Shown here one piece after another: positions 1-64,000 of a stretch of DNA of 64,000 nucleotides (the first letter of the stretch is position 1; every line of letters begins with the position of its first letter). The stretch lies in NCBI RefSeq assembly GCF_030814215.1, contig NZ_JAUSUT010000001.1, forward strand, positions 5,208,001-5,272,000. The letters run 5' to 3'. A model generated the notes under the pieces. That model saw only the letters and a list, made by a program, of their open reading frames with translations, did no database searches and was not told the DNA's origin. Both the position numbers and the translations under genes were made by a program. Origin of the DNA: Amycolatopsis thermophila (lineage in GTDB: Bacteria > Actinomycetota > Actinomycetes > Mycobacteriales > Pseudonocardiaceae).

Positions 1-394
1 TGTAGCCGCTCATCGACTCGAACAGCTGCAGGTGGATGCCCGGGTGCTCCGCCTTCGCCCACGAGAACAGCGCCGGTGCCAGCGGCGCGGCGACCGTCGT
101 CGGCAGCCCGACCGCGACCGGGCCGTGCAGGTGGTTGCGGCTGTCGGCGACGTCGCGCGCGAGCCGGTCGAACTGGCGCACCAGCTGCTGCGCGTCGCGG
201 TAGAGGGTGGTGCCGGCGGGTGTCGGCACCACGCCGCGCGGCCCGCGCACCAGCAGCCGCACCCCGAGCTGCGCTTCCAGCTGGGCCACGCGCTGGCTCA
301 ACGCCGGCTGCGACACGTGCAGCCGTCCGGCGGCCCTGGACAGGCTGCCGGCCTCGACGACGGCGATGAAATCCCGCAGGTGGGCGATGTCCAC
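1..394 (-). CDS. LysR-family transcriptional regulator (C-terminus beyond window)
   Basis: Only the first 131 residues lie in the window. The GTG start at 394 gives VDIAHLRDF, followed by a winged helix-turn-helix whose recognition helix contains VSQPALSQRV, the standard LysR arrangement. The start of the effector domain (HLHGPVAVGLPTTV) follows before the sequence is cut at position 1. It lies 37 bp downstream of a CaiB-type gene and a GntP permease on the same strand, so it is probably the local regulator of that operon, responding to an organic acid or its CoA product. The ligand is not visible. Confidence 0.85.
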   Translation of the reverse strand, partial: MDIAHLRDFIAVVEAGSLSRAAGRLHVSQPALSQRVAQLEAQLGVRLLVRGPRGVVPTPAGTTLYRDAQQLVRQFDRLARDVADSRNHLHGPVAVGLPTTVAAPLAPALFSWAKAEHPGIHLQLFESMSGY

Positions 395-431
395 GGTGCT
401 GCCTCCCGCCCGATCATCCCACCACCGCCGG

Positions 432-1607
432 TCACGCCACCCCGTCGGCCACCAGCTCGTCGATCTCGGCCGCGGTCATCCCCAGCTCGGTGAGGATCGC
501 CCGGGTGTGCTCGCCGACATCCGGCACCGCGTCCATCCTGGGCTCGCCGGTGGTCAACCCCGGCAGGGCCCACGAGCGGACCGGACCGGCCGGCGTCCCC
601 ACCTCGTGCCAGCGGCCGCGTGCGGCGAGCTGCGGGTGGTCCCAGACGTCGGCGAGCTCGTTGACCCGGGCGTTGGCGACCGGGATCGCGGTGAGCAGCT
701 CGATCGCCTCCGCGCTGGGCAGCTCGGCGAACCGCCCCGCGATGATCTTCCCCAGGGCCTCGCGGTGGGCGTTGCGGTCGGCGTTGGTGGCGTAGTCCGG
801 GTGCCCGGCCAGCTCGGGCCGCTCCAGGAACCGCTCGCAGAACAGGGCCCATTCGCGTTCGTTCTGGATCGCCATCATCACGACCTTGCCGTCGCCCGCG
901 GTGAACGGTCCGTACGGGTAGATCGTCGCGTGCGCGGCGCCGGCCCGCGGCGGCGGTTGCGCGCCATCGTAGGCGTAGTACATCGGGAAGCCCATCCACT
1001 CCACAGTGGCCTCGAGCATCGACACGTCGATGTGCGTGCCGGCACCGGTCCGCCCGCGCTCCAGGAGCGCGGCGAGGATCGAGGTGTAGGCGTACATGCC
1101 CGCCGCGATGTCGGACACGGAGATGCCCACCTTGGCCATCTCCCCGGCCGTGCCGGTGACCGACAGCAGCCCGGCCTCGCTCTGCACCATCAGGTCGTAG
1201 GCCTTGCGCGACTCGTACGGGCCGGGGGAGCCGTAGCCGGAGATGTCGCACACGATCAGGCGTGGGTTGTCCGCCCGCAGCCGCCCGGCGCCCAGCCCCG
1301 CGCGGTCCGCCGCGCCCGGTGCGAGGTTCTGGATGAACACGTCCGCGCCGTCGATCAGCCGCCGCAGCACCGTCATGCCGCGCGGGTCCTTGATGTCGAG
1401 GGTGAGGGACTCCTTGTTGCGGTTCACCCACACGAAGTGCGAGCTGAGACCGTGCACGCGCGAGTCGTAGGCGCGGGCGAAGTCGCCGGCGCCCGGACGC
1501 TCCACTTTGATCACCCGCGCGCCCAGGTCGGCGAGGTGCCGGCTGGCGTAGGGAGCGGCGATGGCCTGCTCGAGGGAAACGACGGTCACTCCGCGCAGAG
1601 GTCGCAT
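432..1607 (-). CDS. CaiB/BaiF family CoA-transferase
   Basis: A 391-residue class III CoA-transferase that moves CoA between carboxylic acids. The start MRPLRGVTVVSLEQ and the motif ADLGARVIKVERP are typical of the N-terminal half. The expected nucleophilic aspartate is near residue 166 in VSDIAAGMYA, followed by GTHIDVSMLE. It starts 17 bp after the GntP permease gene, so the two are probably co-transcribed: the permease would import a hydroxy or dicarboxylic acid and this enzyme would activate it. The substrate cannot be read from the sequence. A second CaiB gene at 62787 is not closely similar. Confidence 0.9.
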   Translation of the reverse strand: MRPLRGVTVVSLEQAIAAPYASRHLADLGARVIKVERPGAGDFARAYDSRVHGLSSHFVWVNRNKESLTLDIKDPRGMTVLRRLIDGADVFIQNLAPGAADRAGLGAGRLRADNPRLIVCDISGYGSPGPYESRKAYDLMVQSEAGLLSVTGTAGEMAKVGISVSDIAAGMYAYTSILAALLERGRTGAGTHIDVSMLEATVEWMGFPMYYAYDGAQPPPRAGAAHATIYPYGPFTAGDGKVVMMAIQNEREWALFCERFLERPELAGHPDYATNADRNAHREALGKIIAGRFAELPSAEAIELLTAIPVANARVNELADVWDHPQLAARGRWHEVGTPAGPVRSWALPGLTTGEPRMDAVPDVGEHTRAILTELGMTAAEIDELVADGVA

Positions 1608-1624
1608 GTCCGGCTCTTTCGCTG

Positions 1625-2986
1625 TCACACCACGGAAACCAGGCCCATGACCAGCACCAGCGACACCAGCGACGCCAGGGAGGTCACGAACGTGAGCGCC
1701 TTCAACGCTCCCCGGGTGGTGACCCCGAGCAGCGTCTGGAACATCCAGAAGAAGTTGCTGTTCAGCTGCAGCGCGAACAACGCGCCGGAGCCGATGGCCA
1801 GGGCGAGCACCTCCGGCGGGATGCCGAGACCGCCCATGATCGGTGCCAGGATACCGGCCGCGGCGATCCCGGCCACCGCGATCGAACCGATCGCGAAGTG
1901 CAGGACCGCCGCGACCAGCCAGACGAGCAGGACGGTCAGCACGGCGTGCACGCCCGCGTCGGCGGAGAACAGCCCGGACAGCACGTCGTCGAGGTCGGTC
2001 TCGCCGATCACCGCGCCCAGCGAGCCGCCGACGCCGGTGACCAGCAGGATCTGGCCGGTGGAGCCGAACCCCGACGTCATCGTCTCGGCGACCCGCTCGC
2101 GGCCCAGTGACCGGCGCGCCAGGGCATACGCGCCGACGAGGCCGGCGAACAGCGCGAACACCGGGTCGCCGACGAACGCGAGCACGTCCGACTTCACTCC
2201 CGCCGCCTCGGTGATCGCACCGGTGGCGATCAGCACCAGCGGGACCACGATCGGCAGCAGCGACACCGACAGCCGCGGCTGCGCGTTTGGTTCCGCGCCG
2301 GTCTGTCCGGCCGGCTCGGCGGGCGGGTCGCTTTCGTCCTTGTCCGCGTTCCAGAACCCGCGCTTGAGGAGCCTGCGGTAGACAAGCATGGTCAGCAGTG
2401 CGGTCACCGGCGCGATCACGAAGCCGTACAGCAGCATCGTGCCCAGCGGGACGTGCAGCAGCCCCGCGATCGCCACGGTGCCCAGGCCCGGCACGACGAA
2501 GACGTAGCCGACCAGGATGCCGGTGGTCAGCGCGCCGCCCATCGTCGCCAGGCCGTTGCGCCCCAGGTGCGGGGCGGCCGAGCGGGCCAGCGGCGCGGCC
2601 AGCACCAGCTGGACGTCGACGTAGATCGACGGGAAGATCGTGCTCAGCGCGACGGCGAGCGCGTAGGGGAGCTTGCCCGGTCCGAGGGTGCGCAACAGCT
2701 TCTCGACCACGCTGTGCAGTGCGCCCATCGCGTGCAGCAGCGAGCCCAGCAGCACGCCGAAGCCGATGAGCAGGCCCACTTCGGTCATGATGTCGCCGAA
2801 CCCCTGGGCGATCGTCGTGATGGTCTTGGCGAAACCGAGCCCGGACGCGAGCCCCAGGTAGAGCGACCCTGCCACGAGTGCGATCACCGGGTCGACCCGG
2901 AGCGCCAGGATCAGCACGATCACCACGGCGATGGCGATCGCCGCATGCAAGACGACCACGGTGCGCCACGTCCTCTCGCCGGCCAC
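1625..2986 (-). CDS. GntP-family gluconate/organic acid:H+ symporter
   Basis: A 453-residue membrane protein with about twelve hydrophobic segments. Family features include the paired segments around ALSTIFPSIYVDVQLVLAAP and IAVAGIAAAGILAPIMGG, and the C-terminal LQLNSNFFWMFQ. GntP members import gluconate or related hydroxy acids by proton symport. A polar cytoplasmic loop near residues 215-240 (KRGFWNADKDESDPP) splits the protein in two. The GTG start has no strong ribosome binding site, so the exact start is uncertain. It is first of a GntP-CaiB-LysR operon, and an inverted repeat lies about 67 bp upstream. Confidence 0.88.
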   Translation of the reverse strand: MAGERTWRTVVVLHAAIAIAVVIVLILALRVDPVIALVAGSLYLGLASGLGFAKTITTIAQGFGDIMTEVGLLIGFGVLLGSLLHAMGALHSVVEKLLRTLGPGKLPYALAVALSTIFPSIYVDVQLVLAAPLARSAAPHLGRNGLATMGGALTTGILVGYVFVVPGLGTVAIAGLLHVPLGTMLLYGFVIAPVTALLTMLVYRRLLKRGFWNADKDESDPPAEPAGQTGAEPNAQPRLSVSLLPIVVPLVLIATGAITEAAGVKSDVLAFVGDPVFALFAGLVGAYALARRSLGRERVAETMTSGFGSTGQILLVTGVGGSLGAVIGETDLDDVLSGLFSADAGVHAVLTVLLVWLVAAVLHFAIGSIAVAGIAAAGILAPIMGGLGIPPEVLALAIGSGALFALQLNSNFFWMFQTLLGVTTRGALKALTFVTSLASLVSLVLVMGLVSVV

Positions 2987-3052
2987 GGTGCGGGTGCCGG
3001 TGATCGAAACACAGCCCGGCCAGGGCCGGTAGACGGCGCGCGTGAAGATCGG

Positions 3053-3069
3053 TATAAGGACGGCTTATA
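3053..3069. promoter_or_regulatory. Inverted repeat, probable operator of the GntP operon
   Basis: TATAAG and CTTATA form a perfect 6-bp inverted repeat around a 5-bp spacer, about 67 bp upstream of the GntP start and 130 bp upstream of the divergent VOC gene. A/T-rich arms in such GC-rich DNA suggest a protein binding site. The nearby LysR regulator is a candidate ligand, by position only. Confidence 0.45.
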
Positions 3070-3200
3070 GGTGGAGGCTCCGCCGTGGTGCACCGCACTC
3101 AGTGCGCCCCCGGCTCCACGGCCTCGCCGTCACGGGCGGCCCGGAAACCGGTCAGGAATCGAGAAGCCCCCGGTACCCGCACCGCCCTACCGTTCCTGAC

Positions 3201-3824
3201 ATGACATCGATCGACACCATCACCCTCGAGGTGGCCGACCCCGCGGCCGCCGAACGCTTCTACACCACCGCCTTCGGGCTCGGCGACCAGCTGCGGCTGC
3301 GGGCCTCGCAGGAACCGACGTCCGGTTTCCGCGGGTTCACGCTGTCGCTGATGGTGTCCCAGCCCGCCGACGTGGACGCACTGGCCGGCGCCGCCGTCGA
3401 GGCCGGGGCCACCGTCCTCAAGCCCGTCGCCAAGTCGATGTGGGGATACGGCGGGGTCGTCCAGGCGCCGGACGGGACGATCTGGAAGGTCGCGACGTCG
3501 GCGAAGAAGAACACCGGACCCGCCACCCGCCGCATCGACGGGATCGTGCTCCTGCTCGGCGTCGCCGACGTGGCCGCCAGCAAGAAGTTCTACCTCGAGC
3601 GGGGCCTGGCCGTGGGCAAGAGCTTCGGCCGCGTGTACGTGGAGTTCGCCGCCGACGGCCCGGTCAAACTCGCGCTGTACCGGCGCCGCGCCCTGGCCAA
3701 GGACGCCGGGGTGCCGGTCGAGGGCACCGGCTCGCACCGGATCGCGATCGGCGGCGGCGCCGGGACGTTCACCGATCCGGACGGTTTCGCCTGGGAAGCC
3801 GCGTCCGTGGCGGCCCGGTCCTGA
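3201..3824 (+). CDS. VOC superfamily (glyoxalase/bleomycin-resistance-like) protein
   Basis: A 207-residue protein with two tandem vicinal-oxygen-chelate modules: one starts at [22 protein letters not shown], the other near residue 110 with [19 protein letters not shown]. Each module ends with the usual DGT/DGF strand ([23 protein letters not shown]). Such proteins are dioxygenases, isomerases or binding proteins; conserved metal ligands are not obvious, so no reaction is assigned. The ATG at 3201 fits the VOC start. A DUF1801 protein follows 50 bp downstream and may share its transcript. Confidence 0.8.
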
Positions 3825-3874
3825 TGTGCCTGCACCACCCGCCCGCCGACGCCCACCGATCCGAGGAGAGTCCC

Positions 3875-4315
3875 ATGACCAGCAGCTACCAGGGTTTCAC
3901 GGCCGAAGAGCGGGCCGCGATGAAGGAACACGCCCAGGAGGTCAAGAAAGCGGCCCGGCGCGCGGCGCAAGCGGACAAGGCGGCCGAGGCGGAGCGTGAC
4001 GTTCTGGCGAAGATCGCCGCGATGACCGGCGCCGACCGGGTCCTCGCCGAGCGCGTCCACGAGATCGTGACGGCGAACGCCCCGGCGCTCGCGCCGAAGC
4101 TCTACTACGGCATGCCCGCCTACGCTTCGGACGGCAAGGTGGTCTGTTTCTTCCAGCCCGCCGCGAAGTTCAAGGCCCGCTACGCGACACTGGGGTTCAG
4201 CGACGAGGCGAACCTCGACGACGGCGCGATGTTCCCGACGTACTTCGCCCTGAAGGAGATCACGCCGGATGTCGCCGAGCGCATCGCCCTGCTCGTCAAG
4301 CAGGCGGCGAGCTGA
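3875..4315 (+). CDS. DUF1801 / YdhG-type protein
   Basis: A 146-residue protein. After a lysine/alanine-rich helix (residues 15-50, [17 protein letters not shown]) it carries the YdhG/DUF1801 core with [20 protein letters not shown] and the following [15 protein letters not shown]. This fold is sometimes called iron-chaperone-like, but most members have no tested function. The ATG at 3875 has GAGGAG upstream. It probably forms a bicistron with the VOC gene. No catalytic residues can be named. Confidence 0.75.
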
Positions 4316-4326
4316 CACCGGGGTGA

Positions 4327-4640
4327 TCAGGGGATGCCGTCCGCCGGCTGAGCGTTCGTGCCGTCGCCGTCACCGCGGTCACGACGGCGGTGTCGGGCGG
4401 CAGGTCCGGGTCGAGGAGCTTCAGCGCGCCGAGTCAGGTGGCGCACCCAGCCGGCCCGGACGCGGACCGCGTCGGCAGGGTGCGGGAACTGTCCATCGCG
4501 ATCTGCTCGAGCTGGTACCGCATCCGCGGGTTCGCGAAGCGGGCCAGCAGCGCGGCGCCGTAGGCGTCCACATCGGACGGCGGGAGCGAGTGGTGCCGGG
4601 CCGCCTCCTGCCACCACTCGCGCAGCCCCTCCCTCCACCA
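4327..4640 (-). pseudogene. Relic of a mannitol dehydrogenase-family C-terminus
   Basis: On the minus strand, one frame reads SLPPSDVDAYGAALLARFAN followed by PRMRYQLEQIAMDSSRTLPT. This matches the conserved C-terminal block of polyol/mannitol dehydrogenases, where a FANP-IRHQL-QIAMDGSQKLPQ type motif is typical. Homology then continues in a shifted frame as AGWVRHLTRRAE before stopping. There is no N-terminal NAD domain. The piece is therefore a truncated, frameshifted remnant between two intact genes. Family recall is good for the core block and weaker for the shifted end. Confidence 0.6.
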
Positions 4641-4649
4641 CACGCGCCC

Positions 4650-4724
4650 GGCGTGTCGGTGGTCAACGTCGACAACGGCTACGGCGCGGGGCACCTGGCC
4701 GCGCAGATCGCCGCGCCGCACTGA
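4650..4724 (+). pseudogene. Possible LarB/PurE-like C-terminal fragment
   Basis: A short plus-strand stretch reads PGVSVVNVDNGYGAGHLAAQ and ends at a TGA. This resembles the last residues of LarB-type (AIR-carboxylase-like) proteins, which end with a similar VVNIDNGFGAG block. Nothing of the rest of the gene is present. It abuts the oppositely oriented mannitol dehydrogenase relic, so the interval looks like a junk joint from several deletions. Confidence 0.45.
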
Positions 4725-4741
4725 ATCCCGGGCCCGCGGCG

Positions 4742-5722
4742 CTACGTGCCGCTGCGCAGTGTCTCCGACGGCAGCACGCCGAAGCGGGTCCGGTACTGCT
4801 GCGCGAAGCGGCTCAGGTGGAAAAACCCCCACTTCGTCGCGACGTCCGTGACGTTCACGCCCGGCCCGCCGACCACCAGCTCCTCGCGCACCCGGTCCAG
4901 CCGCGCGGCGCGCAGGTAGGCGCCCGGCGACGTGCCCACCAGCTCGCGGAACCCGCGCTGCAGCCCGCGCGCCGTGGTGCCCACCGCCTCGGCCAGCTCG
5001 GCCACCGTCAGGTTCCGCTCCGGGTGCGCCTGGATCAGGTCCAGCGCCGCCCGCACGGCGGTGCGCGCCGCGGGCGGGTGCGGTGCCCGCATCAGGTCGC
5101 TGAACTCGTTCGGGATGGTCAGCAGCAACTGGGTCATCACCGCCGACTCGAGCTGGTCCCGCGCCATCGGCATGGTCGCGATCCCGCCCGGGCGCTCCAG
5201 TTCCGTGCGCAGGAAGTGGACCGACGCCAGCAACGCCTGCCCCGCGGGGCCGGACAGGTCGAACCCGAGGTCGAACCGGACGGGCCGGTCGATCTCGCGG
5301 TTCAGCAGGCGCGACAGGTGCGTCTCCAGGGACCGGCGCGGCAGTTTCAGCGCGTACTGCACGGCCTCCGGGCTCCACCGCACGACGAACGGGTCGGCCG
5401 GCGCGAAGATCACGCCGCTGCCGCGCGCGTTCGTCGCGGCCTTGCGGCCGCCCTGCTCGACCATCGTGCGGCCGTGCAAGGTCAGGTTCACGTGGTAGCA
5501 GCCGACCATCGGCGGGACGAACAGCTCCGCGTCCGCGCCGTACACGCAGTGCCCCACGGTGAACCGCTCGGAGGTGAGGTAGCGCAGCCGGAAGTTCAGC
5601 GGCTTGCCGCCGAGGGTGGTCAGGTCGTGCGGGATGTAGATGCGGGTGACGATGTCGCGGGCCTGCTCCAGATCTCGCGTCGCGAAGGGACGCCGGTCCG
5701 CCACGCTGCTGTCTCGCCCCAT
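4742..5722 (-). CDS. AraC-family regulator with AraC_binding_2-type N-domain
   Basis: A 326-residue regulator. Residues 1-200 match the cupin-like sensor domain (GCYHVNLTLHGRTMVEQ, FAPADPFVVRWSP). The C-terminus has both AraC helix-turn-helix units: the first around LAEAVGTTARGLQRGFRELVG and the second around VATKWGFFHLSRFAQQYRTRFG. The ATG at 5722 is chosen because AGGAGG lies six bases upstream; a GTG at 5740 is also in frame. It is divergent from a shorter paralogue at 5895, and the shared intergenic DNA contains ACTATCC direct repeats likely bound by this family. Confidence 0.9.
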   Translation of the reverse strand: MGRDSSVADRRPFATRDLEQARDIVTRIYIPHDLTTLGGKPLNFRLRYLTSERFTVGHCVYGADAELFVPPMVGCYHVNLTLHGRTMVEQGGRKAATNARGSGVIFAPADPFVVRWSPEAVQYALKLPRRSLETHLSRLLNREIDRPVRFDLGFDLSGPAGQALLASVHFLRTELERPGGIATMPMARDQLESAVMTQLLLTIPNEFSDLMRAPHPPAARTAVRAALDLIQAHPERNLTVAELAEAVGTTARGLQRGFRELVGTSPGAYLRAARLDRVREELVVGGPGVNVTDVATKWGFFHLSRFAQQYRTRFGVLPSETLRSGT

Positions 5723-5776
5723 TGCGATCCTCCTGGACACGTGCGGCGTCCAGCGTAGCGGCCGATGACCTGGATC

Positions 5777-5838
5777 ACTATCCCCGTCGCGACCGGACTA
5801 TCCGGAATGCGTCCGGCGCCCGTCCCGCGCGGATAGCG
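5777..5838. promoter_or_regulatory. ACTATCC repeats between the divergent AraC genes
   Basis: ACTATCC occurs at 5777-5783 and 5797-5803 as direct repeats 20 bp apart, with an inverted relative (GGATAGCG) at 5831-5838. AraC proteins commonly bind direct repeats about two helical turns apart. Similar paired repeats occur at 34188-34215 in front of the flavin monooxygenase, and a single copy at 35185. This suggests autoregulation and a distant target. Confidence 0.55.
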
Positions 5839-5894
5839 CGGCACCGGCCCGGCCGGTAGCGTCCCGGACCGATCCCTCGACAGGCAGGTCAGCG

Positions 5895-6728
5895 ATGCGC
5901 ACGAGCGAACCCTTGTCGCGACTCCGGGCCATGCACACCACCGACCCGGAGGAGGCGTGGCGCACCGTCAGCGCCGTCTTCGTCCCGCACGAGGTCACTG
6001 TGGACGGAGCACTCGACGCCCGGCTCAACGTGGCGCGCAGCGACCGCGTCACCTTCGGGTACCTGACCTACGGCGCGGAAACCACGCTCGAGGTCCCGCC
6101 GCTGACCGACTGCTACCACCTCAACCTCACGCTGACCGGGCGCACCCGGGTCCGGCACGGGCGGGACGAGACCGCGACGCACGGTGCGGTGGGAGCGATG
6201 TTCTCGCCGTTCGAGCCGAGCACGGTCACCTGGTCCGCGGACGCGGCGCAGTTCGCGATCAAGCTGCCCCGCACGCACCTGGAGGCGCACCTGTCGGCCC
6301 TGTTGCACGACGTGGTGCCCCGGCCGCCGCGGTTCGCGGTGCGCGTCGGGCTGCGCGGCCCCGCCGGACGCGGCCTGCTGGCGGCAGCGAAGTTCTTCGC
6401 CCAGCAGGCCGGTGCGCAGACGTGCGTGCCGGAGCTGCAGCGCGAGCAGTGGGAGTCCTTCCTGCTCACCCAGGTCCTGCTCGGCGTGCCCAACACCTAC
6501 AGCCGCGCGCTGCGGACGATCGGGGGATCGGCGGGCCGGTACGCCGTGGAACAGGCCATCGACTACATCGAAGCGCACCCCGGCCGCCCGCTCGGCGGCG
6601 CGGTCCTGGCGTCGGTGGCCGGAACCAGCGCCGCCGCCCTGCGCCGGGCCTTTCTCCGGGAGGTGGGGATGACGCCCGCCGAATACGTCCGGCGGGCCAG
6701 GGCCGCCCGGCCGCCGCGCGGGTTTTGA
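5895..6728 (+). CDS. Truncated AraC-family regulator (one helix-turn-helix lost)
   Basis: A 277-residue paralogue of the divergent regulator. The sensor domain is complete (DCYHLNLTLTGRTRVRH, FSPFEPSTVTWS), and the first helix-turn-helix is present (SVAGTSAAALRRAFLREVG followed by MTPAEYVRRARAA). The protein then ends in RPPRGF, about fifty residues before its neighbour, so the second DNA-binding unit is missing. No frameshifted continuation is seen downstream. It may be a decayed copy, a dominant-negative partner, or a protein that binds DNA weakly. Confidence 0.75.
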   Translation: MRTSEPLSRLRAMHTTDPEEAWRTVSAVFVPHEVTVDGALDARLNVARSDRVTFGYLTYGAETTLEVPPLTDCYHLNLTLTGRTRVRHGRDETATHGAVGAMFSPFEPSTVTWSADAAQFAIKLPRTHLEAHLSALLHDVVPRPPRFAVRVGLRGPAGRGLLAAAKFFAQQAGAQTCVPELQREQWESFLLTQVLLGVPNTYSRALRTIGGSAGRYAVEQAIDYIEAHPGRPLGGAVLASVAGTSAAALRRAFLREVGMTPAEYVRRARAARPPRGF

Positions 6729-6760
6729 CCATCCACCAAGACGGCGGGCCGGTCTCTTTG

Positions 6761-6776
6761 GTCTTCGCACGAAGAC
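6761..6776. promoter_or_regulatory. Perfect 7-bp inverted repeat, candidate operator
   Basis: GTCTTCG and CGAAGAC flank a 2-bp centre about 53 bp upstream of the quinone reductase-like gene at 6829. This is typical operator geometry for a dimeric regulator. It also lies just after the truncated AraC gene. No regulator is assigned. Confidence 0.45.
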
Positions 6777-6828
6777 ACCGCACCCCGCGCACGGGCAGGA
6801 TTTCCGCATGCCGAGTGAGGAGAACCCG

Positions 6829-7788
6829 ATGCCGGACGTCCGCGCACTGGTGGTCGACGAGCCCAGCGGGCCCGACGCGCTGCGGATCGGCTCGCTCACC
6901 CTGACGCCCGCGCCGGACGCCGTCGTCGTCGACGTGCACACCGCGGGTGTCACCTTCCCCGACCTGCTCCTCACCCAGGGCCGGTACCAGGTCAGGCCCG
7001 AACCCCCGTTCACGCCCGGACTGGAGGTCGCCGGCGTCGTGCGCTCGGCGCCCGCCGACTCCGGCATCGCGCCGGGCGACCGGGTCATCGCGTTCACCGG
7101 CCACGGCGGTGGCTGGGCGGAAACGGTGGCGGTGCCGCCGCACCACGTCGTTGCCGTCCCGGACGCCCTCGGCTTCGACGCGGCCGTGGGCCTGATGGTC
7201 AACTACCAGACCGCCTACTTCGGACTCGTCGAACGCGGCCGCCTTCGCGCGGGCGAGACGGTGCTGGTGCACGGAGCCGCCGGGGGTGTCGGCACCGCGG
7301 CGGTGCAGATCGCGGCCGGGCTCGGTGCCCGCGTCGTCGCGGTCGTCAGCGACGAGGGCAAGGCGGCGGTCGCGCGGGCGGCCGGGGCCCACGAGGTGGT
7401 CCTCGTCCGGGATTGGACCGAGCAGGCCGGCGGGGTCGACGTCGTGTACGACCCGGTCGGCGGTGACCGTTTCGACGCCAGCCTGCGCCTGATCCGGCCC
7501 GGCGGCCGCATCCTCGTCATCGGGTTCGCCGACGGGCGCATCCCGCGCATCGCCGCGAACCGGTTGCTGCTGCGCAACATCGACGCCGTGGGTGTCGCAT
7601 GGGGACACTACCTGCCGCACGACCCGGGCCTGATCCGGCGCGTCGGCGCGAAGCTGAACGACCTCGTCGCCGCGGGTCACGTCCGGCCGGTCGTCGGCGC
7701 GTGCTACGCGTTCGACGACGGCGCGCAGGCGCTGAAGGACCTGCAGGCGCGCAAAACCGTCGGCAAGAGCGTGCTCACGCTGCGCTAG
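6829..7788 (+). CDS. Zinc-independent MDR oxidoreductase (quinone oxidoreductase-like)
   Basis: A 319-residue medium-chain dehydrogenase/reductase. It begins MPDVRALVVDEPSG, has the N-terminal GroES-like segment (PFTPGLEVAGVV), and a nucleotide-binding VHGAAGGVGTAAVQIA. It lacks the zinc-binding cysteines, as expected for NADPH-dependent quinone or enoyl reductases. GAGGAG lies just before the ATG at 6829; an earlier ATG at 6808 also has a purine-rich leader. It opens an operon with AMACR-like and acyl-CoA synthetase genes, so reduction of an enoyl intermediate is plausible. Confidence 0.85.
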   Translation: MPDVRALVVDEPSGPDALRIGSLTLTPAPDAVVVDVHTAGVTFPDLLLTQGRYQVRPEPPFTPGLEVAGVVRSAPADSGIAPGDRVIAFTGHGGGWAETVAVPPHHVVAVPDALGFDAAVGLMVNYQTAYFGLVERGRLRAGETVLVHGAAGGVGTAAVQIAAGLGARVVAVVSDEGKAAVARAAGAHEVVLVRDWTEQAGGVDVVYDPVGGDRFDASLRLIRPGGRILVIGFADGRIPRIAANRLLLRNIDAVGVAWGHYLPHDPGLIRRVGAKLNDLVAAGHVRPVVGACYAFDDGAQALKDLQARKTVGKSVLTLR

Positions 7789-7812
7789 CCGTCCCATCGA
7801 TTCGGAGGTGCC

Positions 7813-8979
7813 ATGTCCGGACCCCTGCGAGGTGTGCGGGTCGTCGAGCTCGGCGGGATCGGTCCCGCGCCGTTCGCCGCGATGATGCTGTCCGACCTCG
7901 GTGCCGAGGTCGTGCGCATCGACCGGCCCGCCGGCGGTGAACCCGGGGAGCACCAGCGGCACGAGCTGGACCTGCTGCTGCGCGGGCGCCGGTCGATCGC
8001 ACTCGACCTCAAGGCGTCCCGCGGCCGGGACACGCTCCTGCGCCTGCTCGACCGGGCCGACGTGCTGCTCGACCCGTTCCGCCCCGGCGTGACCGAACGC
8101 CTCGGGCTGGGACCCGGACCGGTGCTCGAGCGCAACCCCCGCCTGGTCTACGGGCGCATGACCGGGTGGGGCCAGACCGGCCCGCTGGCCACCGCGGCCG
8201 GGCACGACCTCAACTACGTCGCGCTGGCCGGCCCGCTCGCGGCGATGGGGCGCCGCGGCACGCCACCGCCGCCCGCGCTGAACCTCGTCGGTGACTTCGG
8301 CGGCGGCGGCATGGTCCTGGTCGCCGGGGTGCTGGCCGCCCTGCTGGAGCGGACCGGGTCGAACCGGGGCCAGGTGATCGACGCGGCGATGATCGACGGC
8401 ACTGCGGCGTTGTTCACCAGCATCGTCGGGTTCATGAACATGGGCGCGTGGAGCACGGCCCGTGAGGACAACTTCCTCGACGGGGGAGCGCCCTACTACG
8501 ACTCCTACGCGACGGCCGACGGCCGCTACGTCACCATCGCCGCCCTCGAGCCGCAGTTCTACGCCCTGCTCCTGGACCGGCTGGGCCTCGATCCGGCCGA
8601 GTGGCCGCAGGACGACCGGTCCCGCTGGCCCGCCCTGCGCGCCCGGCTCACCGCGATCTTCGCCGCCGGAACCCGCGACCACTGGGTCGAGCGGCTCGAA
8701 GGCTCCGACGCCTGCTTCGCGCCGGTCCTCACCGTCGACGAGGCGATGGACCACCCGCACGTGAAGGCCCGCGGGACCTACGTGACCGAGTACGGCATGC
8801 GGCAGCCGGCACCGGTCCCGCGTTTCGACCGCACCCCCGGCTCGATCCAGTCGCCGCCGTGTTCGCCCGGCGAGCACACCCGGGCCGCGCTGGCCGACTG
8901 GGGCGTGCCCGGACCGGAGATCGCCGAACTGCTCGAACTCGGCGTCGCGGTCGACCGTCCCCGGGTCGGTTCCGCGTGA
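7813..8979 (+). CDS. Alpha-methylacyl-CoA racemase-like CaiB family protein
   Basis: A 388-residue class III family member with racemase signatures. GHDLNYVALAG supplies His131/Asp132 and NLVGDFGGGGM supplies Asp161; these correspond to the His/Asp pair used by alpha-methylacyl-CoA racemases. This subgroup inverts the methyl-branched carbon of 2-methylacyl-CoAs so that beta-oxidation can proceed. It lies 24 bp after the quinone reductase-like gene and 41 bp before an acyl-CoA synthetase. The set suggests degradation of a methyl-branched acid such as an isoprenoid or sterol side chain; that substrate is inferred. Confidence 0.88.
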   Translation: MSGPLRGVRVVELGGIGPAPFAAMMLSDLGAEVVRIDRPAGGEPGEHQRHELDLLLRGRRSIALDLKASRGRDTLLRLLDRADVLLDPFRPGVTERLGLGPGPVLERNPRLVYGRMTGWGQTGPLATAAGHDLNYVALAGPLAAMGRRGTPPPPALNLVGDFGGGGMVLVAGVLAALLERTGSNRGQVIDAAMIDGTAALFTSIVGFMNMGAWSTAREDNFLDGGAPYYDSYATADGRYVTIAALEPQFYALLLDRLGLDPAEWPQDDRSRWPALRARLTAIFAAGTRDHWVERLEGSDACFAPVLTVDEAMDHPHVKARGTYVTEYGMRQPAPVPRFDRTPGSIQSPPCSPGEHTRAALADWGVPGPEIAELLELGVAVDRPRVGSA

Positions 8980-9020
8980 GCGAGGGCGAAGCGGCCACCC
9001 CGAACCGAGGAGGAGTACAC

Positions 9021-10643
9021 ATGGGACAGTCCGAGTGGGAACGCGTCCTGGGCACGCTCGCCCAGGACCCGGAGCGGGGGTTCAACCTCGCCCACGAGTG
9101 CTGCGGGCGCTGGGCGGGTGACCGCGACCGCCTCGCGCTGGTCACCCGCCACCCGGACGGCAGCGCGCAGCGGCACACCTACCGCGAGCTCTTCCGCCTG
9201 GCGAACCGGGCGGCCGACGCGTTCGCCGCCGCCGGACTGGGACGCGGTGCGAAGGTCGGCGTGATCCTCACCCGCCAGGTCGAGGCGTGGATCGCCGCGC
9301 TGGGCACGTGGCACGCCGGCCTGGTCTACGTCCCGCTGTTCTGCGGCTTCGGTCACGACGCGGTCGCGCAGCGGCTCAACGCGGCCGGGGTCGACGCCGT
9401 CGTCGTCGACCACCGGTGGCGGGCCGTCCTGGAGGCGGCCCGTCCGCTGCTGCGGCGCGACATCCAGGTGTTCACCGTGACCGGCGCCGACGGGGACGGA
9501 CTGCTCGACGGCGACCGCGACTTCGCCGCCGAGCTCGAAGCCGGTCACCCGGTGACGGCGATGGCCGCCACCGCCGCCGACGACACCGCGGTCGTCATGT
9601 TCACCAGCGGCACCAGCAGCGAACCCAAGGGCTGCGTCATCCCGCACGCCGGGGTGATCGCGCTGCTGCCGTGGCTCGACCACAGCGTCACCGCCGGCCC
9701 GGACGACGTCGTGTTCACCACCACCGATCCCGGGTGGTCGTTCGGCCTGCTGTCCACCGGCGCGGCCCCGATGGTCCGCGGCGCCACCCGGGTCATGTAC
9801 ACCGGTGACTTCGACCCCGGTGCCTGGCTGGACGTGATCGAGCAGGAGGGCGTCACGTGCCTGACCTCGGTCCCCACCGCCTACCGCCGCCTGGTCACCG
9901 CCGGCCGCGACATCCCGGCCTCGCTCCGCTGCGCCGTCAGCGCGGGCGAACCGCTGGACGCCGCCACCGCCGACCGGTGGCGGCGGCTGACGGAGGCGCC
10001 CCTGCGCGACGGCTACGGGCAGACCGAGCTCGGGATGGTCCTCGCCGACCTCGCCTCCGCCGAGAGCGACCCGGTTCCCGGCTCGCTCTCCGGCGCCGTC
10101 CCCGGCTGGGAGGCGCGCCTGCTGGGCGAGGACGGGGAGTTCATCGACGGCCCGGGGCGGGGTGAGGTCGTCTTCCGGCGCCCGCCCTACCAGCTCTCCA
10201 GCGACTACGCCAACGCCCACGAACTGTGGGAGTCCCGCGTCGTGCACGGGGAGTGGTTCCGCACCATGGACATCGTCCGGCGGGACGAGGACGGCCGGTG
10301 GTGGTTCGTCGGCCGCAACGACGATGTCATCGTCACGGCCGGGTACAACGTCGGCCCCGGCGAGATCGAGGCGGTGCTCGGGTCGCACCCGGCGGTCCTC
10401 GAGGCGGCGGCGGTGGCGGCGCCGGACCCGCAGCGGGGATCGGTGGTGCGCGCCGTGATCGTCCTGGCCGACGGGGTCACGCCGTCGGCGGCTCTCACCG
10501 CGGACCTGCAGGACCTGGTGCGCCGGGAGATCGGACGGCACGCCTACCCGCGCGTGGTCGACTACGTGCCCGAACTCCCCAAGACCGTGACCGGCAAGAT
10601 CCGCCGCGCCTCGCTGCGGGAGCCTCTGGTGGAGGCCGGGTAG
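9021..10643 (+). CDS. Acyl-CoA synthetase (AMP-forming, medium-chain type)
   Basis: A 540-residue adenylate-forming ligase. It shows the P-loop-like FTSGTSSEPKG, the aromatic TTDPGWSFG motif, GYGQTELG, and the C-terminal KTVTGKIRR with its catalytic lysine. These sequence details resemble the ACSM/acetoacetyl type more than long-chain FadD. It converts a carboxylic acid to acyl-CoA through an acyl-adenylate. The ATG at 9021 follows GAGGAGGAG. It is last in the operon and converges with the PucR gene with one base between the stop codons. Confidence 0.9.
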   Translation: MGQSEWERVLGTLAQDPERGFNLAHECCGRWAGDRDRLALVTRHPDGSAQRHTYRELFRLANRAADAFAAAGLGRGAKVGVILTRQVEAWIAALGTWHAGLVYVPLFCGFGHDAVAQRLNAAGVDAVVVDHRWRAVLEAARPLLRRDIQVFTVTGADGDGLLDGDRDFAAELEAGHPVTAMAATAADDTAVVMFTSGTSSEPKGCVIPHAGVIALLPWLDHSVTAGPDDVVFTTTDPGWSFGLLSTGAAPMVRGATRVMYTGDFDPGAWLDVIEQEGVTCLTSVPTAYRRLVTAGRDIPASLRCAVSAGEPLDAATADRWRRLTEAPLRDGYGQTELGMVLADLASAESDPVPGSLSGAVPGWEARLLGEDGEFIDGPGRGEVVFRRPPYQLSSDYANAHELWESRVVHGEWFRTMDIVRRDEDGRWWFVGRNDDVIVTAGYNVGPGEIEAVLGSHPAVLEAAAVAAPDPQRGSVVRAVIVLADGVTPSAALTADLQDLVRREIGRHAYPRVVDYVPELPKTVTGKIRRASLREPLVEAG

Positions 10644-10644
10644 C

Positions 10645-11805
10645 TCAGGGGGTGCGGGTGGCGGCGAGCACCAGGTGCGCGGCCAGCCTGGCGTCCGGAT
10701 CGGCGAGATCCAGCGGCGCCAGGTCGGCCAGCCGGGACAGCCGGTAGCGCAGCGAGTTCGCGTGGATGTGCAGCGCCGCCGCGGCCCGCCGGACGTCGCC
10801 GAACTCGTCGAGGTACACCCGCAGGGTCCGGCGGTAGTCGGTGCCGTGCCGGCGGTCGTGTGCGCTGAGCCCGTCCAGCAGGCCGTCCACCAGAACGGGG
10901 CGGGTGCGCAGGAACGCGACCACCTCGTGCACCAGGATCTCGTGCCGGAGGGCGCCGAAACACCCGGCCCGCCGGTCGCCGGCCTGGAGGAGCCGCAACG
11001 TCAGGTCGGCCTCCTCGCGCGACCGCGTCGCGGACGCGAGCCCGCGCACGACCGACCCGGCGGCCACCCGCACGTCCGGCCCGAGGTCCGCCTCGGTCTC
11101 CCGCACCACCTGGGCGGCCGTCACCTCGGACAGGTCCGGGGCCACGTGCAGCAGGTAGGTGCGGCGGCCGACGGCACCGGCGAGCCAGGTGTGCGGCTTC
11201 AGCCGCGCGTACCGGGACAGGGCGCGGACGAGGCCGGGCGGTTCCGCGCCCCCGAACGCCAGCACCACGGCGCAGGCGTTGTCGCCCTCCACCTCGAGCG
11301 CGTCCGCCAGCTCCGCCGCGGACAACTGCCCGTCCAGGAACCCGCGCAGCAGCCGCTCACCGGTGACGCGGCCGCGCCGGGCGAGTTCGGGCGCCAGCGC
11401 GCCCGCGAAATCCCGGGCCAGGCGCTCCACCTCCGGCGCCGGCTCGCGCTCGCCGCTCAACAGCCACAGGTAACCCACCACCTGATCGTCCGCGCGAACC
11501 GGCCGGACGAAGCGGTGCAGCGGCGACGGCCACGGCGGGTCCAGCCGGACCAGCCGGTCGTCGCGCTGCAGGCGGTCGCGGATCCCGGAGTCGGCCATCC
11601 ACCGCACCCAGCGGTCCGGGGTACGCCGGTTCAGGATCGCCGACCGCCGCGCCTCGTCGCCGGGCTGCCCGGGCACCGCGGAGTAGGCGAGGACGCGGAA
11701 ATCGACGTCCTCGACCACCACCGGTCCGCCGAGCAGCCGGGCCGCGGTGTCGGCTACCTCGAACAGGTCCTCGGCGTACCCGGGCGCCGCCGCCAGGGCG
11801 CTCAA
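10645..11805 (-). CDS. PucR/CdaR-type helix-turn-helix regulator
   Basis: A 386-residue regulator. A GAF-like N-terminal sensor (EDVDFRVLAYSAVPGQ) is followed by a PucR-type middle domain and a C-terminal HTH_30 region (VRRAAAALHIHANSLRYRLS). The TTG start at 11805 is chosen because TTGA overlaps the TGA of the upstream ligase by four bases, which indicates translational coupling. PucR-type proteins sense small metabolites and control purine, sugar-acid or fatty-acid catabolism. Coupling to the ligase suggests it senses a product of that pathway. Confidence 0.85.
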   Translation of the reverse strand: MSALAAAPGYAEDLFEVADTAARLLGGPVVVEDVDFRVLAYSAVPGQPGDEARRSAILNRRTPDRWVRWMADSGIRDRLQRDDRLVRLDPPWPSPLHRFVRPVRADDQVVGYLWLLSGEREPAPEVERLARDFAGALAPELARRGRVTGERLLRGFLDGQLSAAELADALEVEGDNACAVVLAFGGAEPPGLVRALSRYARLKPHTWLAGAVGRRTYLLHVAPDLSEVTAAQVVRETEADLGPDVRVAAGSVVRGLASATRSREEADLTLRLLQAGDRRAGCFGALRHEILVHEVVAFLRTRPVLVDGLLDGLSAHDRRHGTDYRRTLRVYLDEFGDVRRAAAALHIHANSLRYRLSRLADLAPLDLADPDARLAAHLVLAATRTP

Positions 11806-13451
11806 CCGCCGACCTTGCGATCGCCGTCGGCCCAGTAGCGGTCCCGCAGCTGCCGTCGCATGATCTTGCCCGAGCCCGTCTTCGGCAGCTCGGACACGAA
11901 CTCCACCGACCGGGGTTTCTTGTAGCCGGCCAGGTTCGCCGCGCAGACCGCCACCACGTCGTCGGCGGACAACTCGTACCCCTCCCGCACCACGACCACG
12001 GCCTTGAGCGCCTCGCCCCACACCGGATCGGGAACGCCGACGACCGCGACCTCGGACACCGCGGGCAGCGTGGACACGACGTTCTCGACCTCCGTCGGGT
12101 AGACGTTGAACCCGCCGGTGACCACCATGTCCTTCTTGCGGTCCACTATGTACAGATAGCCGTCGTCGTCGAACCGGCCGAGGTCGCCGGTGCTCGCCCA
12201 GCCCTCGGCGTCGATCATGTCGGTCGTCGCCGACGGCAGGTTCCAGTAGCCCATCATCGTCTGGTCGCCGCGCACGGTGATCTCGCCGATCTCGCCGTGC
12301 GGCACCTGCACACCGCGGTCGTCCACGAGCCGGACCTCGACGAACGGGCTGACGCGCCCGGCCGAGGCCAGGCGCGCCGGCACGCCGCCCGCGGGGTCGA
12401 ACGCGTGGTCCCGCCGCGACAGGCAGGCGATCGGGATCGGCAGCTCGGACAGGCCGTAGAACTGGACGAACACGTCACCGAACACCTGCCGGGCGCGGGC
12501 CAGCCGCCCGGGCGCGATCGGCGAGCCGGCGTAGACGACCGTGTGCAGCGACCGGTAATTACCGGTCCGCCGCTCGGCGGCCTGCACCAGCAGGTTCAGC
12601 ATCGTCGGCACCATCGGCAGGATCGTCACCCGGTGCCGCTCGACGAGTTCGAGCGTCGCCACCGCGTCGAACCTGGGGCAGGTGAAGTGGGTGGCGCCGC
12701 GGACGAAGTAGGACGGCGCGACGTACCCGCTGAGGTGGCTCAGCGGCGCGACGTGCAGCACCCGGTCGTCGTCCTCGGCCGGGGGCAGTTCGAGCAGTTC
12801 GTTGCGGACCATCGCGGCCCAGTTGGCGTGGCTGAGCGTCGCGCCCTTGGGCATGCCGGTGGTGCCGCTGGTGTAGAGGATCGCCGCCGGATCGTGGGGG
12901 AGGGGAGGCGCGTACGGCGCGGGAGGCGCTTCGCGCAACCGGTCCACCGTCGTGTCGCCCGGCCCGCCGGCCACGGCGACCACGTGCCGCAGCGCGGGCA
13001 GCCGGTCCCGCACCCCGGCCAGCTGCTCGGCCCAGCCGGGCGAGGCGAACACCACCGCGGCCGCGCAGTCGGCGAGGATGTGCACCACCTCGCGCAGGTG
13101 CAGCCGGACGCTCAGCGTGGTCCGCACGAACCCGCCGACGAACAGCGCGTGCTCGATCTCGAAGAATTCGGGGCAGTTGTCCAGCAGCAGGACACCCCGG
13201 TCGCCGCGCCGGACGCCGAGCTCGCCCAGGCCGCCGACGATGCGGTGCACCTGCTCGCCGAGCTCGCGGTAGGTGATCGTCGTGCTGCCGTCCCGGATCG
13301 CGACGCGCGAACCGTACTGGTGGTAGCCGCGCTCGTAGAGGTCCGCGACCGTGACCCGGGTGACGCGCTGCCGGTGATCCAGTCCGTCGGGGCCGATCAC
13401 GCCGGCGTCCCCGGACGTGCCCTGACCCGTGCGGGTCGTTCCGCTGAGCAT
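11802..13451 (-). CDS. Fatty acid/carboxylic acid-CoA ligase (FadD-like)
   Basis: A 549-residue adenylate-forming ligase with ILYTSGTTGMPKGATLSH, FYGLSELPIP, STGDLGRFDDDGYLYIVDRK and the C-terminal KTGSGKIMRRQ. It is clearly paralogous to the ligase at 35261: they share HVAPLSHLSGYV/HVAPLTHLSGYV, PARLASAGRVSPFVEVR and even the terminal VGG. AGGAGG lies ten bases before the ATG. Two palindromes of the TGTACCGATCGGTACA type precede it, placing it in the proposed TetR regulon. The precise acid is unknown. Confidence 0.9.
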   Translation of the reverse strand: MLSGTTRTGQGTSGDAGVIGPDGLDHRQRVTRVTVADLYERGYHQYGSRVAIRDGSTTITYRELGEQVHRIVGGLGELGVRRGDRGVLLLDNCPEFFEIEHALFVGGFVRTTLSVRLHLREVVHILADCAAAVVFASPGWAEQLAGVRDRLPALRHVVAVAGGPGDTTVDRLREAPPAPYAPPLPHDPAAILYTSGTTGMPKGATLSHANWAAMVRNELLELPPAEDDDRVLHVAPLSHLSGYVAPSYFVRGATHFTCPRFDAVATLELVERHRVTILPMVPTMLNLLVQAAERRTGNYRSLHTVVYAGSPIAPGRLARARQVFGDVFVQFYGLSELPIPIACLSRRDHAFDPAGGVPARLASAGRVSPFVEVRLVDDRGVQVPHGEIGEITVRGDQTMMGYWNLPSATTDMIDAEGWASTGDLGRFDDDGYLYIVDRKKDMVVTGGFNVYPTEVENVVSTLPAVSEVAVVGVPDPVWGEALKAVVVVREGYELSADDVVAVCAANLAGYKKPRSVEFVSELPKTGSGKIMRRQLRDRYWADGDRKVGG

Positions 13452-13483
13452 CGTCGCTCAACCTCCTCGCCCGATCCAGTGTT

Positions 13484-13499
13484 TGTACTGATCGGTCTG
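13484..13499. promoter_or_regulatory. TetR-type operator copy (ligase promoter, proximal)
   Basis: TGTACTGATCGGTCTG matches 12 of 16 bases of the recurrent palindrome TGTACCGATCGGTACA. It lies 33 bp upstream of the ligase start at 13451 and has a stronger copy 44 bp further upstream. Confidence 0.5.
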
Positions 13500-13527
13500 A
13501 AATAGGCCGTCGAATGCAGATTATGCT

Positions 13528-13543
13528 TGTACCGATCGGTATG
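13528..13543. promoter_or_regulatory. TetR-type operator copy (ligase promoter, distal)
   Basis: TGTACCGATCGGTATG matches 14 of 16 bases of the recurrent palindrome, with a perfect 12-bp core TACCGATCGGTA. It lies 77 bp upstream of the ligase and just after the enoyl-CoA hydratase stop codon, so the ligase seems to have its own promoter. Confidence 0.65.
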
Positions 13544-13560
13544 AACAAGGGGAATGGAGG

Positions 13561-14340
13561 TCACCGTCCGGTGAAGCGGGCCTTGCCGGGGCCGTGCTCG
13601 AGGAAGGACTCCATGCCGATCGTGCGGTCCTCGGTGGCGAACAGGGCCGCGAACACCTCCGACTCGAGATCCAGGCCCGCTTCGAGGTCGCGGTCGAGGC
13701 CGCCCTCGATCGCTTCCTTGGCCGCCGCGTAGGCGCGTGCCGGACCTTCGGCGAACTGGGCCGCGTAGGCGACGGCGCGGTCGAAGACCTCCCCGGCGGG
13801 CACGACCTCGTCGACGAGTCCCATCGCCAGCGCCTCGGCCGCGCCGACGAACCGGCCGGTGTAGACGAGGTCCTTCGCCGCGGCCTCGCCCACGAGGCGC
13901 GCGAGCCGTTGCGTGCCGCCACCGCCGGGGATCACGCCGAGCAGGATCTCCGGGACGCCGAGCCGGGCGTCGTCGGCCGCGATGCGGCGGTCGGTGGCGA
14001 GGGCGATCTCGAGTCCGCCGCCCAGGGCGAAGCCGGTGATCGCGCTGACCGTCGGCTTCCGGATGTGCGCCAGTGCGCCGATGCCCGCGGAGATCCGGCG
14101 GGACTCGCTGATCATATCCGCGTGGGAGGTGGACGCCAGTTCGCGCACGTCGGCGCCGGCGGCGAAAGTCTTCGGGCCACCGTGGACCACGACGGCGCGG
14201 ACGTCCTCGCGCGCCGTCACGATCGCGGCGACCTCGATCAGTTCCTCCCGCACCGCACGGTTGAGCGCGTTGACCGGCGGGCGGTCGAGGCGGACGACGC
14301 CGATCCTGTTCTCGACGGTCAGGTGGACGTGTTCCGGCAT
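13561..14340 (-). CDS. Enoyl-CoA hydratase/isomerase family protein
   Basis: A 259-residue crotonase. It contains the oxyanion-hole segments FAAGADVRELA and ITGFALGGGLEIALATD, and the acidic active-site region GVPEILLGVIPGGGGTQRLAR with the two glutamates typical of true hydratases. It would add water to a trans-2-enoyl-CoA in beta-oxidation. It precedes the acyl-CoA ligase on the same strand and has its own palindromic operator right upstream of the ATG. The divergent neighbour is the DsbA-like gene. Confidence 0.9.
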   Translation of the reverse strand: MPEHVHLTVENRIGVVRLDRPPVNALNRAVREELIEVAAIVTAREDVRAVVVHGGPKTFAAGADVRELASTSHADMISESRRISAGIGALAHIRKPTVSAITGFALGGGLEIALATDRRIAADDARLGVPEILLGVIPGGGGTQRLARLVGEAAAKDLVYTGRFVGAAEALAMGLVDEVVPAGEVFDRAVAYAAQFAEGPARAYAAAKEAIEGGLDRDLEAGLDLESEVFAALFATEDRTIGMESFLEHGPGKARFTGR

Positions 14341-14353
14341 GACGGCTCCTGTC

Positions 14354-14369
14354 TGTATCGATCGGTACA
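14354..14369. promoter_or_regulatory. TetR-type operator copy (enoyl-CoA hydratase)
   Basis: TGTATCGATCGGTACA matches 15 of 16 bases of the recurrent palindrome. It lies 13 bp upstream of the hydratase start, where a bound repressor would block transcription or initiation. Confidence 0.65.
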
Positions 14370-14433
14370 AGCGAGAGTACGGGGCGCGTCCTGTGGCCGT
14401 TTGTGAGCTTTTGCATAGGGTCGCGTGCTGAGT

Positions 14434-14449
14434 GGACCGGGTGGTCCAA
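14434..14449. promoter_or_regulatory. Inverted repeat upstream of DsbA-like gene
   Basis: TGGACC and GGTCCA flank a 4-bp spacer, 26 bp before the ATG at 14476. It is a candidate operator unrelated in core sequence to the neighbouring GATCGG palindrome. Confidence 0.4.
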
Positions 14450-14475
14450 TGACGCTCGGGAGTAGGCTGTGCGTC

Positions 14476-15204
14476 ATGGCCGACGCTGATCTGCACTTCT
14501 ACTTCGACCCCGTCTGCCCCTTCGCGTGGATGACGAGCAAGTGGGTGCGCACGGTCGCCCGGCGCAAGCGGTACGACGTGGAGTGGCGGTTCATCTCGCT
14601 GCGGCTGCTCAACGCCCACATCGACTACGACGCGCACTTCCCGCCCGAGTACGAGGCTTCGCACACCGCGGGACTGGAGTTGCTGCGGGTCGCGGCGGCG
14701 ATCCGGCGGGAGCACGGCCCGGAGCCGGTCGGTGCGTTCTACCAGGTGGTCGGGGAGGAGACCTTCGAGCGTGAACCGGTGCCCGGCGGCACCGCGGCCG
14801 CGGTGCATCGCGGCACGCGCACCCTGGCCACCGAGGCGCTGGTCCGGTGCGGGCTGCCGGCCCACCACGTGGAGGCGCTGGAGGATCCGGCGTGGGACGC
14901 GGAGATCCAGGCGTCGACCGACCTCGCGCTCTCGCTCACCGGTAAGGACGTCGGCACGCCGATCCTGCACTTCGAGCCGCCCGCGGGCACGGCGCTGTTC
15001 GGCCCGGTGATCAGCAGGCTGCCGGGCGAGGACGAGGCCGTCGAGCTGTGGGACCACGTGGTGGCGCTGGCGCGGTTCCCCGGTTTCGCCGAGCTGAAGC
15101 GCAGCCTGCGGGAACGCCCGCAGCTCGCGGCGTTCGGGGTGCGCCCCGGGGAGACCGGCCGCCAGGAGGACTGGCACGCCGGAAGCCGGCGGCAGAAGAA
15201 GTGA
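14476..15204 (+). CDS. DsbA-like/mycothiol-dependent reductase family protein with altered active site
   Basis: A 242-residue thioredoxin-fold protein with an inserted helical domain. It resembles actinobacterial DsbA-like mycothiol-dependent nitroreductases (Rv2466c type) in YFDPVCPFAW, the cis-proline region GKDVGTPILHFEPP, and FGPVISRLPGEDEAVELWD. The family normally has CPWC; here the motif is CPFA, so the second (resolving) cysteine is missing. A monothiol mechanism using mycothiol directly is therefore possible. It is divergent from the enoyl-CoA hydratase. Confidence 0.8.
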   Translation: MADADLHFYFDPVCPFAWMTSKWVRTVARRKRYDVEWRFISLRLLNAHIDYDAHFPPEYEASHTAGLELLRVAAAIRREHGPEPVGAFYQVVGEETFEREPVPGGTAAAVHRGTRTLATEALVRCGLPAHHVEALEDPAWDAEIQASTDLALSLTGKDVGTPILHFEPPAGTALFGPVISRLPGEDEAVELWDHVVALARFPGFAELKRSLRERPQLAAFGVRPGETGRQEDWHAGSRRQKK

Positions 15205-15384
15205 CCGGCGGCGCCCCGCCTCGCCGGTGACCCCGGCGCGGTGTGCGCCCATCGGTGACCCCGGCGCGGTGACTCTGCGCCGCCACCGGTGGTCTGCCCC
15301 GGCCCGGCACAGTGACCAAGGGCGGTGCTACGGCGTCCGGCTCCGGAGCCGTGAGCCACGGCCGTGGCGCGCCGGCTCCGGAGT

Positions 15385-16094
15385 GGCGCTGGGGCGCGGG
15401 CCGGTCTGCCCGGCCGGCTCTGCCGGCTCGGCCCGCGCAGCGGGCTCAGCCTGCGCGGTCGATCCGCCCGGCTCGGCTCGCCCAGGGGCTCAGTCTGTCC
15501 GGCCAGGTCTGCCGGCTCGGCTCGCCAGTGGGCTCAGCCTGCCCGGCCCGGCGTGCCGGGCCGGCGGGTTCGGTCGCGCGAGGACGCTGGGCGCAGCTGG
15601 GCCGCCGCGGCGCGCCGGGCCGGCCGGTCAGGAGGTGCCCGCTGCCGCGGGCTCGGCGGTCGTGCCGGCCTCGGTGGGCTACGCCTCGGTGGTCGCCCGG
15701 CTTCGGTGGTCTGTCCGGTCGATCCGCCCGGCTCGGCCCGCGCAGGGGCTCAGTCTGTCCGCCCGGCTTCGCTGGCTCGGCCCGTCCAGCGGGCTCAGCC
15801 GGGCCGGCCCAGCGTGCCGGGCAAGCTGGGTCGGTGGCGCGACGACGCCGGCCGGTCTAGGAGGTGCCCGCTGCCCCGGGCTCGGCGGCTGTGCCGGATT
15901 CGGTGGGTTGCGCCCGGTGGTTTGCCCGGCTTCGGTGGTCTGCCCGGCCTCCCCAGTCGATCCGCCCGCCTCGGCCCGCGCAGGGGCTCAGTCTGCCCGG
16001 CCGGCTCTGCCGGCCCGGCTGAGCCCACTGGGCGAGCCGAGCCGGCCCAGCGTGCCGGGCAAGCTGGGTCGGTGGTGCGGCGACGCCGGCTGGT
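15385..16094. repeat. Degenerate tandem copies of the TetR gene 3' end
   Basis: This non-coding 700-bp stretch consists of imperfect tandem units of about 230-240 bp. Units start near 15621 and 15851, and the TetR 3' end itself starts the same way at 16089. Each begins with GGTGCCCGCTGCC beside a minus-strand stop codon and continues through GGGCTCGGCGG, GTCGATCCGCCC and GGGGCTCAGTCTG. A more diverged unit covers 15385-15620. Small deletions break the reading frame in the copies. The interval 15205-15384 also holds no credible gene. Confidence 0.65.
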
Positions 16095-16967
16095 CTAGGC
16101 GGTGCCCGCTGCCGCGGGCTCGGCGGCCGCGCCGGCTTCCGTGGGCTGCGCCGCGGTGGTGTGCCCGGCCTCGGTGGGCGCCCCGGCCTCCCCGGCCCCC
16201 CTGGCCTCCCCGGTCGATCCGCCCGCCTCGGCCCGCCCAGCCGGCCCAGCCGGCCCAGCCGACTCGGCGCGCCCAGCCGACTCGGCCGGCCCAGCCGACT
16301 CGGCCGGCCCAGCCGACTCGGCCCGCCCAGCGGGCGCAGCGGGCACAGCGGGCACAGCCGATCCGCCCGGCGCGCCGGGCCGCAGCTGGCCGTGGATCAC
16401 CAGATCCGTGAGCCGGTCCGCGATGTCGTCGGGGGTGAGCGGTCCCCGTGCCGCGTCGAGCCAGACGTGGGTCCAGTTGAACATCCCCAGCACGCCCAGC
16501 ACGACCACCCGGTCGGCGCCGGCGAACACGCCCTGCTGTGCGCCCTCCCGGAGGACGTCGGCGAACAGGTTCTCGTACTCGTCCCGCAGCGCGGTCAGGC
16601 GCTTCGCGCGCTTGCCCGTCAGGGCGTGCATCTCGCGGATCACGACGGTCACCTCGTCGCACCGCGCGGCGATCGTGCGCAGGTGCTCGCGCGCCAGCGC
16701 CCGCAGCTTCTCCGCCGGCGGCAGATCGCGCGCCACCACCTCCCGGCCCCGCGCGAGCGCCTCCTCGACGTGCCGTTTCGACAGGTCGTACAGCAGGTCC
16801 TCTTTGGACCCGATGTGGTAGTACAGCGCACCGCGCTGCAACCCGGCCGCCTCACCCAGCTCGGCCACCCCGGTGGCGTGGTAGCCCTTCCGCGCGAAGA
16901 TCTCCGCCGCCACCCGCAGGATCCGCTCGTGGGTCGACTCGCCCGACGTGTCCCGGCGACGTGCCAT
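16095..16967 (-). CDS. TetR-family regulator with repetitive Ala/Gly/Pro tail
   Basis: A 290-residue TetR protein. Residues 10-55 form the helix-turn-helix (ARKGYHATGVAELGEAAG followed by LQRGALYYHIGSKEDLLY), with a normal ligand domain to about residue 195. The last 95 residues are low complexity, with repeated AESAGPA/AESAGRA units and a PTEAGHTTAAQPTEAG end. GGAGGG precedes the ATG. Its recognition helix is nearly the same as in the TetR at 24307, and both genes have copies of the same palindrome upstream. It is divergent from the ABC operon and probably represses it. Confidence 0.88.
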   Translation of the reverse strand: MARRRDTSGESTHERILRVAAEIFARKGYHATGVAELGEAAGLQRGALYYHIGSKEDLLYDLSKRHVEEALARGREVVARDLPPAEKLRALAREHLRTIAARCDEVTVVIREMHALTGKRAKRLTALRDEYENLFADVLREGAQQGVFAGADRVVVLGVLGMFNWTHVWLDAARGPLTPDDIADRLTDLVIHGQLRPGAPGGSAVPAVPAAPAGRAESAGPAESAGPAESAGRAESAGPAGPAGRAEAGGSTGEARGAGEAGAPTEAGHTTAAQPTEAGAAAEPAAAGTA

Positions 16968-16999
16968 GGTCCCTCCCCGCTCCAGCCAATCCGGACAAG

Positions 17000-17015
17000 C
17001 GTACCGATCGGTCCA
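17000..17015. promoter_or_regulatory. TetR-type operator copy (TetR autoregulation)
   Basis: CGTACCGATCGGTCCA matches the TGTACCGATCGGTACA palindrome at 14 of 16 positions. It lies 33 bp upstream of the TetR start at 16967. Confidence 0.6.
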
Positions 17016-17123
17016 GCAAACGCAACGCCACACAGAACCGCCACTCGCTGTGCCCTGGATCACTCAAGGGGGTGAAGCCTTCGCTCAACCCCACCCGAAA
17101 CCATTGACGAACCGGCACCTCCG

Positions 17124-17164
17124 TGTACCGTTCGGTCCGACGTCGGTACTGACCGATCGATACA
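17124..17164. promoter_or_regulatory. Two TetR-type operators in front of the ABC operon
   Basis: TGTACCGTTCGGTCCG (17124-17139) and CTGACCGATCGATACA (17149-17164) are two copies 25 bp apart, ending 24 bp before the permease ATG at 17188. Paired operators at the start of the largest operon suggest tight repression. The sites sit between the divergent TetR gene and its likely target. Confidence 0.65.
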
Positions 17165-17187
17165 GGCCATCGGACAACGGAGTGACG

Positions 17188-18186
17188 ATGAGCGGAACCC
17201 TTCTGCGGCGGCGATCCACCGGGCGCGCGGGCATCTCCCAGGAACAGATCGTCGGGGTGGTGGTCGTCGCGCTGTTCGTGGTGTTCGGCCTGACCCTCGA
17301 CGGCTTCCTCCACTTGGACAACCTCGTCAACCTGGTGCGCAGCGTGTCCTCGCTGGGCATCTTCGGCGTCGCGATGGCCGTCGTGGTGATCGCCCGTGGC
17401 ATGGACCTGTCGCTGATCGCCTCGATGGGCGTGTCCACCGCGGTCGCGATCCAGCTGATGCGCAGCGAGGTGAGCACGCCCGTGGCCCTCGTCGCGGGCC
17501 TGGGCATCGTGCTCGTGATGGGACTGCTCAACGGGTTCCTGATCGCCTTCGCCGAGATCCCCGCGCTGTTCGCGACGCTGGCCTCCGGCCTGCTCGTCTA
17601 CGGCCTGGCCCGCACCACCGTCCTCGACGGACTGATCGCCGAACTGCCCGGCGACCGGCACTTCGTCCTCGCGCTCGGGCAGGGGACCCTGTTCGGCGTC
17701 CCGGTCCCCATCCTCGTGTTCGTGGTGACCGCGGTGCTCGCCCAGGTCATGCTGTCGCGCACGAAGGCGGGCCGGTTCATCTACGCGCACGGGGACAACG
17801 CGGGAGCCGCGGCGCTGTCCGGCATCGCCGTCCGCCCGCTCACCGTCTTCGAGTACATGGCGAGCGCGGCGATCGGGTTCGTCGGCGGGCTCGTGGTCGC
17901 CGGATCGGTGGGCGGGCTCAACACCCAGGTGATCGACAGCTCGCTGATCTACGACGTGCTGCTGGTCGTGGTCGTCGGCGGCATCAGCCTGGTCGGCGGC
18001 CGGGGCAGCGTGCTCAGCGTCGTCGTCGGCACCGCGCTGATCGGCGTGATGCTCAACGGCATGACGATCCTGAACATGAACACCCACGAGCAGGACATCG
18101 TCAAGGGTCTGATCCTGCTGGCGGCGCTCGTGCTGGACAACCGGCTGCACCCGCGCGACGAGGAGACCGTCCGCCAGGGCGACTGA
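17188..18186 (+). CDS. Sugar-type ABC importer permease (RbsC family)
   Basis: A 332-residue membrane protein with about nine to ten hydrophobic segments. The cytoplasmic loop near VVVIARGMDLSLIASMGVST and the conserved LLVVVVGGISLVGGRGSVLS are hallmarks of RbsC/XylH-like permeases. It starts a five-gene operon: permease, binding protein, permease-lactonase fusion, lactonase-like protein, ATPase. With only one ATPase gene, this permease and the fused one probably form a heterodimeric channel. Substrate class is carbohydrate-like by family, but the neighbouring CoA genes suggest something else. Confidence 0.9.
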   Translation: MSGTLLRRRSTGRAGISQEQIVGVVVVALFVVFGLTLDGFLHLDNLVNLVRSVSSLGIFGVAMAVVVIARGMDLSLIASMGVSTAVAIQLMRSEVSTPVALVAGLGIVLVMGLLNGFLIAFAEIPALFATLASGLLVYGLARTTVLDGLIAELPGDRHFVLALGQGTLFGVPVPILVFVVTAVLAQVMLSRTKAGRFIYAHGDNAGAAALSGIAVRPLTVFEYMASAAIGFVGGLVVAGSVGGLNTQVIDSSLIYDVLLVVVVGGISLVGGRGSVLSVVVGTALIGVMLNGMTILNMNTHEQDIVKGLILLAALVLDNRLHPRDEETVRQGD

Positions 18187-18232
18187 CACCGCACATCCCC
18201 CGAATTTCCACAAAGGACAAGGAGGTCCTGGA

Positions 18233-19309
18233 ATGCGTAACGCCAAGACGCGGGCGCTGCGGATCGGCGCGCTCGCCGCGGCCGCCGCGCTGGCCGCGAG
18301 TGCCTGCTCGACGGGCAGCAGCGCGAACACCACCGCCGCGGGCTCGAACCAGATCCCGCCCACCGCGTCCGCGGGCGAGCTGCGCGACCACGCGCTGAAC
18401 AGCCTGCAGGGCAAGACGGCCGCGTTCGTGCCGGTCGGCATGGGCACCCCGCTGATGGAGGAGTGGAACCGCCAGCTGGAGCGCGGCTTCGAGGCCGCCG
18501 GCATGCACTACGTGCTGCGCGATCCCAACTGGGACACCGCCAAGCAGGCCGAAGCGGTGCAGTCGCTGATCAACGAGAAACCGGCCGTGCTGGTGGTGCA
18601 CAACTTCGACGTCCAGATCCTGGCCAAGCTCATCCAGCAGGCGCAGCAGGCGGGGATCTACGTCATCCAGATCAACATGGTCTCCAACTACAAGTCCGAC
18701 GCGTTCGTCGGTGCCGACACCATCGACCTCGGCCGTCGCATCGCGACCGACATCGTTGGCCAGTGCGGGGCGAACACGCCCACCTCGCACGAAGTGCAGA
18801 TCGTCCAGGGCGACGCGACCTCCGGCTTCACCCTCGACGTCATGGCCGGCGCGAAGCAGATCTTCGACCAGCACCCGGAGATCAAGGTCGTGTCCACCCA
18901 GGCGGCGAACTGGGACCGCACCAAGGCCCACGACATCACCGCGACCGTGATCCAGCAGCACCCGAACCTGTGCGCCAGCTGGGGATTCTGGGACCAGATG
19001 CAGTACGGCGCGGCGACCGCGATCAAGGAGGCCGGCAAGCTCGGCCAGGTCAAGGTGTTCACCTCCGACCACAGCAACATCGCCTGCGAAGGCGTGCGCG
19101 ACGGGATGTTCTTCGAGTCCTACGGCTACTCCGTGCCCACGCAGGGCACCGACATCGTCGCCATCGCCAAGTACCTGATCCAGTCCGGTCAGGCGCCGGG
19201 CACCGCCCGCATCGCCGACTACACGCCGCTGGTCAAGATCGACAAGAGCAACTGGAACCAGCCCAACACGTGTTACGACGGCAAGAACGACGGTCTCACC
19301 GTCCGCTGA
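18233..19309 (+). CDS. ABC importer substrate-binding lipoprotein
   Basis: A 358-residue protein with a lipoprotein signal: a charged start (MRNAKTRALR), a hydrophobic stretch and a lipobox ending LAASAC, with lipidation expected near Cys25. The mature part is a periplasmic-binding-protein type I fold (sugar-binding family), with GKTAAFVPVGMGTPLMEEWN at the first strand and QIVQGDATSGFTLDVMAGAK in the middle. It would capture the solute outside the membrane for the two permeases. AAGGAGG precedes the ATG. Aromatic residues are frequent, but the ligand is not deducible. Confidence 0.9.
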   Translation: MRNAKTRALRIGALAAAAALAASACSTGSSANTTAAGSNQIPPTASAGELRDHALNSLQGKTAAFVPVGMGTPLMEEWNRQLERGFEAAGMHYVLRDPNWDTAKQAEAVQSLINEKPAVLVVHNFDVQILAKLIQQAQQAGIYVIQINMVSNYKSDAFVGADTIDLGRRIATDIVGQCGANTPTSHEVQIVQGDATSGFTLDVMAGAKQIFDQHPEIKVVSTQAANWDRTKAHDITATVIQQHPNLCASWGFWDQMQYGAATAIKEAGKLGQVKVFTSDHSNIACEGVRDGMFFESYGYSVPTQGTDIVAIAKYLIQSGQAPGTARIADYTPLVKIDKSNWNQPNTCYDGKNDGLTVR

Positions 19310-19337
19310 TCCCACCGGCTCCTAACGAGGGAGAACC

Positions 19338-21539
19338 ATGACGGCCACTGCGGACGTGCGGCCCGCGCCCCCGCGGCGCCGCCCACCCGAACGCAACGTC
19401 GGCGAGCGCGAGACCGTGCGCGACCGGCTGCGGCACCTTCGCCACCGCGCCTCGCCGCAGCAGTTCTTCGCGGAACTGTTCGAGAAGCGGTGGATGGAGC
19501 CCGCCATCCCGCTGGCGATCCTGGTCGCGGTGATCGTGTTCTTCTCGATCGCCGCGCCCGGGTTCGCCGGCCCGGCCAACCTGCTGTCCACCGCGGCCGA
19601 GCTCGCGGAGATCTCACTGCTGTGCCTGGGCATGGCGGTCGTGATGATCTCCGGTGGCATCGACCTGTCCGTCGGCTCGATGTTCGGCCTGTGCAACATG
19701 ATCGCGATCCTGCTGATCACGGTGGCCGGGGTGCCGGTCGTGCCGGCGATCCTGCTGACGCTGGTCGCCGGGGCGGTGCTCGGCGCCACCAACGGCGTGA
19801 TCGTGGCCTACCTCAAGGCGCGGCCGTTCCTCACCACCCTGGTCACCCTGATCATCTTCCGCGGCGTGCTGAACCTGCTGGACCTGCACTACTCGGCGAA
19901 GACGGCGACCGCGTTCGTCGTCGACCCGGTGTGGGACTGGTTCGGCACGGGCAAGGTCGCCGGGCTGCCGTTCAGCTTCGTCACCCTGCTCGTGGTGCTG
20001 GTCGCCGGTCACGTCGTGCTGAGCCGGTCGCGCCTGGGCTGGCACATCACCGCGGTCGGCGCGAGCCGGCGGGCCGCCCGGCACGCGGGCATCCGGGTGG
20101 AACGCGTGCTGCTGATCAGCTACGTCTTCGCCGGTGCGCTGTGCGCCCTGGCGGGCGTCTTCTACGCGGCACGGCTGAGCAGCGCCAGCGCCCGCGTCGG
20201 CGAGGGGCTCGAGCTGAACGTGCTCACCGCGGTCATCCTCGGCGGCATCAGCCTCTCCGGCGGCAAGGGCACCGTCTGGCGGGCGTTCATCGGTGCGGCC
20301 ACCATCAGCCTGCTGGGCAAGGGGCTGCTGCTCATGGACGTGGGCGGCGAGGTCCTGCAGACCGTGCTCGCGGTCGTGCTGATCGTCGCGGTCGGCCTGG
20401 ACACCAAGTGGGGCAAGAACCGCGGCAAGGCCATTCAGAAGACCTACGTCAACCCCACCCTGCTGGAGTACGGTCCGCTGCCCGACGTGCGGCCCGGTTC
20501 GGGCAGCCCGTACGAGATCAACGACCGGCTGCGCGACGCCGAAGCCATCGGGCTCGGCGAGGTCGAGGGCCCCGAGGACGTGATCGTGGATTCCCGGGGC
20601 CGGGTCTACTGCGGCACCCGGCAGGGCTGGATCCTGCGCTTCTCCGGACCCGGCTTCAGCGAGCGGGAGGTCTTCGCGCGCATCGGCGGTCACCCGCTCG
20701 GGATGGCCTTCGACGCCGAGGAGAACCTCATCGTGTGCGTCGGCGGCATGGGCCTGTACGCGGTGTCGCCGGACGGCAAGCACCGCAAGCTGTCCGACGA
20801 GACCAACCGCACCTGGACCCGCCTGCGCGACGACTCGCGGCTGCGCATGGCCGACGACCTGGACATCACGCCCGACGGCAAGATCTGGTTCAGCGAGGCC
20901 ACCACCCGCTTCGACATGGCCGACTGGATCCTCGACGGCGTCGAGGGCCGCCCCAACGGGCGCCTGGTCTGCTACGACCCGGCCACCGGCAAGACCCGCA
21001 CGGTGATCCGCGACCTGGTGTTCCCCAACGGGATCTGCAGCTGCCACGACGGCGAGTCGCTGCTGATCGCGCAGACCTGGCTGTGCCGCATCCTGCGCTA
21101 CTGGCACAGCGGGCCGAACCGGGGCAGGCTCGAGATCTTCATGGACAACTTCCCCGGCTACCTGGACAACATCAACCGCGCCTCGGACGGCACGTACTGG
21201 GTGGCGATCAACGGGATGCGCTCACCCGCCTACGACCTCGCGATGCGCATGCCGACCTTCCGCCGCCGCATGATGAAACGCATCCCGCGCGACGAATGGC
21301 TCTACCCGAGCATGAACCACGGGTGCGTGGTGAAGGTGTCCGAGGACGGCGAGGTCCTGGAGACCTACTGGGATCCGGGCGGGGAGAAGCACTCCACGAT
21401 CACGTCGATGCGCGAGCACGACGGCTGGCTCTACATCGGCGGACTGGAGAACAACCGGATCGGGCGCATCCGGCTCCGCGCCGGGCAGCCCGACGCCGCC
21501 ACCACCGGACGGGCGGGCCGTCCCGCCACCGTCGGCTGA
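19338..21539 (+). CDS. ABC permease fused to SMP-30/strictosidine-synthase-like lactonase domain
   Basis: A 733-residue two-part protein in one uninterrupted frame. Residues about 50-375 form an RbsC-type permease (VVMISGGIDLSVGSMFGL; LGGISLSGGKGTVWRAF). After a short linker, residues about 385-715 form a six-bladed beta-propeller of the SMP-30/strictosidine-synthase/APMAP type, with GEVEGPEDVIVDSRG, GRLVCYDPATGKTRTVI, LVFPNGICSC and DNINRASDGTYWVAI. Candidate metal ligands Glu, Asn and Asp are retained. If it hydrolyses a lactone or ester, the import channel carries its own processing enzyme on the cytoplasmic side. Gene spacing is 28 bp upstream and 9 bp downstream. Confidence 0.9.
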   Translation: MTATADVRPAPPRRRPPERNVGERETVRDRLRHLRHRASPQQFFAELFEKRWMEPAIPLAILVAVIVFFSIAAPGFAGPANLLSTAAELAEISLLCLGMAVVMISGGIDLSVGSMFGLCNMIAILLITVAGVPVVPAILLTLVAGAVLGATNGVIVAYLKARPFLTTLVTLIIFRGVLNLLDLHYSAKTATAFVVDPVWDWFGTGKVAGLPFSFVTLLVVLVAGHVVLSRSRLGWHITAVGASRRAARHAGIRVERVLLISYVFAGALCALAGVFYAARLSSASARVGEGLELNVLTAVILGGISLSGGKGTVWRAFIGAATISLLGKGLLLMDVGGEVLQTVLAVVLIVAVGLDTKWGKNRGKAIQKTYVNPTLLEYGPLPDVRPGSGSPYEINDRLRDAEAIGLGEVEGPEDVIVDSRGRVYCGTRQGWILRFSGPGFSEREVFARIGGHPLGMAFDAEENLIVCVGGMGLYAVSPDGKHRKLSDETNRTWTRLRDDSRLRMADDLDITPDGKIWFSEATTRFDMADWILDGVEGRPNGRLVCYDPATGKTRTVIRDLVFPNGICSCHDGESLLIAQTWLCRILRYWHSGPNRGRLEIFMDNFPGYLDNINRASDGTYWVAINGMRSPAYDLAMRMPTFRRRMMKRIPRDEWLYPSMNHGCVVKVSEDGEVLETYWDPGGEKHSTITSMREHDGWLYIGGLENNRIGRIRLRAGQPDAATTGRAGRPATVG

Positions 21540-21548
21540 GGAGGACCG

Positions 21549-22661
21549 ATGCCCCGAGTCGAAGCGTGGGAACTGGTCAAGGAGTTCCTGTTCCCCGGCC
21601 GCACCGGCCACCGCGCCATCCCGCCGCTGGACGGCGGCCTCACCCCGAACGACGCGCTCGACGCCGTCGGCACCGCGATCGGCGGGCTGGCCGAACCGGA
21701 GGACGCCTGCCTGGACGAGCAGGGTGATCTGTACGTGAGCACCGGCCGGCGGGTCCTGCGGCTGTCCGGTCCGGACTTCACGAGGTCGGAGGTGGCCGCG
21801 ACCCTGTCCGGTCCGGCGGGCGCCCTCGCACCCGCGCCCGGCGGCGGCCTGCTGGTGTGCGTGGCGGGAACCGGCCTGGTGCGCGTGTGCCCGGACGGGA
21901 CCACGGAACTGGTGACTGGGGCCGACGAGACCGGCACCCCGATCCACTGCCCGACCGACCTGGCGGTCGCCGCGGACGGCACGATCTACCTCACCGACGG
22001 GTCCACGCGGCACCACGGCCGCGACTGGATCCGCGACCTGATGGAGCAGAACGCCCGCGGCCGGCTGCTGCGCCACGACCCGGCGACGGGACGCACGAGC
22101 GTGCTCGCCGGCGGCCTGGCCTACGCCAGCGGGGTGTGCCTGACGCCCGCGCGGGACGCGCTCGTGGTCTGCGAGGCCTGGGCGCACCGGGTCCGGCTCC
22201 ACCCGCTCACCGGCGGCGCTCCGCGGCCGTGGCGGGAGAACCTGCCCGGCTACCCGGGGCGGATCAACCCGGGTGGCGGCGGCTACTGGCTGGCGGTGTT
22301 CGCGCTGCGCACCCAGCTGGTCGAGTTCGTGCTGACCCAGCGCGACTACGTCGAGGAGATGATGCGCACCATCGAGCCGGACTACTGGATCCGGCCGGCG
22401 CTGCGCGGCCTGGACTCCGGCCTGGAACCGTTGCAGGGCGGGCAGATCCGCAAGCTGGGCGTGATCAAGCCGTGGGCGCCGCCGCGCTCGTACGGGCTGG
22501 TCGCCCGGCTGGACGAGGAGGGTTACGTGGTCTCGAGCATGCACAGTCGCGGCGGTGGCCGGCGGCACGGGGTCACCTCCGCCCGGCAGTGCGGCGGCCG
22601 GCTGTTCGTCGCGGTGCACGGGGGCGACCAGGTGCTGGTGACCGACGCGGGGGAGGCGTGA
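21549..22661 (+). CDS. Stand-alone SMP-30/lactonase-like beta-propeller, active site altered
   Basis: A 370-residue relative of the fused propeller (LAEPEDACLDEQGDLYVSTG; ARGRLLRHDPATGRTSVLAG). Where the fused protein has FPNG it has YASG, and where that one has DNINRASDG it has GRINPGGGG. Two of the likely metal-binding residues are therefore missing, while the first glutamate stays. It may be a regulatory or structural partner, or use another site. It overlaps the ATPase gene by one base (TGATG), so the two are translationally coupled. No signal peptide is visible. Confidence 0.8.
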   Translation: MPRVEAWELVKEFLFPGRTGHRAIPPLDGGLTPNDALDAVGTAIGGLAEPEDACLDEQGDLYVSTGRRVLRLSGPDFTRSEVAATLSGPAGALAPAPGGGLLVCVAGTGLVRVCPDGTTELVTGADETGTPIHCPTDLAVAADGTIYLTDGSTRHHGRDWIRDLMEQNARGRLLRHDPATGRTSVLAGGLAYASGVCLTPARDALVVCEAWAHRVRLHPLTGGAPRPWRENLPGYPGRINPGGGGYWLAVFALRTQLVEFVLTQRDYVEEMMRTIEPDYWIRPALRGLDSGLEPLQGGQIRKLGVIKPWAPPRSYGLVARLDEEGYVVSSMHSRGGGRRHGVTSARQCGGRLFVAVHGGDQVLVTDAGEA

Positions 22662-24205
22662 TGAGCACGTCACTGGTGGACCAGCTGGACATCGACCCGG
22701 CCGCCGGGCGCACCCTGCTGGTCGAGATGTCGAAGGTGACCAAGACCTACCGCGGCGTGCACGCCATCCACGACGTCGACTTCGACCTGCGCGCCGGTGA
22801 GGTGCACGCGCTGGTGGGGGAGAACGGCGCGGGCAAGTCCACGCTGTGCAAGATCCTCGCCGGCGCGGTGCAGCACTCCAGCGGCGAGCTGCGGATCGCC
22901 GGCGAACCGGTGACCTTCCGCCGCCCGCACGACGCGCTCGACGCCGGCATCGCGATGGTGTACCAGGAGACGAGCCTGGTGCCGACGATGACGGCCGCGC
23001 AGAACATCGAGCTGGGCCACGAGAAGCCGCTGACGCGGTTCCGGTCGCTGAACATCGGGGCGCAGCAGCTGCTGCAGTCGATGAACTTCCACGTCGACCC
23101 GACGGCGTACGTGTCCACGCTGGGCGCGGCGAAGAAGCAGATGGTGGAGATCGCGCGGGCGCTGCGCTCCCGCGCCCGCATCGTCATCTTCGACGAGCCG
23201 ACGGCGAGCCTCACGCCCGAGGAGACCCTGCACCTGTTCAACGTCATCGAGGACCTGCGCAACGCGGGCCTGGGCATCATCTACGTCTCGCACGCGCTGG
23301 AGGAGTCGCTCAAGATCGCCGACCGCGTCACCGTCCTGCGCGACGGGGAACGGGTGGCGTGCCTGGACGCGAAGAAGACCGACCGGGACGAGATCGTCCG
23401 GCACATGGTGGGCCGCAGCCTCGCCGGGGTCGGCCGGGTGGAGTCCCGGCGGACCACGGACGTGCGGCGGCGGCGCGTGCTGGAGGTGGAGAACCTCATC
23501 CTGGGCAACGTCGTGAAGAACATGTCGTTCACCGCCTACGCCGGAGAGGTCCTCGGCATCGCCGGGCTCATCGGCAGCGGCCGCACCGAGACCGCGAAGA
23601 TCATCGCGGGCGCGCTCAAACGCAACCGCATCCACGGCGGGCGGGTCCTGCTCAACGGCAAACCGGTGCGCTACCGGGTGCCCAAGCAGGCGATCGACGA
23701 CGGGATCGTCTACATCACCGAGGACCGCAAACTCGACGGCTTCTTCGAGACGATGACCATCGCCGAGAACCTCTACCTCGGCCTCCTCGCCTCCCGCAAG
23801 GGCCGCCGCCAGTGGTGGCTGTCCGCGGCGCGGCGGAAGCGCCTGGCGAAGGAGTGGGGCGACCGCCTGCGGATCAAGGCGATCAACGCCGACGCCAAGA
23901 TCGTCGAGCTCTCCGGCGGCAACCAGCAGAAGGTGGTGGTCGGCAAGTCGCTGGTGGCCGACCCCGAGGTGGTCATCTTCGACGAGCCGACCCGCGGCGT
24001 CGACGTCGGCGCGATCGAGGAGATCCACCAGCTGGTGCGGCAGCTGGCCGACGAGGGCAAGGCCGTCATCGTCATCTCCTCCTACCTGCCGGAGATCCTC
24101 GCGGTGTCCGACCGGATCCTGGTCACCCGGTTCGGCCGGACCGTCGCGGAGTTCAGCCGCGAGGAGGCCACCCAGGAGAAGATCATGTACGCCGCCATCT
24201 TCTGA
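22661..24205 (+). CDS. Sugar-type ABC importer ATPase (RbsA/XylG family, two domains)
   Basis: A 514-residue double ATPase. The first nucleotide-binding domain has GENGAGKS (Walker A), MVYQETSLVP (Q-loop), and IVIFDEPTASL (Walker B). The second has the usual degenerate GLIGSGRTE, then VELSGGNQQK (signature) and VVIFDEPTRGVDVG. This is the standard layout of class 2 carbohydrate importers, which need one such protein for both permease subunits. It is the last gene of the operon begun at 17188. It powers uptake through the permease and permease-lactonase pair. Confidence 0.93.
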   Translation: MSTSLVDQLDIDPAAGRTLLVEMSKVTKTYRGVHAIHDVDFDLRAGEVHALVGENGAGKSTLCKILAGAVQHSSGELRIAGEPVTFRRPHDALDAGIAMVYQETSLVPTMTAAQNIELGHEKPLTRFRSLNIGAQQLLQSMNFHVDPTAYVSTLGAAKKQMVEIARALRSRARIVIFDEPTASLTPEETLHLFNVIEDLRNAGLGIIYVSHALEESLKIADRVTVLRDGERVACLDAKKTDRDEIVRHMVGRSLAGVGRVESRRTTDVRRRRVLEVENLILGNVVKNMSFTAYAGEVLGIAGLIGSGRTETAKIIAGALKRNRIHGGRVLLNGKPVRYRVPKQAIDDGIVYITEDRKLDGFFETMTIAENLYLGLLASRKGRRQWWLSAARRKRLAKEWGDRLRIKAINADAKIVELSGGNQQKVVVGKSLVADPEVVIFDEPTRGVDVGAIEEIHQLVRQLADEGKAVIVISSYLPEILAVSDRILVTRFGRTVAEFSREEATQEKIMYAAIF

Positions 24206-24262
24206 TCGGGCCACGCCGGGCGCCGCCCTTGCTCCGGCCCGCCGCCTCCGGGCGATATCCTG

Positions 24263-24278
24263 CGGATCGTTCGGTACA
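24263..24278. promoter_or_regulatory. TetR-type operator copy (second TetR)
   Basis: CGGATCGTTCGGTACA matches 12 of 16 bases of the recurrent palindrome, with a good right half. It lies 28 bp upstream of the TetR start at 24307, so autoregulation is likely. Confidence 0.45.
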
Positions 24279-24306
24279 CGGGTCGGGAGTGAGGGCGGCG
24301 TCGGCG

Positions 24307-24885
24307 ATGACGGTCACGAGTTTCGAGGCGAACCGGGCGCGGGTGATCGGGATCGCGGCGGAGCTGTTCGCCCGCAACGGCTACCACGGCACCGGCATCG
24401 CCGAGCTCGGCCAGGCCGCCGGGCTCGGGCGGGGCGCGCTCTACCACTACATCGGCAGCAAGGAGGCCGTGCTCTACGCCATCAGCAAGGACCAGGTCGA
24501 CAAGATGAACAGCTACGCCGAGCAGCTGCTCGACGAGGGTCGCGAACCGCTGGACCTGCTGCGGCAGATGGCCCGCGGGCTGCTGCGCAACATCGCCGAC
24601 CACCGGTCCGAATGGGCGGTCTTCTTCCGCGAGTACACCGCGCTCACCGGTGAGCGCCGCGACCACGTCATCGCCGCCCGTGAGCGGTACGAGAGCTACT
24701 GGCGCCAGGCGCTGGACAACGGTGTGCGCGCCGGAGTGCTCAAGCAGACCCCCCGCCTGCTCGTGAAGGGCATCCTCGGCATGCTCAACTACACCTACCT
24801 GTGGTTCGAGCCCGACGGTGAGCTGACCCCCGACGAGGTGGCCGACATGTTCCTCGACGCGCTGATCGAGGGCATCCGGGCTTGA
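24307..24885 (+). CDS. TetR-family regulator, paralogue of the one at 16095
   Basis: A 192-residue repressor. The helix-turn-helix (ARNGYHGTGIAELGQAAG followed by LGRGALYHYIGSKEAVLY) is almost the same as in the TetR at 16095, and the ligand domains align along their length (EYTALTGERRDHVIAARERY against EMHALTGKRAKRLTALRDEY; ILGMLNYTYLWFEPDGELTP against VLGMFNWTHVWLDAARGPLT). It lacks the repetitive tail. The pair probably recognise the same operators but may respond to different inducers, for example the imported compound and a CoA intermediate. It separates the ABC operon from the SDR/thiolase block. Confidence 0.9.
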   Translation: MTVTSFEANRARVIGIAAELFARNGYHGTGIAELGQAAGLGRGALYHYIGSKEAVLYAISKDQVDKMNSYAEQLLDEGREPLDLLRQMARGLLRNIADHRSEWAVFFREYTALTGERRDHVIAARERYESYWRQALDNGVRAGVLKQTPRLLVKGILGMLNYTYLWFEPDGELTPDEVADMFLDALIEGIRA

Positions 24886-24917
24886 TCCCGGCGCGATCGG
24901 CCCGCGCAGTGTGACCG

Positions 24918-24933
24918 TGGACCGATCGGTACG
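24918..24933. promoter_or_regulatory. TetR-type operator copy (SDR 25059)
   Basis: TGGACCGATCGGTACG matches 14 of 16 bases of the recurrent palindrome, 126 bp upstream of the SDR start at 25059 and 33 bp after the TetR stop. The distance suggests an untranslated leader. Confidence 0.6.
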
Positions 24934-25058
24934 GAAATTCTTGTGCCGCCGTCATCCGCCCTGTTACAACGGGGCGGACCGGTGGCGCCCGCCCGTCGTT
25001 CTCCCGAACCTTTCCGCGGATGCCCGCCGCCGGCGATGCCCACGTGGGAGGAAAAGAC

Positions 25059-25817
25059 ATGCGAATCGACGAGTGCGCGGCCGTGGTCACCGGCGGCGCG
25101 TCCGGCCTCGGCCGGGCCACGGCGCTGCGGCTGGCGGAAAAGGGGGCGCGGGTGTTCGCGCTCGACCTGCCCGCCGCGGTGGCCGGAGCCGCCCCCGCCG
25201 ACGGGGTGACCTGCCTCGAGGCGGACGTCACCGACGCCGACCAGGTGCGGGCGGCGGTGGCGCGGGCCGCGGACGGCGGCGCGCCGCTGCGGATCGTGGT
25301 GAACTGCGCGGGCATCGCCCCGTCGGCCCGGATCCTGTCCCGCGCGGGCGTGCACGAGCCGGCCGTCTTCCGCAAGGTGCTCGACATCAACCTGACCGGC
25401 ACCTTCACGGTGATGACGCTCGCCGCGGAGGCGATCGCCGCGACCGAGCCGCTGGCCGACGGTGCGCGCGGGGTGGTGGTCAACACCGCCTCGGCCGCCG
25501 CGTTCGACGGCCAGATCGGGCAGGCGGCCTACGCCGCGTCCAAGGGTGGCGTCGCCGCGCTGACGTTGCCGGCGGCGCGTGACCTCGCCTCGTCCGGCAT
25601 CCGCGTGATGACCATCGCGCCGGGCATCATCGACACGCCGATGATGGCCACCGTCGCCGAGGAGTACCGGGCCGGGCTCGCCGCCGGTGTCCCGTTCCCG
25701 CGGCGCTTCGGGCGTCCCGAGGAGTACGCCGAGCTGGTCGCCGGCATCGTCGAGCACGACTACCTCAACGGCGAGGTCATCCGGATGGACGGCGCGATCC
25801 GGATGGCACCGCGCTAG
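25059..25817 (+). CDS. Short-chain dehydrogenase, 3-hydroxyacyl-CoA dehydrogenase type II-like
   Basis: A 252-residue SDR with VVTGGASGLGRATALRLAEKG for cofactor binding, NCAG, the catalytic Ser region NTASAAAFDGQIGQ and YAASKGG. The long inserted section before the active site and the end NGEVIRMDGAIRMAPR resemble HSD17B10-like 3-hydroxyacyl-CoA dehydrogenases, which oxidise 3-hydroxyacyl-CoA with NAD. Such a step fits between the crotonase and thiolase of this region. GGAGGAAAAGAC precedes the ATG. It has its own operator copy upstream. Confidence 0.88.
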   Translation: MRIDECAAVVTGGASGLGRATALRLAEKGARVFALDLPAAVAGAAPADGVTCLEADVTDADQVRAAVARAADGGAPLRIVVNCAGIAPSARILSRAGVHEPAVFRKVLDINLTGTFTVMTLAAEAIAATEPLADGARGVVVNTASAAAFDGQIGQAAYAASKGGVAALTLPAARDLASSGIRVMTIAPGIIDTPMMATVAEEYRAGLAAGVPFPRRFGRPEEYAELVAGIVEHDYLNGEVIRMDGAIRMAPR

Positions 25818-25864
25818 GGGTCCGCGCTCGCGCGATCGTCCGTGCACCGGTCAGCGGAAATACT

Positions 25865-25880
25865 TGTACCGACCGGTCCA
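25865..25880. promoter_or_regulatory. TetR-type operator copy (SDR-thiolase operon)
   Basis: TGTACCGACCGGTCCA matches 14 of 16 bases of the recurrent palindrome, 50 bp upstream of the GTG start at 25931. Confidence 0.6.
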
Positions 25881-25930
25881 TACAGGTATTGTTCGGGAAG
25901 AGAGTCCAGCGTCGGACACCGGGAGGAAAC

Positions 25931-26752
25931 GTGAGCAGCAGTCCGGGGTGCGCCCTCGTCACCGGCGGGGCGGGCGGGATCGGCCGGGAGGTCGTCCGCC
26001 GGCTCGCCGAACGCGGACTGCGCGTGATCGTCGCGGACATCGACGCCGGCGCGGCCCGCCGCACCGCGGACGAGGCCGGGGCGTCGGCGGTGGCCTTCGA
26101 CGTCGGTGACCCGGACGCCTGGGCGGAAGCGGACCGCGCGGTCGCGGCCACCGGTCTGCCGCTGGTCGCGCTCGTCCTCAACGCCGGGGTCGCCCTCGGC
26201 GAGGCCGAGGTGCTCGACGTCGATCCGGCCGCCTACCGCCGCGCCTGGTCGGTGAACGTCGACGGCGTCGTGCACGGTCTGCGGGCCCTGGTGCCGCGCC
26301 TGGCCGAGGCGGGCGGGCACGCGGTCGTCACCGCCTCGCTGGCCGGTCTGACCGCGGTCCCGTTCGACCCGGTCTACGCGATGACCAAGCACGCGGTCGT
26401 CGGACTGGTCCGCAGCTACGCGCCGGCGCTGGCCGCCCGCGGCGTCGGCCTGCACGCGGTGTGTCCCGGGCTCGTCGACACCGCGATGCTCGGCGCCGCG
26501 CGGCCCGAGCTGGACCGGCTCGGCTTCCCGCTCGTGGCTGCGTCCGACGTGGCCCGCGCGCTGGTGGCGTGCGCCGTGGGCGACGACCCGCACGAGGTCG
26601 TCGTCGTGCAGCCCGGCCGCGATCCGCTGCCCTACCGCTTCGCCGGCGTGCCCGGCGGCCGCACCGGAACCCCGATGCCCGCCCTGCCGTCCCGGCTGCC
26701 GATCGGCACCCGCCGGTCGCGCCAGAACCCCGTTCCGAGGGAGGAACCATGA
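25931..26752 (+). CDS. Short-chain dehydrogenase/reductase
   Basis: A 273-residue SDR. It has LVTGGAGGIGREVVRRLAERG for the dinucleotide, LNAG, TASLAG with the catalytic serine, YAMTKHA with Tyr and Lys, and the VCPGLVDTAM segment. The C-terminal 35 residues are arginine/proline-rich and go beyond the usual fold. The GTG at 25931 is chosen because GGGAGGA lies just upstream. It overlaps the thiolase start by four bases (ATGA), so the two are translationally coupled. It probably oxidises a hydroxyl group in the pathway that ends in thiolysis. Confidence 0.85.
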   Translation: MSSSPGCALVTGGAGGIGREVVRRLAERGLRVIVADIDAGAARRTADEAGASAVAFDVGDPDAWAEADRAVAATGLPLVALVLNAGVALGEAEVLDVDPAAYRRAWSVNVDGVVHGLRALVPRLAEAGGHAVVTASLAGLTAVPFDPVYAMTKHAVVGLVRSYAPALAARGVGLHAVCPGLVDTAMLGAARPELDRLGFPLVAASDVARALVACAVGDDPHEVVVVQPGRDPLPYRFAGVPGGRTGTPMPALPSRLPIGTRRSRQNPVPREEP

Positions 26753-27930
26753 CACCACCGCGCGACGCGGTCATCGTCGACGTGCTGCGCACCCCGGTCG
26801 GCAAGGGCAAGAAGGGTGGCGCGCTCTCGCACGTCCACCCGGTGCACCTGCTGGCCGACGTCCTCGCCGAACTCGTCCGCCGCAACGACCTCGACCCGGC
26901 CCTGGTCGACGACGTCATCGCCGGCTGCGTCACCAAGGCGGGGGAGCAGGCGATCAACCCCGCCCGCAGCGCCGTGCTGGCCGCCGGTTTCCCGCTCTCG
27001 GTGCCCGCGACCACGGTGGACCGGCAGTGCGGGTCCAGCCAGCAGGCCGTGCACTTCGCCGCTCATGCGATCCAGGCCGGTGCCGCCGACGTGGTGATCG
27101 CCTGCGGTGTCGAGTCGATGTCGCGGGTGCCGATGCACTCCGACGCCCAGGGCGCCGACCACCTCGGGGCGCGGATCGCCGAGCGCTTCCCCGGCGGCGG
27201 TCTCATCGGGCAGGGCCTGTCCGCCGAACTGATCTGCGCGCGCTGGAAGCTGGACCGGGACGAGCTGGACGAGTTCTCCGCGGTCTCGCACCAGCGCGCG
27301 GCGGCCGCGCACGAGGCGTTCGTGCCCGACCTGGCCACGGTCACCGAAGCGCCGGAGCTGAGGGTCGACGAAACCGTGCGGCCCACGACCACGGTCGACA
27401 AGCTCGCCGCTCTGCGGCCGTCCTTCGTCGACGACGCGGCCGCGGCCCGTTTCCCGGAGATCGACTGGAAGATCACGCCGGGCAACTCCTCGCCGCTCAC
27501 CGACGGCGCGGCGGCGGTGCTGATGATGAGCGCGGAGAAGGCCGAACGGCTGGGGCTGACCCCGCGTGCCCGCGTCCACGCCACGGCGGTCGTCGGCGAC
27601 GACCCGATCGTCATGCTCATGGGCGTCGTGCCGGCCACCCGCGCCGTGCTGGAGCGGGCCGGGCTCACCGCCGACGACATCGACCTGTTCGAGGTCAACG
27701 AGGCCTTCGCGCCGGTGCCGCTGGCCTGGATGCACGACCTCGGGGTCGAGCACGAGCGGCTCAACGTGCACGGCGGCGCCATCGCACTGGGGCACCCGCT
27801 GGGCGCCAGCGGCGCCCGGATCATGACGACCCTCGTCGGCGCGCTGGAGCGGCGCGGCGCCCGCTTCGGGCTCCAGACGATGTGCGAGTGGGGCGGCATG
27901 GCCAACGCCACGATCGTCGAGCGGCTCTGA
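26749..27930 (+). CDS. Acetyl-CoA acyltransferase (thiolase)
   Basis: A 393-residue thiolase. DRQCGSSQQAVHFAA contains the acyl-accepting cysteine, VNEAFAPVPLAW the substrate-site segment, GGAIALGHPLGASGAR the catalytic histidine, and TMCEWGGMANA the second cysteine. It would cleave a 3-ketoacyl-CoA into acetyl-CoA (or propionyl-CoA) and a shorter acyl-CoA. It is coupled to the upstream SDR. Members of this subgroup occur in steroid and terpenoid side-chain breakdown as well as fatty-acid oxidation, so the substrate is open. Confidence 0.92.
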   Translation: MTPPRDAVIVDVLRTPVGKGKKGGALSHVHPVHLLADVLAELVRRNDLDPALVDDVIAGCVTKAGEQAINPARSAVLAAGFPLSVPATTVDRQCGSSQQAVHFAAHAIQAGAADVVIACGVESMSRVPMHSDAQGADHLGARIAERFPGGGLIGQGLSAELICARWKLDRDELDEFSAVSHQRAAAAHEAFVPDLATVTEAPELRVDETVRPTTTVDKLAALRPSFVDDAAAARFPEIDWKITPGNSSPLTDGAAAVLMMSAEKAERLGLTPRARVHATAVVGDDPIVMLMGVVPATRAVLERAGLTADDIDLFEVNEAFAPVPLAWMHDLGVEHERLNVHGGAIALGHPLGASGARIMTTLVGALERRGARFGLQTMCEWGGMANATIVERL

Positions 27931-27957
27931 CCGCCGACTTCATCACACCTATCCGTA

Positions 27958-27973
27958 CAGACCGATCGGTACA
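27958..27973. promoter_or_regulatory. TetR-type operator copy (SDR-acyl-CoA dehydrogenase operon)
   Basis: CAGACCGATCGGTACA matches 13 of 16 bases of the recurrent palindrome and ends 8 bp before the ATG at 27982, where a bound repressor would overlap the ribosome-binding region. Confidence 0.6.
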
Positions 27974-27981
27974 GGGAACTC

Positions 27982-28728
27982 ATGGACGCAGACGACACCA
28001 CGACGGGCGACCGGGTCGCCCTGGTCACCGGCGCCTCCCGGGGCATCGGCGCCGGCATCGCGCGACAGCTTCTCGACCGGGGAGTGCGCGTCGCCGGCAC
28101 CTACCGGTCCGGCGGCGAGCTCGTCGAGAAGCTCGGGGCCGCCCATCCCGGCCGGGTCCTCCCGGTCGCCTTCGACCTCGCCGTGCCGCAGACCGCGGCG
28201 GACGTGGTCGAGCAGGTCACCGCGCACTGGGGCCGGCTCGACTCGCTCGTGCTCAACGCCGCGGTGTGGCAGGGCGGCAAGCTCGCCCGGATCGACCTCG
28301 GCGACTGGTGGCGGGTGATCGAGGAGAACCTGCGCAGCACCGCGGCGCTCGTGCGCGCCGCGATCCCGTGGCTGATCCGCGGCGAAAACCCCGGCGTGGT
28401 GCTCATCGGGTCCGCGGTCGGGTCGGTGGGTTTCCCCGGGGACACCGCCTACGCGAGCGTCAAGTCGGCGGCGGTGGGCTTCGCCCGGTCGCTGGCCAAG
28501 GAGCTCGCACCGCAGGGTGTGCGGGTCAACGTGCTCGCGCCCGGCTTCGTCGACACCGACATGACCGCCGCCATCCCGGACGGCTCGCGGCAGAAGATCG
28601 CCGACGCCACCCTGCTCGGCCGGTTCGGCACGGTCGACGAAATCGCCCGCGCCGCGGTGTTCCTGGCCGAGGACGCCACGTTCTGCACGGGCGCGGTACT
28701 CGCCGCCGACGGCGGCTGGACGCTGTGA
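27982..28728 (+). CDS. FabG-like short-chain dehydrogenase
   Basis: A 248-residue SDR with ALVTGASRGIGAGIARQLLD, LNAAVW, IGSAVGSVGFPGDTAYASVKSAA.. (catalytic Ser, Tyr and Lys; split here only to name it) and APGFVDTDMTAAIP, ending GAVLAADGGWTL as in FabG-type 3-oxoacyl reductases. It probably interconverts a 3-oxo and 3-hydroxy acyl group. It sits 17 bp before the acyl-CoA dehydrogenase and shares its transcript. The operator copy directly upstream puts both genes in the TetR regulon. Confidence 0.87.
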   Translation: MDADDTTTGDRVALVTGASRGIGAGIARQLLDRGVRVAGTYRSGGELVEKLGAAHPGRVLPVAFDLAVPQTAADVVEQVTAHWGRLDSLVLNAAVWQGGKLARIDLGDWWRVIEENLRSTAALVRAAIPWLIRGENPGVVLIGSAVGSVGFPGDTAYASVKSAAVGFARSLAKELAPQGVRVNVLAPGFVDTDMTAAIPDGSRQKIADATLLGRFGTVDEIARAAVFLAEDATFCTGAVLAADGGWTL

Positions 28729-28745
28729 ATTTCAAGGAGGACACC

Positions 28746-29909
28746 ATGAACGCTGGCCTGCCCGCCGACGAGTACCAGAAGCTGCGCGACAGCGTCTTCG
28801 CGACCATCTGGGACGAGCTCGACCCGCTCGAGCACCGGATCGAAGACACCGAGAAGATCCCCTACGACATCGTCCTGCCCGCGCTGCGGGCGTGCGGCGC
28901 CTTCGGCCTGATCGTGCCCCAGGAGTACGGCGGCGCCGGCCTGTCGATCGCGCAGTACCTGCCGATCCTCGCCGAGTTCGCCAAGATCCAGGGCGGCATC
29001 CGCGCCATCGTGCACGTGCACAACTCCTTCGCCCACGCGCTGTCCGAAATCGGCAACGCGGAGCAGAAGAAGGAGATCCTGCCCGGCGCGGCGACCGGGG
29101 AGAAGTCGGTGGCCTTCGCCCTCACCGAGCCGGGCAACGGCACCGGCGCCGACCTGTCGACCACGGCGCGCCGCGAGGGTGACGAGTACGTGCTCAACGG
29201 CCGGAAGTGGCTCATCACCAACTCCGACATCGCCTCGCACTTCCTCGTGTTCGCCAAGACGTCGGCGAAGGAGGTCTCGGCGATCATCGTGCCGCGGGAC
29301 ACGCCCGGGTTCACCATCGCGCCGCTGCCCGAGACGATGGGCTGCAAGGGTGCCGAGCACGGCGAACTGACGTTCACCGACGTGCGGGTGCCGGCGTCGA
29401 ACCTGGTGGGCTCCGAAGGTGAGGGTGGCGCGCACCTGGAGCGGGCGCTGGAGATCAGCCGCGTGTTCATCGCCGCGTCGTCGCTCGGCACGGCGTCGCG
29501 TGCGCTGGAGCTGTCGCTGAAGTACTCGCAGGAGCGGGTCACGTTCGGCAAGCCGATCGCCGAGCGCCAGGCGATCCAGCGGTACCTGGCCGAGATGGCG
29601 GCCGACGTGTACGCGTTGCGCGGCATGCTGGCCGACTGTGCCGCCAAGTGGGACGCGGGCAAGCGCATCCCGGCCGAGTCGTCGCTGGTGAAGCAGTTCG
29701 GGCTGGAGGCCGTCGGCCGCGTCACCGACCGCGCGCTGCTGGTGCACGGCGGCATCGGCTACACGCGCAAGTACCCGATCGAACGGCTCTACCGGGACGC
29801 CCGGCTGAACTGGCTGGAGGAGGGCACGCCGACCATCCAGTACATGGTGGCCGCGCGGCAGCTGATCGACGGCTACACCTTCGACGACGCGTTCACCGTG
29901 GCCGGCTGA
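28746..29909 (+). CDS. Acyl-CoA dehydrogenase
   Basis: A 387-residue flavoprotein. It shows the FAD-site motif VAFALTEPGNGTGADLSTTA, WLITNSDIASHF, RVTFGKPIAERQAIQ and the C-terminal GGIGYTRKYPIERLYRDAR. The catalytic base is expected at the glutamate of LEEGTPTIQ. It introduces the 2,3-double bond of an acyl-CoA and passes electrons to ETF. The ATG follows AAGGAGG. A strong terminator lies 13 bp after the stop, which marks the end of the catabolic block. Confidence 0.93.
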   Translation: MNAGLPADEYQKLRDSVFATIWDELDPLEHRIEDTEKIPYDIVLPALRACGAFGLIVPQEYGGAGLSIAQYLPILAEFAKIQGGIRAIVHVHNSFAHALSEIGNAEQKKEILPGAATGEKSVAFALTEPGNGTGADLSTTARREGDEYVLNGRKWLITNSDIASHFLVFAKTSAKEVSAIIVPRDTPGFTIAPLPETMGCKGAEHGELTFTDVRVPASNLVGSEGEGGAHLERALEISRVFIAASSLGTASRALELSLKYSQERVTFGKPIAERQAIQRYLAEMAADVYALRGMLADCAAKWDAGKRIPAESSLVKQFGLEAVGRVTDRALLVHGGIGYTRKYPIERLYRDARLNWLEEGTPTIQYMVAARQLIDGYTFDDAFTVAG

Positions 29910-29921
29910 CGCACCGTCCAC

Positions 29922-29955
29922 AAAGGCCGGGTGCCCGTTCGGGTACCCGGCCTTT
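29922..29955 (+). terminator. Rho-independent-type terminator
   Basis: AAAGGCCGGGT and ACCCGGCCTTT form a perfect 11-bp stem around a short loop, followed by TTTTCG. It starts 13 bp after the acyl-CoA dehydrogenase stop codon. Confidence 0.8.
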
Positions 29956-30004
29956 TCGTGTGGCGGTGCTCTCCCGGGCTGGGCTTCAGGGGCGTGCGGC
30001 GGCT

Positions 30005-30028
30005 ATGTTTGACAGTGCTGTCAAACAT
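30005..30028. promoter_or_regulatory. Perfect 24-bp palindrome upstream of SnoaL-like gene
   Basis: ATGTTTGACAG and CTGTCAAACAT flank a TG centre, a perfect 11-bp inverted repeat 20 bp before the TTG start at 30049. TTGACA inside it could also serve as a -35 element. The TetR gene at 31906 is the nearest candidate binder. Confidence 0.7.
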
Positions 30029-30048
30029 GCTTGATCGAGGAGGTTGTC

Positions 30049-30468
30049 TTGTCTTCGTTGAATTCGGTGGACGTGGTCGAGTCGTTCTGGCGGGACGTGT
30101 GGAACGCGCGCAACCCGGAGGCTGCCGACGACTACGTCGTCGAGGACTTCGTCATCACCAACGCCGGCGAGCGCATCGAAGGGCGCGAGAACTTCAAGGC
30201 CTGGATCGCGGCGTTCCTCCGGCAGATCCACGATTTCGAACTGGAGGTCCTGGAGACGTTCCAGAACCACGACGGCAGCCGGGTCGCCTCGCGGTGGCGC
30301 GTGCACGGCCGGAACAACGGGGTGCTCGGCACCGAGCCGGACGGGCGGCCGATCTCCTTCAGCGGCACCGCGGTGTGGGAAGTGCGCGAGGACGGCAAGC
30401 TGCTGCACAACCACGTGGAGCGCGCGTCGTGGGAACTGTTCCAGCACCTGAACACCGCCTCCGCCTGA
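30049..30468 (+). CDS. SnoaL-like/NTF2-fold protein
   Basis: A 139-residue protein of the polyketide-cyclase-like SnoaL family (VESFWRDVWNARNPEAAD, VEDFVITNAGERIEGRENFK, RVASRWRVHGRNNGVLG). Members are isomerases, hydratases or carriers of small hydrophobic molecules; no reaction can be fixed here. TTG at 30049 is chosen because GAGGAGG lies five bases upstream. The perfect palindrome in front of it implies strong control by a dimeric regulator. It is followed by the ClC-type gene and a TetR gene on the same strand. Confidence 0.8.
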   Translation: MSSLNSVDVVESFWRDVWNARNPEAADDYVVEDFVITNAGERIEGRENFKAWIAAFLRQIHDFELEVLETFQNHDGSRVASRWRVHGRNNGVLGTEPDGRPISFSGTAVWEVREDGKLLHNHVERASWELFQHLNTASA

Positions 30469-30760
30469 CGGCCCGCCGATGAGCGGAAGTCCTCCCGGTG
30501 CGGCCGCCCGGTCCGGTGCGGAGGTGCGGTCCGCCCGGGCGCGCTGGGCATGTCCCGGTGTCCGGTGGGCGACCACGGTCCTGGCCGCGGGCGCCCACCG
30601 TCGATCCTGGCGCAACCGGCGGTGGGGTGCCCGGTCCGCCGGTGCGGCCGGGTTCGTCCGCCGGGCGTCCCGGCGCGAACCACTGCGGCCGGCGGCGGTC
30701 TCCGGTGGCGGACGGTGGGCGCGGTGGCGTTCCCGGTCCCCTGCTCGGCACGACCACCGG

Positions 30761-31891
30761 GTGCTTCCGCCGCACACGCTGCTCCTGGCGGCGATCGCGG
30801 GTGCGCTGGGCGCCGCGGGCGCGGTCGGCCTGATCCGGTCGGTGGCCGTGCTCCGCGGGCTCCTGGCGGGCGCTCCGGCGGTCGTGCTTCTCCTCGCGCC
30901 GGTGGTGGCCGGCCTGTGCTGCGGGCCCCTGGTCGCCGCGCTGGCGACCGGGGCGGGTGGTGTCGTGGCGGTGCGGGATGCGCTCGCCGCGGGCGAGCCG
31001 CTTCCGGCCCGTGCGGCCGCTATCAAGGGAGTGGCGGCCGTCCTCACGCTCGGGTCCGGGGGCTCGGGCGGGAGTGAGGGCCCGATCATCCACCTCGCCG
31101 CCGCACTGGGGTCCGCGCTGGCACCGGCGGCTTCGGTGCGGGCGGTCATGGCCGGGGCGGTGGCGGGTGGCTTCGCCGGGTCGTTCCAGGCTCCGTGGGC
31201 GGGCGTGGCCGTGGTCGCGGAGGTGCTGCTCGCACGGATGTCGTGGGCCGAGGTCGCCGCGGTGGTGGTGGGAGCCACCGCGGGGACCGCGACCGCACGA
31301 GCGCTGCCCTTCGCCCCGCTGCGGCTGCCTTCCGGGACCGCCGGAATGCTCACCGTCCTCCCGGTCGCGCTGCTCGCGGGGCTCGCCGGGGTGGCGCTCG
31401 TCTGGTGTCTGCGGCAGGCGCGGCGAGCCGCCGACGCCGTGTGGCACCGGCCGGAATGGGCGCGTCCGATCGTGGGCGGGCTCCTCGTGGGTGCCGCGGT
31501 GGTCGCGGTACCCGGAGCCGGCGGGATCGGGCAGGACGTGATCGCCGCCGCCGGGACCGCCGGCGCCACGCTCCTCCTCCCGGTGGCCAAGATCGCGGCG
31601 ACGAGCGTCACCCTCGCGGTCGGCGGAGTGGCCGGCACGATCGGCCCGGCGCTGGTCACCGGCGCGACAGTGGGTGCCGCCGTCGCCGGACCGGGAGGTG
31701 CGGCCGTGGGACTGGCCGCCTGCCTGGCGGCCGGCGCCCGCGCCCCGGTGACCGCCGCCGTGCTGGCGGCCGAACTCACCGGCGTCACCGCACTGCCCGC
31801 CGTCCTGCCCGCGGCGGTCCTGGGATGGGCGGTGGGCCTGCTGTGGTGCCCCGGCACCCTCTTCGAGCCCGGTAAGGTGGAGCGGAGCTAG
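30761..31891 (+). CDS. ClC-type chloride channel/antiporter
   Basis: About 376 residues, strongly hydrophobic. ClC signatures are GSGGSGGSEGPIIHLAAALG (the selectivity-filter region), AGGFAGSFQAPWAGVAVVAE and AGARAPVTAAVLAAELTG. It would move chloride or fluoride, perhaps coupled to protons. The frame stays open upstream to an ATG at 30479, but those 94 codons are arginine-rich with weaker third-position GC, so the GTG at 30761 is preferred. No good ribosome binding site marks either start. Confidence 0.7.
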   Translation: MLPPHTLLLAAIAGALGAAGAVGLIRSVAVLRGLLAGAPAVVLLLAPVVAGLCCGPLVAALATGAGGVVAVRDALAAGEPLPARAAAIKGVAAVLTLGSGGSGGSEGPIIHLAAALGSALAPAASVRAVMAGAVAGGFAGSFQAPWAGVAVVAEVLLARMSWAEVAAVVVGATAGTATARALPFAPLRLPSGTAGMLTVLPVALLAGLAGVALVWCLRQARRAADAVWHRPEWARPIVGGLLVGAAVVAVPGAGGIGQDVIAAAGTAGATLLLPVAKIAATSVTLAVGGVAGTIGPALVTGATVGAAVAGPGGAAVGLAACLAAGARAPVTAAVLAAELTGVTALPAVLPAAVLGWAVGLLWCPGTLFEPGKVERS

Positions 31892-31905
31892 CCGGAAGGA
31901 GTTCC

Positions 31906-32484
31906 ATGGCGGGAGTACGCCAGTTCGACGAGCAGACGACTCTCGAGCGCGCTCTCGACATCTTCTCCGAGCGCGGCTTCCGGGCCACGTCGATGCTCGA
32001 CCTCGCCGCGGGCACCGGCGTCCAGCGCGGCTCGCTGTACCACGCCTACGGCGGCAAGGAGGAGATCTTCCTCCGTGCGTTCGCCGAATACGCCGGCCGG
32101 TTCCTCGCCGGCGCCCGCGAGGCGCTGGACCGCCCGGGCACCCGATCCGCCCTGCTGTCCTTTTTCGACTTCTGCGTCGACTCGATCGTCGCCGGCTCGC
32201 CGTCGCGCGGCTGCCTGTCCACCCGCACGGCGATCGAGGCGGCCACCGACTCCGAACGCACCGAAACCGCCGTCCGCGCCTTCCTCGACGAGCTGGAAAC
32301 CGTGGTGCACGACCGGCTGACCGCGATCGACGACGGCGTGCGCCTGACCGTCGAGGCGCGTGCCGCAGCCCGCCTGGTCGTCACCACCACCCGCGGCATC
32401 GCGGTCATGGAACGCGTCGACCACACCCCCGCGGAGCTGCGCGCCATCGCCGAAACCCTGGTGACCGCGCTCGTCGGCCCCTGA
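31906..32484 (+). CDS. TetR-family regulator
   Basis: A 192-residue repressor of the TetR/AcrR type (TTLERALDIFSERGFRATSM, DLAAGTGVQRGSLYHAYGGK). The ligand domain includes SPSRGCLSTRTAIEAA, a segment common in the TetR_C_33-like group. GGAAGGAG precedes the ATG, 14 bp after the ClC gene. It may bind the perfect palindrome at 30005 and control the SnoaL-ClC-TetR unit; this is inferred from position. Confidence 0.87.
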   Translation: MAGVRQFDEQTTLERALDIFSERGFRATSMLDLAAGTGVQRGSLYHAYGGKEEIFLRAFAEYAGRFLAGAREALDRPGTRSALLSFFDFCVDSIVAGSPSRGCLSTRTAIEAATDSERTETAVRAFLDELETVVHDRLTAIDDGVRLTVEARAAARLVVTTTRGIAVMERVDHTPAELRAIAETLVTALVGP

Positions 32485-32500
32485 CCGGGTCCGGGCCGCG

Positions 32501-32992
32501 TCACGACACCCCGTACGCCCCGCGGTGGTACACCAGCGGCGATCGATCCTCATCGCCGCCGTGCAGCTCGCGCACGAGGCCGGTCACGATCGTGTGGTCG
32601 CCGCCGTCGTACTCGGCCGCCAGCTCGCACGAGACCCACCCGCACACCCCGTCCAGGACCGGCACGCCCCGCGGACCCGGCCGCCACGCGGTCCCGGTGA
32701 ACTTGTCGGTCCCCGAACGCGCGAACCGCGCGCTGACGTCCGCCTGGTGCGCGGCCAGGATGTTCACCGCGAACCAGCGCGTCCGGCGCATGCGCGGCCA
32801 GCTCGCCGAGGCCCGCGACGGGCAGAACACCACCAGCGGCGGAGCCAGCGACAACGACGCGAACGACTGGCAGGTGAACCCGGCCGGCCCGTCCGGGGTC
32901 GTCGCGGTGACCACGACGACCCCGGACGCGAACCGGCCCAGCACGTGCCTGATCCGCTCCGGCGTGACCAGGGGCGGTTCCACCCGGGTCAC
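32501..32992 (-). CDS. Flavin reductase (RutF/HpaC-like), partner of the monooxygenase
   Basis: A 163-residue flavin reductase domain protein. It has GRFASGVVVVTATTPDGPAG, FTCQSFASLSLAPPLVVFCP and the late histidine in GGDHTIVTGLVRELH. Such enzymes supply reduced FMN to a partner oxygenase. The GTG start at 32992 overlaps the oxygenase stop codon by four bases (GTGA), so the two are translated as a pair. The partnership is the standard two-component flavin monooxygenase system. Confidence 0.9.
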   Translation of the reverse strand: MTRVEPPLVTPERIRHVLGRFASGVVVVTATTPDGPAGFTCQSFASLSLAPPLVVFCPSRASASWPRMRRTRWFAVNILAAHQADVSARFARSGTDKFTGTAWRPGPRGVPVLDGVCGWVSCELAAEYDGGDHTIVTGLVRELHGGDEDRSPLVYHRGAYGVS

Positions 32993-34128
32993 TGGCGCAG
33001 ACCGTACTTGCGCAGCACCGGCATCACCTCGGACCCGAACTCGCGCAGTTCCCGCACGTAGTCGTGGAACCCGAAGATCGCCCCGGACAGGCCGGCCTCG
33101 CTCAGCTCGGCGAACTGGTCGGCGACCTGTTCCGGTGTGCCCACCAGGCACGGGCCGCCCCAGCTGGTGATGAAGCTTTCCTGGAACTGTGTGATCTGCG
33201 TGCCGAACGACTGGCTCTGGATGCCCAGCGTGTCCATCACGACCTGCGCACCCGGCCAGTCGCCCGCGTCCACGATCGCCCGGTAGGCCGCGCGGGCCTC
33301 GCGTTCGGTCTCCCGGCAGATGACCAGGCAGTAGGTCCACACGTCGATGTCGCGGTCGTAGTCCTCGCGCGCCATCCGCTTGATGTTGCCGACGTAGCCG
33401 CCGATCTGGTCCACCGGCAGGGCGACCAGGTTGACGTCGACGTTGCGCGCCGAGAACCGTTGTCCCGCCGGGGACGCGCCGGCGTTGAGCAGCACGGGCC
33501 GCGGGTCCTGCAGCGGCTTGGGGTAGGCGTGCGCGCCCTTCGAGTGGAAGTACCGGCCGTCGAAATCGAAGTCGCCCGGCTGGTTCCACAGTTCCATCAC
33601 GAAGTCGAGCCACTCCTGCCCGTACGCGTACCGCTCGTCGTGCTCGAGCTGGCGGTTGCCGAACAGTTCCATCTCCGGCGTGAACCAGCCCATCACCAGG
33701 TTCATGCCGAACCGGCCGCCGGAGATGTGGTCGATGGTGGTCGCCATCTTCGCGGCCGCCACCGGGTGGATCACCGGCAGGTGCGTGGTGCAGAAGACGC
33801 CGATGTGCTCGGTGGCCTGCGCGAGACCGGCGGCCCAGGTGTAGGTCTCGTAGCACACGGCGTGGACGTGCGTGTTCCCGCCGAAACCGGTCCACCGTCC
33901 GACCGGGACCATCGCCTCCAGGCCCATCCGGTCGGCCGTGGTGGCGATCTCCAGCTGCTGGTCCCAGGTGACCCGGAAGCCGCTGGGGGCGTCGGTCATC
34001 ACGATCCCGCCGCTGGTGTTCGACGAGAACACCCCGAGCTTCATCTTCTGGTCGTTGAACAGGACGCTCTCACTGGTCTTGCGCGTCTTCCCCAGCAGCC
34101 CGTCGGTCCGGTGCGCGGCAAGCGTCAT
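32989..34128 (-). CDS. Luciferase-like flavin-dependent monooxygenase (RutA-like)
   Basis: A 379-residue group C flavin monooxygenase. KLGVFSSNTSGGIVMTD starts the barrel, and TTIDHISGGRFGMNLVMGWF followed by TPEMELFG matches the RutA/alkanesulfonate/alkane monooxygenase branch. Members oxidise pyrimidines, sulfonates, ketones or cyclic terpenoids with FMNH2 and oxygen. About 28 residues precede the core and end in VLFNDQKM, so a later start is possible, but GAGGAGG supports 34128. With the flavin reductase and a divergent lactonase it suggests Baeyer-Villiger-type chemistry; that is inference. Confidence 0.88.
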   Translation of the reverse strand: MTLAAHRTDGLLGKTRKTSESVLFNDQKMKLGVFSSNTSGGIVMTDAPSGFRVTWDQQLEIATTADRMGLEAMVPVGRWTGFGGNTHVHAVCYETYTWAAGLAQATEHIGVFCTTHLPVIHPVAAAKMATTIDHISGGRFGMNLVMGWFTPEMELFGNRQLEHDERYAYGQEWLDFVMELWNQPGDFDFDGRYFHSKGAHAYPKPLQDPRPVLLNAGASPAGQRFSARNVDVNLVALPVDQIGGYVGNIKRMAREDYDRDIDVWTYCLVICRETEREARAAYRAIVDAGDWPGAQVVMDTLGIQSQSFGTQITQFQESFITSWGGPCLVGTPEQVADQFAELSEAGLSGAIFGFHDYVRELREFGSEVMPVLRKYGLRQ

Positions 34129-34187
34129 CGCTTCCTCCTCGGTTCGTGGTCGGCTGTCCCCACTGTGCCGGGAGCGGCCGGCCGCGC

Positions 34188-34215
34188 ACTATCCCGAAGC
34201 CGACCGCGACTATCC
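34188..34215. promoter_or_regulatory. ACTATCC direct repeats in the oxygenase promoter
   Basis: ACTATCC occurs at 34188-34194 and 34209-34215, 21 bp apart, within a longer similarity (CACTATCCC, then GACCGCGACTATCCCG) to the DNA between the AraC genes (5777-5803). This is the expected geometry of an AraC-type activator site about 60 bp upstream of the oxygenase start. Confidence 0.6.
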
Positions 34216-34332
34216 CGTTTGGACGCACTCCGGAACGAACGGTCCACGCTGCTTGTCGCCACCTGAGTTGCGATGCTATACCTGGGCTCGCCCGGCCGTT
34301 CCGGACCGGATGTTCGCGAGATCGGATTCCCC

Positions 34333-35145
34333 ATGTCTGCAACGAAGCTGCATCTGCTCGACCTCGGACGCCTCACCGTCGACGACGGGTTCTTCATCCG
34401 CGGCTGCGGGTGCGCCACCCGGTCCGAACCGGCGCCGCAAGCGAGCGCGCGGGAGGTCGCCGCGCTGGCCGCCGTCGTCGAACACCCCACCGCGGGGCCG
34501 ATCCTGTTCGACACCGGGTGCGCGCGCGACGCCGCCGAACAGTGGCCGGCGCCCGCGTTCGAAGCCTTCCCCGTCACCACCTACGACGAGAGCCACCACC
34601 TGGACAAGGCCCTGGAAGCCGCGGGATTCGGCATCGGAGACATCCAGGCCGTGGTCATGAGCCACCTGCACCTGGACCACGCCGGGGGACTCGAGCACTT
34701 CCTCGGCACCGACGTCCCCGTCTACGTCCACGAACAGGAGCTGCGTGAGCAGTACTACGCCATCGCCACCAAGGAGGACTTCGGCGCCTACGTGCCGGGC
34801 GACCTCCACTGGCAGCTGAACTGGCAGGCGATCTCCCGCGACGAGATCGAACTCGCCGGCGGCGTCACCCTGCGGCACATGCCCGGGCACACCCCGGGGT
34901 CGCTGACGATGCAAGTGGATCTGGACAACTCCGGCACGTTCCTGTTCACCGGCGACCTGTTCCACGTGCGGGACCTGTTCGAGCAGGGGCTGCCGCAGGG
35001 GTGGCTGAACCGGAATTCGCAGGACTGGTGGAACAGCGTCCGGTGGATGCGGCACCTGCAGAAGCGTCACGACGCGACCCTGGTCTACGGCCACGACGCG
35101 ACCGTCCTGACCGAACTCAAGGCGCGGGCCGAGTTCCTCGACTGA
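34333..35145 (+). CDS. Metallo-beta-lactamase-fold lactonase (AttM/AiiB type)
   Basis: A 270-residue hydrolase with the di-zinc motif SHLHLDHAGG, further ligands in MPGHTPGSL (His) and FTGDLFHVR (Asp), and a late YGHDATVL histidine. This matches N-acyl-homoserine/gamma-lactone lactonases, which open lactone rings. The ATG at 34333 gives MSATKLHLLDLG; an upstream ATG at 34273 would add an unlikely leader. It diverges from the monooxygenase and could hydrolyse a lactone formed by it. Confidence 0.87.
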   Translation: MSATKLHLLDLGRLTVDDGFFIRGCGCATRSEPAPQASAREVAALAAVVEHPTAGPILFDTGCARDAAEQWPAPAFEAFPVTTYDESHHLDKALEAAGFGIGDIQAVVMSHLHLDHAGGLEHFLGTDVPVYVHEQELREQYYAIATKEDFGAYVPGDLHWQLNWQAISRDEIELAGGVTLRHMPGHTPGSLTMQVDLDNSGTFLFTGDLFHVRDLFEQGLPQGWLNRNSQDWWNSVRWMRHLQKRHDATLVYGHDATVLTELKARAEFLD

Positions 35146-35184
35146 GCGCGGGTGTCCGCGGGGGCCGGGCCGGTGGCCGAAAAC

Positions 35185-35193
35185 GGATAGTGC
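35185..35193. promoter_or_regulatory. Single ACTATCC-type half-site (inverted)
   Basis: GGATAGTGC is the inverse complement of GCACTATCC, the same element found in pairs at 5777 and 34188. It lies 68 bp upstream of the acyl-CoA ligase start. Confidence 0.4.
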
Positions 35194-35227
35194 ACCGGCG
35201 CCACGTTCACCAGAGTGGACCGCGGGT

Positions 35228-35243
35228 CGTACCGGGCGGTCCA
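35228..35243. promoter_or_regulatory. Weak TetR-type operator copy (ligase 35261)
   Basis: CGTACCGGGCGGTCCA matches 12 of 16 bases of the TGTACCGATCGGTACA palindrome with a changed centre. It lies 17 bp upstream of the GTG, the right place for a repressor. Confidence 0.35.
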
Positions 35244-35260
35244 CCGGAGTACGGAGGTTC

Positions 35261-36838
35261 GTGATCGTGACACTCCAGGCGACGCTGGCGTCGGCCTTCA
35301 CCGACGTCCACGCCAAGTTCGCCACCCGGCCCGCGGTCCTCGGACCGGACGGTCCGGTCCTGACCTACGGCGAGCTCGGCGCCCGCGCCCGGCGCCTGGC
35401 CCACGGGTTGACCGGGCTCGGCGCGGGGACGGGGGACCGGATCATCGTGGTCTCCGCCAACCGCACCGAGAGCTTCGTCGTGGACCACGCCCTGGCGGTG
35501 GGCGGATTCGTGCGCGTGGCCCTGTCGATCAGGCTGCACCCGCGCGAGATCGCCGCGATCGCCCGGGACTGCGAAGCGCGTGTGGCCATCGTCGACGCCG
35601 AGCGCGAACCCGGCGTGGCCGCGGCCTTCGCCGAGGCGGGCCGGGACACCGCCGTCGTGGCGCTCGACGAACCGGCCGGACCGGTGGCCGCCCGCTACCC
35701 CGACCTGCTGGCCGGTCCGGAACTCGACCCGGCCCGGCCGGACCCGGACGACCTGGCCTGGCTGCCCTACACGTCGGGCACCACCGGCGAACCCAAGGGC
35801 GTGATGCTCAGCCACCGCAACCTGCTGGCCTACAGCCGGAACCTGATGGTCGAGCTCCCGCCGATCGAGACCTCGGACGTGGTGCTGCACGTCGCCCCGC
35901 TCACCCACCTGTCCGGCTACGTCTCCCTGCCGTTCCAGCTGCGGGGCGCGCAGCACCTCCCGATGGCGTCGTTCGCGCCGGAACCGGCGTTGCGCGCGGT
36001 CGCCGAGCACGGGGTCACCGTCCTGCCGATCGTGCCGACGATGCTCACCATGATGCTGCCCGCGCTGGAAACCGGTTCGCACACCACGGATTCCCTGCAC
36101 ACCGTGCTCTACGCGGGCTCGGCGATCGCGCCGGACCGCCTCGCGCGGCTGGTCCGGTGCCTCGGCCCGGTGTTCGTCCAGGGCTACGGCCTGACCGAAA
36201 CCCCGCTGCCCCTCACCGCATTGTCCAAACAGGACCACCGCGTCGACCCTGCCGGCCCCCTGCCCGCCCGGCTCGGCTCGGCGGGCCGGGTCAGCCCGTT
36301 CGTCCAGGTCCGCGTGCGCACGCCCGACGGGCGCGACGCGTCGGAGGGCGAGGAGGGGGAGATCCAGGTGCGCGGCGACATCACCATGCTCGGGTACTGG
36401 AACCGTCCCGCGGCCACCGCCGAGGTCCTGCTGCCCGGCGGCTGGGTGGCCACCGGCGACGTCGGCCGGTTCCACGACGGGTACCTGCACATCGTCGACC
36501 GCAAGAAGGACATGATCGTCTCCGGTGGGTTCAACGTGTTCCCCGGCGAGATCGAGAACGCCATCTCCGCGCTCGAGGGCGTGGCCGAGGTCGCCGTCAT
36601 CGGCGTCCCGGACGAGCGCTGGGGCGAAACCATCAAGGCGGTGATCAGCGTGCGCGAGGGCCACCGCGTCACGGCCGAAGACGTCGACCGGATCTGCCGC
36701 GAGCGCATCGCGAGCTACAAACGGCCCCGCTCGGTGGAGTTCGTCGAGGCGCTGCCCAAGACCGGCACCGGCAAGATCCAGCGGAGCGAGCTCCGGCGGC
36801 GCCACTGGGCCGGCGCGGACCGCCGGGTGGGTGGCTGA
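35261..36838 (+). CDS. Carboxylic acid-CoA ligase, paralogue of the ligase at 11802
   Basis: A 525-residue adenylate-forming ligase with LPYTSGTTGEPKGVMLSHRN, QGYGLTETPLP, ATGDVGRFHDGYLHIVDRK and KTGTGKIQRSELRR. It closely follows the ligase at 11802 in its middle part (LHVAPLTHLSGYV, SLHTVLYAGSAIAPDRLAR). A GTG at 35261 is three bases after ACGGAGG; the in-frame GTG at 35267 has better spacing and may be the true start. An iron alcohol dehydrogenase follows 31 bp later. It probably activates the acid produced after lactone opening. Confidence 0.9.
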   Translation: MIVTLQATLASAFTDVHAKFATRPAVLGPDGPVLTYGELGARARRLAHGLTGLGAGTGDRIIVVSANRTESFVVDHALAVGGFVRVALSIRLHPREIAAIARDCEARVAIVDAEREPGVAAAFAEAGRDTAVVALDEPAGPVAARYPDLLAGPELDPARPDPDDLAWLPYTSGTTGEPKGVMLSHRNLLAYSRNLMVELPPIETSDVVLHVAPLTHLSGYVSLPFQLRGAQHLPMASFAPEPALRAVAEHGVTVLPIVPTMLTMMLPALETGSHTTDSLHTVLYAGSAIAPDRLARLVRCLGPVFVQGYGLTETPLPLTALSKQDHRVDPAGPLPARLGSAGRVSPFVQVRVRTPDGRDASEGEEGEIQVRGDITMLGYWNRPAATAEVLLPGGWVATGDVGRFHDGYLHIVDRKKDMIVSGGFNVFPGEIENAISALEGVAEVAVIGVPDERWGETIKAVISVREGHRVTAEDVDRICRERIASYKRPRSVEFVEALPKTGTGKIQRSELRRRHWAGADRRVGG

Positions 36839-36869
36839 TCCACCGATCCCTGCAACCGAGGAGACGACC

Positions 36870-38066
36870 TTGACCACTCAGACCCCGCTCGCGGGCCGGT
36901 TCGACGTCCTGCCGCTCGAATCCGTCCTTTTCGGACCGGGGGTGTCCGGCTCGCTCGCCGTGGAATGCGCCAAGCGGTCGGTGCGGCGGCTCTTCGTCGT
37001 CGCCTCGCCCAGCCTGGCGCGGCAGATCGACGTGCGGGAGCGGTTCGCGGCCGCGACGGGCGGCCGCGTGGCCGCGGTGTTCACCGGCGGACGACCGCAC
37101 GTCCCGCACGACGTCGTGCTCGCCGCGACCCGCGCCGCCCGCGAAGCGGGTGCCGACGGGGTGCTCAGCGTCGGCGGGGGCAGCGCGATCGACCTCGCCA
37201 AGGCGGTCGTGCTGTGCCTGGCGGAGGGCATCGACAGCGCGGCCGCGCTGCTGCGCTGGAAGGTGGTCGTGTCGCCGTCCGGGACGAAGCAGAGCCCCGT
37301 CACCACCGCGCCGAAGGTGCCCCACTTCACCGTCAGCACGACGTTGTCGGCGGGCGAGTTCACCCACATCATCGGGATCACCGACACCACCCGCGGAGCC
37401 AAGGACCTCTACCTGTCCCCGGACTTCGTGCCGCGGGTCGTGGCGCTGGACCCCGGCCTCGCGGCGCACACCCCGCGCTCGCTGTGGGCGTCCACCGGGA
37501 TCAAGGCCGTCGACCACGCCGTGGAGACGCTCTGCTCGCCACGCGCCCAGCCGGTGACCGACGCACTGGCGGCGGACGCGCTGCGCAGGCTGACCCGCCA
37601 CCTGCCCGCCTCGGTGCGCGACGCCGGCGATCTGCACGCGGCCGGGCAGTGCCAGCTCGGTGCGTGGCAGTCGATCTTCGGCGTGACCAACGTCAGCCTG
37701 GGTCTGTCGCACGGGATCGCGCACCAGCTCGGCGGCCGCCTCGGCGTTGCACACGGCGTCGCGTCGTGCGTGCTCCTGCCCACCGTGCTCGAGCACCACG
37801 CGGAACACACCCGCGGCCCGCAGCGGCTGATCGCGGACATCCTCGCCGAGACCACGGGGCACCCGGCCGGCCTGGGCGCGCCCGAACTGCTGCGCCGGTT
37901 CATCGCCGGGCTCAGGCTGCCCACCGGGCTGCGCGAGGCCGGCGTCGGCCGGGAGGAGTTCCCCGCGATCGCCCGGCACACCGTGGGCGACCTGATGGCC
38001 GCCGCGGCACCGGGCCCGGCACTCGGCACGGACGACGTGGAGAAGATCCTCGGCCGCGCGTGGTAA
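36870..38066 (+). CDS. Iron-containing alcohol dehydrogenase family protein
   Basis: A 398-residue group III dehydrogenase. It has the NAD motif GVLSVGGGSAIDLAKAVVL, and likely metal ligands in GIKAVDHAVE, LSHGIAHQLGG and GVAHGVASCVLLP. The family includes 1,3-propanediol and methanol dehydrogenases and maleylacetate reductases. The TTG at 36870 is selected since GAGGAG lies six bases upstream. It shares a transcript with the upstream ligase. It could oxidise the omega-hydroxy acid released by ring opening; the family alone does not prove that. Confidence 0.85.
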   Translation: MTTQTPLAGRFDVLPLESVLFGPGVSGSLAVECAKRSVRRLFVVASPSLARQIDVRERFAAATGGRVAAVFTGGRPHVPHDVVLAATRAAREAGADGVLSVGGGSAIDLAKAVVLCLAEGIDSAAALLRWKVVVSPSGTKQSPVTTAPKVPHFTVSTTLSAGEFTHIIGITDTTRGAKDLYLSPDFVPRVVALDPGLAAHTPRSLWASTGIKAVDHAVETLCSPRAQPVTDALAADALRRLTRHLPASVRDAGDLHAAGQCQLGAWQSIFGVTNVSLGLSHGIAHQLGGRLGVAHGVASCVLLPTVLEHHAEHTRGPQRLIADILAETTGHPAGLGAPELLRRFIAGLRLPTGLREAGVGREEFPAIARHTVGDLMAAAAPGPALGTDDVEKILGRAW

Positions 38067-38070
38067 CCAA

Positions 38071-38086
38071 TGGACCGATCGATCCA
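38071..38086. promoter_or_regulatory. TetR-type operator copy between convergent genes
   Basis: TGGACCGATCGATCCA is a near-perfect palindrome of the same type, 4 bp after the dehydrogenase stop and 47 bp before the convergent transporter's stop. No start codon is near, so its role is unclear. Confidence 0.5.
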
Positions 38087-38132
38087 TTGCGATACGGGGC
38101 GGCTCCGGGTATCCGGTGCCGCCCCGAATCGG

Positions 38133-39410
38133 TCACGCCCGGCGGGGCGCCAGCAGCAGTGCGACGAAGGTGACCACGCACGCCACGACGATGTACAGGG
38201 CGATGACCCACGAGCCGCCGAACCCGGCGAAGAGAGCTGCCGCGATGAACGGTGCCGGGCCGCTGGTGATCAGGCCGCCGACCTGGTAGGCGACCGAAAC
38301 GCCGGTGTAGCGGTGCTCGGCGCCGAACAGCTCGGCCAGGAACCCGGCCATCGCGCTGTAGGTCAGCGCGTGCCCGAGGGTGGCGAACAGGAACATGGCC
38401 ACCAGTACCGCGAGCGGCGCGCCGGTGTCGATCAGGTGGAAGAACGGGAACGCGGCGAGGGCGGAGTAGAGCGCGCCGATCAGGAGGACCTTCCGGTTGC
38501 CGATCCGGTCGGCGAGCACCGCCACCAGCGGCACCGCGGCGATGTCCACCAGGGACGCGACGATCAGGCAGGTCAGCACGGTGCCGCGGGAGACGCCGGC
38601 CGCGCCCGGCGCGTAGGACAGCACGAACACGCTGACGACGTAGAACGGGATGTTGGACGCGGCCTGCGCGAACAGGCCGACGAGCACGGCGCGCAGCGAG
38701 CGGCGCAGGGTGTCCTTGAGCGGGAACTTCGAGACCTCCCGGGCCTCGGTGACTTCCTGGAACTCCGGCGATTCCTCCAGGCGGGAGCGCACGTAGAGGC
38801 CGACCACGATCAGCACGGCGCTGGCCAGGAACGGCAGGCGCCACCCCCAGGAGAGCAGCTGGTCCTTCGGCAGTTGCTGCACCGCGAGGAACGCCGAGGC
38901 GGACAGCACGAGCCCGGCCGGGACGCCGGCCTGCGGCCAGCTGCCGTAGAAGGCCCGGCGGTGCGGCGGGGCGTGTTCGACGGCCATCAGCACGGCGCCG
39001 CCCCATTCGCCGCCGACCGCGAAACCCTGCAGCAGCCGGACGAGCACGAGCAGGATCGGTGCGGCGGCGCCGATCCGGGCGTAGTCCGGCAGCAGTCCGA
39101 TCGCGACCGTGCCGCCGCCCATCAGGAGCAGGGACAGGATCAGCATCCGCTTGCGGCCCAGCCGGTCGCCGAAGTGGCCGAACACGATGCCGCCCAGCGG
39201 CCGCGCGACGAAGGCGACGCCGAAGGTCGCGAACGCGGCGAGGGTGCCGGCGAGCGGGCTGAGGGTGGGGAAGAAGCGGGTGTTGAACACCAGCGTCGCC
39301 GCCGAGCCGAAGAGGAAGAAGTCGTACCACTCGATCGCGGTGCCGAGGAAACTCGCGAAGGCCACGCGCGCGGGTCTCACCCGCACGGCCTGTTGCTGGT
39401 CGACCACCAT
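38133..39410 (-). CDS. MHS-family (MFS) metabolite:H+ symporter
   Basis: A 425-residue twelve-helix transporter. FASFLGTAIEWYDFFLFGSA is the classic MHS N-terminal motif, and GHFGDRLGRKRMLILSLLLM is the loop 2-3 MFS signature, with a second copy at ADRIGNRKVLL. Relatives import shikimate, proline, alpha-ketoglutarate or aromatic acids with protons. The ATG at 39410 is chosen because GGAGG lies five bases upstream. It converges with the dehydrogenase and has a regulon operator about 150 bp upstream. Confidence 0.92.
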   Translation of the reverse strand: MVVDQQQAVRVRPARVAFASFLGTAIEWYDFFLFGSAATLVFNTRFFPTLSPLAGTLAAFATFGVAFVARPLGGIVFGHFGDRLGRKRMLILSLLLMGGGTVAIGLLPDYARIGAAAPILLVLVRLLQGFAVGGEWGGAVLMAVEHAPPHRRAFYGSWPQAGVPAGLVLSASAFLAVQQLPKDQLLSWGWRLPFLASAVLIVVGLYVRSRLEESPEFQEVTEAREVSKFPLKDTLRRSLRAVLVGLFAQAASNIPFYVVSVFVLSYAPGAAGVSRGTVLTCLIVASLVDIAAVPLVAVLADRIGNRKVLLIGALYSALAAFPFFHLIDTGAPLAVLVAMFLFATLGHALTYSAMAGFLAELFGAEHRYTGVSVAYQVGGLITSGPAPFIAAALFAGFGGSWVIALYIVVACVVTFVALLLAPRRA

Positions 39411-39562
39411 CACTACCTCCAACGACATCGGGGAGAGTTCCGCCGCGACGCGGCGTGGGGCTGGACGCCGCCGGCCCCGTGCGCGAACCGGAGCCGGCGG
39501 ACGACGCCGCGTCCTCGATCGGGCGACCGTGGTCCGCGACGTTGCGTGGACTATAGGTCGTA

Positions 39563-39578
39563 TTGACCGATCGGTACA
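39563..39578. promoter_or_regulatory. TetR-type operator copy (MHS transporter)
   Basis: TTGACCGATCGGTACA matches 14 of 16 bases of the recurrent palindrome, about 153 bp upstream of the transporter start. The rest of 39411-39762 (352 bp) shows no gene. Confidence 0.6.
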
Positions 39579-39762
39579 AGAAGTTGTCCGTGGTTTTTAC
39601 GAACGCGATGCCGGAGTGCCGCATGCCGGGAGCGGGCGCTGCTCGGTCCGGGGACGGCCGATCGTGTCGCCGACGGCGGAGACCGATCCGCTCTATCGTG
39701 TGCGGCAGCCGCCACGCCGAAGGTGGGCAGCCGCCGGGCCCCGGCGGGGAAGGGAGCGCGCA

Positions 39763-40101
39763 GTGACCGGACAGCACCCCGAAGTCAGCCGGCTCGACGA
39801 CGTGGCCACCGAGCTGCTCGGCGAAGCCCGCGGGCACGAGTCGCGGCGAGCAGCCAGGACGCTGGTCGGCGGCCCAGCTCAGCGCGCCACCCTCATCGCC
39901 ATGGCGGAAGGCGCCGAGCTGGCCGAGCACGACTCGCCGGTGGCCGCGACCCTGCAGGTCGTCAGCGGACGGGTCCGGCTGCACACCCGCGACCGTCGCT
40001 GGGTCCTCGACGGCGGGCAGCTCGCCGCCGTCCCGCCGGAACGGCACGGGCTGAGCGCCCTGACCGACGCCGTGGTGCTGCTGACGGTCGCCCTGCGGTA
40101 G
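39763..40101 (+). CDS. Small cupin-like protein
   Basis: A 112-residue protein with a single cupin-like segment (LAEHDSPVAATLQVVSGRVR followed by LHTRDRRWVLDGGQLAAVPP). The usual metal-binding histidines are mostly absent: HD and ERHGL remain. The GTG at 39763 has AAGGGA upstream. Small cupins of this type sit next to dormancy genes in other actinobacteria, and this one borders the DevR-type island. A sensor or storage role is possible, but no function is proved. Confidence 0.65.
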   Translation: MTGQHPEVSRLDDVATELLGEARGHESRRAARTLVGGPAQRATLIAMAEGAELAEHDSPVAATLQVVSGRVRLHTRDRRWVLDGGQLAAVPPERHGLSALTDAVVLLTVALR

Positions 40102-40240
40102 GGACCGCGCCGGCCGGGACGGGGGAGCTCCAGCGTCGGGCGGGCCACTGTGGACGATCGGGGGCCCCGGCCCGACCGCCCGGCGGATCCGGCCACCGCG
40201 ACGCACCGGCGCGGGGGAGCGTCGAAAGTCCCCGGCCGTG

Positions 40241-40255
40241 GTGTCCGAAGGCCCT
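40241..40255. promoter_or_regulatory. Weak DevR-like box upstream of DUF1876 gene
   Basis: GTGTCCGAAGGCCCT keeps the right half (GGCCCT) of the DevR-like consensus seen at 40684 and 48704. It lies about 95 bp before the ATG at 40349. The rest of 40102-40348 shows no gene. Confidence 0.35.
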
Positions 40256-40348
40256 CCCCTTCGCGCGGTCGCCGGACCACCCTGAGGGACATCGCGGGGC
40301 CTGCCTACGGCGACGCCGTCGGCAGAGGTGAGCACGGGAGGTTTCCAG

Positions 40349-40615
40349 ATGCGGGAGAAGAACTGGACCGTCGAGATCGTCATCGACGAGCACGAGCGGC
40401 GCACCAGGGCGACGGCGCGCCTGCACACCGGGGCCCCGACCCACCTGGTCGGCGTCGGCACCGCGCGGCTCAACCCGGCCGACGCCGACGTTCCCGAGAT
40501 CGGCGACGAACTGGCCGCCGCGCGGGCGCTGAACGACCTGGCCCACAAGCTCCTCGACGCCGCCGCCGGCGACATCGAGCGGGTCACCCACACCCCCGCC
40601 CACCTGCACCACTGA
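40349..40615 (+). CDS. DUF1876 family protein
   Basis: An 88-residue protein matching DUF1876 ([58 protein letters not shown]). The family is small, actinobacterial and typically in DosR-type dormancy regulons, with unknown biochemistry. The ATG at 40349 is chosen since GGGAGG lies seven bases upstream; a GTG at 40328 is also in frame. It opens the stress island. Confidence 0.85.
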
Positions 40616-40683
40616 TGATCACCACACGCGCCGGGTCCCGGGTGATCGCGATGCCCGCGAGTCCCCGCTCACCGGTGCCGCGG

Positions 40684-40699
40684 AGGGCCGGAAGTCCCT
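40684..40699. promoter_or_regulatory. DevR-like box (CBS-BON/USP operon)
   Basis: The inverse complement reads AGGGACTTCCGGCCCT, close to the mycobacterial DevR box core GGGACTTNNGNCCC. It lies 58 bp upstream of the ATG at 40758. Confidence 0.65.
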
Positions 40700-40757
40700 C
40701 CCCGAGGTGACCATGGGCCGCTGCCCGCACGCACCCCGCGTTCGTAGCGTCGAAGGC

Positions 40758-41366
40758 ATGCGAGCACTCGACATCATGAGCAGGCCGGTCACCACGGTGA
40801 CACCGGACGTCCCGGCGAAGGAAGCCGCCCGGATCCTGTCCACGCACGGGTTCACCGCGCTGCCCGTGGTCGACGACGACGAGCGTCTGGTCGGCATCGT
40901 CACCGAGGCCGACCTCATCGCCGGCCGGGTGCCGCCGGACGCGCGGTACCCGCGGCCCGAGGGCCAGCCGCACCGCGCCGGCGCCTCGGTGGGCGAGGTG
41001 ATGACCACCCCGGCGACCGCCATGGCACCCGGGTGCGACCTCGCCGCGCTGGCCCGCGCCCTGCTCGACGCCCGCATCCGCGCGATGCCCATCGTCGACG
41101 GCGACCGCCTGGTCGGCATCGTCACCCGCGGGGACATCGTCCGCGTCTTCGCCCGCAGCGACAGCGCCATCGCCGCGGACGTGCGGCGCCACCTGAGCAG
41201 GTACGGCGGGCCGGACCGCTGGCACGTCGACGTCCGCGACGGCGTGGTGCGCATCGCCGACGACTTCGACGACGAAACCGACCGTCACGTGGCGACCCTG
41301 CTGGCCGAGGCCGTGCCCGGCGTGGTGGAGGCCACCATGGTCAGCACCGCGGGAGGCCGGGCATGA
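40758..41366 (+). CDS. CBS-domain pair with C-terminal BON-like domain
   Basis: A 202-residue protein. Two CBS motifs (IMSRPVTTVTPDVPAKEAA; VMTTPATAMAPGCDLAALAR) end with LVGIVTEADLI and LVGIVTRGDIVRVF, and a short BON-like region follows (WHVDVRDGVVRIADDFDDET). CBS pairs bind adenine nucleotides and sense energy charge. It overlaps the USP gene by four bases (ATGA). A related CBS-BON protein lies at 47023. Both are typical of hypoxia/dormancy regulons. Confidence 0.88.
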   Translation: MRALDIMSRPVTTVTPDVPAKEAARILSTHGFTALPVVDDDERLVGIVTEADLIAGRVPPDARYPRPEGQPHRAGASVGEVMTTPATAMAPGCDLAALARALLDARIRAMPIVDGDRLVGIVTRGDIVRVFARSDSAIAADVRRHLSRYGGPDRWHVDVRDGVVRIADDFDDETDRHVATLLAEAVPGVVEATMVSTAGGRA

Positions 41367-42250
41367 GCGGGGAGCAGGACGCGATCGTCGCCGGTACCGA
41401 CGGCTCGGAGGGGTCCCTCCGGGCCGTCCGCTGGGCCGCGCGCGAGGCCGCCCAGCGCCACGCGCGGCTGCACGTCGTCCACGCCTGCGCACCCCTGGTC
41501 GGCCTCTACGGCGCCGGGCTGTCCGCGCTGCGGGGGGCCTCCGAGCAGATCCGGCGGGCCGCCCGCGAGCGCTTGGACGAGGCCGTCCGGGTGGCGCACG
41601 ACGCGGCCGGCGACGAGGTCGTGATCAGTTCGGAGATGCCGGAGGAAGCGGCGTCGCCCCTGCTGGTCGAGCGGTCCCGCCGGGCCCGCATGATGGTCCT
41701 CGGCTCGACCGGGACCGGCGGCTTCACCGGCATGCTCGTCGGGTCCACCGCCGTGCAGGTGTCGGCCCACGCCGCCTGCCCGGTCGTGGTGGTCCGGGGC
41801 CGGGAGGCGGCGGAGGGACCGGTCGTCGTCGGGGTGGACGGAAGCCGGGGCGGTGAGCGAGCGCTGGCCACGGCCTTCGAGGAGGCGAGCCGGCGCGCGG
41901 AGCCGCTGGTCGCGGTGCGGTCCTGGAACGACGCCGAGTTCCCCGGCTACTACGGCAACCTGTACCTGACCGTGGACTGGGACGAGATCGAGAAGGACGA
42001 GCAGCGGACGCTGACCGAGCAGCTGGCCGGCTGGGCCGGGAAGTACCCGGACGTCGAGGTCGAGCGGGTCGTCGTGCGGGACCGGCCCTACCGCCAGCTG
42101 CTGGAGTGGAGCAGCCGCGCGCAGCTGCTCGTCGTCGGCAGCCGCGGCCGGGGCGGGTTCCGCGGTCTCCTGCTCGGTTCGACGAGCCAGGCCCTGATCA
42201 ACCACGCCGACTGCCCGGTGGTGATCGTGCGGCCGGGACAGGACCAGTGA
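41363..42250 (+). CDS. Universal stress protein, two USP domains
   Basis: A 295-residue tandem USP. Each half has the ATP-binding pattern: GSTGTGGFTGMLVGSTAVQV in the first and GSRGRGGFRGLLLGSTSQAL in the second, with start strands DAIVAGTDGSEGS and PVVVGVDGSRGG. It probably binds ATP and modulates metabolism in non-growing cells. It is translationally coupled to the CBS-BON gene and very similar to the USP at 47717, so the pairing CBS-BON plus tandem USP was duplicated within the island. Confidence 0.93.
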   Translation: MSGEQDAIVAGTDGSEGSLRAVRWAAREAAQRHARLHVVHACAPLVGLYGAGLSALRGASEQIRRAARERLDEAVRVAHDAAGDEVVISSEMPEEAASPLLVERSRRARMMVLGSTGTGGFTGMLVGSTAVQVSAHAACPVVVVRGREAAEGPVVVGVDGSRGGERALATAFEEASRRAEPLVAVRSWNDAEFPGYYGNLYLTVDWDEIEKDEQRTLTEQLAGWAGKYPDVEVERVVVRDRPYRQLLEWSSRAQLLVVGSRGRGGFRGLLLGSTSQALINHADCPVVIVRPGQDQ

Positions 42251-42299
42251 CCACCGCGTGGGCACCGCGCTCAGGTGGGGAGCCGGCCGCCCGCCGTGC

Positions 42300-42650
42300 T
42301 CAGCGCTGCGCCGCCCGGTCCCGGCCGACGTAGCGGATCACCTCGACCGGTTCGACGACGACCATGCCCTCGCCGATCAGGTCGTCCAGCGTGGGCAGGA
42401 ACCCGCGGATCCGGGCCTCGTCGTCGACGATCAGGACCACCACCGGCAGGTCGTCGGACAACGACAGGATGCGCGTGGTGTGCACGTGGTTCGAAGCGCC
42501 GTAACCCTCGATGCCGCGCAGCACGGTCGCGCCCGCCAGCCCGGCCGCGTGGGCGCGGTGCACGATCTCGGTGAACAACGGCTTGTGGTGCCACAGGTCG
42601 GACTCGCCGACGAAGATCGTCAGCCGCAGTGCGCCTCCCTGGAGTTTCAT
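42300..42650 (-). CDS. DUF190 (PII-like) protein
   Basis: A 116-residue DUF190 protein ([59 protein letters not shown]). The family has a PII-like fold and often neighbours CrcB fluoride channels or CBS proteins; binding of small nucleotides is suspected. It follows the CBS gene by 61 bp on the same strand, so the two probably form an operon. No fluoride channel is adjacent here. Confidence 0.87.
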
Positions 42651-42711
42651 CGCCTCACCATCCGCCGCGCCGCGCCGGCGGTCAATGCGCCGGCCGCCCG
42701 GAAGCGCCGGG

Positions 42712-43119
42712 TCACCGCCGCACGGCGACCAGGTGGGCGAGCAGGTCCCGCCAGCTGACGATGCCGACGATGTGGCCGTCGTGCACGATCGGCAGGCACC
42801 GCTGACGCGAGTCGACCAGTGCTTCGGCCACGTCCGCCACGTCCGCGTCCGGCTCGGCCGTGACCACCGGCCGGTGCATCAGCGCCGCCACCGTCGCCGG
42901 CCGCGCGCGAAGCAGGACGCCGTCGTCGGGCTCGCTGCGGGCCATCAGCCGCGCGGCGGCCAGATCGGACTCCCGCACCAGCCCGACGAGCTCGCCGGAC
43001 TCGGTCAGCACCGGCAGCGTCGTGAAACCGCGCTCCACCATCGTCGCGGCCGCCTCCTCGGGCGTGGTGTTCGGCGTGATGCCGACGACGGGGGTGCTCA
43101 TCAGGTGCCGGATCTGCAT
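42712..43119 (-). CDS. Two-CBS-domain protein
   Basis: A 135-residue protein made only of a CBS pair ([69 protein letters not shown]). It would sense adenine nucleotides and may control its partner DUF190 protein. The ATG at 43119 is the natural family start. It diverges from the membrane-protein gene at 43261 with two DevR-like boxes in between. Confidence 0.9.
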
Positions 43120-43153
43120 ACGCCGATCTTCGCCCCGCCGCGCGGCCGCGGCC

Positions 43154-43169
43154 AGGGCACAACGTCCCC
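43154..43169. promoter_or_regulatory. DevR-like box between divergent CBS and membrane genes
   Basis: The inverse complement reads GGGGACGTTGTGCCCT, nearly the same as the box at 45730 (GAGGACTTTGTGCCCT). It lies 35 bp from the CBS start and 92 bp from the start at 43261. Confidence 0.65.
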
Positions 43170-43187
43170 CCGCCGAGGGACCAAGGC

Positions 43188-43203
43188 GAGGACCGAGGGC
43201 CCT
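43188..43203. promoter_or_regulatory. Second DevR-like box in the same divergent promoter
   Basis: GAGGACCGAGGGCCCT has both half-sites of the box (GGAC and GGCCCT). It lies 57 bp before the ATG at 43261. A further left half-site (AGGGAC) lies at 43176. Confidence 0.55.
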
Positions 43204-43260
43204 TCGCCCGGGCGCCCCGCCGGACCAGGCTGGAACCACCGGAAACCCGGAGGAGTCCCG

Positions 43261-43785
43261 ATGAACGTCGGCGCCAGGGCGGGTGGCACCGCGGGCGCGT
43301 GGTCCCGCTTCGGCACCCGCAGCCCCGGCCGTGACCCCAGGAAGGAGAAGACGGTGCCCAAGATCGACTGGAAGCGGTTGCGGCGCCAGGAGAAGCGGCC
43401 GGCCCGGCGGCGGCCCTGGCTCGGCTCGTGGACCGGGCTGCTCGCCGTGTTCGCCTACGTCGGCGCGATCGGCCTGTTCACCGGAGTCCTCGACTTCGGT
43501 GCGGAGGTGAACGAACGGCTGCCCTTCCGCAGCCCGGTCTTCGCCGGGGTCTCCCTCGCGGTGATCGTGGGCGTCCCGATGACCGTGGTGACGGTCTTCG
43601 CCGCCCGACGCGACAACCGGACCGGCCCCGCCGCCGTGGTGGCCGGTCTCGCGCTGATCGGCTGGATCGTCGTCGAGGCGGGCGTGATCCGCACCTACAG
43701 CGTGTTGCAGCCGGTGTGCGCGCTGGCCGGGCTGGCCGTGCTGATGGCGGGGCTGAAGGACTTCCGCCCGCCGGGTGGGGCATGA
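43261..43785 (+). CDS. Four-helix membrane protein of the stress island
   Basis: A 174-residue protein with a basic N-terminus (residues 30-52, KIDWKRLRRQEKRPARRR) and four membrane segments around LLAVFAYVGAIGLFTG, VSLAVIVGVPMTVVTVF, AAVVAGLALIGWIVVEAG and PVCALAGLAVLMAGL. No enzyme motif is seen. CCGGAGGAG precedes the ATG; a GTG at 43354 could also serve, trimming the leader. DevR-like boxes upstream suggest induction with the other stress genes. The function is unknown. Confidence 0.65.
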   Translation: MNVGARAGGTAGAWSRFGTRSPGRDPRKEKTVPKIDWKRLRRQEKRPARRRPWLGSWTGLLAVFAYVGAIGLFTGVLDFGAEVNERLPFRSPVFAGVSLAVIVGVPMTVVTVFAARRDNRTGPAAVVAGLALIGWIVVEAGVIRTYSVLQPVCALAGLAVLMAGLKDFRPPGGA

Positions 43786-43920
43786 GCGGGGCTCGTTCGT
43801 CGCGGCCGCCGAGCCGGGCGGCCTGCCCGCGATGACCGGACGGAAAAGAGCCGAACGGCCCCCGCCTCAAGGGCCGCTCTCCTCTGACCCGCGACCGGCT
43901 CCGGCGGACAGGATCACCTC

Positions 43921-44745
43921 ATGAACCCACGCTCGATCCTGGCCGGTGCCGACGGCTCCCCGTCCGCGCTCAACGCGGTGCGGTGGGCGGCGCGCGAGGC
44001 GGCGTCGCGGCGCCTGCCCCTGCGTCTCGTGCACGTGGCTCCGGACGGCCGGCAACCGGGAGACCGCCCGCTCGAGGAAGCCCGCCGCCGCGCCGAGGCG
44101 ACCGAGCCCGGCCTCGAGGTGCGCACGGCCACCCGGACCGGACCGGCTGCCGCGGCACTGATCGACGAGGCGGGCACCGCGTCCCTGGTGGTCCTGGGCT
44201 CCCACGGGCTCGGCGGCTTCCCCGGCATGCTGCTCGGCTCGGTCTCCTCGGCGCTGGCGGCCCACGCCCCCTGCCCGGTGGTCGTGGTGCGGGGCACGCT
44301 GCCCGACGACCCGCCGCCGGAGCAGGGCCCGGTGGTGGTCGGCGTGGACGCCTCGCCCTCGAGCGACGCCGCCATCGCCTTCGCCTTCGACGCCGCCGGC
44401 CGGCGCGGGGCGCCGCTGACCGCGGTGCACACCTGGACCGACATGTCCCTCGGCGAGACGTGGTCGGTGCTGCCGATCGACGTCGACTACGACGAGGTCG
44501 CCGAGGACGAGCGACGGCTGCTGGCCGAACGGCTCGCCGGCTGGTCCGAGAAGTACCCGGACGTGCGGCTGATCCAACGGACCGTGCGGGACCGCCCGGT
44601 GCGCGGCCTGCTCGCCGCCGCGGCCGGCGCCCAACTGCTCGTCGTCGGTTCACGCGGGCGCCACGAACACCACGGCATGGGACTCGGTTCCACCAGCCAG
44701 TCCCTGCTGCACCACGCCGCCTGCCCGGTCGCCGTGGTGCGCTGA
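43921..44745 (+). CDS. Universal stress protein, two USP domains
   Basis: A 274-residue tandem USP (NPRSILAGADGSPSALNAVR; GSHGLGGFPGMLLGSVSSAL; GPVVVGVDASPSSDAAIAF; GSRGRHEHHGMGLGSTSQSL). Its first domain is shorter than those at 41363 and 47717, since the helix segment with GLYGAG is missing. It ends 15 bp before the nitroreductase-like gene and is co-transcribed with it. Likely an ATP-binding stress protein. Confidence 0.92.
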   Translation: MNPRSILAGADGSPSALNAVRWAAREAASRRLPLRLVHVAPDGRQPGDRPLEEARRRAEATEPGLEVRTATRTGPAAAALIDEAGTASLVVLGSHGLGGFPGMLLGSVSSALAAHAPCPVVVVRGTLPDDPPPEQGPVVVGVDASPSSDAAIAFAFDAAGRRGAPLTAVHTWTDMSLGETWSVLPIDVDYDEVAEDERRLLAERLAGWSEKYPDVRLIQRTVRDRPVRGLLAAAAGAQLLVVGSRGRHEHHGMGLGSTSQSLLHHAACPVAVVR

Positions 44746-44760
44746 CCCGAGGAGACAACC

Positions 44761-45696
44761 ATGATCTGGTCCACGGTGGAGATCCAGGCACTGGCGCGGG
44801 CCGCGAGCCGGGCGCCCTCGGTCCACAACTCCCAGCCCTGGACGCTGGAGGTCGCCGACGACGTCGTGCACCTCTACGAGCGGTTCGACGTGGCACTGCC
44901 CCGGCACGACCCGGCCGGCCGCGACCGGGTCCTGTCCTGCGGCGCCGCGCTGACCAACGTCGAGCTGGCGGTGCGGGCGCTGGGATGGCGGCCCGGCATC
45001 GAGGTCCTGCCCTCGGCCGAGCGGCCGGACCTGGTCGCCACGCTGCGGGTCCGCGAACGGGCGGAAGCCACCGCCGCGGAGAGCGCCCGCTACTCGGCGA
45101 TCTTCCAGCGCGGCAGCTACCGGTCGCCGTTCGCGCTGCACCACGTCCCGCCGCGCGTCCTGCGCCGCCTCGGCGACACCGCGGCGGGGCCGGGAACCGA
45201 AGCGCGCCTGGTCCGGTCGCGCACCGAGGCGGCGCCGCTGGCGGACCTGCTGGCCTACGCCGGGCTGGCGCTGCGCGCGGACCGCGCCTACCAGCGGGAG
45301 CTGTCCGCCTGGACCGCGCAGTTCCGGCAGCCGCCCGCGGAGGCGACGACCGTGCCCTGGTCGGGTCTGGTGCGGGCGGACACCCACCTGCCCGACACCG
45401 TGACCCTCACCGAGCGCATCGCGGCGGAGTCCCTGCTGATCGTCCTCACCGCCGACGACACCCGCCGCGACCACCTGCGGGCCGGGGCCGCCCTGGAACG
45501 CGCCTGGCTGGCCGCCGTCGCCGAAGGGCTCGTGGGCTCGGTCCTGACCCAGCCCCTGCACCTGCACGAGGTGCGTGCCGGGCTGATCGAGAAGCTCGAC
45601 CTGCCCGGTTATCCACAGGTGATCCTGCGGATCGGGTATCCGGTCACCGCCACGCCGGCGCGCGTCGTGGTCCCCGCCGGACGGGGAACGGTGTGA
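44761..45696 (+). CDS. Acg-like nitroreductase-family protein
   Basis: A 311-residue protein of the Acg family, FMN-binding nitroreductase relatives found in DosR regulons (Rv2032, Rv3131 types). ALARAASRAPSVHNSQPWTL is the family start, GLVGSVLTQPLHLHEV is the later conserved block, and YPQVILRIGYP the end. Mycobacterial Acg proteins are thought to sequester flavin rather than reduce nitro compounds. The ATG follows GAGGAGACAACC, 15 bp after the USP. Confidence 0.9.
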   Translation: MIWSTVEIQALARAASRAPSVHNSQPWTLEVADDVVHLYERFDVALPRHDPAGRDRVLSCGAALTNVELAVRALGWRPGIEVLPSAERPDLVATLRVRERAEATAAESARYSAIFQRGSYRSPFALHHVPPRVLRRLGDTAAGPGTEARLVRSRTEAAPLADLLAYAGLALRADRAYQRELSAWTAQFRQPPAEATTVPWSGLVRADTHLPDTVTLTERIAAESLLIVLTADDTRRDHLRAGAALERAWLAAVAEGLVGSVLTQPLHLHEVRAGLIEKLDLPGYPQVILRIGYPVTATPARVVVPAGRGTV

Positions 45697-45729
45697 GGGC
45701 AGGGCCGGGATGCTCGCCTCGCCCACGGC

Positions 45730-45745
45730 AGGGCACAAAGTCCTC
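45730..45745. promoter_or_regulatory. DevR-like box upstream of alcohol dehydrogenase
   Basis: The inverse complement reads GAGGACTTTGTGCCCT, a strong match to the DevR core (GGACTTTGTGCCC). It lies 161 bp upstream of the ATG at 45907 and 33 bp after the Acg gene. Confidence 0.65.
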
Positions 45746-45750
45746 ACCCG

Positions 45751-45766
45751 CGTCGACCTCGGCCCT
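45751..45766. promoter_or_regulatory. Second, weaker DevR-like box
   Basis: CGTCGACCTCGGCCCT retains GAC and GGCCCT, 21 bp downstream (start to start) of the stronger box. Paired boxes at two-turn spacing are common in DevR promoters. The rest of 45697-45906 shows no gene. Confidence 0.45.
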
Positions 45767-45906
45767 TCCGCGTCGGGTCTTCCGCCCGTCGATCTCCCGC
45801 CGGTCCGCGAATAGCGTCGAGGACACGGAGGGGTTGTCGATCCCGGAACCGACCACCTACGTCCGCCGGGCCGTCGCTCCGGCGTGACGACACGAGGGGA
45901 GGCGCC

Positions 45907-46953
45907 ATGCGGGCATGGCGGTTGCAGGCCTGGAAATCGGACCCGGAGCTGGTCGAGGTCGACCAGCCCCGTCCCGGACCCGGCCAGGTGGTCATCCGGA
46001 TCGGCGGCGCCGGCGCGTGCCACTCGGACCTGCATCTGATGCGGGAGTTCGACGCGGGACAGCTGCCGTGGGGACCCCCGTTCACCCTGGGCCACGAGAA
46101 CGCGGGCTGGGTGCACGAAACCGGCGACGGCGTCACCGGTCTGCAGGTGGGGACACCGGTGGCGGTGCACGGGCCGTGGGGCTGCGGGACCTGTTCCCGG
46201 TGCCTGGCCGGCCTGGACCCCTACTGCGAGAACCCGGAGGCCGCACCCGTGGCCGGCGGTGGCGGGGGACTGGGGCTGGACGGCGGCATGGCCGAGTTCA
46301 TGATCGTCCCCGCCGCCCGGCACCTCGTGCCGCTGCCCGACGGACTCGACCCGGTCACCGCGGCGCCCCTGACCGACGCGGCCCTCACGCCCTACCACGC
46401 GGTGCGCCGGTCGTGGGGCAAGCTGTCGCCGGGCAGCACCGCGGTCGTCATCGGCATCGGCGGCCTCGGGCATCTGGCCGTGCAGATCCTGAAGGCCACC
46501 ACGGCGGCGCGCATCGTCGCCGTCGACACCCGCGGCGAGGCGCTGGACCTCGCCGGGCGGGCGGGCGCCGACCTGCTGGTGCCGGCGGGGGAGCGGGCGG
46601 CCGAGGAGATCCGCCGCGGCACCGGCGGCCGCGGCGCCGACGCGATCTTCGACTGCGTCGGCACCGACCGGACCCTCGCCCTCGGTGTCGCTTGTGGACG
46701 CATGCTCGGCGACCTGACCATCATCGGCCTGGGCGGCGGAGCCGTGCCGGTGTCGTTCTTCGGCGTCCCGTACGAACTGTCGGTGCAATCCACCTACTGG
46801 GGCAGCCGCCCGGAACTCGTCGAGGTCCTCGACCTCGCCGCCCGCGGCCTGCTGAACACCGCGACCACCACTTTCCCCCTGACCGACGCGCTGGAGGCCT
46901 ACCGGCAGATGGAAGCCGGGAGCCTCGTCGGCCGCGCCGTCGTCGTGCCCTGA
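45907..46953 (+). CDS. Zinc-dependent alcohol dehydrogenase
   Basis: A 348-residue zinc MDR. The catalytic zinc site is in GAGACHSDLHLM and GHENAGWV; the structural zinc cysteines are CGTCSRCLAGLDPYC. The NAD motif is GIGGLGHLAVQILKA. It would interconvert a primary alcohol and aldehyde. A DevR-like box upstream implies induction in low oxygen, when it could consume NADH by reducing an aldehyde. Substrate is unknown. GAGGGGAGG precedes the ATG. Confidence 0.92.
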   Translation: MRAWRLQAWKSDPELVEVDQPRPGPGQVVIRIGGAGACHSDLHLMREFDAGQLPWGPPFTLGHENAGWVHETGDGVTGLQVGTPVAVHGPWGCGTCSRCLAGLDPYCENPEAAPVAGGGGGLGLDGGMAEFMIVPAARHLVPLPDGLDPVTAAPLTDAALTPYHAVRRSWGKLSPGSTAVVIGIGGLGHLAVQILKATTAARIVAVDTRGEALDLAGRAGADLLVPAGERAAEEIRRGTGGRGADAIFDCVGTDRTLALGVACGRMLGDLTIIGLGGGAVPVSFFGVPYELSVQSTYWGSRPELVEVLDLAARGLLNTATTTFPLTDALEAYRQMEAGSLVGRAVVVP

Positions 46954-46972
46954 CCTTTCCCGAGGAGCGCCC

Positions 46973-47026
46973 ATGTCACCGCCCACCGTCGTCGGCGGCC
47001 CCCTGCTGATCGCCCGCGCGGGGTGA
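46973..47026 (+). CDS. 17-codon ORF coupled to the CBS-BON gene
   Basis: An ATG at 46973 with GAGGAG upstream opens a 17-residue frame (MSPPTVVGGPLLIARAG) whose TGA overlaps the next GTG start by four bases (GTGA at 47023). It may be a leader peptide that couples translation, or the stub of a deleted gene. Its sequence suggests no function. Small size keeps confidence low. Confidence 0.35.
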   Translation: MSPPTVVGGPLLIARAG

Positions 47027-47700
47027 GGCCGGTGCCCAGACCGACCGTCGGCGACCTGATGACCCACCCCGTCGTGTCCGTGGTCAAGACGATGCCGTTC
47101 AAGAACCTCGTCGCGCTCCTGGCCCGGCACCGGATCGGCGCGGTGCCGGTGGTCGACGAGCAGGACCGGCCGATCGGCGTGGTGTCGGAGACGGACCTGC
47201 TCGCCAAGGAGGCACAGCGCGGTGACCGCATGCCCTCGGCCTTCGCGCGCGCCCGGCGGTGGCGCTGGTGGGGCAAGTCGCGGGCGGTGACCGCGGAAAC
47301 CGTGATGACCCGGCGCGTGGCGGTGATCGGGCAGGACGAACCGGTTCCCGTGGCCGCGCACCGCCTGGTGCACGAGGACCTGCGGCGCCTCTACGTCGTC
47401 GACGGCGCCGGGGTGCTCGTCGGCGTGCTCGCCCGGCGGGACGTGCTGCGCGTGTTCCTGCGGCCGGACGACGAGATCGCCCGCACCGTCGAGCAGGAGG
47501 TGCTCGCCCGGTGCCGGTGGGCCGAGGCCGGCCAGGCCCGCGCCGAAGTCGCCGACGGCGTCGTGACACTCACCGGCTCCGCCGGCCGGCGGAGTGAAGC
47601 CGATCGCGTGGCCCGCCTGACCGAGGCGATCCCCGGTGTGGTGGCCGTCGTGAACCAGGTGCGCTTCACCGTGGACGACCGGCTTCCCGGACGGCCCTGA
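47023..47700 (+). CDS. CBS-BON protein
   Basis: A 225-residue protein with a CBS pair (DLMTHPVVSVVKTMPFKNLV, PIGVVSETDLLAKEAQR; VMTRRVAVIGQDEPVPVAAH, LVGVLARRDVLRVFLRPD) and a C-terminal BON domain (ARAEVADGVVTLTGSAGRRS). An inserted basic stretch (ARARRWRWWGKSR) separates the CBS motifs. Homologues are common in DosR-type regulons and may bind nucleotides and membranes. The GTG at 47023 overlaps the short upstream ORF. The tandem USP at 47717 follows by 16 bp. Confidence 0.9.
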   Translation: MRPVPRPTVGDLMTHPVVSVVKTMPFKNLVALLARHRIGAVPVVDEQDRPIGVVSETDLLAKEAQRGDRMPSAFARARRWRWWGKSRAVTAETVMTRRVAVIGQDEPVPVAAHRLVHEDLRRLYVVDGAGVLVGVLARRDVLRVFLRPDDEIARTVEQEVLARCRWAEAGQARAEVADGVVTLTGSAGRRSEADRVARLTEAIPGVVAVVNQVRFTVDDRLPGRP

Positions 47701-47716
47701 GACAGGAGGGACCAGC

Positions 47717-48604
47717 ATGACCACCCCGACCGGAGCGATCGTCGTCGGTGTCGACGGCTCGGAAGCGTCTGCCGCCGCGGTGCGTTGGGCGGCCGCCGGC
47801 GCGGTGCGGCACCACGAGCGCCTGCACATCGTGCACGGCTTCGCCCCCTTCGCCGGGCTCTACGGCGCCGGGATGCCCGTGCTGCACAGCGTGTACGACG
47901 ACTTCGTGACCAGCGCGAAGGACCTGCTGGCCGATGCGGTCCGGACCGCCCACGACACGGTCGGGGAGACCCTCGAGGTCACGACGGCCATGCCGCAGGA
48001 CCCGCCGTCGGCCGTCCTGATCGAGGCCTCCCGGTCCGCGCGGATGGTGGTGCTGGGCGCGTCCGGCTCCGGCCGCGTCACCGGCGTGCTGGCCGGGTCC
48101 ACCGCGGTGCAGGTCGTCTCGCACGCGCACTGCCCGGTCGTGATCGTGCGGGGACGGCGCGGGGCGGTCAACGGCCCGGTGGTAGTCGGCGTCGACGGCA
48201 GCCCGCTCAGCGACCGCGCCCTGGGCGCGGCGTTCGACGAGGCCTGCCGGCGCAGCGTGCCGCTGGTGGCGGTGCACGCCTGGAGCGACGAGGACCTGAC
48301 CGGCCCGTTCGGGGTGTTTTCCCTGGCCGTCGACTGGGAGGAGGTCCGGCAGGACAACGAGCGCCTGCTGGCCGAGCGGCTGGCGGCCCGGCAGGCGGAG
48401 TACCCCGGTGTCAAGGTGGAGCGCGTGGTCGTGCGCGACCGGCCCCGGCACCAGCTGATCGACTGGAGCCGGCAGGCGCAACTGGTCGTCGTCGGCAGCC
48501 GCGGCCGGGGCGGGTTCACCGGGCTGCTGCTCGGCTCGACCAGCCAGGCACTGATCCACCACGCCGACTGCCCGGTGATGGTGGTCCGCCCGGACGGCGG
48601 GTGA
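47717..48604 (+). CDS. Universal stress protein, two USP domains
   Basis: A 295-residue tandem USP, very like the one at 41363 (shared HGFAPFAGLYGAGMPVL against HACAPLVGLYGAGLSAL, and GSRGRGGFTGLLLGSTSQAL). Both halves keep the glycine-rich ATP-binding loop (GASGSGRVTGVLAGSTAVQV in the first). It is co-transcribed with the CBS-BON gene as in the 40758-42250 pair, showing a block duplication. AGGAGGG precedes the ATG. Confidence 0.93.
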   Translation: MTTPTGAIVVGVDGSEASAAAVRWAAAGAVRHHERLHIVHGFAPFAGLYGAGMPVLHSVYDDFVTSAKDLLADAVRTAHDTVGETLEVTTAMPQDPPSAVLIEASRSARMVVLGASGSGRVTGVLAGSTAVQVVSHAHCPVVIVRGRRGAVNGPVVVGVDGSPLSDRALGAAFDEACRRSVPLVAVHAWSDEDLTGPFGVFSLAVDWEEVRQDNERLLAERLAARQAEYPGVKVERVVVRDRPRHQLIDWSRQAQLVVVGSRGRGGFTGLLLGSTSQALIHHADCPVMVVRPDGG

Positions 48605-48703
48605 CCCGCCCGACCCGCACCGCCGGCACCACGCCCGGCGCGACCGTGGCGGTGGCGAGCGCGACGGGGCCCGCGGGTGGGAGAGCAGAACGGATCGGGC
48701 GGC

Positions 48704-48720
48704 GGGGACCATCGGCCCTT
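48704..48720. promoter_or_regulatory. DevR-like box (single-domain USP)
   Basis: GGGGACCATCGGCCCTT has both half-sites of the DevR-like consensus, 64 bp upstream of the USP start at 48785. The rest of 48605-48784 shows no gene. Confidence 0.6.
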
Positions 48721-48784
48721 CACGGACCCTCCCGCGCCGGAACACGCTGGGGACACCAGGGAACACGAGCGGAAGGACGGCCCC

Positions 48785-49240
48785 ATGACCGGGATCGTGG
48801 TGGGAGTGGACGGCTCGGCGGGCAGCGCCGCGGCACTGCGATGGGCGGTGAGTGAGGCGGCGCGGTCCGACCGGGAGGTCGTCGCGGTCAACGCCTGGAC
48901 CTACCCGGGCACCGGGATGACGGCCGACGAGGTGCGTGACGCGCGTCGGCGGGCGCTCGGCGAGCTGGCCGACCAGGTGCGCGACGAGGGACCGGGTGTG
49001 AAGATCCGCACGGAGGTCGTCGAAGGCGATCCCGTGGACGTGCTGTTGTCCACAGCGGACGGAGCGGCGATGCTGGTGGTCGGCAGGTACGGCTACGGGC
49101 GGATCTCCCGGGCCCTGCTCGGTTCCGTGGGGGCCCAGTGCGTGCGCCGCGCGCAGTGCCCGGTCGTGATCATCCCGGCCGCGCGCGGCGACCGGCACCC
49201 GCTGGCCGCGATGGAGGCCGTGCCGCGCCCGATCCTCTGA
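48785..49240 (+). CDS. Universal stress protein, single domain
   Basis: A 151-residue USP (TGIVVGVDGSAGSAAALRWA, and the ATP loop GRYGYGRISRALLGSVGAQC). The middle helix region carries DEVRDARRRALGELADQVRD. It has its own promoter with a DevR-like box. It converges with the DevR-like regulator, with a bidirectional terminator between the genes. Confidence 0.93.
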   Translation: MTGIVVGVDGSAGSAAALRWAVSEAARSDREVVAVNAWTYPGTGMTADEVRDARRRALGELADQVRDEGPGVKIRTEVVEGDPVDVLLSTADGAAMLVVGRYGYGRISRALLGSVGAQCVRRAQCPVVIIPAARGDRHPLAAMEAVPRPIL

Positions 49241-49275
49241 GCGGCCACGCCCGCCGCGGCGCCGCGTCGACGACA

Positions 49276-49313
49276 GGGGAAGGGCCCCCGGGACACCCCG
49301 GAGGCCCTTCCCC
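49276..49313. terminator. Bidirectional terminator between USP and DevR-like genes
   Basis: GGGGAAGGGCCCCCGGG and a matching CCCCGG-A-GGCCCTTCCCC form a long GC-rich hairpin between two convergent genes. There is no long T-run, as is common in actinobacteria. Confidence 0.6.
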
Positions 49314-49344
49314 GCTCGCGGAGACTCCCCTCTCCGCGGAGAAC

Positions 49345-50037
49345 TCAGCGCATCGCCGGCCGCACCACCGGCGCCCACGCGTCCCGGTGGGGACCGTCGG
49401 CGTGCTCGCCGGCGTGCACCTTGGCCGCGAGCACCGCCGCCTGCGTGCGGCGCTCCAGGCCGAGCTTGCTCAGCAGGCGCGAGACGTAGTTCTTGACGGT
49501 CTTCTCGGCGAGGAACATGCGCTGGGCGATCTGCGCGTTGGTCAGGCCCTCGCCGATGAGGTCGAGCAGCGTCCGTTCCTGCTCGGTCAGCCCGGACAAC
49601 GGGCCGTCGTCGATGGCGTTCGCGCGCAGCTTGGCCATCAGGGTGGCCGCGGCGCGGGTGTCCAGCAGCGACCGGCCGGAGCCGACGTCGCGCACCGCCG
49701 TGGTCAGCTGGATGCCGGCGATGTCCTTGATCGCGTAGCCGCCGGCCCCGGCGAGGATGGCGTTGAGCATCGCTTCCTCGTCGGTGTAGGAGGTCAGGAA
49801 CAGCACGTTCAGCTCGGGCAGCCGGGAGCGCAGTTCGCGGCACAGTTCGATGCCGTTGCCGTCGGGCAGGCGCACGTCCAGGACGGCGACGTCCGGCCGC
49901 AACGCCGGGATTCGGGCCAGCGCCTCCGCCACCGTCGACGCCTCACCGACGACGACCAGCTCCGGATCGGTGTCCAGCAGGTCGGCGACACCACGGCGGA
50001 CGACCTCGTGGTCGTCGACGAGAAACACGGAGATCAC
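49345..50037 (-). CDS. devR: DevR/DosR-type response regulator (NarL/LuxR family)
   Basis: A 230-residue regulator close to mycobacterial DevR. The receiver starts [18 protein letters not shown], with phospho-acceptor Asp54 in [20 protein letters not shown] and [20 protein letters not shown]. The C-terminal helix-turn-helix is [20 protein letters not shown] followed by [20 protein letters not shown]. These match DevR almost residue for residue as I recall it. It probably activates the dormancy genes around it through the boxes listed here. No DevS-type histidine kinase is in the window. A box-like sequence is about 85 bp upstream. Confidence 0.93.
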
Positions 50038-50121
50038 GGCGGTACCCCTTCTGGTGGTGCTGACCTCCTCACGCTAGAGCGCGGCGGGCCCGGGCGGGGT
50101 CGGCGGAAGTCACCTCGCGCG

Positions 50122-50137
50122 GGGACCAAGGTCATCA
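50122..50137. promoter_or_regulatory. DevR-like half-box upstream of the devR-like gene
   Basis: GGGGACCAAGGTCATC has a good left half-site (GGGGAC) and a weak right one, 85 bp from the regulator start, suggesting autoregulation. The remaining sequence between 50038 and 50370 holds no recognisable gene. Confidence 0.4.
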
Positions 50138-50370
50138 GTTGGACGGGTCACGGGCCGCAGTCCCCGCGTCCGCACGACCAACGACCCTTCTCCGGCCGGC
50201 GACGGGGCAGCTGCCCCTGCGGCTCGACAGGGTTCGCCTCACCCGGCGCGCTCCCGCCCGGTCGGAACCGGGGATCGCCGAGGCCACCGTGGCCGCCGGC
50301 GACCGCACCGTCCGCGCCCCGAAAACAGCCGGCGCGCCCCGGCGCGCGAACGACCGCATCCGGCGGCACG

Positions 50371-50637
50371 TCACCTCGTTCGCCGCCCGGTCCGCGCTCG
50401 CCCGACCGCGGGCCCGGGGACGGGTTTGCGGCCGAAGCGCCGGTAGGCGAGCGGGCCGGCGAAGTTGACCGCGATCGCCAGCGCCCAGGCGCGTTTGGGC
50501 CCGCGGACCTCGTCGGCGGGGCGGCGCCACAGGTCCCACCACGCGCCGGCGGCGAGCGCCACCTGTACGGCGGCCGCCGTCACGATCACCGCCCGTTCGG
50601 CCGGGCTCAGGCCACGCCAGTGGTGGGTGCGTTTCAC
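50371..50637 (-). CDS. PLDc_N-domain small membrane protein
   Basis: An 88-residue protein with two membrane segments (RAVIVTAAAVQVALAAGAWW; RAWALAIAVNFAGPLAYRRF). Between them, DLWRRPADEVRGPKRAWA is the phospholipase-D N-terminal (PLDc_N) pattern, a membrane anchor seen alone in many actinobacteria. No catalytic domain is present. The GTG start at 50637 has AGGAGG seven bases upstream. Function unknown; it probably sits in the cytoplasmic membrane. Confidence 0.7.
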   Translation of the reverse strand: MKRTHHWRGLSPAERAVIVTAAAVQVALAAGAWWDLWRRPADEVRGPKRAWALAIAVNFAGPLAYRRFGRKPVPGPAVGRARTGRRTR

Positions 50638-50941
50638 GTCCGGGCCTCCTCGTCGTCGATGCTAGTGCGGATGGGGCGCACCCGTCGCGGGCTGCGGGGC
50701 CGTGTGTTCAGCCGCACCCGGTGCGGCAGGGCCGGGTCGCGAGCAGCGCGGACGTCGCGGCGGCGACCGATCTGCGGGTTTCCTCGCCCTCGCCCGGTCG
50801 TGGCGTTCCTGGTCCCGGCTACCGGGGCACCGCGCCGGGTCGGCCCCTCCGCTGAGCATCGACCGGTTCCTGCTCGTGCAGTGGCCGGCGCCCTTCGGTC
50901 GTCACCCCGGGCCGGAGCGGGCGAGGTCGTCCCGCTGCGGG
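50638..50941. other. Intergenic stretch without recognisable gene
   Basis: About 300 bp between the PLDc_N gene and the oxidoreductase stop codon. Open frames here are GC-driven and resemble nothing known. No clear palindrome or terminator was seen. Confidence 0.4.
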
Positions 50942-52171
50942 TCAGGCCGGGGTGGCCAGCGGCGCCGCCGGGTCGGCGAGGTGCTCCGGATCGACGGTGC
51001 GCCCGCTGCGGATGAGGTCCTTGACCGGGTCGATCCCCTCGTCCCACTGGTTCACGTGCAACCCCGCCACGACGCGGCCCCCGGCGAGCCAGAACGCCTG
51101 GAACGCCCGTGCCGCGAGGTCCCCGCGGACGACCAGCCGGTCGTAGCCGCCGGGCGGGAACCACCCGGCGAATTCCATGCCGAGGTCGTACTGGTCGGAG
51201 AAGAAGTACGGCAGCTCGTCGTAGCTGACCTCGTGCCCGAGGATCGCCCGCGCGGCCGCCGGGCCCTGCTTCAGCGCGGTCGCCCAGTGCTCGACGCGGA
51301 TGAGGCCGCGGTAGAACGGGTGGTAGGCGCGGGCGATGTCGCCGGCCGCGAAGACGTCGGGGTCGCCCGTGCGCAGCGACGCGTCGACCAGGACGCCGTC
51401 GTCGACCGTGAGCCGGGCCGCGGCGGCGAGCTCGGTCTCGGGCCGCGCGCCCACGCCGACGATGACGACATCCGCGGGGATCACCGTGCCGTCCGCGGTG
51501 ACCACAGTGGACACCCGGCTCGCGCCGCGCAGCTCGGCGACGCCGGTCCCGAGGCGGAAATCCACGCCGTGCGCTCGGTGGACGTCGGCGAAGAACCGGC
51601 CCAGCTCGGGCCCGAGTGGACCGTGCAGGGGAGTGGGGGCCGGTTCGACGACCGTGACCTCGCATCCCATCGTGCGCGCCGCGGCGGCCGTTTCCAGGCC
51701 GATCCACCCCGCGCCGACGACCACCACCCGGCCGCCTGCACCGAGTTCCGCGTGCAGGGCGTCGGCGTGCCGGAGGCGACGCAGGTAGTGCACGCCGTCC
51801 AGGTCGTGGCCCGGCACGCGCAGCCGCCGCGGCGACGAGCCGGTGGCCAGCAGGAGTTTGGTGTAGCCGATCCGTTCGCCGTCCTCGAGCTCGACCAGGT
51901 GCGCCGCCCGGTCGAGCCGCGTGACGCGGCGGCCCAGGACGAGTTCGATCCGGTTGCCGGCGTACCACTGCTCGTCGTGCAGGAACACGGCGTCCCGGCC
52001 CGTCTCGCCCAGCAGGTAGCCCTTGGACAGCGGCGGGCGGTCGTAGGGCCGGTCCGGTTCGGCGCCGACCAGCACGACACGGCCCGCGAAGCCTTCCGCG
52101 CGCAGGGTTTCGGCGGCCTTCGCGCCCGCGAGGCCCGCGCCGACGATGACGACGACGTTGTCGTGATCCAT
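50942..52171 (-). CDS. NAD(P)/FAD-dependent pyridine nucleotide-disulfide-type oxidoreductase
   Basis: A 409-residue flavoprotein. It has FAD motif VVVIVGAGLAGAKAAETLRA, NAD motif RVVVVGAGWIGLETAAAART, and the FAD-binding end VFAAGDIARAYHPFYRG. The DRPPLSKGYLLGE segment is typical of ferredoxin/rubredoxin reductases (BphA4, putidaredoxin reductase type). It would carry electrons from NAD(P)H to a small redox partner. It follows folE by 18 bp on the same strand, so they share a transcript; the reason for the pairing is not obvious. Confidence 0.92.
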   Translation of the reverse strand: MDHDNVVVIVGAGLAGAKAAETLRAEGFAGRVVLVGAEPDRPYDRPPLSKGYLLGETGRDAVFLHDEQWYAGNRIELVLGRRVTRLDRAAHLVELEDGERIGYTKLLLATGSSPRRLRVPGHDLDGVHYLRRLRHADALHAELGAGGRVVVVGAGWIGLETAAAARTMGCEVTVVEPAPTPLHGPLGPELGRFFADVHRAHGVDFRLGTGVAELRGASRVSTVVTADGTVIPADVVIVGVGARPETELAAAARLTVDDGVLVDASLRTGDPDVFAAGDIARAYHPFYRGLIRVEHWATALKQGPAAARAILGHEVSYDELPYFFSDQYDLGMEFAGWFPPGGYDRLVVRGDLAARAFQAFWLAGGRVVAGLHVNQWDEGIDPVKDLIRSGRTVDPEHLADPAAPLATPA

Positions 52172-52189
52172 GTCGATCTCCCGTGGTGG

Positions 52190-52813
52190 TCAGCCGGCGA
52201 TCCCGGTCAGGGCGAAGAACTCCTGCCGCGTCGCGCGGTCCTCCCGCAGCAGGCCGTGCACGGCGGAGGTGACCGTGCGCGATCCGGCGACCTGCACGCC
52301 CCGCAGCGACATGCACAGGTGCTCGGCCTCGATCACCACGCCGACACCCTTGGGTGCGAGGTGTTCCTGCAGCCAGTCGGCGACCTGCTGGGTGAGCCGT
52401 TCCTGCACCTGCAGGTCCCGGGCGAACAGCTCGACGACACGGGCCAGTTTGGACAGTCCGAGGATGCGGTCGCCCGGCAGGTACCCGACGTGGGCCACGC
52501 CGTGGAAGGGCAGCATGTGGTGCTCGCACAGCGACCACACCGGGATCCGCTTGGCGACCACCAGCTCGTCGTAGGCCTCGTCGTTGGGGAACGTCGTCAG
52601 CTGGAACTCGCGCGGGTTGAGCAGTTCCGCGTAGGACTTCGCGACGCGCCGCGGGGTGTCGGCCAGGTGCTCCGACGTGGGGTCCTTGCCCAGCGCGACG
52701 AGCAGGTCCCGGACCGCGCGTTCGGCCGCGGCCAGGTCGACGGTGCCGCGGCCGTGCACCACGTTCAGGTGCCGGACCGGCGCATCCAGGTCGCGCAGTT
52801 CGTTGACGGTCAC
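52190..52813 (-). CDS. folE: GTP cyclohydrolase I
   Basis: A 207-residue enzyme converting GTP to dihydroneopterin triphosphate, the first step of folate and pterin synthesis. Zinc ligands lie in SLCEHHMLPFHGVAHVGYLP (Cys, His) and EAEHLCMSLRGVQ (Cys); ILGLSKLARVVELFARDLQV is the conserved core. The start is a GTG at 52813. It is in an operon with a FAD oxidoreductase and diverges from a cysteine-rich regulator. No other folate genes are near, so this may be an extra, condition-specific copy. Confidence 0.93.
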   Translation of the reverse strand: MTVNELRDLDAPVRHLNVVHGRGTVDLAAAERAVRDLLVALGKDPTSEHLADTPRRVAKSYAELLNPREFQLTTFPNDEAYDELVVAKRIPVWSLCEHHMLPFHGVAHVGYLPGDRILGLSKLARVVELFARDLQVQERLTQQVADWLQEHLAPKGVGVVIEAEHLCMSLRGVQVAGSRTVTSAVHGLLREDRATRQEFFALTGIAG

Positions 52814-52828
52814 CAGCCCTCACCCCTT

Positions 52829-52893
52829 CTAAAAACAGGATGTGCTGACCTTAGAACGCCCGCGGAGTTTTCGTCAAACGTCACTTGTTTTAG
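52829..52893. promoter_or_regulatory. Inverted A-rich boxes in the divergent folE/regulator promoter
   Basis: CTAAAAACAG (52829-52838) and CTTGTTTTAG (52884-52893) are inverse copies with eight of ten bases the same. Each lies 10-16 bp upstream of a start codon, one for folE and one for the regulator. They are strongly A/T-rich for this genome and fit binding by the adjacent regulator. Confidence 0.55.
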
Positions 52894-52902
52894 AGTGGGG
52901 TG

Positions 52903-53562
52903 ATGGACGACGCAGTGTCGGCCGTCGCCGCTCTCGAGGAACCGACGCGCCGGCGACTCTACGACTACGTGGTGCGGCAGCCGGACCCGGTCGGCCGCGA
53001 CGAGGTCGCGGCCGCCACCGGCCTCCCGCGCGCCACGGTCGCGTTCCACCTCGACAAACTGGTCGCCGAGCAGCTGCTCGACGTCGGCTTCGAGCGCCGC
53101 ACCGGCCGCAGCGGGCCGGGAGCCGGGCGGCCGGCGAAGCTCTACCGGCGGTCCGGCCGGCAGGTGACGGTGTCCCTGCCCGAGCGCCGGTACGAGCTGG
53201 CCGGGACGCTGCTCGCGGGCGCGCTGGAGGAGGCGGACCGGACCGGGGGGCCACCGGGCCCGATCCTGCGCCGGCGCGCTCGTGAGCTCGGCGAACAGCT
53301 CGGCCGTACCGCGGTGGGTGTCCCGGTGGAGAGCATCTTCGAGGAGTACGGGTTCGAACCGCGCACCGGGCCCGGCGGGACGGTGTTCGCGAACTGCCCG
53401 TTCCACCGGCTCGCGCAGGAGCACACCGAACTGGTCTGCGGCATGAACCTGAGCTTTGCCGAAGGGCTGCTCGCCGGGCTGCGGTGCGCGGACCTCTCAG
53501 CCCGCCTCGAGCCGCTGCCGGGGGCCTGCTGCGTCCGCCTGCGCCCAGGGGTGCCGTCATGA
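52903..53562 (+). CDS. SufR-like helix-turn-helix regulator with cysteine cluster
   Basis: A 219-residue regulator. The N-terminus is a winged helix (RRRLYDYVVRQPDPVGRDEV, AAATGLPRATVAFHLDKLVA). The C-terminal part contains FANCPFHRLAQEHTELVCGM, with further cysteines in GLRCADLSARL and LPGACCVRL, like the Fe-S-binding region of SufR-type regulators. It may sense iron-sulfur status or redox and control folE and the oxidoreductase. A GTG lies three bases before the chosen ATG. It overlaps the zinc-ribbon gene by four bases. Confidence 0.85.
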   Translation: MDDAVSAVAALEEPTRRRLYDYVVRQPDPVGRDEVAAATGLPRATVAFHLDKLVAEQLLDVGFERRTGRSGPGAGRPAKLYRRSGRQVTVSLPERRYELAGTLLAGALEEADRTGGPPGPILRRRARELGEQLGRTAVGVPVESIFEEYGFEPRTGPGGTVFANCPFHRLAQEHTELVCGMNLSFAEGLLAGLRCADLSARLEPLPGACCVRLRPGVPS

Positions 53563-53717
53563 CGCCCGAGGAGCGCGAGCAGGTGCCCGACGAGGGTGGC
53601 GACCCGGCGTGCTGGCTGGCCCGGGTGTGCCCGGAGTGCGGCCTGGTCGCCGACGTCGACCCGCCGACCGTGTGTCAGCGGTGCGGGACCCGGCTGGAGA
53701 CCGGCGACCAGGGGTGA
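53559..53717 (+). CDS. Small zinc-ribbon protein
   Basis: A 52-residue protein with CPEC and CQRC pairs (VCPECGLVADVDPPTVCQRC) that likely hold a zinc or iron ion. The acidic N-terminus (TPEEREQVPDEGGDP) is otherwise featureless. It overlaps the regulator's stop by four bases (ATGA), so the two are translated together. It may be a partner or metal donor for the cysteine-rich regulator. Function unknown. Confidence 0.7.
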   Translation: MTPEEREQVPDEGGDPACWLARVCPECGLVADVDPPTVCQRCGTRLETGDQG

Positions 53718-53804
53718 GCGGCGCGGTGGGCGTGGCGGACGCTGCCGGTCACCGCCGCCCTTCCGCCTAAGCTGGAGCCCCGCGCCAGGAACAGGGAGGC
53801 TCTG

Positions 53805-54482
53805 GTGACCGAGACGACGGTGGCCGACGTGCTGGCCGAGCTGGCCGAGCTCGAGGACCCGAAAGCCCGCGCCGTCAACGAGAAACACGGCGACGACCAC
53901 GGCGTGAACCTCTCGAAGCTGCGCGCCCTGGCGAAGCGGCTGAAAACGCAGCAGGACCTCGCGCGCCGGCTGTGGGGGACGGGGGATTCCGCGGCGCGAC
54001 TGCTCGCGACCCTGATCTGCCGCCCGAAGGCGTTCGAGCGCGACGAGCTGGACGCCATGCTCCGTGAGGCACGCACGCCCAAGGTCCACGACTGGCTCGT
54101 GAACTACGTGGTGAAGAAGAGCCCGCACGCCGAAGAACTGCGCCGGTCCTGGTTCGCGGACCCGGATCCGGTCGTCGCCAGTGCGGGCTGGGCGCTGACC
54201 ACCGAACGGGTCCACAAGACACCCGCGGGTCTCGACCTCGCCGGACTGCTCGACACCATCGAGGCGCAGATGAAGGACGCCCCGGACCGGCTGCAGTGGG
54301 CGATGAACGCCTGCCTGGCCCAGATCGGGATCGACCACGCCGGGTACCGCGACCGCGCGCTGGACATCGGGGAGCGCCTCGAGGTGCTCAAGGACTACCC
54401 GACCCCACCGAACTGCACGTCCCCGTTCGCGCCCGTCTGGATCAGCGAGATGGTGCGCCGGCAGCACGAGCGGTCCGGCTAG
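53805..54482 (+). CDS. DNA alkylation repair (AlkD-like HEAT-repeat) protein
   Basis: A 225-residue protein of the AlkD/DNA-alkylation-repair family. It is composed of helical repeats (LSKLRALAKRLKTQQDLARR, LWGTGDSAARLLATLICRPK, DWLVNYVVKKSPHAEELRRS). AlkD-type enzymes remove alkylated bases without flipping them. Exact residues for catalysis (Trp and Asp in AlkD) are plausible but not assigned here. The GTG start has AGGGAGG upstream. It appears to be a stand-alone gene. Confidence 0.8.
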   Translation: MTETTVADVLAELAELEDPKARAVNEKHGDDHGVNLSKLRALAKRLKTQQDLARRLWGTGDSAARLLATLICRPKAFERDELDAMLREARTPKVHDWLVNYVVKKSPHAEELRRSWFADPDPVVASAGWALTTERVHKTPAGLDLAGLLDTIEAQMKDAPDRLQWAMNACLAQIGIDHAGYRDRALDIGERLEVLKDYPTPPNCTSPFAPVWISEMVRRQHERSG

Positions 54483-54797
54483 GCGGCAACCGGCTGGCCG
54501 CGCTGGGGCCGGTGTGCCACGCCGCCGAGAATCCAGCGGCTGGTCTTGGAAGCGGCGCTCCCGCGACAGTTCCGGCTCGCCGAGGTCGGCGAGGGCCCTC
54601 TCGTTGAGCTGGGTCCAGGAGCCTGCGTCGCCGGGCGCGGCCGGGATCGACCCGTGCCGGCGCGGCCCACCGCCGCAGGCCGAACTTCCCGGCGGCGCTC
54701 GATCTTCCCGTCTCTGCGCGCACTGGCGCGGGAGCTGCGCCCTGCCCCACGCCACCAGATCCGCACCGGCGAACCACCACCGGTGCGCGGCACCTCG
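54483..54797. other. Intergenic relic-like stretch
   Basis: 315 bp without a credible gene. Minus-strand frames read HRWWFAGADLVAWGRAQL and SWTQLNERALADLGEPEL before breaking. These look protein-derived but could not be matched to a family. It may be a decayed fragment. Confidence 0.3.
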
Positions 54798-55727
54798 TCA
54801 GGCGGGGATGAGGACGGTCTTGCCGGGCAGACGGCCGGCGTCGGAATCCGAGTGCACCGCGGGGAGTTCGGCCAGCGGGCGCCGGGCGGCGACGTCGATC
54901 CGCAGCTCCCCGGCGTCCACCCGGGCGACGAGGCCGGCGAGCTGGTCGGCCTTGCTCAGGGCGAAAACGCGCGTGGTGCGGATGCCGCGCCCCGGGTCGT
55001 CCGGGGGCGGGGTGGTGGTGCTGACCAGGGCCCCGCCGTCGGCGACGAGCCCGGCCAGCGCCGCGATCTCGCCGGGCGAGGTGGGCACCAGGTTGAGCAC
55101 GACGTCGAATCGCCGGCCCGCGTCGGTGACGGGGGTGGTGGTGTGGTCGATGAGCCGGTCGGCACCGTGGTCGCGGAGGCGGTCGGCGCTGCGCGGGCTC
55201 GCCGTCGCGGTGACGGTCGCGCCGGCCCGCCGGGCGAGCTGCACGGCGTAGCCGCCCACCGCGCCACCGGCCCCGTTGATCAGGATGGTCTGCCCGGACC
55301 GCAGGCCGGCGTGGTCGAACAGCGCCTGCCACGCCGTGAGCCCGACGGACGGCAGTGCCGCGGCGTCGGCCAGGTCGACGGTCTTCGGGGCCGCGGCGAG
55401 GACCTCGGCCGGCGCGAGTGCGTACTCGGCCGCCGCGCCGTCGGCGTCCAGCGGCAGGAACGCCACGACCGCGTCGCCCGCCTGCCAGCGGCCGACGCCG
55501 GGACCGGCCTCGGCGATCGTCCCGGCGAGGTCGATGCCCGGCACGTGGGGCAGGGCCAGCGGGAACACGTCCCGCAGGGCGCCGGCGCGGATGGCCGCGT
55601 CGACCGGGTTGAACGAGGTCGCCGCGACCTTCACCAGCACCTGCCCGGTGCCGGGGACCGGCGTCTCGGCCTCCTCGTGGACGAGCACATCGCTGTCGCC
55701 GTAGCGGTGGTAGCGCACTGCCTTCAT
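54798..55727 (-). CDS. NADPH:quinone oxidoreductase-like MDR protein
   Basis: A 309-residue zinc-free MDR. MKAVRYHRYGDSDVLVHEEA is the family start, and INGAGGAVGGYAVQLARRAG is the nucleotide-binding motif. Such enzymes reduce quinones or reactive enones. GAGGAGGAG precedes the ATG. It diverges from a MarR regulator with three operator copies between them, the typical set-up of an inducible defence against electrophiles or phenolics. Confidence 0.9.
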   Translation of the reverse strand: MKAVRYHRYGDSDVLVHEEAETPVPGTGQVLVKVAATSFNPVDAAIRAGALRDVFPLALPHVPGIDLAGTIAEAGPGVGRWQAGDAVVAFLPLDADGAAAEYALAPAEVLAAAPKTVDLADAAALPSVGLTAWQALFDHAGLRSGQTILINGAGGAVGGYAVQLARRAGATVTATASPRSADRLRDHGADRLIDHTTTPVTDAGRRFDVVLNLVPTSPGEIAALAGLVADGGALVSTTTPPPDDPGRGIRTTRVFALSKADQLAGLVARVDAGELRIDVAARRPLAELPAVHSDSDAGRLPGKTVLIPA

Positions 55728-55748
55728 GGTCTCCTCCTCGGACGGGTT

Positions 55749-55845
55749 GCTTCGATGTCGAAGCACTAGACCAGAGTAGCGTGTTTCGACATCGAAGCAA
55801 GTTGTCGCTGTCGCGACCGCCGCCACACTGCTTCCAAATCGAAGC
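55749..55845. promoter_or_regulatory. Three MarR-type operators in a divergent promoter
   Basis: GCTTCGATGTCGAAGC (55749-55764), GTTTCGACATCGAAGC (55783-55798) and GCTTCCAAATCGAAGC (55830-55845) are copies of one 16-bp palindrome. The first lies 21 bp from the quinone reductase start, the last right before the MarR gene. The regulator at 55861 is the obvious binder. Confidence 0.75.
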
Positions 55846-55860
55846 ATTATGCTGAGGGGT

Positions 55861-56376
55861 ATGGCGGATGACCTGCGTCCCGAGCAGCTGCAGACCTATT
55901 TCGCGCTCGTGGAGGCCACCGCCCTCCTCCACCACGCGGTCGAACAGCACCTGCGGGCGGACGGCGGCCTGAGCTACGTCCAGTTCCAGCTGCTGGCCCG
56001 GCTCGCCGGGTCCGCGGGCCAGCTGACGATGACCGAGCTGGCCGACGGCGTCGTCTACAGCCGCAGCGGCCTGACCCACCAGGCGGGCCTGCTGGAGAAG
56101 GCCGGCCTGGTCACGCGCGGCCCCAGTCCCGACGACCAGCGCGCCACGCTGGTCACCATCACCGACGCCGGGCGCGCCCTGGTCGAGAAGGTGCTGCCCG
56201 GTCACGTCGAGGTGGTGCGCAGCCTCCTGTTCGATCCACTGTCCGAAGAGGACCTGCCCCGCCTCGGTGACATCATGACCCGCGTCCGCGACCACATGCG
56301 CGCCCTGCCGCCCCGCTCGGTCACGACCCGCAAACGCCGCACCGCGACCGGCGACGACCGGCGAAGCCCGTCCTGA
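55861..56376 (+). CDS. MarR-family regulator
   Basis: A 171-residue winged-helix repressor (DGGLSYVQFQLLARLAGSAG, QLTMTELADGVVYSRSGLTH, LEKAGLVTRGPSPDDQRATL). The wing DDQRATLV is the MarR signature. An ATG at 55849 would add four residues and lies three bases after an operator; ATG 55861 follows GAGGGG closely, so the start is uncertain. It probably represses itself and the quinone reductase, and releases DNA upon binding a phenolic or oxidised ligand. Confidence 0.9.
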   Translation: MADDLRPEQLQTYFALVEATALLHHAVEQHLRADGGLSYVQFQLLARLAGSAGQLTMTELADGVVYSRSGLTHQAGLLEKAGLVTRGPSPDDQRATLVTITDAGRALVEKVLPGHVEVVRSLLFDPLSEEDLPRLGDIMTRVRDHMRALPPRSVTTRKRRTATGDDRRSPS

Positions 56377-56491
56377 CGCGTTTGCGGTCGCCGGCGCGGG
56401 AGTCGGCGGGTGCCACACCGGATGGCGGCGCCGGCCTGGCATCGCGCAATTCCCCGGCGGCGCCGAGGTCCGGATGGCGCGGGAGCTGTGG

Positions 56492-56599
56492 CCCTTGTGC
56501 GCCCCATCGCCAGAACCGGTGGCAGACCGTCTTCCGAGGCCCGTTCCGGTCCGGCAGGTCCCGCCACGCGATCCGGTCTCGCACTCGTGCGCGCCACAA
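56492..56599 (-). mobile_element. IS5-family transposase N-terminal fragment
   Basis: Minus-strand residues LWRARVRDRIAWRDLPDRNG and KTVCHRFWRWGAQG match the N-terminal helix region of IS5-type transposases (usual form RTGVPWRDLPERFG...KTVYNRFRRW). No more of the gene follows. It lies downstream of the C-terminal fragment at 56664, the wrong order for one element, so two insertions or a rearrangement are implied. Confidence 0.65.
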
Positions 56600-56663
56600 C
56601 CCGAGGTCGAACCAGCCAATCCGCCGCGCTGTGCGGACTCTCCCTAGGCCGTATCCGGGTAAG

Positions 56664-56887
56664 TCATCGGAGCCGGAGGATGATGGCGGCGATGGTGTGT
56701 TCGGCGTGGTAGCAGGCGGCGCGTTGGGCGGAGCGGGTGGCGAGGTCGCGGAACTGTTCGAGCCGGTTGAAGCAGCGTTCGACCACGTTGCGCCGCTTGT
56801 AGGTTTCGTGTCGCCGGCGTGGCCGCCGGTGGGCAGCACCCGAATCGGCAGGCCGCGCCCGTCGACGGCGAGGTGGATCAGTCGAGC
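56664..56887 (-). mobile_element. IS5-family transposase middle and C-terminal fragment
   Basis: On the minus strand, LIHLAVDGRGLPIRVLPTGG and HAGDT (middle of the DDE domain) are followed, in another frame, by TYKRRNVVERCFNRLEQFRD and LATRSAQRAACYHAEHTIAA, the transposase end. About ninety residues in between, including an acidic catalytic residue, are missing. The element is dead. The interval 56377-57024 otherwise has no gene. Confidence 0.75.
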
Positions 56888-57024
56888 ACCTGCCGGTGAT
56901 CCCGCCACCGCCGCCCCCGGCCGGACATCGGCGGCAGCAGCGGCTCACTCCACGCCCACGCCCGATCCATCACCTCACCCCGACCCACCACAACCCAAGA
57001 CCAAACCAGAACCCCAGAGCTCAC

Positions 57025-57849
57025 CTAGGCGTCCTTAGTGGACAGACGTCTGGCGGAACCGCCCCGTGCGGGAGGGGTTTCGTCGGCCCGGCGGGTGAGC
57101 ACCAGGGGGGCGTCCTCGGTGATGGCGACCGTGTGCTCGGAGTGGGCCGTGCGTGACCCGTCGGCCGAGCGGATCGTCCAGCCGTCGGCGTCGTGCACGA
57201 TCCGGTCGGTCGTGCGGGCGAACCAGGGTTCGAGTGCGAGGGTCAGCCCCGGCCGGAGCTTCAGGCCGCGGCCCGGGCGGCCCTTGTTGGGCACGTGCAG
57301 GTCCTCGTGCATGGTGCGGCCGATGCCGTGGCCCCCGAACTCGGTGTTGACCGGATAGCCGTAGTCGCGCGCCACGGTCCAGATCGCCGCCGAGATGTCA
57401 CCCAGCCGGTTGCCCGGGCGCGCCACCTCGATCGCCGCCTCCAGCGCTTCCTCGGTGGCGCGGATGATCCGCAGGTCCTCCTCGGCGGCGGTGCCGACGA
57501 CGATCGTGCGCGCCGAGTCGGCGACCCAGCCGTCGATGCCGACCGCGAGGTCCGCGGTGAGCACGTCCCCGTCCCGCAGCGTGTAGTCGTGGGGCAGGCC
57601 GTGCAGGACGGCGTCGTTGACGGACAGGCAGATGACGTTGCGGAACGGGCCCCTGCCGAAGGACGGGGCGTAGTCCCAGTAGCAGGACTCCGCCCCGCGC
57701 CGTTCGATCATGCCGCGCACGTGGTGCTCGAGGTCCAGGAGGTTGACGCCCACGTCGGCGAGCCGGCCGACCTCGGAGAGCACTTCGGCGACGAACCGCC
57801 CGGCCACGTGCATGCGGTCGATCTCCGCAGGCGTCTTCAGTTCGATCAC
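57025..57849 (-). CDS. map: Type I methionine aminopeptidase
   Basis: A 274-residue peptidase that removes N-terminal methionine. It has HGLPHDY, the first aspartates in LTADLAVGIDGWVADSARTI, the histidine in FGGHGIGRTMHEDLHV, and glutamates in LALEPWF and HSEHTVAI, i.e. the full di-metal set. The last 20 residues are extra (RRADETPPARGGSARRLSTK). It is far from ribosomal-protein genes, so it is probably a second, regulated copy. Twin palindromes lie just upstream of the ATG. Confidence 0.92.
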   Translation of the reverse strand: MIELKTPAEIDRMHVAGRFVAEVLSEVGRLADVGVNLLDLEHHVRGMIERRGAESCYWDYAPSFGRGPFRNVICLSVNDAVLHGLPHDYTLRDGDVLTADLAVGIDGWVADSARTIVVGTAAEEDLRIIRATEEALEAAIEVARPGNRLGDISAAIWTVARDYGYPVNTEFGGHGIGRTMHEDLHVPNKGRPGRGLKLRPGLTLALEPWFARTTDRIVHDADGWTIRSADGSRTAHSEHTVAITEDAPLVLTRRADETPPARGGSARRLSTKDA

Positions 57850-57871
57850 GACTACCTCGCGTCACAGGGTT

Positions 57872-57917
57872 GGTATAGTTATACCGAAACCCTAGCACGT
57901 GCCGGTATAGTTATACC
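57872..57917. promoter_or_regulatory. Twin palindromes upstream of map
   Basis: GGTATAGTTATACC occurs twice (57872-57885 and 57904-57917), 32 bp apart (three helical turns). The nearest copy is 22 bp before the map start. The A/T-rich arms could include a -10 element. The cognate regulator is not evident. Confidence 0.7.
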
Positions 57918-57924
57918 GCGCCGG

Positions 57925-58320
57925 TCAGTGGTCGTTGTACCACTGCGCGGTGTCCTGGTACGCGTACGGCGTGCCGCTCCGGTAGAGGTAGATCCGGAAG
58001 TTGACGTAGGCGTTCTCCGGGATGTCGTGCTCGCTCGCGTCGGTCGACCGGCAATTCCCGTTTCCGCCGACCTTGAGGGTGTATTCGCCGCCGTTCCAGT
58101 ACACGTCGACGCCGACCGCCCATCCGTCCGCTTCGATGTCGCAGACCTGGACGACGTCGCCGTGTTCGGTGAAGTACACGACGCCGCCGGGGTCGCCGTC
58201 GTTGGTGCGGACACTGTGGTCGGCGGCGGCGGCTTCCGGCGCGCCCAGCAGCGCCGCGGTGGTCAGCAGCCCGGCGCCGGCGAATCCGGTGATCATGCGC
58301 GAAATCTTCATCGTTGCCAT
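57925..58320 (-). CDS. Small secreted protein of unknown function
   Basis: A 131-residue protein with a Sec signal peptide: basic start (MATMKISRM), hydrophobic core (GFAGAGLLTTAALLGA) and a likely cleavage after APEAAAA. The mature part is about 97 residues, acidic and aromatic, with two cysteines (VQVCDIEADGW, NGNCRSTD) that may form a disulfide. Small strand-rich fold expected. No family recognised. An ATG nine bases further in (MKIS) could also start it. Confidence 0.7.
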   Translation of the reverse strand: MATMKISRMITGFAGAGLLTTAALLGAPEAAAADHSVRTNDGDPGGVVYFTEHGDVVQVCDIEADGWAVGVDVYWNGGEYTLKVGGNGNCRSTDASEHDIPENAYVNFRIYLYRSGTPYAYQDTAQWYNDH

Positions 58321-58471
58321 CGCAGGTGATCTTCGCAGTTCCGCCCCGCGCGAAGTGGACGTTCCGCTGATGGGCGGCGGCACGGTTCGCCCGTTTCAGG
58401 CCGCCGGGGCCGCCTCCGGTGCGGGTCCGGTGCGGTTGCGGTACGGACGCCGGGGAGCGGCTGGTTGCATG

Positions 58472-58493
58472 TTCTATGTCATAGACCATAGAA
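58472..58493. promoter_or_regulatory. Inverted repeat upstream of TetR gene 58523
   Basis: TTCTATG and CATAGAA form a perfect 7-bp inverted repeat around 8 bp, 29 bp before the GTG start. Inside, a smaller repeat (CTATG, CATAG) occurs. It is the likely autoregulatory operator of this TetR. Confidence 0.65.
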
Positions 58494-58522
58494 TCCGCGG
58501 CGTTCCGCGGGGAAGGAGGCCG

Positions 58523-59107
58523 GTGAGCCCTCGCAAGAGCGACAGTCGTGACCGGATGGTTCGCAGTGCCGTCTCGCTCCTGCGCGAACACGGCGCGAGC
58601 GCGACCAGCGTCGACCGGGTGCTCGCCCACAGCGGAGCCCCACGCGGGTCGGTCTACCACCACTTTCCCGGCGGGCGGACACAGCTGATCGAGGAGGCGG
58701 TGGTGCTCGCCGGGGACGTCATGACCGGCGTGATCGAGGCCGCCGCGGAGGCCGACGACCCGGTCGAAGCCGTCGACGCGTTCTTCGCGTTGTGGCGCGA
58801 CCGGCTCGTGCACGGCCGCTTCCGGGCCGGCTGCCCGATCGTCGCGGTCGCGGTGGAGGCCACCGACGACGCGCCCCAGCTCGCGCGTTCCGCGGCCGCG
58901 GCCTTCGCCCGCTGGCAGGAGGCGCTCACCGCGCTGTTCCGGCGGCACGGCCTGCCCGAGGAGCGCAGCCGCAGGCTCGCCGCGCTCATCATCGCCGCCG
59001 CGGAGGGCGCGCTGGTCCTGTGCCGGGCCCAGCAGAGCACGGCCCCCATCGAGGCGGCCGCCGCCGAGATCCACGACCTGCTCGTCCACGCCCTGCGCAC
59101 CCCGTGA
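58523..59107 (+). CDS. TetR-family regulator
   Basis: A 194-residue repressor (RDRMVRSAVSLLREHGASAT, SVDRVLAHSGAPRGSVYHHF) with a ligand domain of the type containing FRAGCPIVAVAVEATDDAP. The GTG at 58523 has GGAAGGAG upstream. It leads an operon with an enoyl-CoA hydratase-like protein 23 bp downstream and a thioesterase. It probably responds to an acyl-CoA or aromatic CoA ligand. Confidence 0.9.
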   Translation: MSPRKSDSRDRMVRSAVSLLREHGASATSVDRVLAHSGAPRGSVYHHFPGGRTQLIEEAVVLAGDVMTGVIEAAAEADDPVEAVDAFFALWRDRLVHGRFRAGCPIVAVAVEATDDAPQLARSAAAAFARWQEALTALFRRHGLPEERSRRLAALIIAAAEGALVLCRAQQSTAPIEAAAAEIHDLLVHALRTP

Positions 59108-59130
59108 CCGGAACCCGAAGGACCCCCCGC

Positions 59131-59814
59131 ATGCCCACGCTCGACCGCCAGGACGACGTGTTCGTCCTCGACCTCGGTGACGGCGAGAACCGCTTCCACC
59201 CCGACTGGATCGCCTCCGTCGACGCCGCTCTGGACGACGTGGAGAAGGCGCCGGGACCGCGTGCGCTGGTGACCACCGCGACGGGCAGGTTCTACTCCAA
59301 CGGGCTGGATCTGGAGTGGCTGTCCGCCCACGGCGACCGGTACCGCGAGTACGTCGACTCCGTCCACGGGCTCCTCGCGCGCGTGCTGTCCCTGCCGGTG
59401 ATCACCGTCGCCGCGATACCGGGGCACGCGTTCGCGGCCGGCGCGATGCTCTCGCTGGCCCACGACTTCCGGGTGATGCGCGCCGACCGCGGCTTCTGGT
59501 GCCTGCCCGAAGTGGACATCGACATCCCGTTCACGCCCGGCATGTCCGCGCTCATCCGGGCCCGGCTGACGCCGCAGACCGCCCACGAAGCCATGGTGAC
59601 CGGACGGCGGTACGGCGGCACCGACGCGCAGGCGGCCGCCATCGTCGACCGGGCCGTCGCCGAGGGCGCCGTCCTGGCCACGGCCGCCGAGATCGCGGGG
59701 GCGCAGGCCGCCAAGGCCGGCTCCACCCTGGCCACCATCAAGGAACGCCTGTACGGCCCGGCGCTGGCCCTGCTGCGCACGACCACCGCCGCCGAGCAAG
59801 GAGAACGCGCGTGA
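59131..59814 (+). CDS. Enoyl-CoA hydratase/isomerase family protein, short form
   Basis: A 227-residue crotonase-fold protein (ATGRFYSNGLDLEWLSAHGD, IPGHAFAAGAMLSLAHDFRV, FWCLPEVDIDIPFTPGMSAL). The oxyanion segments are kept, while the C-terminal helices are shorter than in the hydratase at 13561. The acidic residues resemble the delta3-delta2-enoyl-CoA isomerase group rather than hydratases. It overlaps the thioesterase gene by four bases (GTGA). Confidence 0.87.
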   Translation: MPTLDRQDDVFVLDLGDGENRFHPDWIASVDAALDDVEKAPGPRALVTTATGRFYSNGLDLEWLSAHGDRYREYVDSVHGLLARVLSLPVITVAAIPGHAFAAGAMLSLAHDFRVMRADRGFWCLPEVDIDIPFTPGMSALIRARLTPQTAHEAMVTGRRYGGTDAQAAAIVDRAVAEGAVLATAAEIAGAQAAKAGSTLATIKERLYGPALALLRTTTAAEQGERA

Positions 59815-60263
59815 CGAGCACCGATCTCGCTGCCATGTCCGGTCTGGAACTGATGCGGTGGGTGCAGACCGAGAGCCCCGCCGAGCTCCCCTCGATCCGG
59901 CGGCTGCTGGGCATGCGCTTCGACGAGGTCGAGCACGGCCGCATCGTCATCTCCCTGGACACCCGCCCCGACTTCGCCAACCCGCTGGGCACCGTCCACG
60001 GCGGGATCGCCGCCACGCTCCTGGACTCCGTGATGGGGTGTGCCGTCCACACCACGCTGCCCGCCGGCGTCGGCTACACCACGCTCGAACTCAAGGTCAA
60101 CTACATCCGCTCCGCCCGGACCGACGGCCAGACCCTGACGGCCACGGGCACCGTCATCCACGCCGGCCGTCGCACCGCCACCGCCGAGGGCCAGGTGCTC
60201 GACGAGCGCGGCAAGCTGATCGCCCACGCCACCACGACGTGCATCATCCTGCGCGACGGCTGA
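59811..60263 (+). CDS. PaaI-type hotdog thioesterase
   Basis: A 150-residue hotdog-fold thioesterase (NPLGTVHGGIAATLLDSVMG, LELKVNYIRSARTDGQTLTA, EGQVLDERGKLIAHATTTCI). The HGG motif with a nearby Asp is the family active site. It would release free acids and CoA from stalled acyl-CoA, a typical rescue role. Translation is coupled to the crotonase. The following 60264-60381 holds no gene. Confidence 0.9.
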   Translation: MTSTDLAAMSGLELMRWVQTESPAELPSIRRLLGMRFDEVEHGRIVISLDTRPDFANPLGTVHGGIAATLLDSVMGCAVHTTLPAGVGYTTLELKVNYIRSARTDGQTLTATGTVIHAGRRTATAEGQVLDERGKLIAHATTTCIILRDG

Positions 60264-60381
60264 TGGTCCACCCGACGGCGAACGCGACTTCCCCCACCGC
60301 AACGACCACCGCCGAACCCACACCGCCCTCGGCGGCCAACCCGCCCATCGCCGGCGTCGACAACTTCACCGGGCACCACCC

Positions 60382-60735
60382 CTAGCCGGCGGGCTCGAGC
60401 TGGTTCCGGGAGTGCAGTTCGTGCGACAGGCTGGTGGCGAGCCCGGACAGTTCGGCGGCCGTTTCCAGCAGGCTGGGTGCCAGGGTCTCCATCCGCTCGT
60501 CGGTCAGCTGGACGCTCGGGCCGGCGATGCTCACCACCCCGAGCGGCTTGTCGCTGTCCGGGTCGACCAGGGGCGCCGCCATCGCGGAGATGCCCTCCTC
60601 GACGCTGTCGTGCACGCGGGCCCACCCCTTCGCCCGTGCCTCGTCGATGCGCGCCTGCACCTCGGCCAGTGTGCGGGGCGCGTTGCGGCCGGCCGGGTGC
60701 CGGTCGTCGGGGTCCTGGCGGGCCACCAGCCGCGT
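60382..60735 (-). pseudogene. IclR-family regulator fragment (C-terminal half)
   Basis: On the minus strand about 118 codons read as the end of an IclR effector domain (TLAEVQARIDEARAKGWARV, HDSVEEGISAMAAPLVDPDS, GVVSIAGPSVQLTDERMETL). The helix-turn-helix and first part are missing. Upstream, at about 60735, the frame runs into the body of an oppositely oriented SDR fragment. The junction looks like a deletion scar. The fragment cannot bind DNA. Confidence 0.75.
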
Positions 60736-61180
60736 GCTCGCCGTCAACGCGCGCGGCACCCTGCTCACCCTGCAGCTCGCCGCGCGGTGCCTGCGCGACT
60801 CCGGCGCGGCGGTCGCCGTCGCCTCGATCCAGGCGCTGCTGCCCAACCCGCTGTCCGCGGACTACGCCGCGTCGAAGGCCGCCGTGCTGAGCCTGACCAG
60901 GTCCTTCGCGGCCGAGCTGGCGCCGCGCGGGATCCGGGTGAACGCGGTCGCGCCGGGACGCATCGACACCGCGCTCTCGGACTACGGCAGCGCCGAGGTC
61001 GGGCGCCTCACCGGGCAGGACGCGGGGGAAACCCTGGCGCGACGGCTCGCGACCAACCCGCTCGGCCGGATCGGCCGGGCGGACGAGGTCGCCGCCGCGG
61101 TCGCGTTCCTGGCCTCCGACGACGCCTCCTACATCACCGGCGAATGCCTCAACGTGTGCGGTGGGGACGTGATGGCGTGA
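60736..61180 (+). pseudogene. SDR fragment (C-terminal part)
   Basis: About 147 codons encode the end of a short-chain dehydrogenase (LAVNARGTLLTLQLAARCLR, YAASKAAVLSLTRSFAAELA, NAVAPGRIDTALS, CLNVCGGDVMA). The dinucleotide-binding N-terminus (TGxxxGIG) is absent. A GTG at 60736 could start it. It overlaps the CoA-transferase start by four bases (GTGA), so the truncated gene may still be translated and help expression of the next gene. Confidence 0.7.
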
Positions 61181-62790
61181 TCCCGCTCGACGCCGCCCCG
61201 TCCGGCCGGGGCCACGCGGACCTGCACCTGACACCCGAAGCGGCCGTGGCCCTCATCGCCGACGGGGCGAGGGTCGCCGTCGGCGGCACCGGCTCGCTCC
61301 TGCAGGTCCCCGAAACGCTGCTCGCGGCGCTCGAACAGCGCTGGGAGCGGGACCACTCGCCCGCCGGGCTCGACGTCGTGCACGTCATGGGCCTGGGCGA
61401 CCACACCGGCCGCGGAATCGACCACATCGCGATCCCCGGCCTCGTGCGCCGCTTCGTCGGCTCGCACTTCGTGCTCTCGCCACGGCAGCAGTCGGTCATC
61501 GCCCGCGGCGAGGTCGAGGCGGTCGGCCTGCCCGCCGGGACGATCTCGCTGCTGTACCGGGAGATCGCCGCGCGCCGGCCGGGCCTGTTCACCGACATCG
61601 GCCTCGGCACGTTCGTCGATCCGCGGCAGCAGTGGGGGCGGATGAACGCCGGCACCACCGAAGGTCTCAGCGAGCTGGTGACCGTCCGGGGCGAGGAGTG
61701 GCTGTTCTACCCGCGCTTCGACATCGACGTCGCCCTGTTGCGGGCCACCGAGGCCGACCCCGACGGCAACATCGGCATGGACGACGAGGCCGCCCTCGGC
61801 GACAACCTCGCGATCGCCCAGGCCGCGCACAACAGCGGCGGCACCGTCCTGGTCGAGGTGAAACGGCTGGTCGGGCGTGGCGCCATCCCGGCGAACCGGG
61901 TGCGGATCCCCGGACCGCTCGTCGACCACGTGGTCGTCACCGGCTACCCGAACCAGACCCCGGTCACCGTCACCGACCCGCGGCGCACCGGAACCACGGC
62001 GAACCGGCCGACCGAGGTCGAACCGCTGCCGTTCGACCAGCGCAAGGTGGTGGCCCGGCGCGCGGCGATGGAGCTGCACGAGGGCGACCTGGCCAATCTC
62101 GGTGTCGGCATGGCCAACGGGATCAGTTACGTGGCGCTCGAGGAGGGTTTCCTCGACCGGTTCACGCTCACCGTCGAGCAGGGCATCTTCGGTGGCCTGC
62201 CCGGTGTGGGCCTGGACTCGGGCACCGCGATCAACCCGTCGGCCGTGGTGGACATGCCCGGCCAGTTCGACCTCTACGACGGCGGCGCGCTCGACTTCGC
62301 CGGCCTCGCCTACGCCGAGGTCGACCGGCGCGGCAACGTCAACGTCGCGGCTGCGGGCGGCAAGCCGATCGGGCCCGGCGGGTTCATCGATATCAGCCAG
62401 AAGGCCCGCACCATCGTGTTCTGCGGCACCCTGCGCGGCGGGGGCCTCGAAGTCCGGCTGGACGACGGGAAGCTCACCATCACCCGCGAGGGCCGCTACC
62501 CGAAGTTCGTGCCGGAGGTCTCGCACATCAGCTTCAGCGCCGAACGGGCCTGCCGCCGGGGACAGCGGGTGCTGTACGTGACCGAACGGGCCGTGTTCCG
62601 GCTGACCGGCGAGGGCGTGGAACTCATCGAGATCGCCCCCGGCGCCGACCTCCGGCGCGACGTCCTCGACCGGATGGGCTTCGTCCCGCTCATGCGGTCC
62701 GAGCCGCGCCCGATGGATCCCCGCCTGTTCCGGCCCGAGCCCGCCGGGCTCAAGCCGCACCCGAGCACAGAAAGGCCCCAGCACGCATGA
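61177..62790 (+). CDS. Acyl-CoA:acetate/3-ketoacid CoA-transferase (fused alpha-beta)
   Basis: A 537-residue class I CoA-transferase with both halves in one chain. The alpha part has VAVGGTGSLLQVPETLLAAL, and the beta half has NLGVGMANGISYVALEEGFL followed by TVEQGIFGGLPG, where the glutamate is the expected nucleophile. It exchanges CoA between short acyl-CoAs and acids. The GTG at 61177 overlaps the truncated SDR. It overlaps the CaiB gene by four bases, so both are translated together. Confidence 0.9.
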   Translation: MIPLDAAPSGRGHADLHLTPEAAVALIADGARVAVGGTGSLLQVPETLLAALEQRWERDHSPAGLDVVHVMGLGDHTGRGIDHIAIPGLVRRFVGSHFVLSPRQQSVIARGEVEAVGLPAGTISLLYREIAARRPGLFTDIGLGTFVDPRQQWGRMNAGTTEGLSELVTVRGEEWLFYPRFDIDVALLRATEADPDGNIGMDDEAALGDNLAIAQAAHNSGGTVLVEVKRLVGRGAIPANRVRIPGPLVDHVVVTGYPNQTPVTVTDPRRTGTTANRPTEVEPLPFDQRKVVARRAAMELHEGDLANLGVGMANGISYVALEEGFLDRFTLTVEQGIFGGLPGVGLDSGTAINPSAVVDMPGQFDLYDGGALDFAGLAYAEVDRRGNVNVAAAGGKPIGPGGFIDISQKARTIVFCGTLRGGGLEVRLDDGKLTITREGRYPKFVPEVSHISFSAERACRRGQRVLYVTERAVFRLTGEGVELIEIAPGADLRRDVLDRMGFVPLMRSEPRPMDPRLFRPEPAGLKPHPSTERPQHA

Positions 62791-64000
62791 CGGACGCGTT
62801 CGAAGGCATCCGCATCCTCGACTTCACCCAGCTCGAACAGGGCCCGTCGGCGACCCAGGTGCTCGCGGACTTCGGGGCCGAGGTGATCAAGGTCGAGCGG
62901 ATCGACGCCGGCGAGATCGGCCGGTTCCAGCCGCCGCTGCTGGCCAACGGCTTCAGCCCCCACTGGTCGGCGACGAACCGCAACAAGAAGAGCATCAGCA
63001 TCGACGTCAAGTCCCCCGAGGGCAGGGAGATCATCCACACCCTCGCCCAGGACGCCGACATCGTCGCCAGCAACTTCCGGCCCGGTGTGATGGACCGGCT
63101 CGGCTTCGGCTGGGAGCAGCTGTCGGCGATCAACCCGCGCATCATCGTCGCCTACGCCTCGGGCTACGGCCTGTCCGGACCGTACGCGCACCGGCGCGGC
63201 CAGGACCTGGCGGCGCAGGCGATCAGCGGGCTGATGGCGCTGACCGGCAGTAAGGAGACCGGCCCGGTCCCGACCGGTACCTTCATGATCGACTACCTCG
63301 CCTCCATGCAGTTCGCGCAGGGCATGATGATCGCACTGGCGGCCCGGGAGAAGACCGGCCGCGGGCAGGTCGTCGACTCCAACCTGCTCAACGCGGCGAT
63401 CACCAGCCACCTGCAGGAAGGCACCACCTACCTCAACACCGGGCAGCGGTTCGACCGGCCCGCCGCAGGTATCGCCCATGCCCACAACACCGCCCTCTAC
63501 GGCTACTACGAAGCCGCCGACGGCCTGTGGTTCACCCTCATCGGCGAGTTCTACGTCGACCGGCAGTGGCAGCGCGCCGCCCGCGCGTGCGGGCTCGACC
63601 AGGACGTCGCCGACGATCCGCGGTTCCAGACGATCGACGGCCTGCGGGAGCACACCGAGGAGACGCACCGGCTGCTCGCCGAGGCCATCCGCAAGTTCCC
63701 GCGCGCGGAGATCATGGCCCGGTTCGAGGCCGAAGACGTGCTCGTCGCCCCGGTCCACGACTACGACGCCGTCTTCGACGATCCGCAGGTGCGCCACAAC
63801 GGGCTCGTGCTGGAGGCCGAAGTGGACGGTGTCGGACCGGTGAAGTTCGTGGGCATGCCCGTCGCCCTCACCGAGACCCCCGCCCGGCTGCGTCACCTCC
63901 CGCCCACCATCGGCCGGCACAACGACGAAGTCCTCACCGCCGCGGGCCTGTCCCCGCAGCGGATCGCCGAACTCAAAGCCGCCGGCGTCGTCGGCTCCGA
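62787..64000 (+). CDS. CaiB/BaiF CoA-transferase (3' end beyond window)
   Basis: 404 codons are visible, and the frame is still open at the window's edge. Family motifs are ADFGAEVIKVERIDAGEIGR, NLLNAAITSHL and NFRPGVMDRLGFGWEQLSAI. The expected nucleophile Asp169 lies in TFMIDYLAS. The end SPQRIAELKAAGVVGS suggests only a few residues are lacking. It is coupled to the class I CoA-transferase, an unusual pair of two different CoA-transferase types in one operon. Confidence 0.9.
   Translation, partial: MTDAFEGIRILDFTQLEQGPSATQVLADFGAEVIKVERIDAGEIGRFQPPLLANGFSPHWSATNRNKKSISIDVKSPEGREIIHTLAQDADIVASNFRPGVMDRLGFGWEQLSAINPRIIVAYASGYGLSGPYAHRRGQDLAAQAISGLMALTGSKETGPVPTGTFMIDYLASMQFAQGMMIALAAREKTGRGQVVDSNLLNAAITSHLQEGTTYLNTGQRFDRPAAGIAHAHNTALYGYYEAADGLWFTLIGEFYVDRQWQRAARACGLDQDVADDPRFQTIDGLREHTEETHRLLAEAIRKFPRAEIMARFEAEDVLVAPVHDYDAVFDDPQVRHNGLVLEAEVDGVGPVKFVGMPVALTETPARLRHLPPTIGRHNDEVLTAAGLSPQRIAELKAAGVVGS

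What the first reader, a model, noticed from the sequence alone, without database searches (positions are those of the whole stretch)
13484..39578. A 16-bp palindrome marks a scattered TetR regulon
About thirteen sites close to TGTACCGATCGGTACA lie upstream of the ligase and hydratase (13.5-14.4 kb), both TetR genes, the ABC operon (two sites), three SDR/thiolase/ACAD units, a second ligase, and the MHS transporter. Several match 14-15 of 16 bases. This ties transport and beta-oxidation genes into one control unit over 26 kb.
Basis: seen in the sequence. Interest (0 to 1): 0.75.

Follow-up and report, generated by a model that had tools for sequence, protein, structure and literature searches.

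The report
PfmR-type operators in a catabolic cluster
In an Amycolatopsis-type bacterium, a short DNA palindrome repeated in front of most operons of one gene cluster is probably the docking site of two related repressor proteins that switch uptake and breakdown of one unknown compound on and off together; the switch is of a known type.

Summary
The window has 14 matches to TGTACCGATCGGTACA with up to 4 mismatches (shuffles 1.4); 13 are intergenic at 13.5-39.6 kb. All 6 genome matches with up to 2 mismatches are here. Eleven of the 13 have a counterpart at the same promoter in two Amycolatopsis relatives, and these sites are better conserved (91-93%) than flanking DNA (69-70%). The other two (35228, 38071) lie in DNA absent from those relatives.

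A natural control ties the sites to TetR1. Twelve copies of the transporter operon were found in 297 genomes: all 7 near TetR1 carry the palindrome over the promoter -10 box; the 5 others lack it and carry a different palindrome there.

Both TetRs have Thermus PfmR (3VPR) as nearest solved structure; its tightest tested probe, CTGACCGATCGGTCAG, shares the 10-base core.

Best explanation: a local regulon of nine promoters repressed by TetR1, probably also TetR2, and relieved by a pathway intermediate, probably an acyl-CoA: a new member of a known kind. Binding, effector and substrate are untested; a permease fused to a lactonase-like propeller hints at a lactone or sugar-acid-like substrate.

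The parts
13484..13499 (.). operator, one of a pair 44 bp apart, upstream of ligA
   Evidence: counterpart with the same 44-bp spacing in A. deserti, A. tucumanensis and A. sp. 2-2
13528..13543 (.). operator, second of the ligA pair
14354..14369 (.). operator just upstream of ech (15 of 16 match)
   Evidence: 16/16 identical in A. deserti and in A. tucumanensis; no counterpart seen in A. sp. 2-2
17000..17015 (.). operator upstream of tetR1
17124..17139 (.). operator upstream of perm1, overlaps -10 box TACCGT of TTGACG-N16-TACCGT
   Evidence: operator and promoter in 7 of 7 TetR1-linked copies, 0 of 5 others
17149..17164 (.). second operator upstream of perm1, 25 bp from the first
   Evidence: the A. 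tucumanensis counterpart has 5 mismatches
24263..24278 (.). operator upstream of tetR2 (4 mismatches, conserved)
24918..24933 (.). operator upstream of sdr1
25865..25880 (.). operator upstream of sdr2-thiolase
27958..27973 (.). operator immediately upstream of sdr3-acad
39563..39578 (.). operator upstream of the MHS transporter
35228..35243 (.). doubtful site upstream of ligB (4 mismatches, in a block not found in relatives)
38071..38086 (.). doubtful site between converging gene ends, inside an imperfect 22-bp inverted repeat (read by eye)
   Evidence: no counterpart in the MHS-tetR3 gap of two relatives
11802..13451 (-). ligA, acyl-CoA ligase
13561..14340 (-). ech, enoyl-CoA hydratase
16095..16967 (-). 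tetR1, TetR_C_24 regulator with a low-complexity C-terminal tail
   Evidence: model of residues 1-197
17188..18186 (+). perm1, CUT2-type permease
18233..19309 (+). sugar-type solute-binding protein
19338..21539 (+). permease fused to a strictosidine-synthase/SMP-30-like beta-propeller
21549..22661 (+). second SSL/NHL-type propeller protein
22661..24205 (+). CUT2-type ABC ATPase
24307..24885 (+). tetR2, TetR_C_24 regulator
25020..25817 (+). sdr1
25889..26752 (+). sdr2
26749..27930 (+). thiolase
27982..28728 (+). sdr3
28725..29909 (+). acyl-CoA dehydrogenase
38133..39428 (-). MHS-family symporter

Best explanation
The palindrome, core ACCGnnCGGT in a 16-bp dyad, is the operator of PfmR-type TetR repressors encoded in the cluster. 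TetR1 is the constant partner; TetR2, a relative seen in four Amycolatopsis genomes, probably reads the same sites. Bound dimers cover or abut the promoters of about nine units: ligA, ech, tetR1, the ABC operon, tetR2, sdr1, sdr2-thiolase, sdr3-acad and MHS. Both tetR genes are thereby autoregulated. An intermediate of the pathway, most likely an acyl-CoA thioester, binds the C-terminal domain and releases the repressor, so import and beta-oxidation rise together. Shown by sequence: the sites, their conservation, their association with TetR1, and the overlap with a conserved promoter-like -10 box at perm1. Inferred: binding, repression, effector, and the share of TetR2.
For: Enrichment. Site bases 161/176 (A. 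deserti) and 164/176 (A. tucumanensis) identical versus flanks 653/933 and 644/933. Of the 13 sites, 11 have a counterpart with up to 4 mismatches at the same promoter in A. deserti, and 10 in A. tucumanensis, where the eleventh has 5 mismatches. Among 297 family genomes searched, TetR1 was found in 7 and perm1 in 9 genomes, 12 copies. The 7 copies near TetR1 all carry the operator plus TTGACK-N16-TACCGT; the 5 others, three of them second copies in genomes that have TetR1 elsewhere, carry neither. Nearest solved structure of both TetRs by sequence is 3VPR, PfmR; the TetR1 model matches it best (34% identity, TM 0.87). The tightest PfmR probe of Table 1 of PMC7022988 is CTGACCGATCGGTCAG, KD 2 nM. 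A TetR with 49-50% identity to TetR2 beside an ACAD/thiolase operon in two other genomes has TGTACTGATCAGTACA upstream.
Against: No binding or expression data. Of 8 distinct TetR1 rows (11 rows with repeats), 5 have a site with up to 4 mismatches within 300 bp upstream and 3 do not (L067, L074, L095). Two TetRs with the same RGALY recognition helix (L022, L024) have no such site upstream. The node uniting TetR1 with TetR2 is weakly supported (85/88). Conservation in A. sp. 2-2 was measured at one promoter only and was not significant (29/32 vs 61/77, p 0.18); its ech site has no counterpart. Outside the locus, CTAACCGATCGGTCAG at C1:5150549, 55 bp before a FAD-monooxygenase gene, is poor against the window consensus (6 mismatches) but one base from the PfmR probe, so a member elsewhere is not excluded.
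Confidence: 0.85

Rival explanations
1. Only TetR1 binds all sites; TetR2 is a passenger or regulates something else with its own, differing site.
For: TetR1 loci in which no TetR2 orthologue was found (L067, L070, L071, L074) keep an operator before perm1. The tetR2 upstream site is among the weakest of the conserved set (4 mismatches).
Against: 4 of 4 TetR2 rows keep a matching palindrome upstream (repeats not counted). TetR2-like genes in G005 and G013, where no TetR1 passed the threshold, carry the same kind of palindrome.
Confidence: 0.3
2. The palindromes are sites of a regulator encoded elsewhere (for instance the TetR_C_24-type homologues at C1:5296925, 4976118 or 3009403), not of TetR1/TetR2.
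For: Such homologues exist in the genome, and some TetR homologues in other same-genus genomes have a similar upstream palindrome, TGTACCAGTCGGTCTA (whether these are orthologous to the three named was not tested).
Against: Operators follow nearness to TetR1, not genome identity: G000, G002 and G010 each hold a second transporter copy without operator.
Confidence: 0.07
3. The palindromes are chance or structural repeats (terminator stems, mobile repeats).
For: Other palindromes also scored high in the unbiased count. Site 38071 sits where a terminator could be.
Against: 6 of 6 strong matches in about 0.4% of the genome, conservation above flanks, position over a conserved promoter-like sequence.
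Confidence: 0.03

Closest known systems
PfmR / TTHB023 of Thermus thermophilus (PDB 3VPR)
   Same: Nearest solved structure of both TetRs. 16-bp dyad with core ACCGATCGGT. Site before its own gene and before fatty-acid/CoA-ester genes.
   Different: 34% identity to TetR1; different target genes, with a CUT2 transporter and an MHS symporter; two TetR genes in one locus.
PaaR of Burkholderia cenocepacia (BCAL0210)
   Same: TetR repressor of a CoA-ester catabolic pathway with operator ACCGACCGGTCGGTT at several promoters.
   Different: Phenylacetate pathway; no paa oxygenase family appeared among the hits shown for the cluster proteins (some lists capped at 25). Its protein was not aligned here.
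QsdR of Rhodococcus erythropolis
   Same: TetR regulator beside a lactonase and an acyl-CoA ligase.
   Different: Its structure 4ZA6 is not among the 60 best PDB matches shown for either TetR; the passages read print no operator sequence; the MBL lactonase of the window lies in a block with only a weak site.
AibR, KstR2, Bacillus FadR (TetR family)
   Same: Among the next structural neighbours of TetR1; AibR and FadR solved with CoA thioesters by title; KstR2's effector is recalled.
   Different: Lower similarity; their operators were not compared here.

Membership tests
TetR family, TetR_C_24 subgroup | TetR_N helix-turn-helix plus TetR_C_24 domain | tested here: met
   both proteins above the curated cut-offs for both domains
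PfmR-like regulator | closest solved relative is PfmR by sequence and by fold | tested here: met
   both TetRs, sequence; TetR1 model only; TetR2 not modelled
PfmR-like regulator | operator with core ACCGnnCGGT in a 16-bp dyad | tested here: met
   (sequence match; no binding test)
PfmR-like regulator | site upstream of own gene (autoregulation) | tested here: met
   17000 before tetR1, 24263 before tetR2; among relatives and window 5 of 8 TetR1 rows and 4 of 4 TetR2 rows
PfmR-like regulator | high-affinity binding and repression relieved by a metabolite | not testable with these tools
   needs protein and expression work
PaaR phenylacetate regulon | controls paa ring-epoxidation genes | tested here: not met
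   no paa oxygenase among the hits shown; the hydratase reaches 200 bits against PaaF's cut-off of 371
QsdR/qsd operon | lactonase QsdA (phosphotriesterase type, recalled) and ligase QsdC next to the regulator | tested here: not met
   the lactonase candidate is metallo-beta-lactamase type, and is not beside tetR1 or tetR2

The most novel reading that the evidence does not exclude
Two related repressors with different effectors read one shared operator set, so the cluster opens fully only when both the imported substrate (or its first CoA ester) and a later beta-oxidation intermediate are present: a two-input gate on a transporter whose permease carries its own lactonase-like propeller and so couples import to ring opening. 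Operator and regulator change together between paralogous copies of the same transporter operon.
Probability: 0.25. Interest if true: 0.6.

Novelty: new member of a known kind. Interest (0 to 1): 0.38.

Why it matters
It gives a testable operator and regulator for a catabolic cluster found in few of the family genomes searched (TetR1 in 7 of 297) and not recognised in the paper listings. The paralogous transporter copies with different palindromes at nearly the same promoter position are a clean natural case of operator exchange. The operator could be used to find the inducer, and through it the substrate of a permease-propeller fusion.

Tried and rejected
Genome-wide regulon. Outside the locus there are 7 exact 10-base cores and 7 three-mismatch matches (one place is in both lists). 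None matches 14 of 16 or better. Neighbours scanned with Pfam were a sugar-isomerase-like barrel, a FAD monooxygenase and a sortase, a TetR/SDR pair with its own palindromes, a galactokinase-like gene, an ABC ATPase, and two proteins without hits. By my gene caller L077, L080, L088, L012 and L014 lie inside called ORFs and L079 overlaps the start of one; the neighbours of L077, L080, L087, L012 and L014 were not scanned, and C1:6985804 was not fetched. C1:5150549 (L081) is the best outside candidate for a PfmR-type site and stays open.

Lactone regulon of the QsdR type: attractive because of the AhlS-like lactonase at 34.3 kb, but at E 1e-80 that gene was found in 1 of 297 family genomes, the window's own, and lucif, MBL, ligB and FeADH gave no match between MHS and tetR3 in both syntenic relatives. 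The lactone idea therefore rests on the propeller domain only. ligB as a moved copy of the ligase that A. deserti has between atp and tetR2: not supported, 37% identity. Separating TetR1 sites from TetR2 sites by eye: the site lists overlap too much.

Literature: searches (ACCGATCGGT, 7 papers; six variants, 86 papers, 40 listed; 3 papers; 9 papers) listed none that I recognised from title and start of abstract as describing this regulon or the fusion; some searches were used for known relatives. Passages only were read of PMC6262395, PMC7022988, PMC2770484, PMC9493321, PMC10636190 and PMC6657595; no paper was read whole.

Limits: gene starts come from a GC-frame caller and are uncertain, e.g. 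sdr1 25020 or 25059, sdr2 25889 or 25931. The Fisher values treat bases as independent. L072 starts inside the binding-protein gene and was not counted as a control. 63266 (4 mismatches, outside the cluster) was dropped from the 13. Tree rows L019-L021, L054, L055, L057, L059, L061, L092-L094 (repeats) and L072 were left out.

Full report
What was checked. The consensus TGTACCGATCGGTACA occurs 9 times in the window with up to 3 mismatches (0.12 expected) and 14 times with up to 4 (1.38 expected). Over the whole 7.3-Mb genome all 6 matches with up to 2 mismatches and 9 of 16 with up to 3 are in this 26-kb stretch; the reversed control pattern gave 2. The exact 10-base core ACCGATCGGT occurs 12 times, 5 of them here, control 1. 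The outside matches that were examined lie in called ORFs or beside genes with no evident link to the cluster; some neighbours were not scanned, and one outside match is open: CTAACCGATCGGTCAG at C1:5150549, 55 bp before a FAD-monooxygenase gene.

Anatomy. In order: ligA (-) and ech (-) with sites before each; tetR1 (-); perm1, binding protein, permease-propeller fusion, propeller protein and ATPase of a CUT2-type ABC transporter; tetR2; sdr1; sdr2-thiolase; sdr3-acyl-CoA dehydrogenase; then SnoaL-like, chloride-channel-like and TetR3 genes; a block of flavin reductase, luciferase-like monooxygenase, metallo-beta-lactamase-fold lactonase, ligB and iron alcohol dehydrogenase; and an MHS symporter. 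Conserved sites stand before ligA (two), ech, tetR1, perm1 (two), tetR2, sdr1, sdr2, sdr3 and MHS.

Conservation. Two same-genus genomes, G010 (A. deserti by contig identity) and G002 (A. tucumanensis, cluster split over two contigs), hold the cluster without the 32.5-38.1 kb block and with an extra ligase between atp and tetR2. A. deserti has a palindrome with up to 4 mismatches at the corresponding place for 11 of the 13 sites; A. tucumanensis for 10, the eleventh (second perm1 site) having 5 mismatches. Site bases are 91% and 93% identical, flanks 70% and 69%. In A. sp. 2-2 the ech site has no counterpart and sdr1 and sdr2 gave no match, but sites remain before ligA (two), tetR1, perm1 (two), tetR2, thiolase, sdr3 and MHS. 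The two sites inside the missing block are unsupported; the lactonase of that block was found in 1 of 297 family genomes.

A natural control. The transporter operon comes in two paralogous forms. In 297 family genomes perm1 was found in 9 genomes, 12 copies, and TetR1 in 7 genomes. In 7 copies TetR1 lies within 4 kb; all 7 carry an operator with up to 4 mismatches and a TTGACK-N16-TACCGT promoter-like sequence whose -10 box lies inside it. The other 5 copies are 86-87% identical to the window's perm1, closer to it than the operator-bearing copies of other genera (76-82%), yet have no operator (best 6 or 7 mismatches) and no such promoter; they have TCTAGTGCTCGCTAGA or a variant with 1-2 changes at about the same place. 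Three of these 5 sit in genomes that also hold a TetR1-linked copy. Two further named TetR1 loci outside that sample, A. jejuensis (L067) and A. sp. 2-2 (L068), have the paired sites. No copy of the second palindrome was found near the TetR gene of L069 or L073, so its reader is unknown.

The regulators. Both TetRs have TetR_N and TetR_C_24 domains. Their best sequence match among solved structures is 3VPR, which passages of two papers (PMC10636190, PMC6657595) and the fold-search title identify as PfmR of Thermus thermophilus. The TetR1 model (pLDDT 90) matches it best, TM 0.87. Passages of PMC7022988 give its in-vitro consensus and the tightest probe CTGACCGATCGGTCAG with KD 2 nM. The same paper reports that a second Thermus TetR, TTHA0167, binds some of the same sites, a precedent for two TetRs on one operator. 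PaaR of Burkholderia uses ACCGACCGGTCGGTT at several promoters (passages of PMC2770484 and PMC9493321). A tree of 39 homologues groups the 8 TetR1 rows (100/99) and the 4 TetR2 rows (99/99); their union with the G005/G013 proteins and others is weaker (85/88). Two proteins in that wider group (L022, L024) share the RGALY helix but have no site within 300 bp upstream.

How it probably works. Repressor dimers occupy the dyads; at perm1 this would hide the -10 box. Structural neighbours respond to CoA thioesters (AibR with isovaleryl-CoA and Bacillus FadR with stearoyl-CoA by title; others recalled), and ligase and beta-oxidation genes are targets, so an acyl-CoA intermediate is the likely inducer. 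Paired sites, 24-26 bp apart at perm1 in the window, A. deserti, A. jejuensis, A. sp. 2-2 and L070 (other copies show one strong site) and 44 bp apart at ligA, may hold two dimers per promoter. These steps are inference.

Substrate. The transporter is of the sugar class. Its second permease is fused to a propeller whose model (pLDDT 74) resembles strictosidine synthase first and, further down, lactonases and DFPase. The other enzymes are of beta-oxidation type. A lactone or sugar-acid-like compound that is opened and then CoA-activated would fit, but this is a guess.

Verdict. It is a new member of a known kind of control.

Noticed in passing
window 19338-21539: CUT2-type permease fused to a strictosidine-synthase/SMP-30-like propeller; homologues with 81-95% identity in 10 loci of Pseudonocardiaceae. 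Possible coupling of import to lactone opening.
   Followed up: partly
window 32501-38066: Block of flavin reductase, luciferase-like monooxygenase, AhlS-like lactonase, ligase and iron alcohol dehydrogenase not found at this place in two syntenic relatives; the lactonase was found in no other of 297 family genomes at E 1e-80. Looks like an insertion in this lineage.
   Followed up: partly
L107 (G000:C1:48797), L099, L100, L105, L106: Paralogous transporter operon with a different palindrome, TCTAGTGCTCGCTAGA or a close variant, at about the same promoter position; its regulator is unknown.
   Followed up: partly
L081:1498-1513 (G000:C1:5150549): CTAACCGATCGGTCAG, one base from the PfmR probe, 55 bp upstream of a FAD-monooxygenase gene about 57 kb before the window: possible outside site.
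   Followed up: partly
window 14433-14448: Another palindrome, TGGACCGGGTGGTCCA, just before the Rv2466c-like gene; TGGACCGGGCGGTCCA is before the same gene in A. sp. 2-2 (L068:5037). Possibly another regulator's site.
   Followed up: no
window 15406-16360: GC-rich tandem repeats (units 9, 18, 44 and 238 bp) downstream of and running into the 3' end of tetR1, giving it a long Ala/Gly/Pro-rich tail; the A. deserti TetR1 frame ends about 20 residues after residue 197.
   Followed up: partly
L010/L011 (G000:C1:1505275 and 1505308): Two related half-matching palindromes 33 bp apart between a different TetR gene and an SDR gene, a likely separate small regulon.
   Followed up: no
L027, L028, L030, L031, L033: TetR homologues in five same-genus genomes share TGTACCAGTCGGTCTA (L027: TGTACCAATCGGTCTA) 177-187 bp upstream, perhaps a sister operator.
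   Followed up: no
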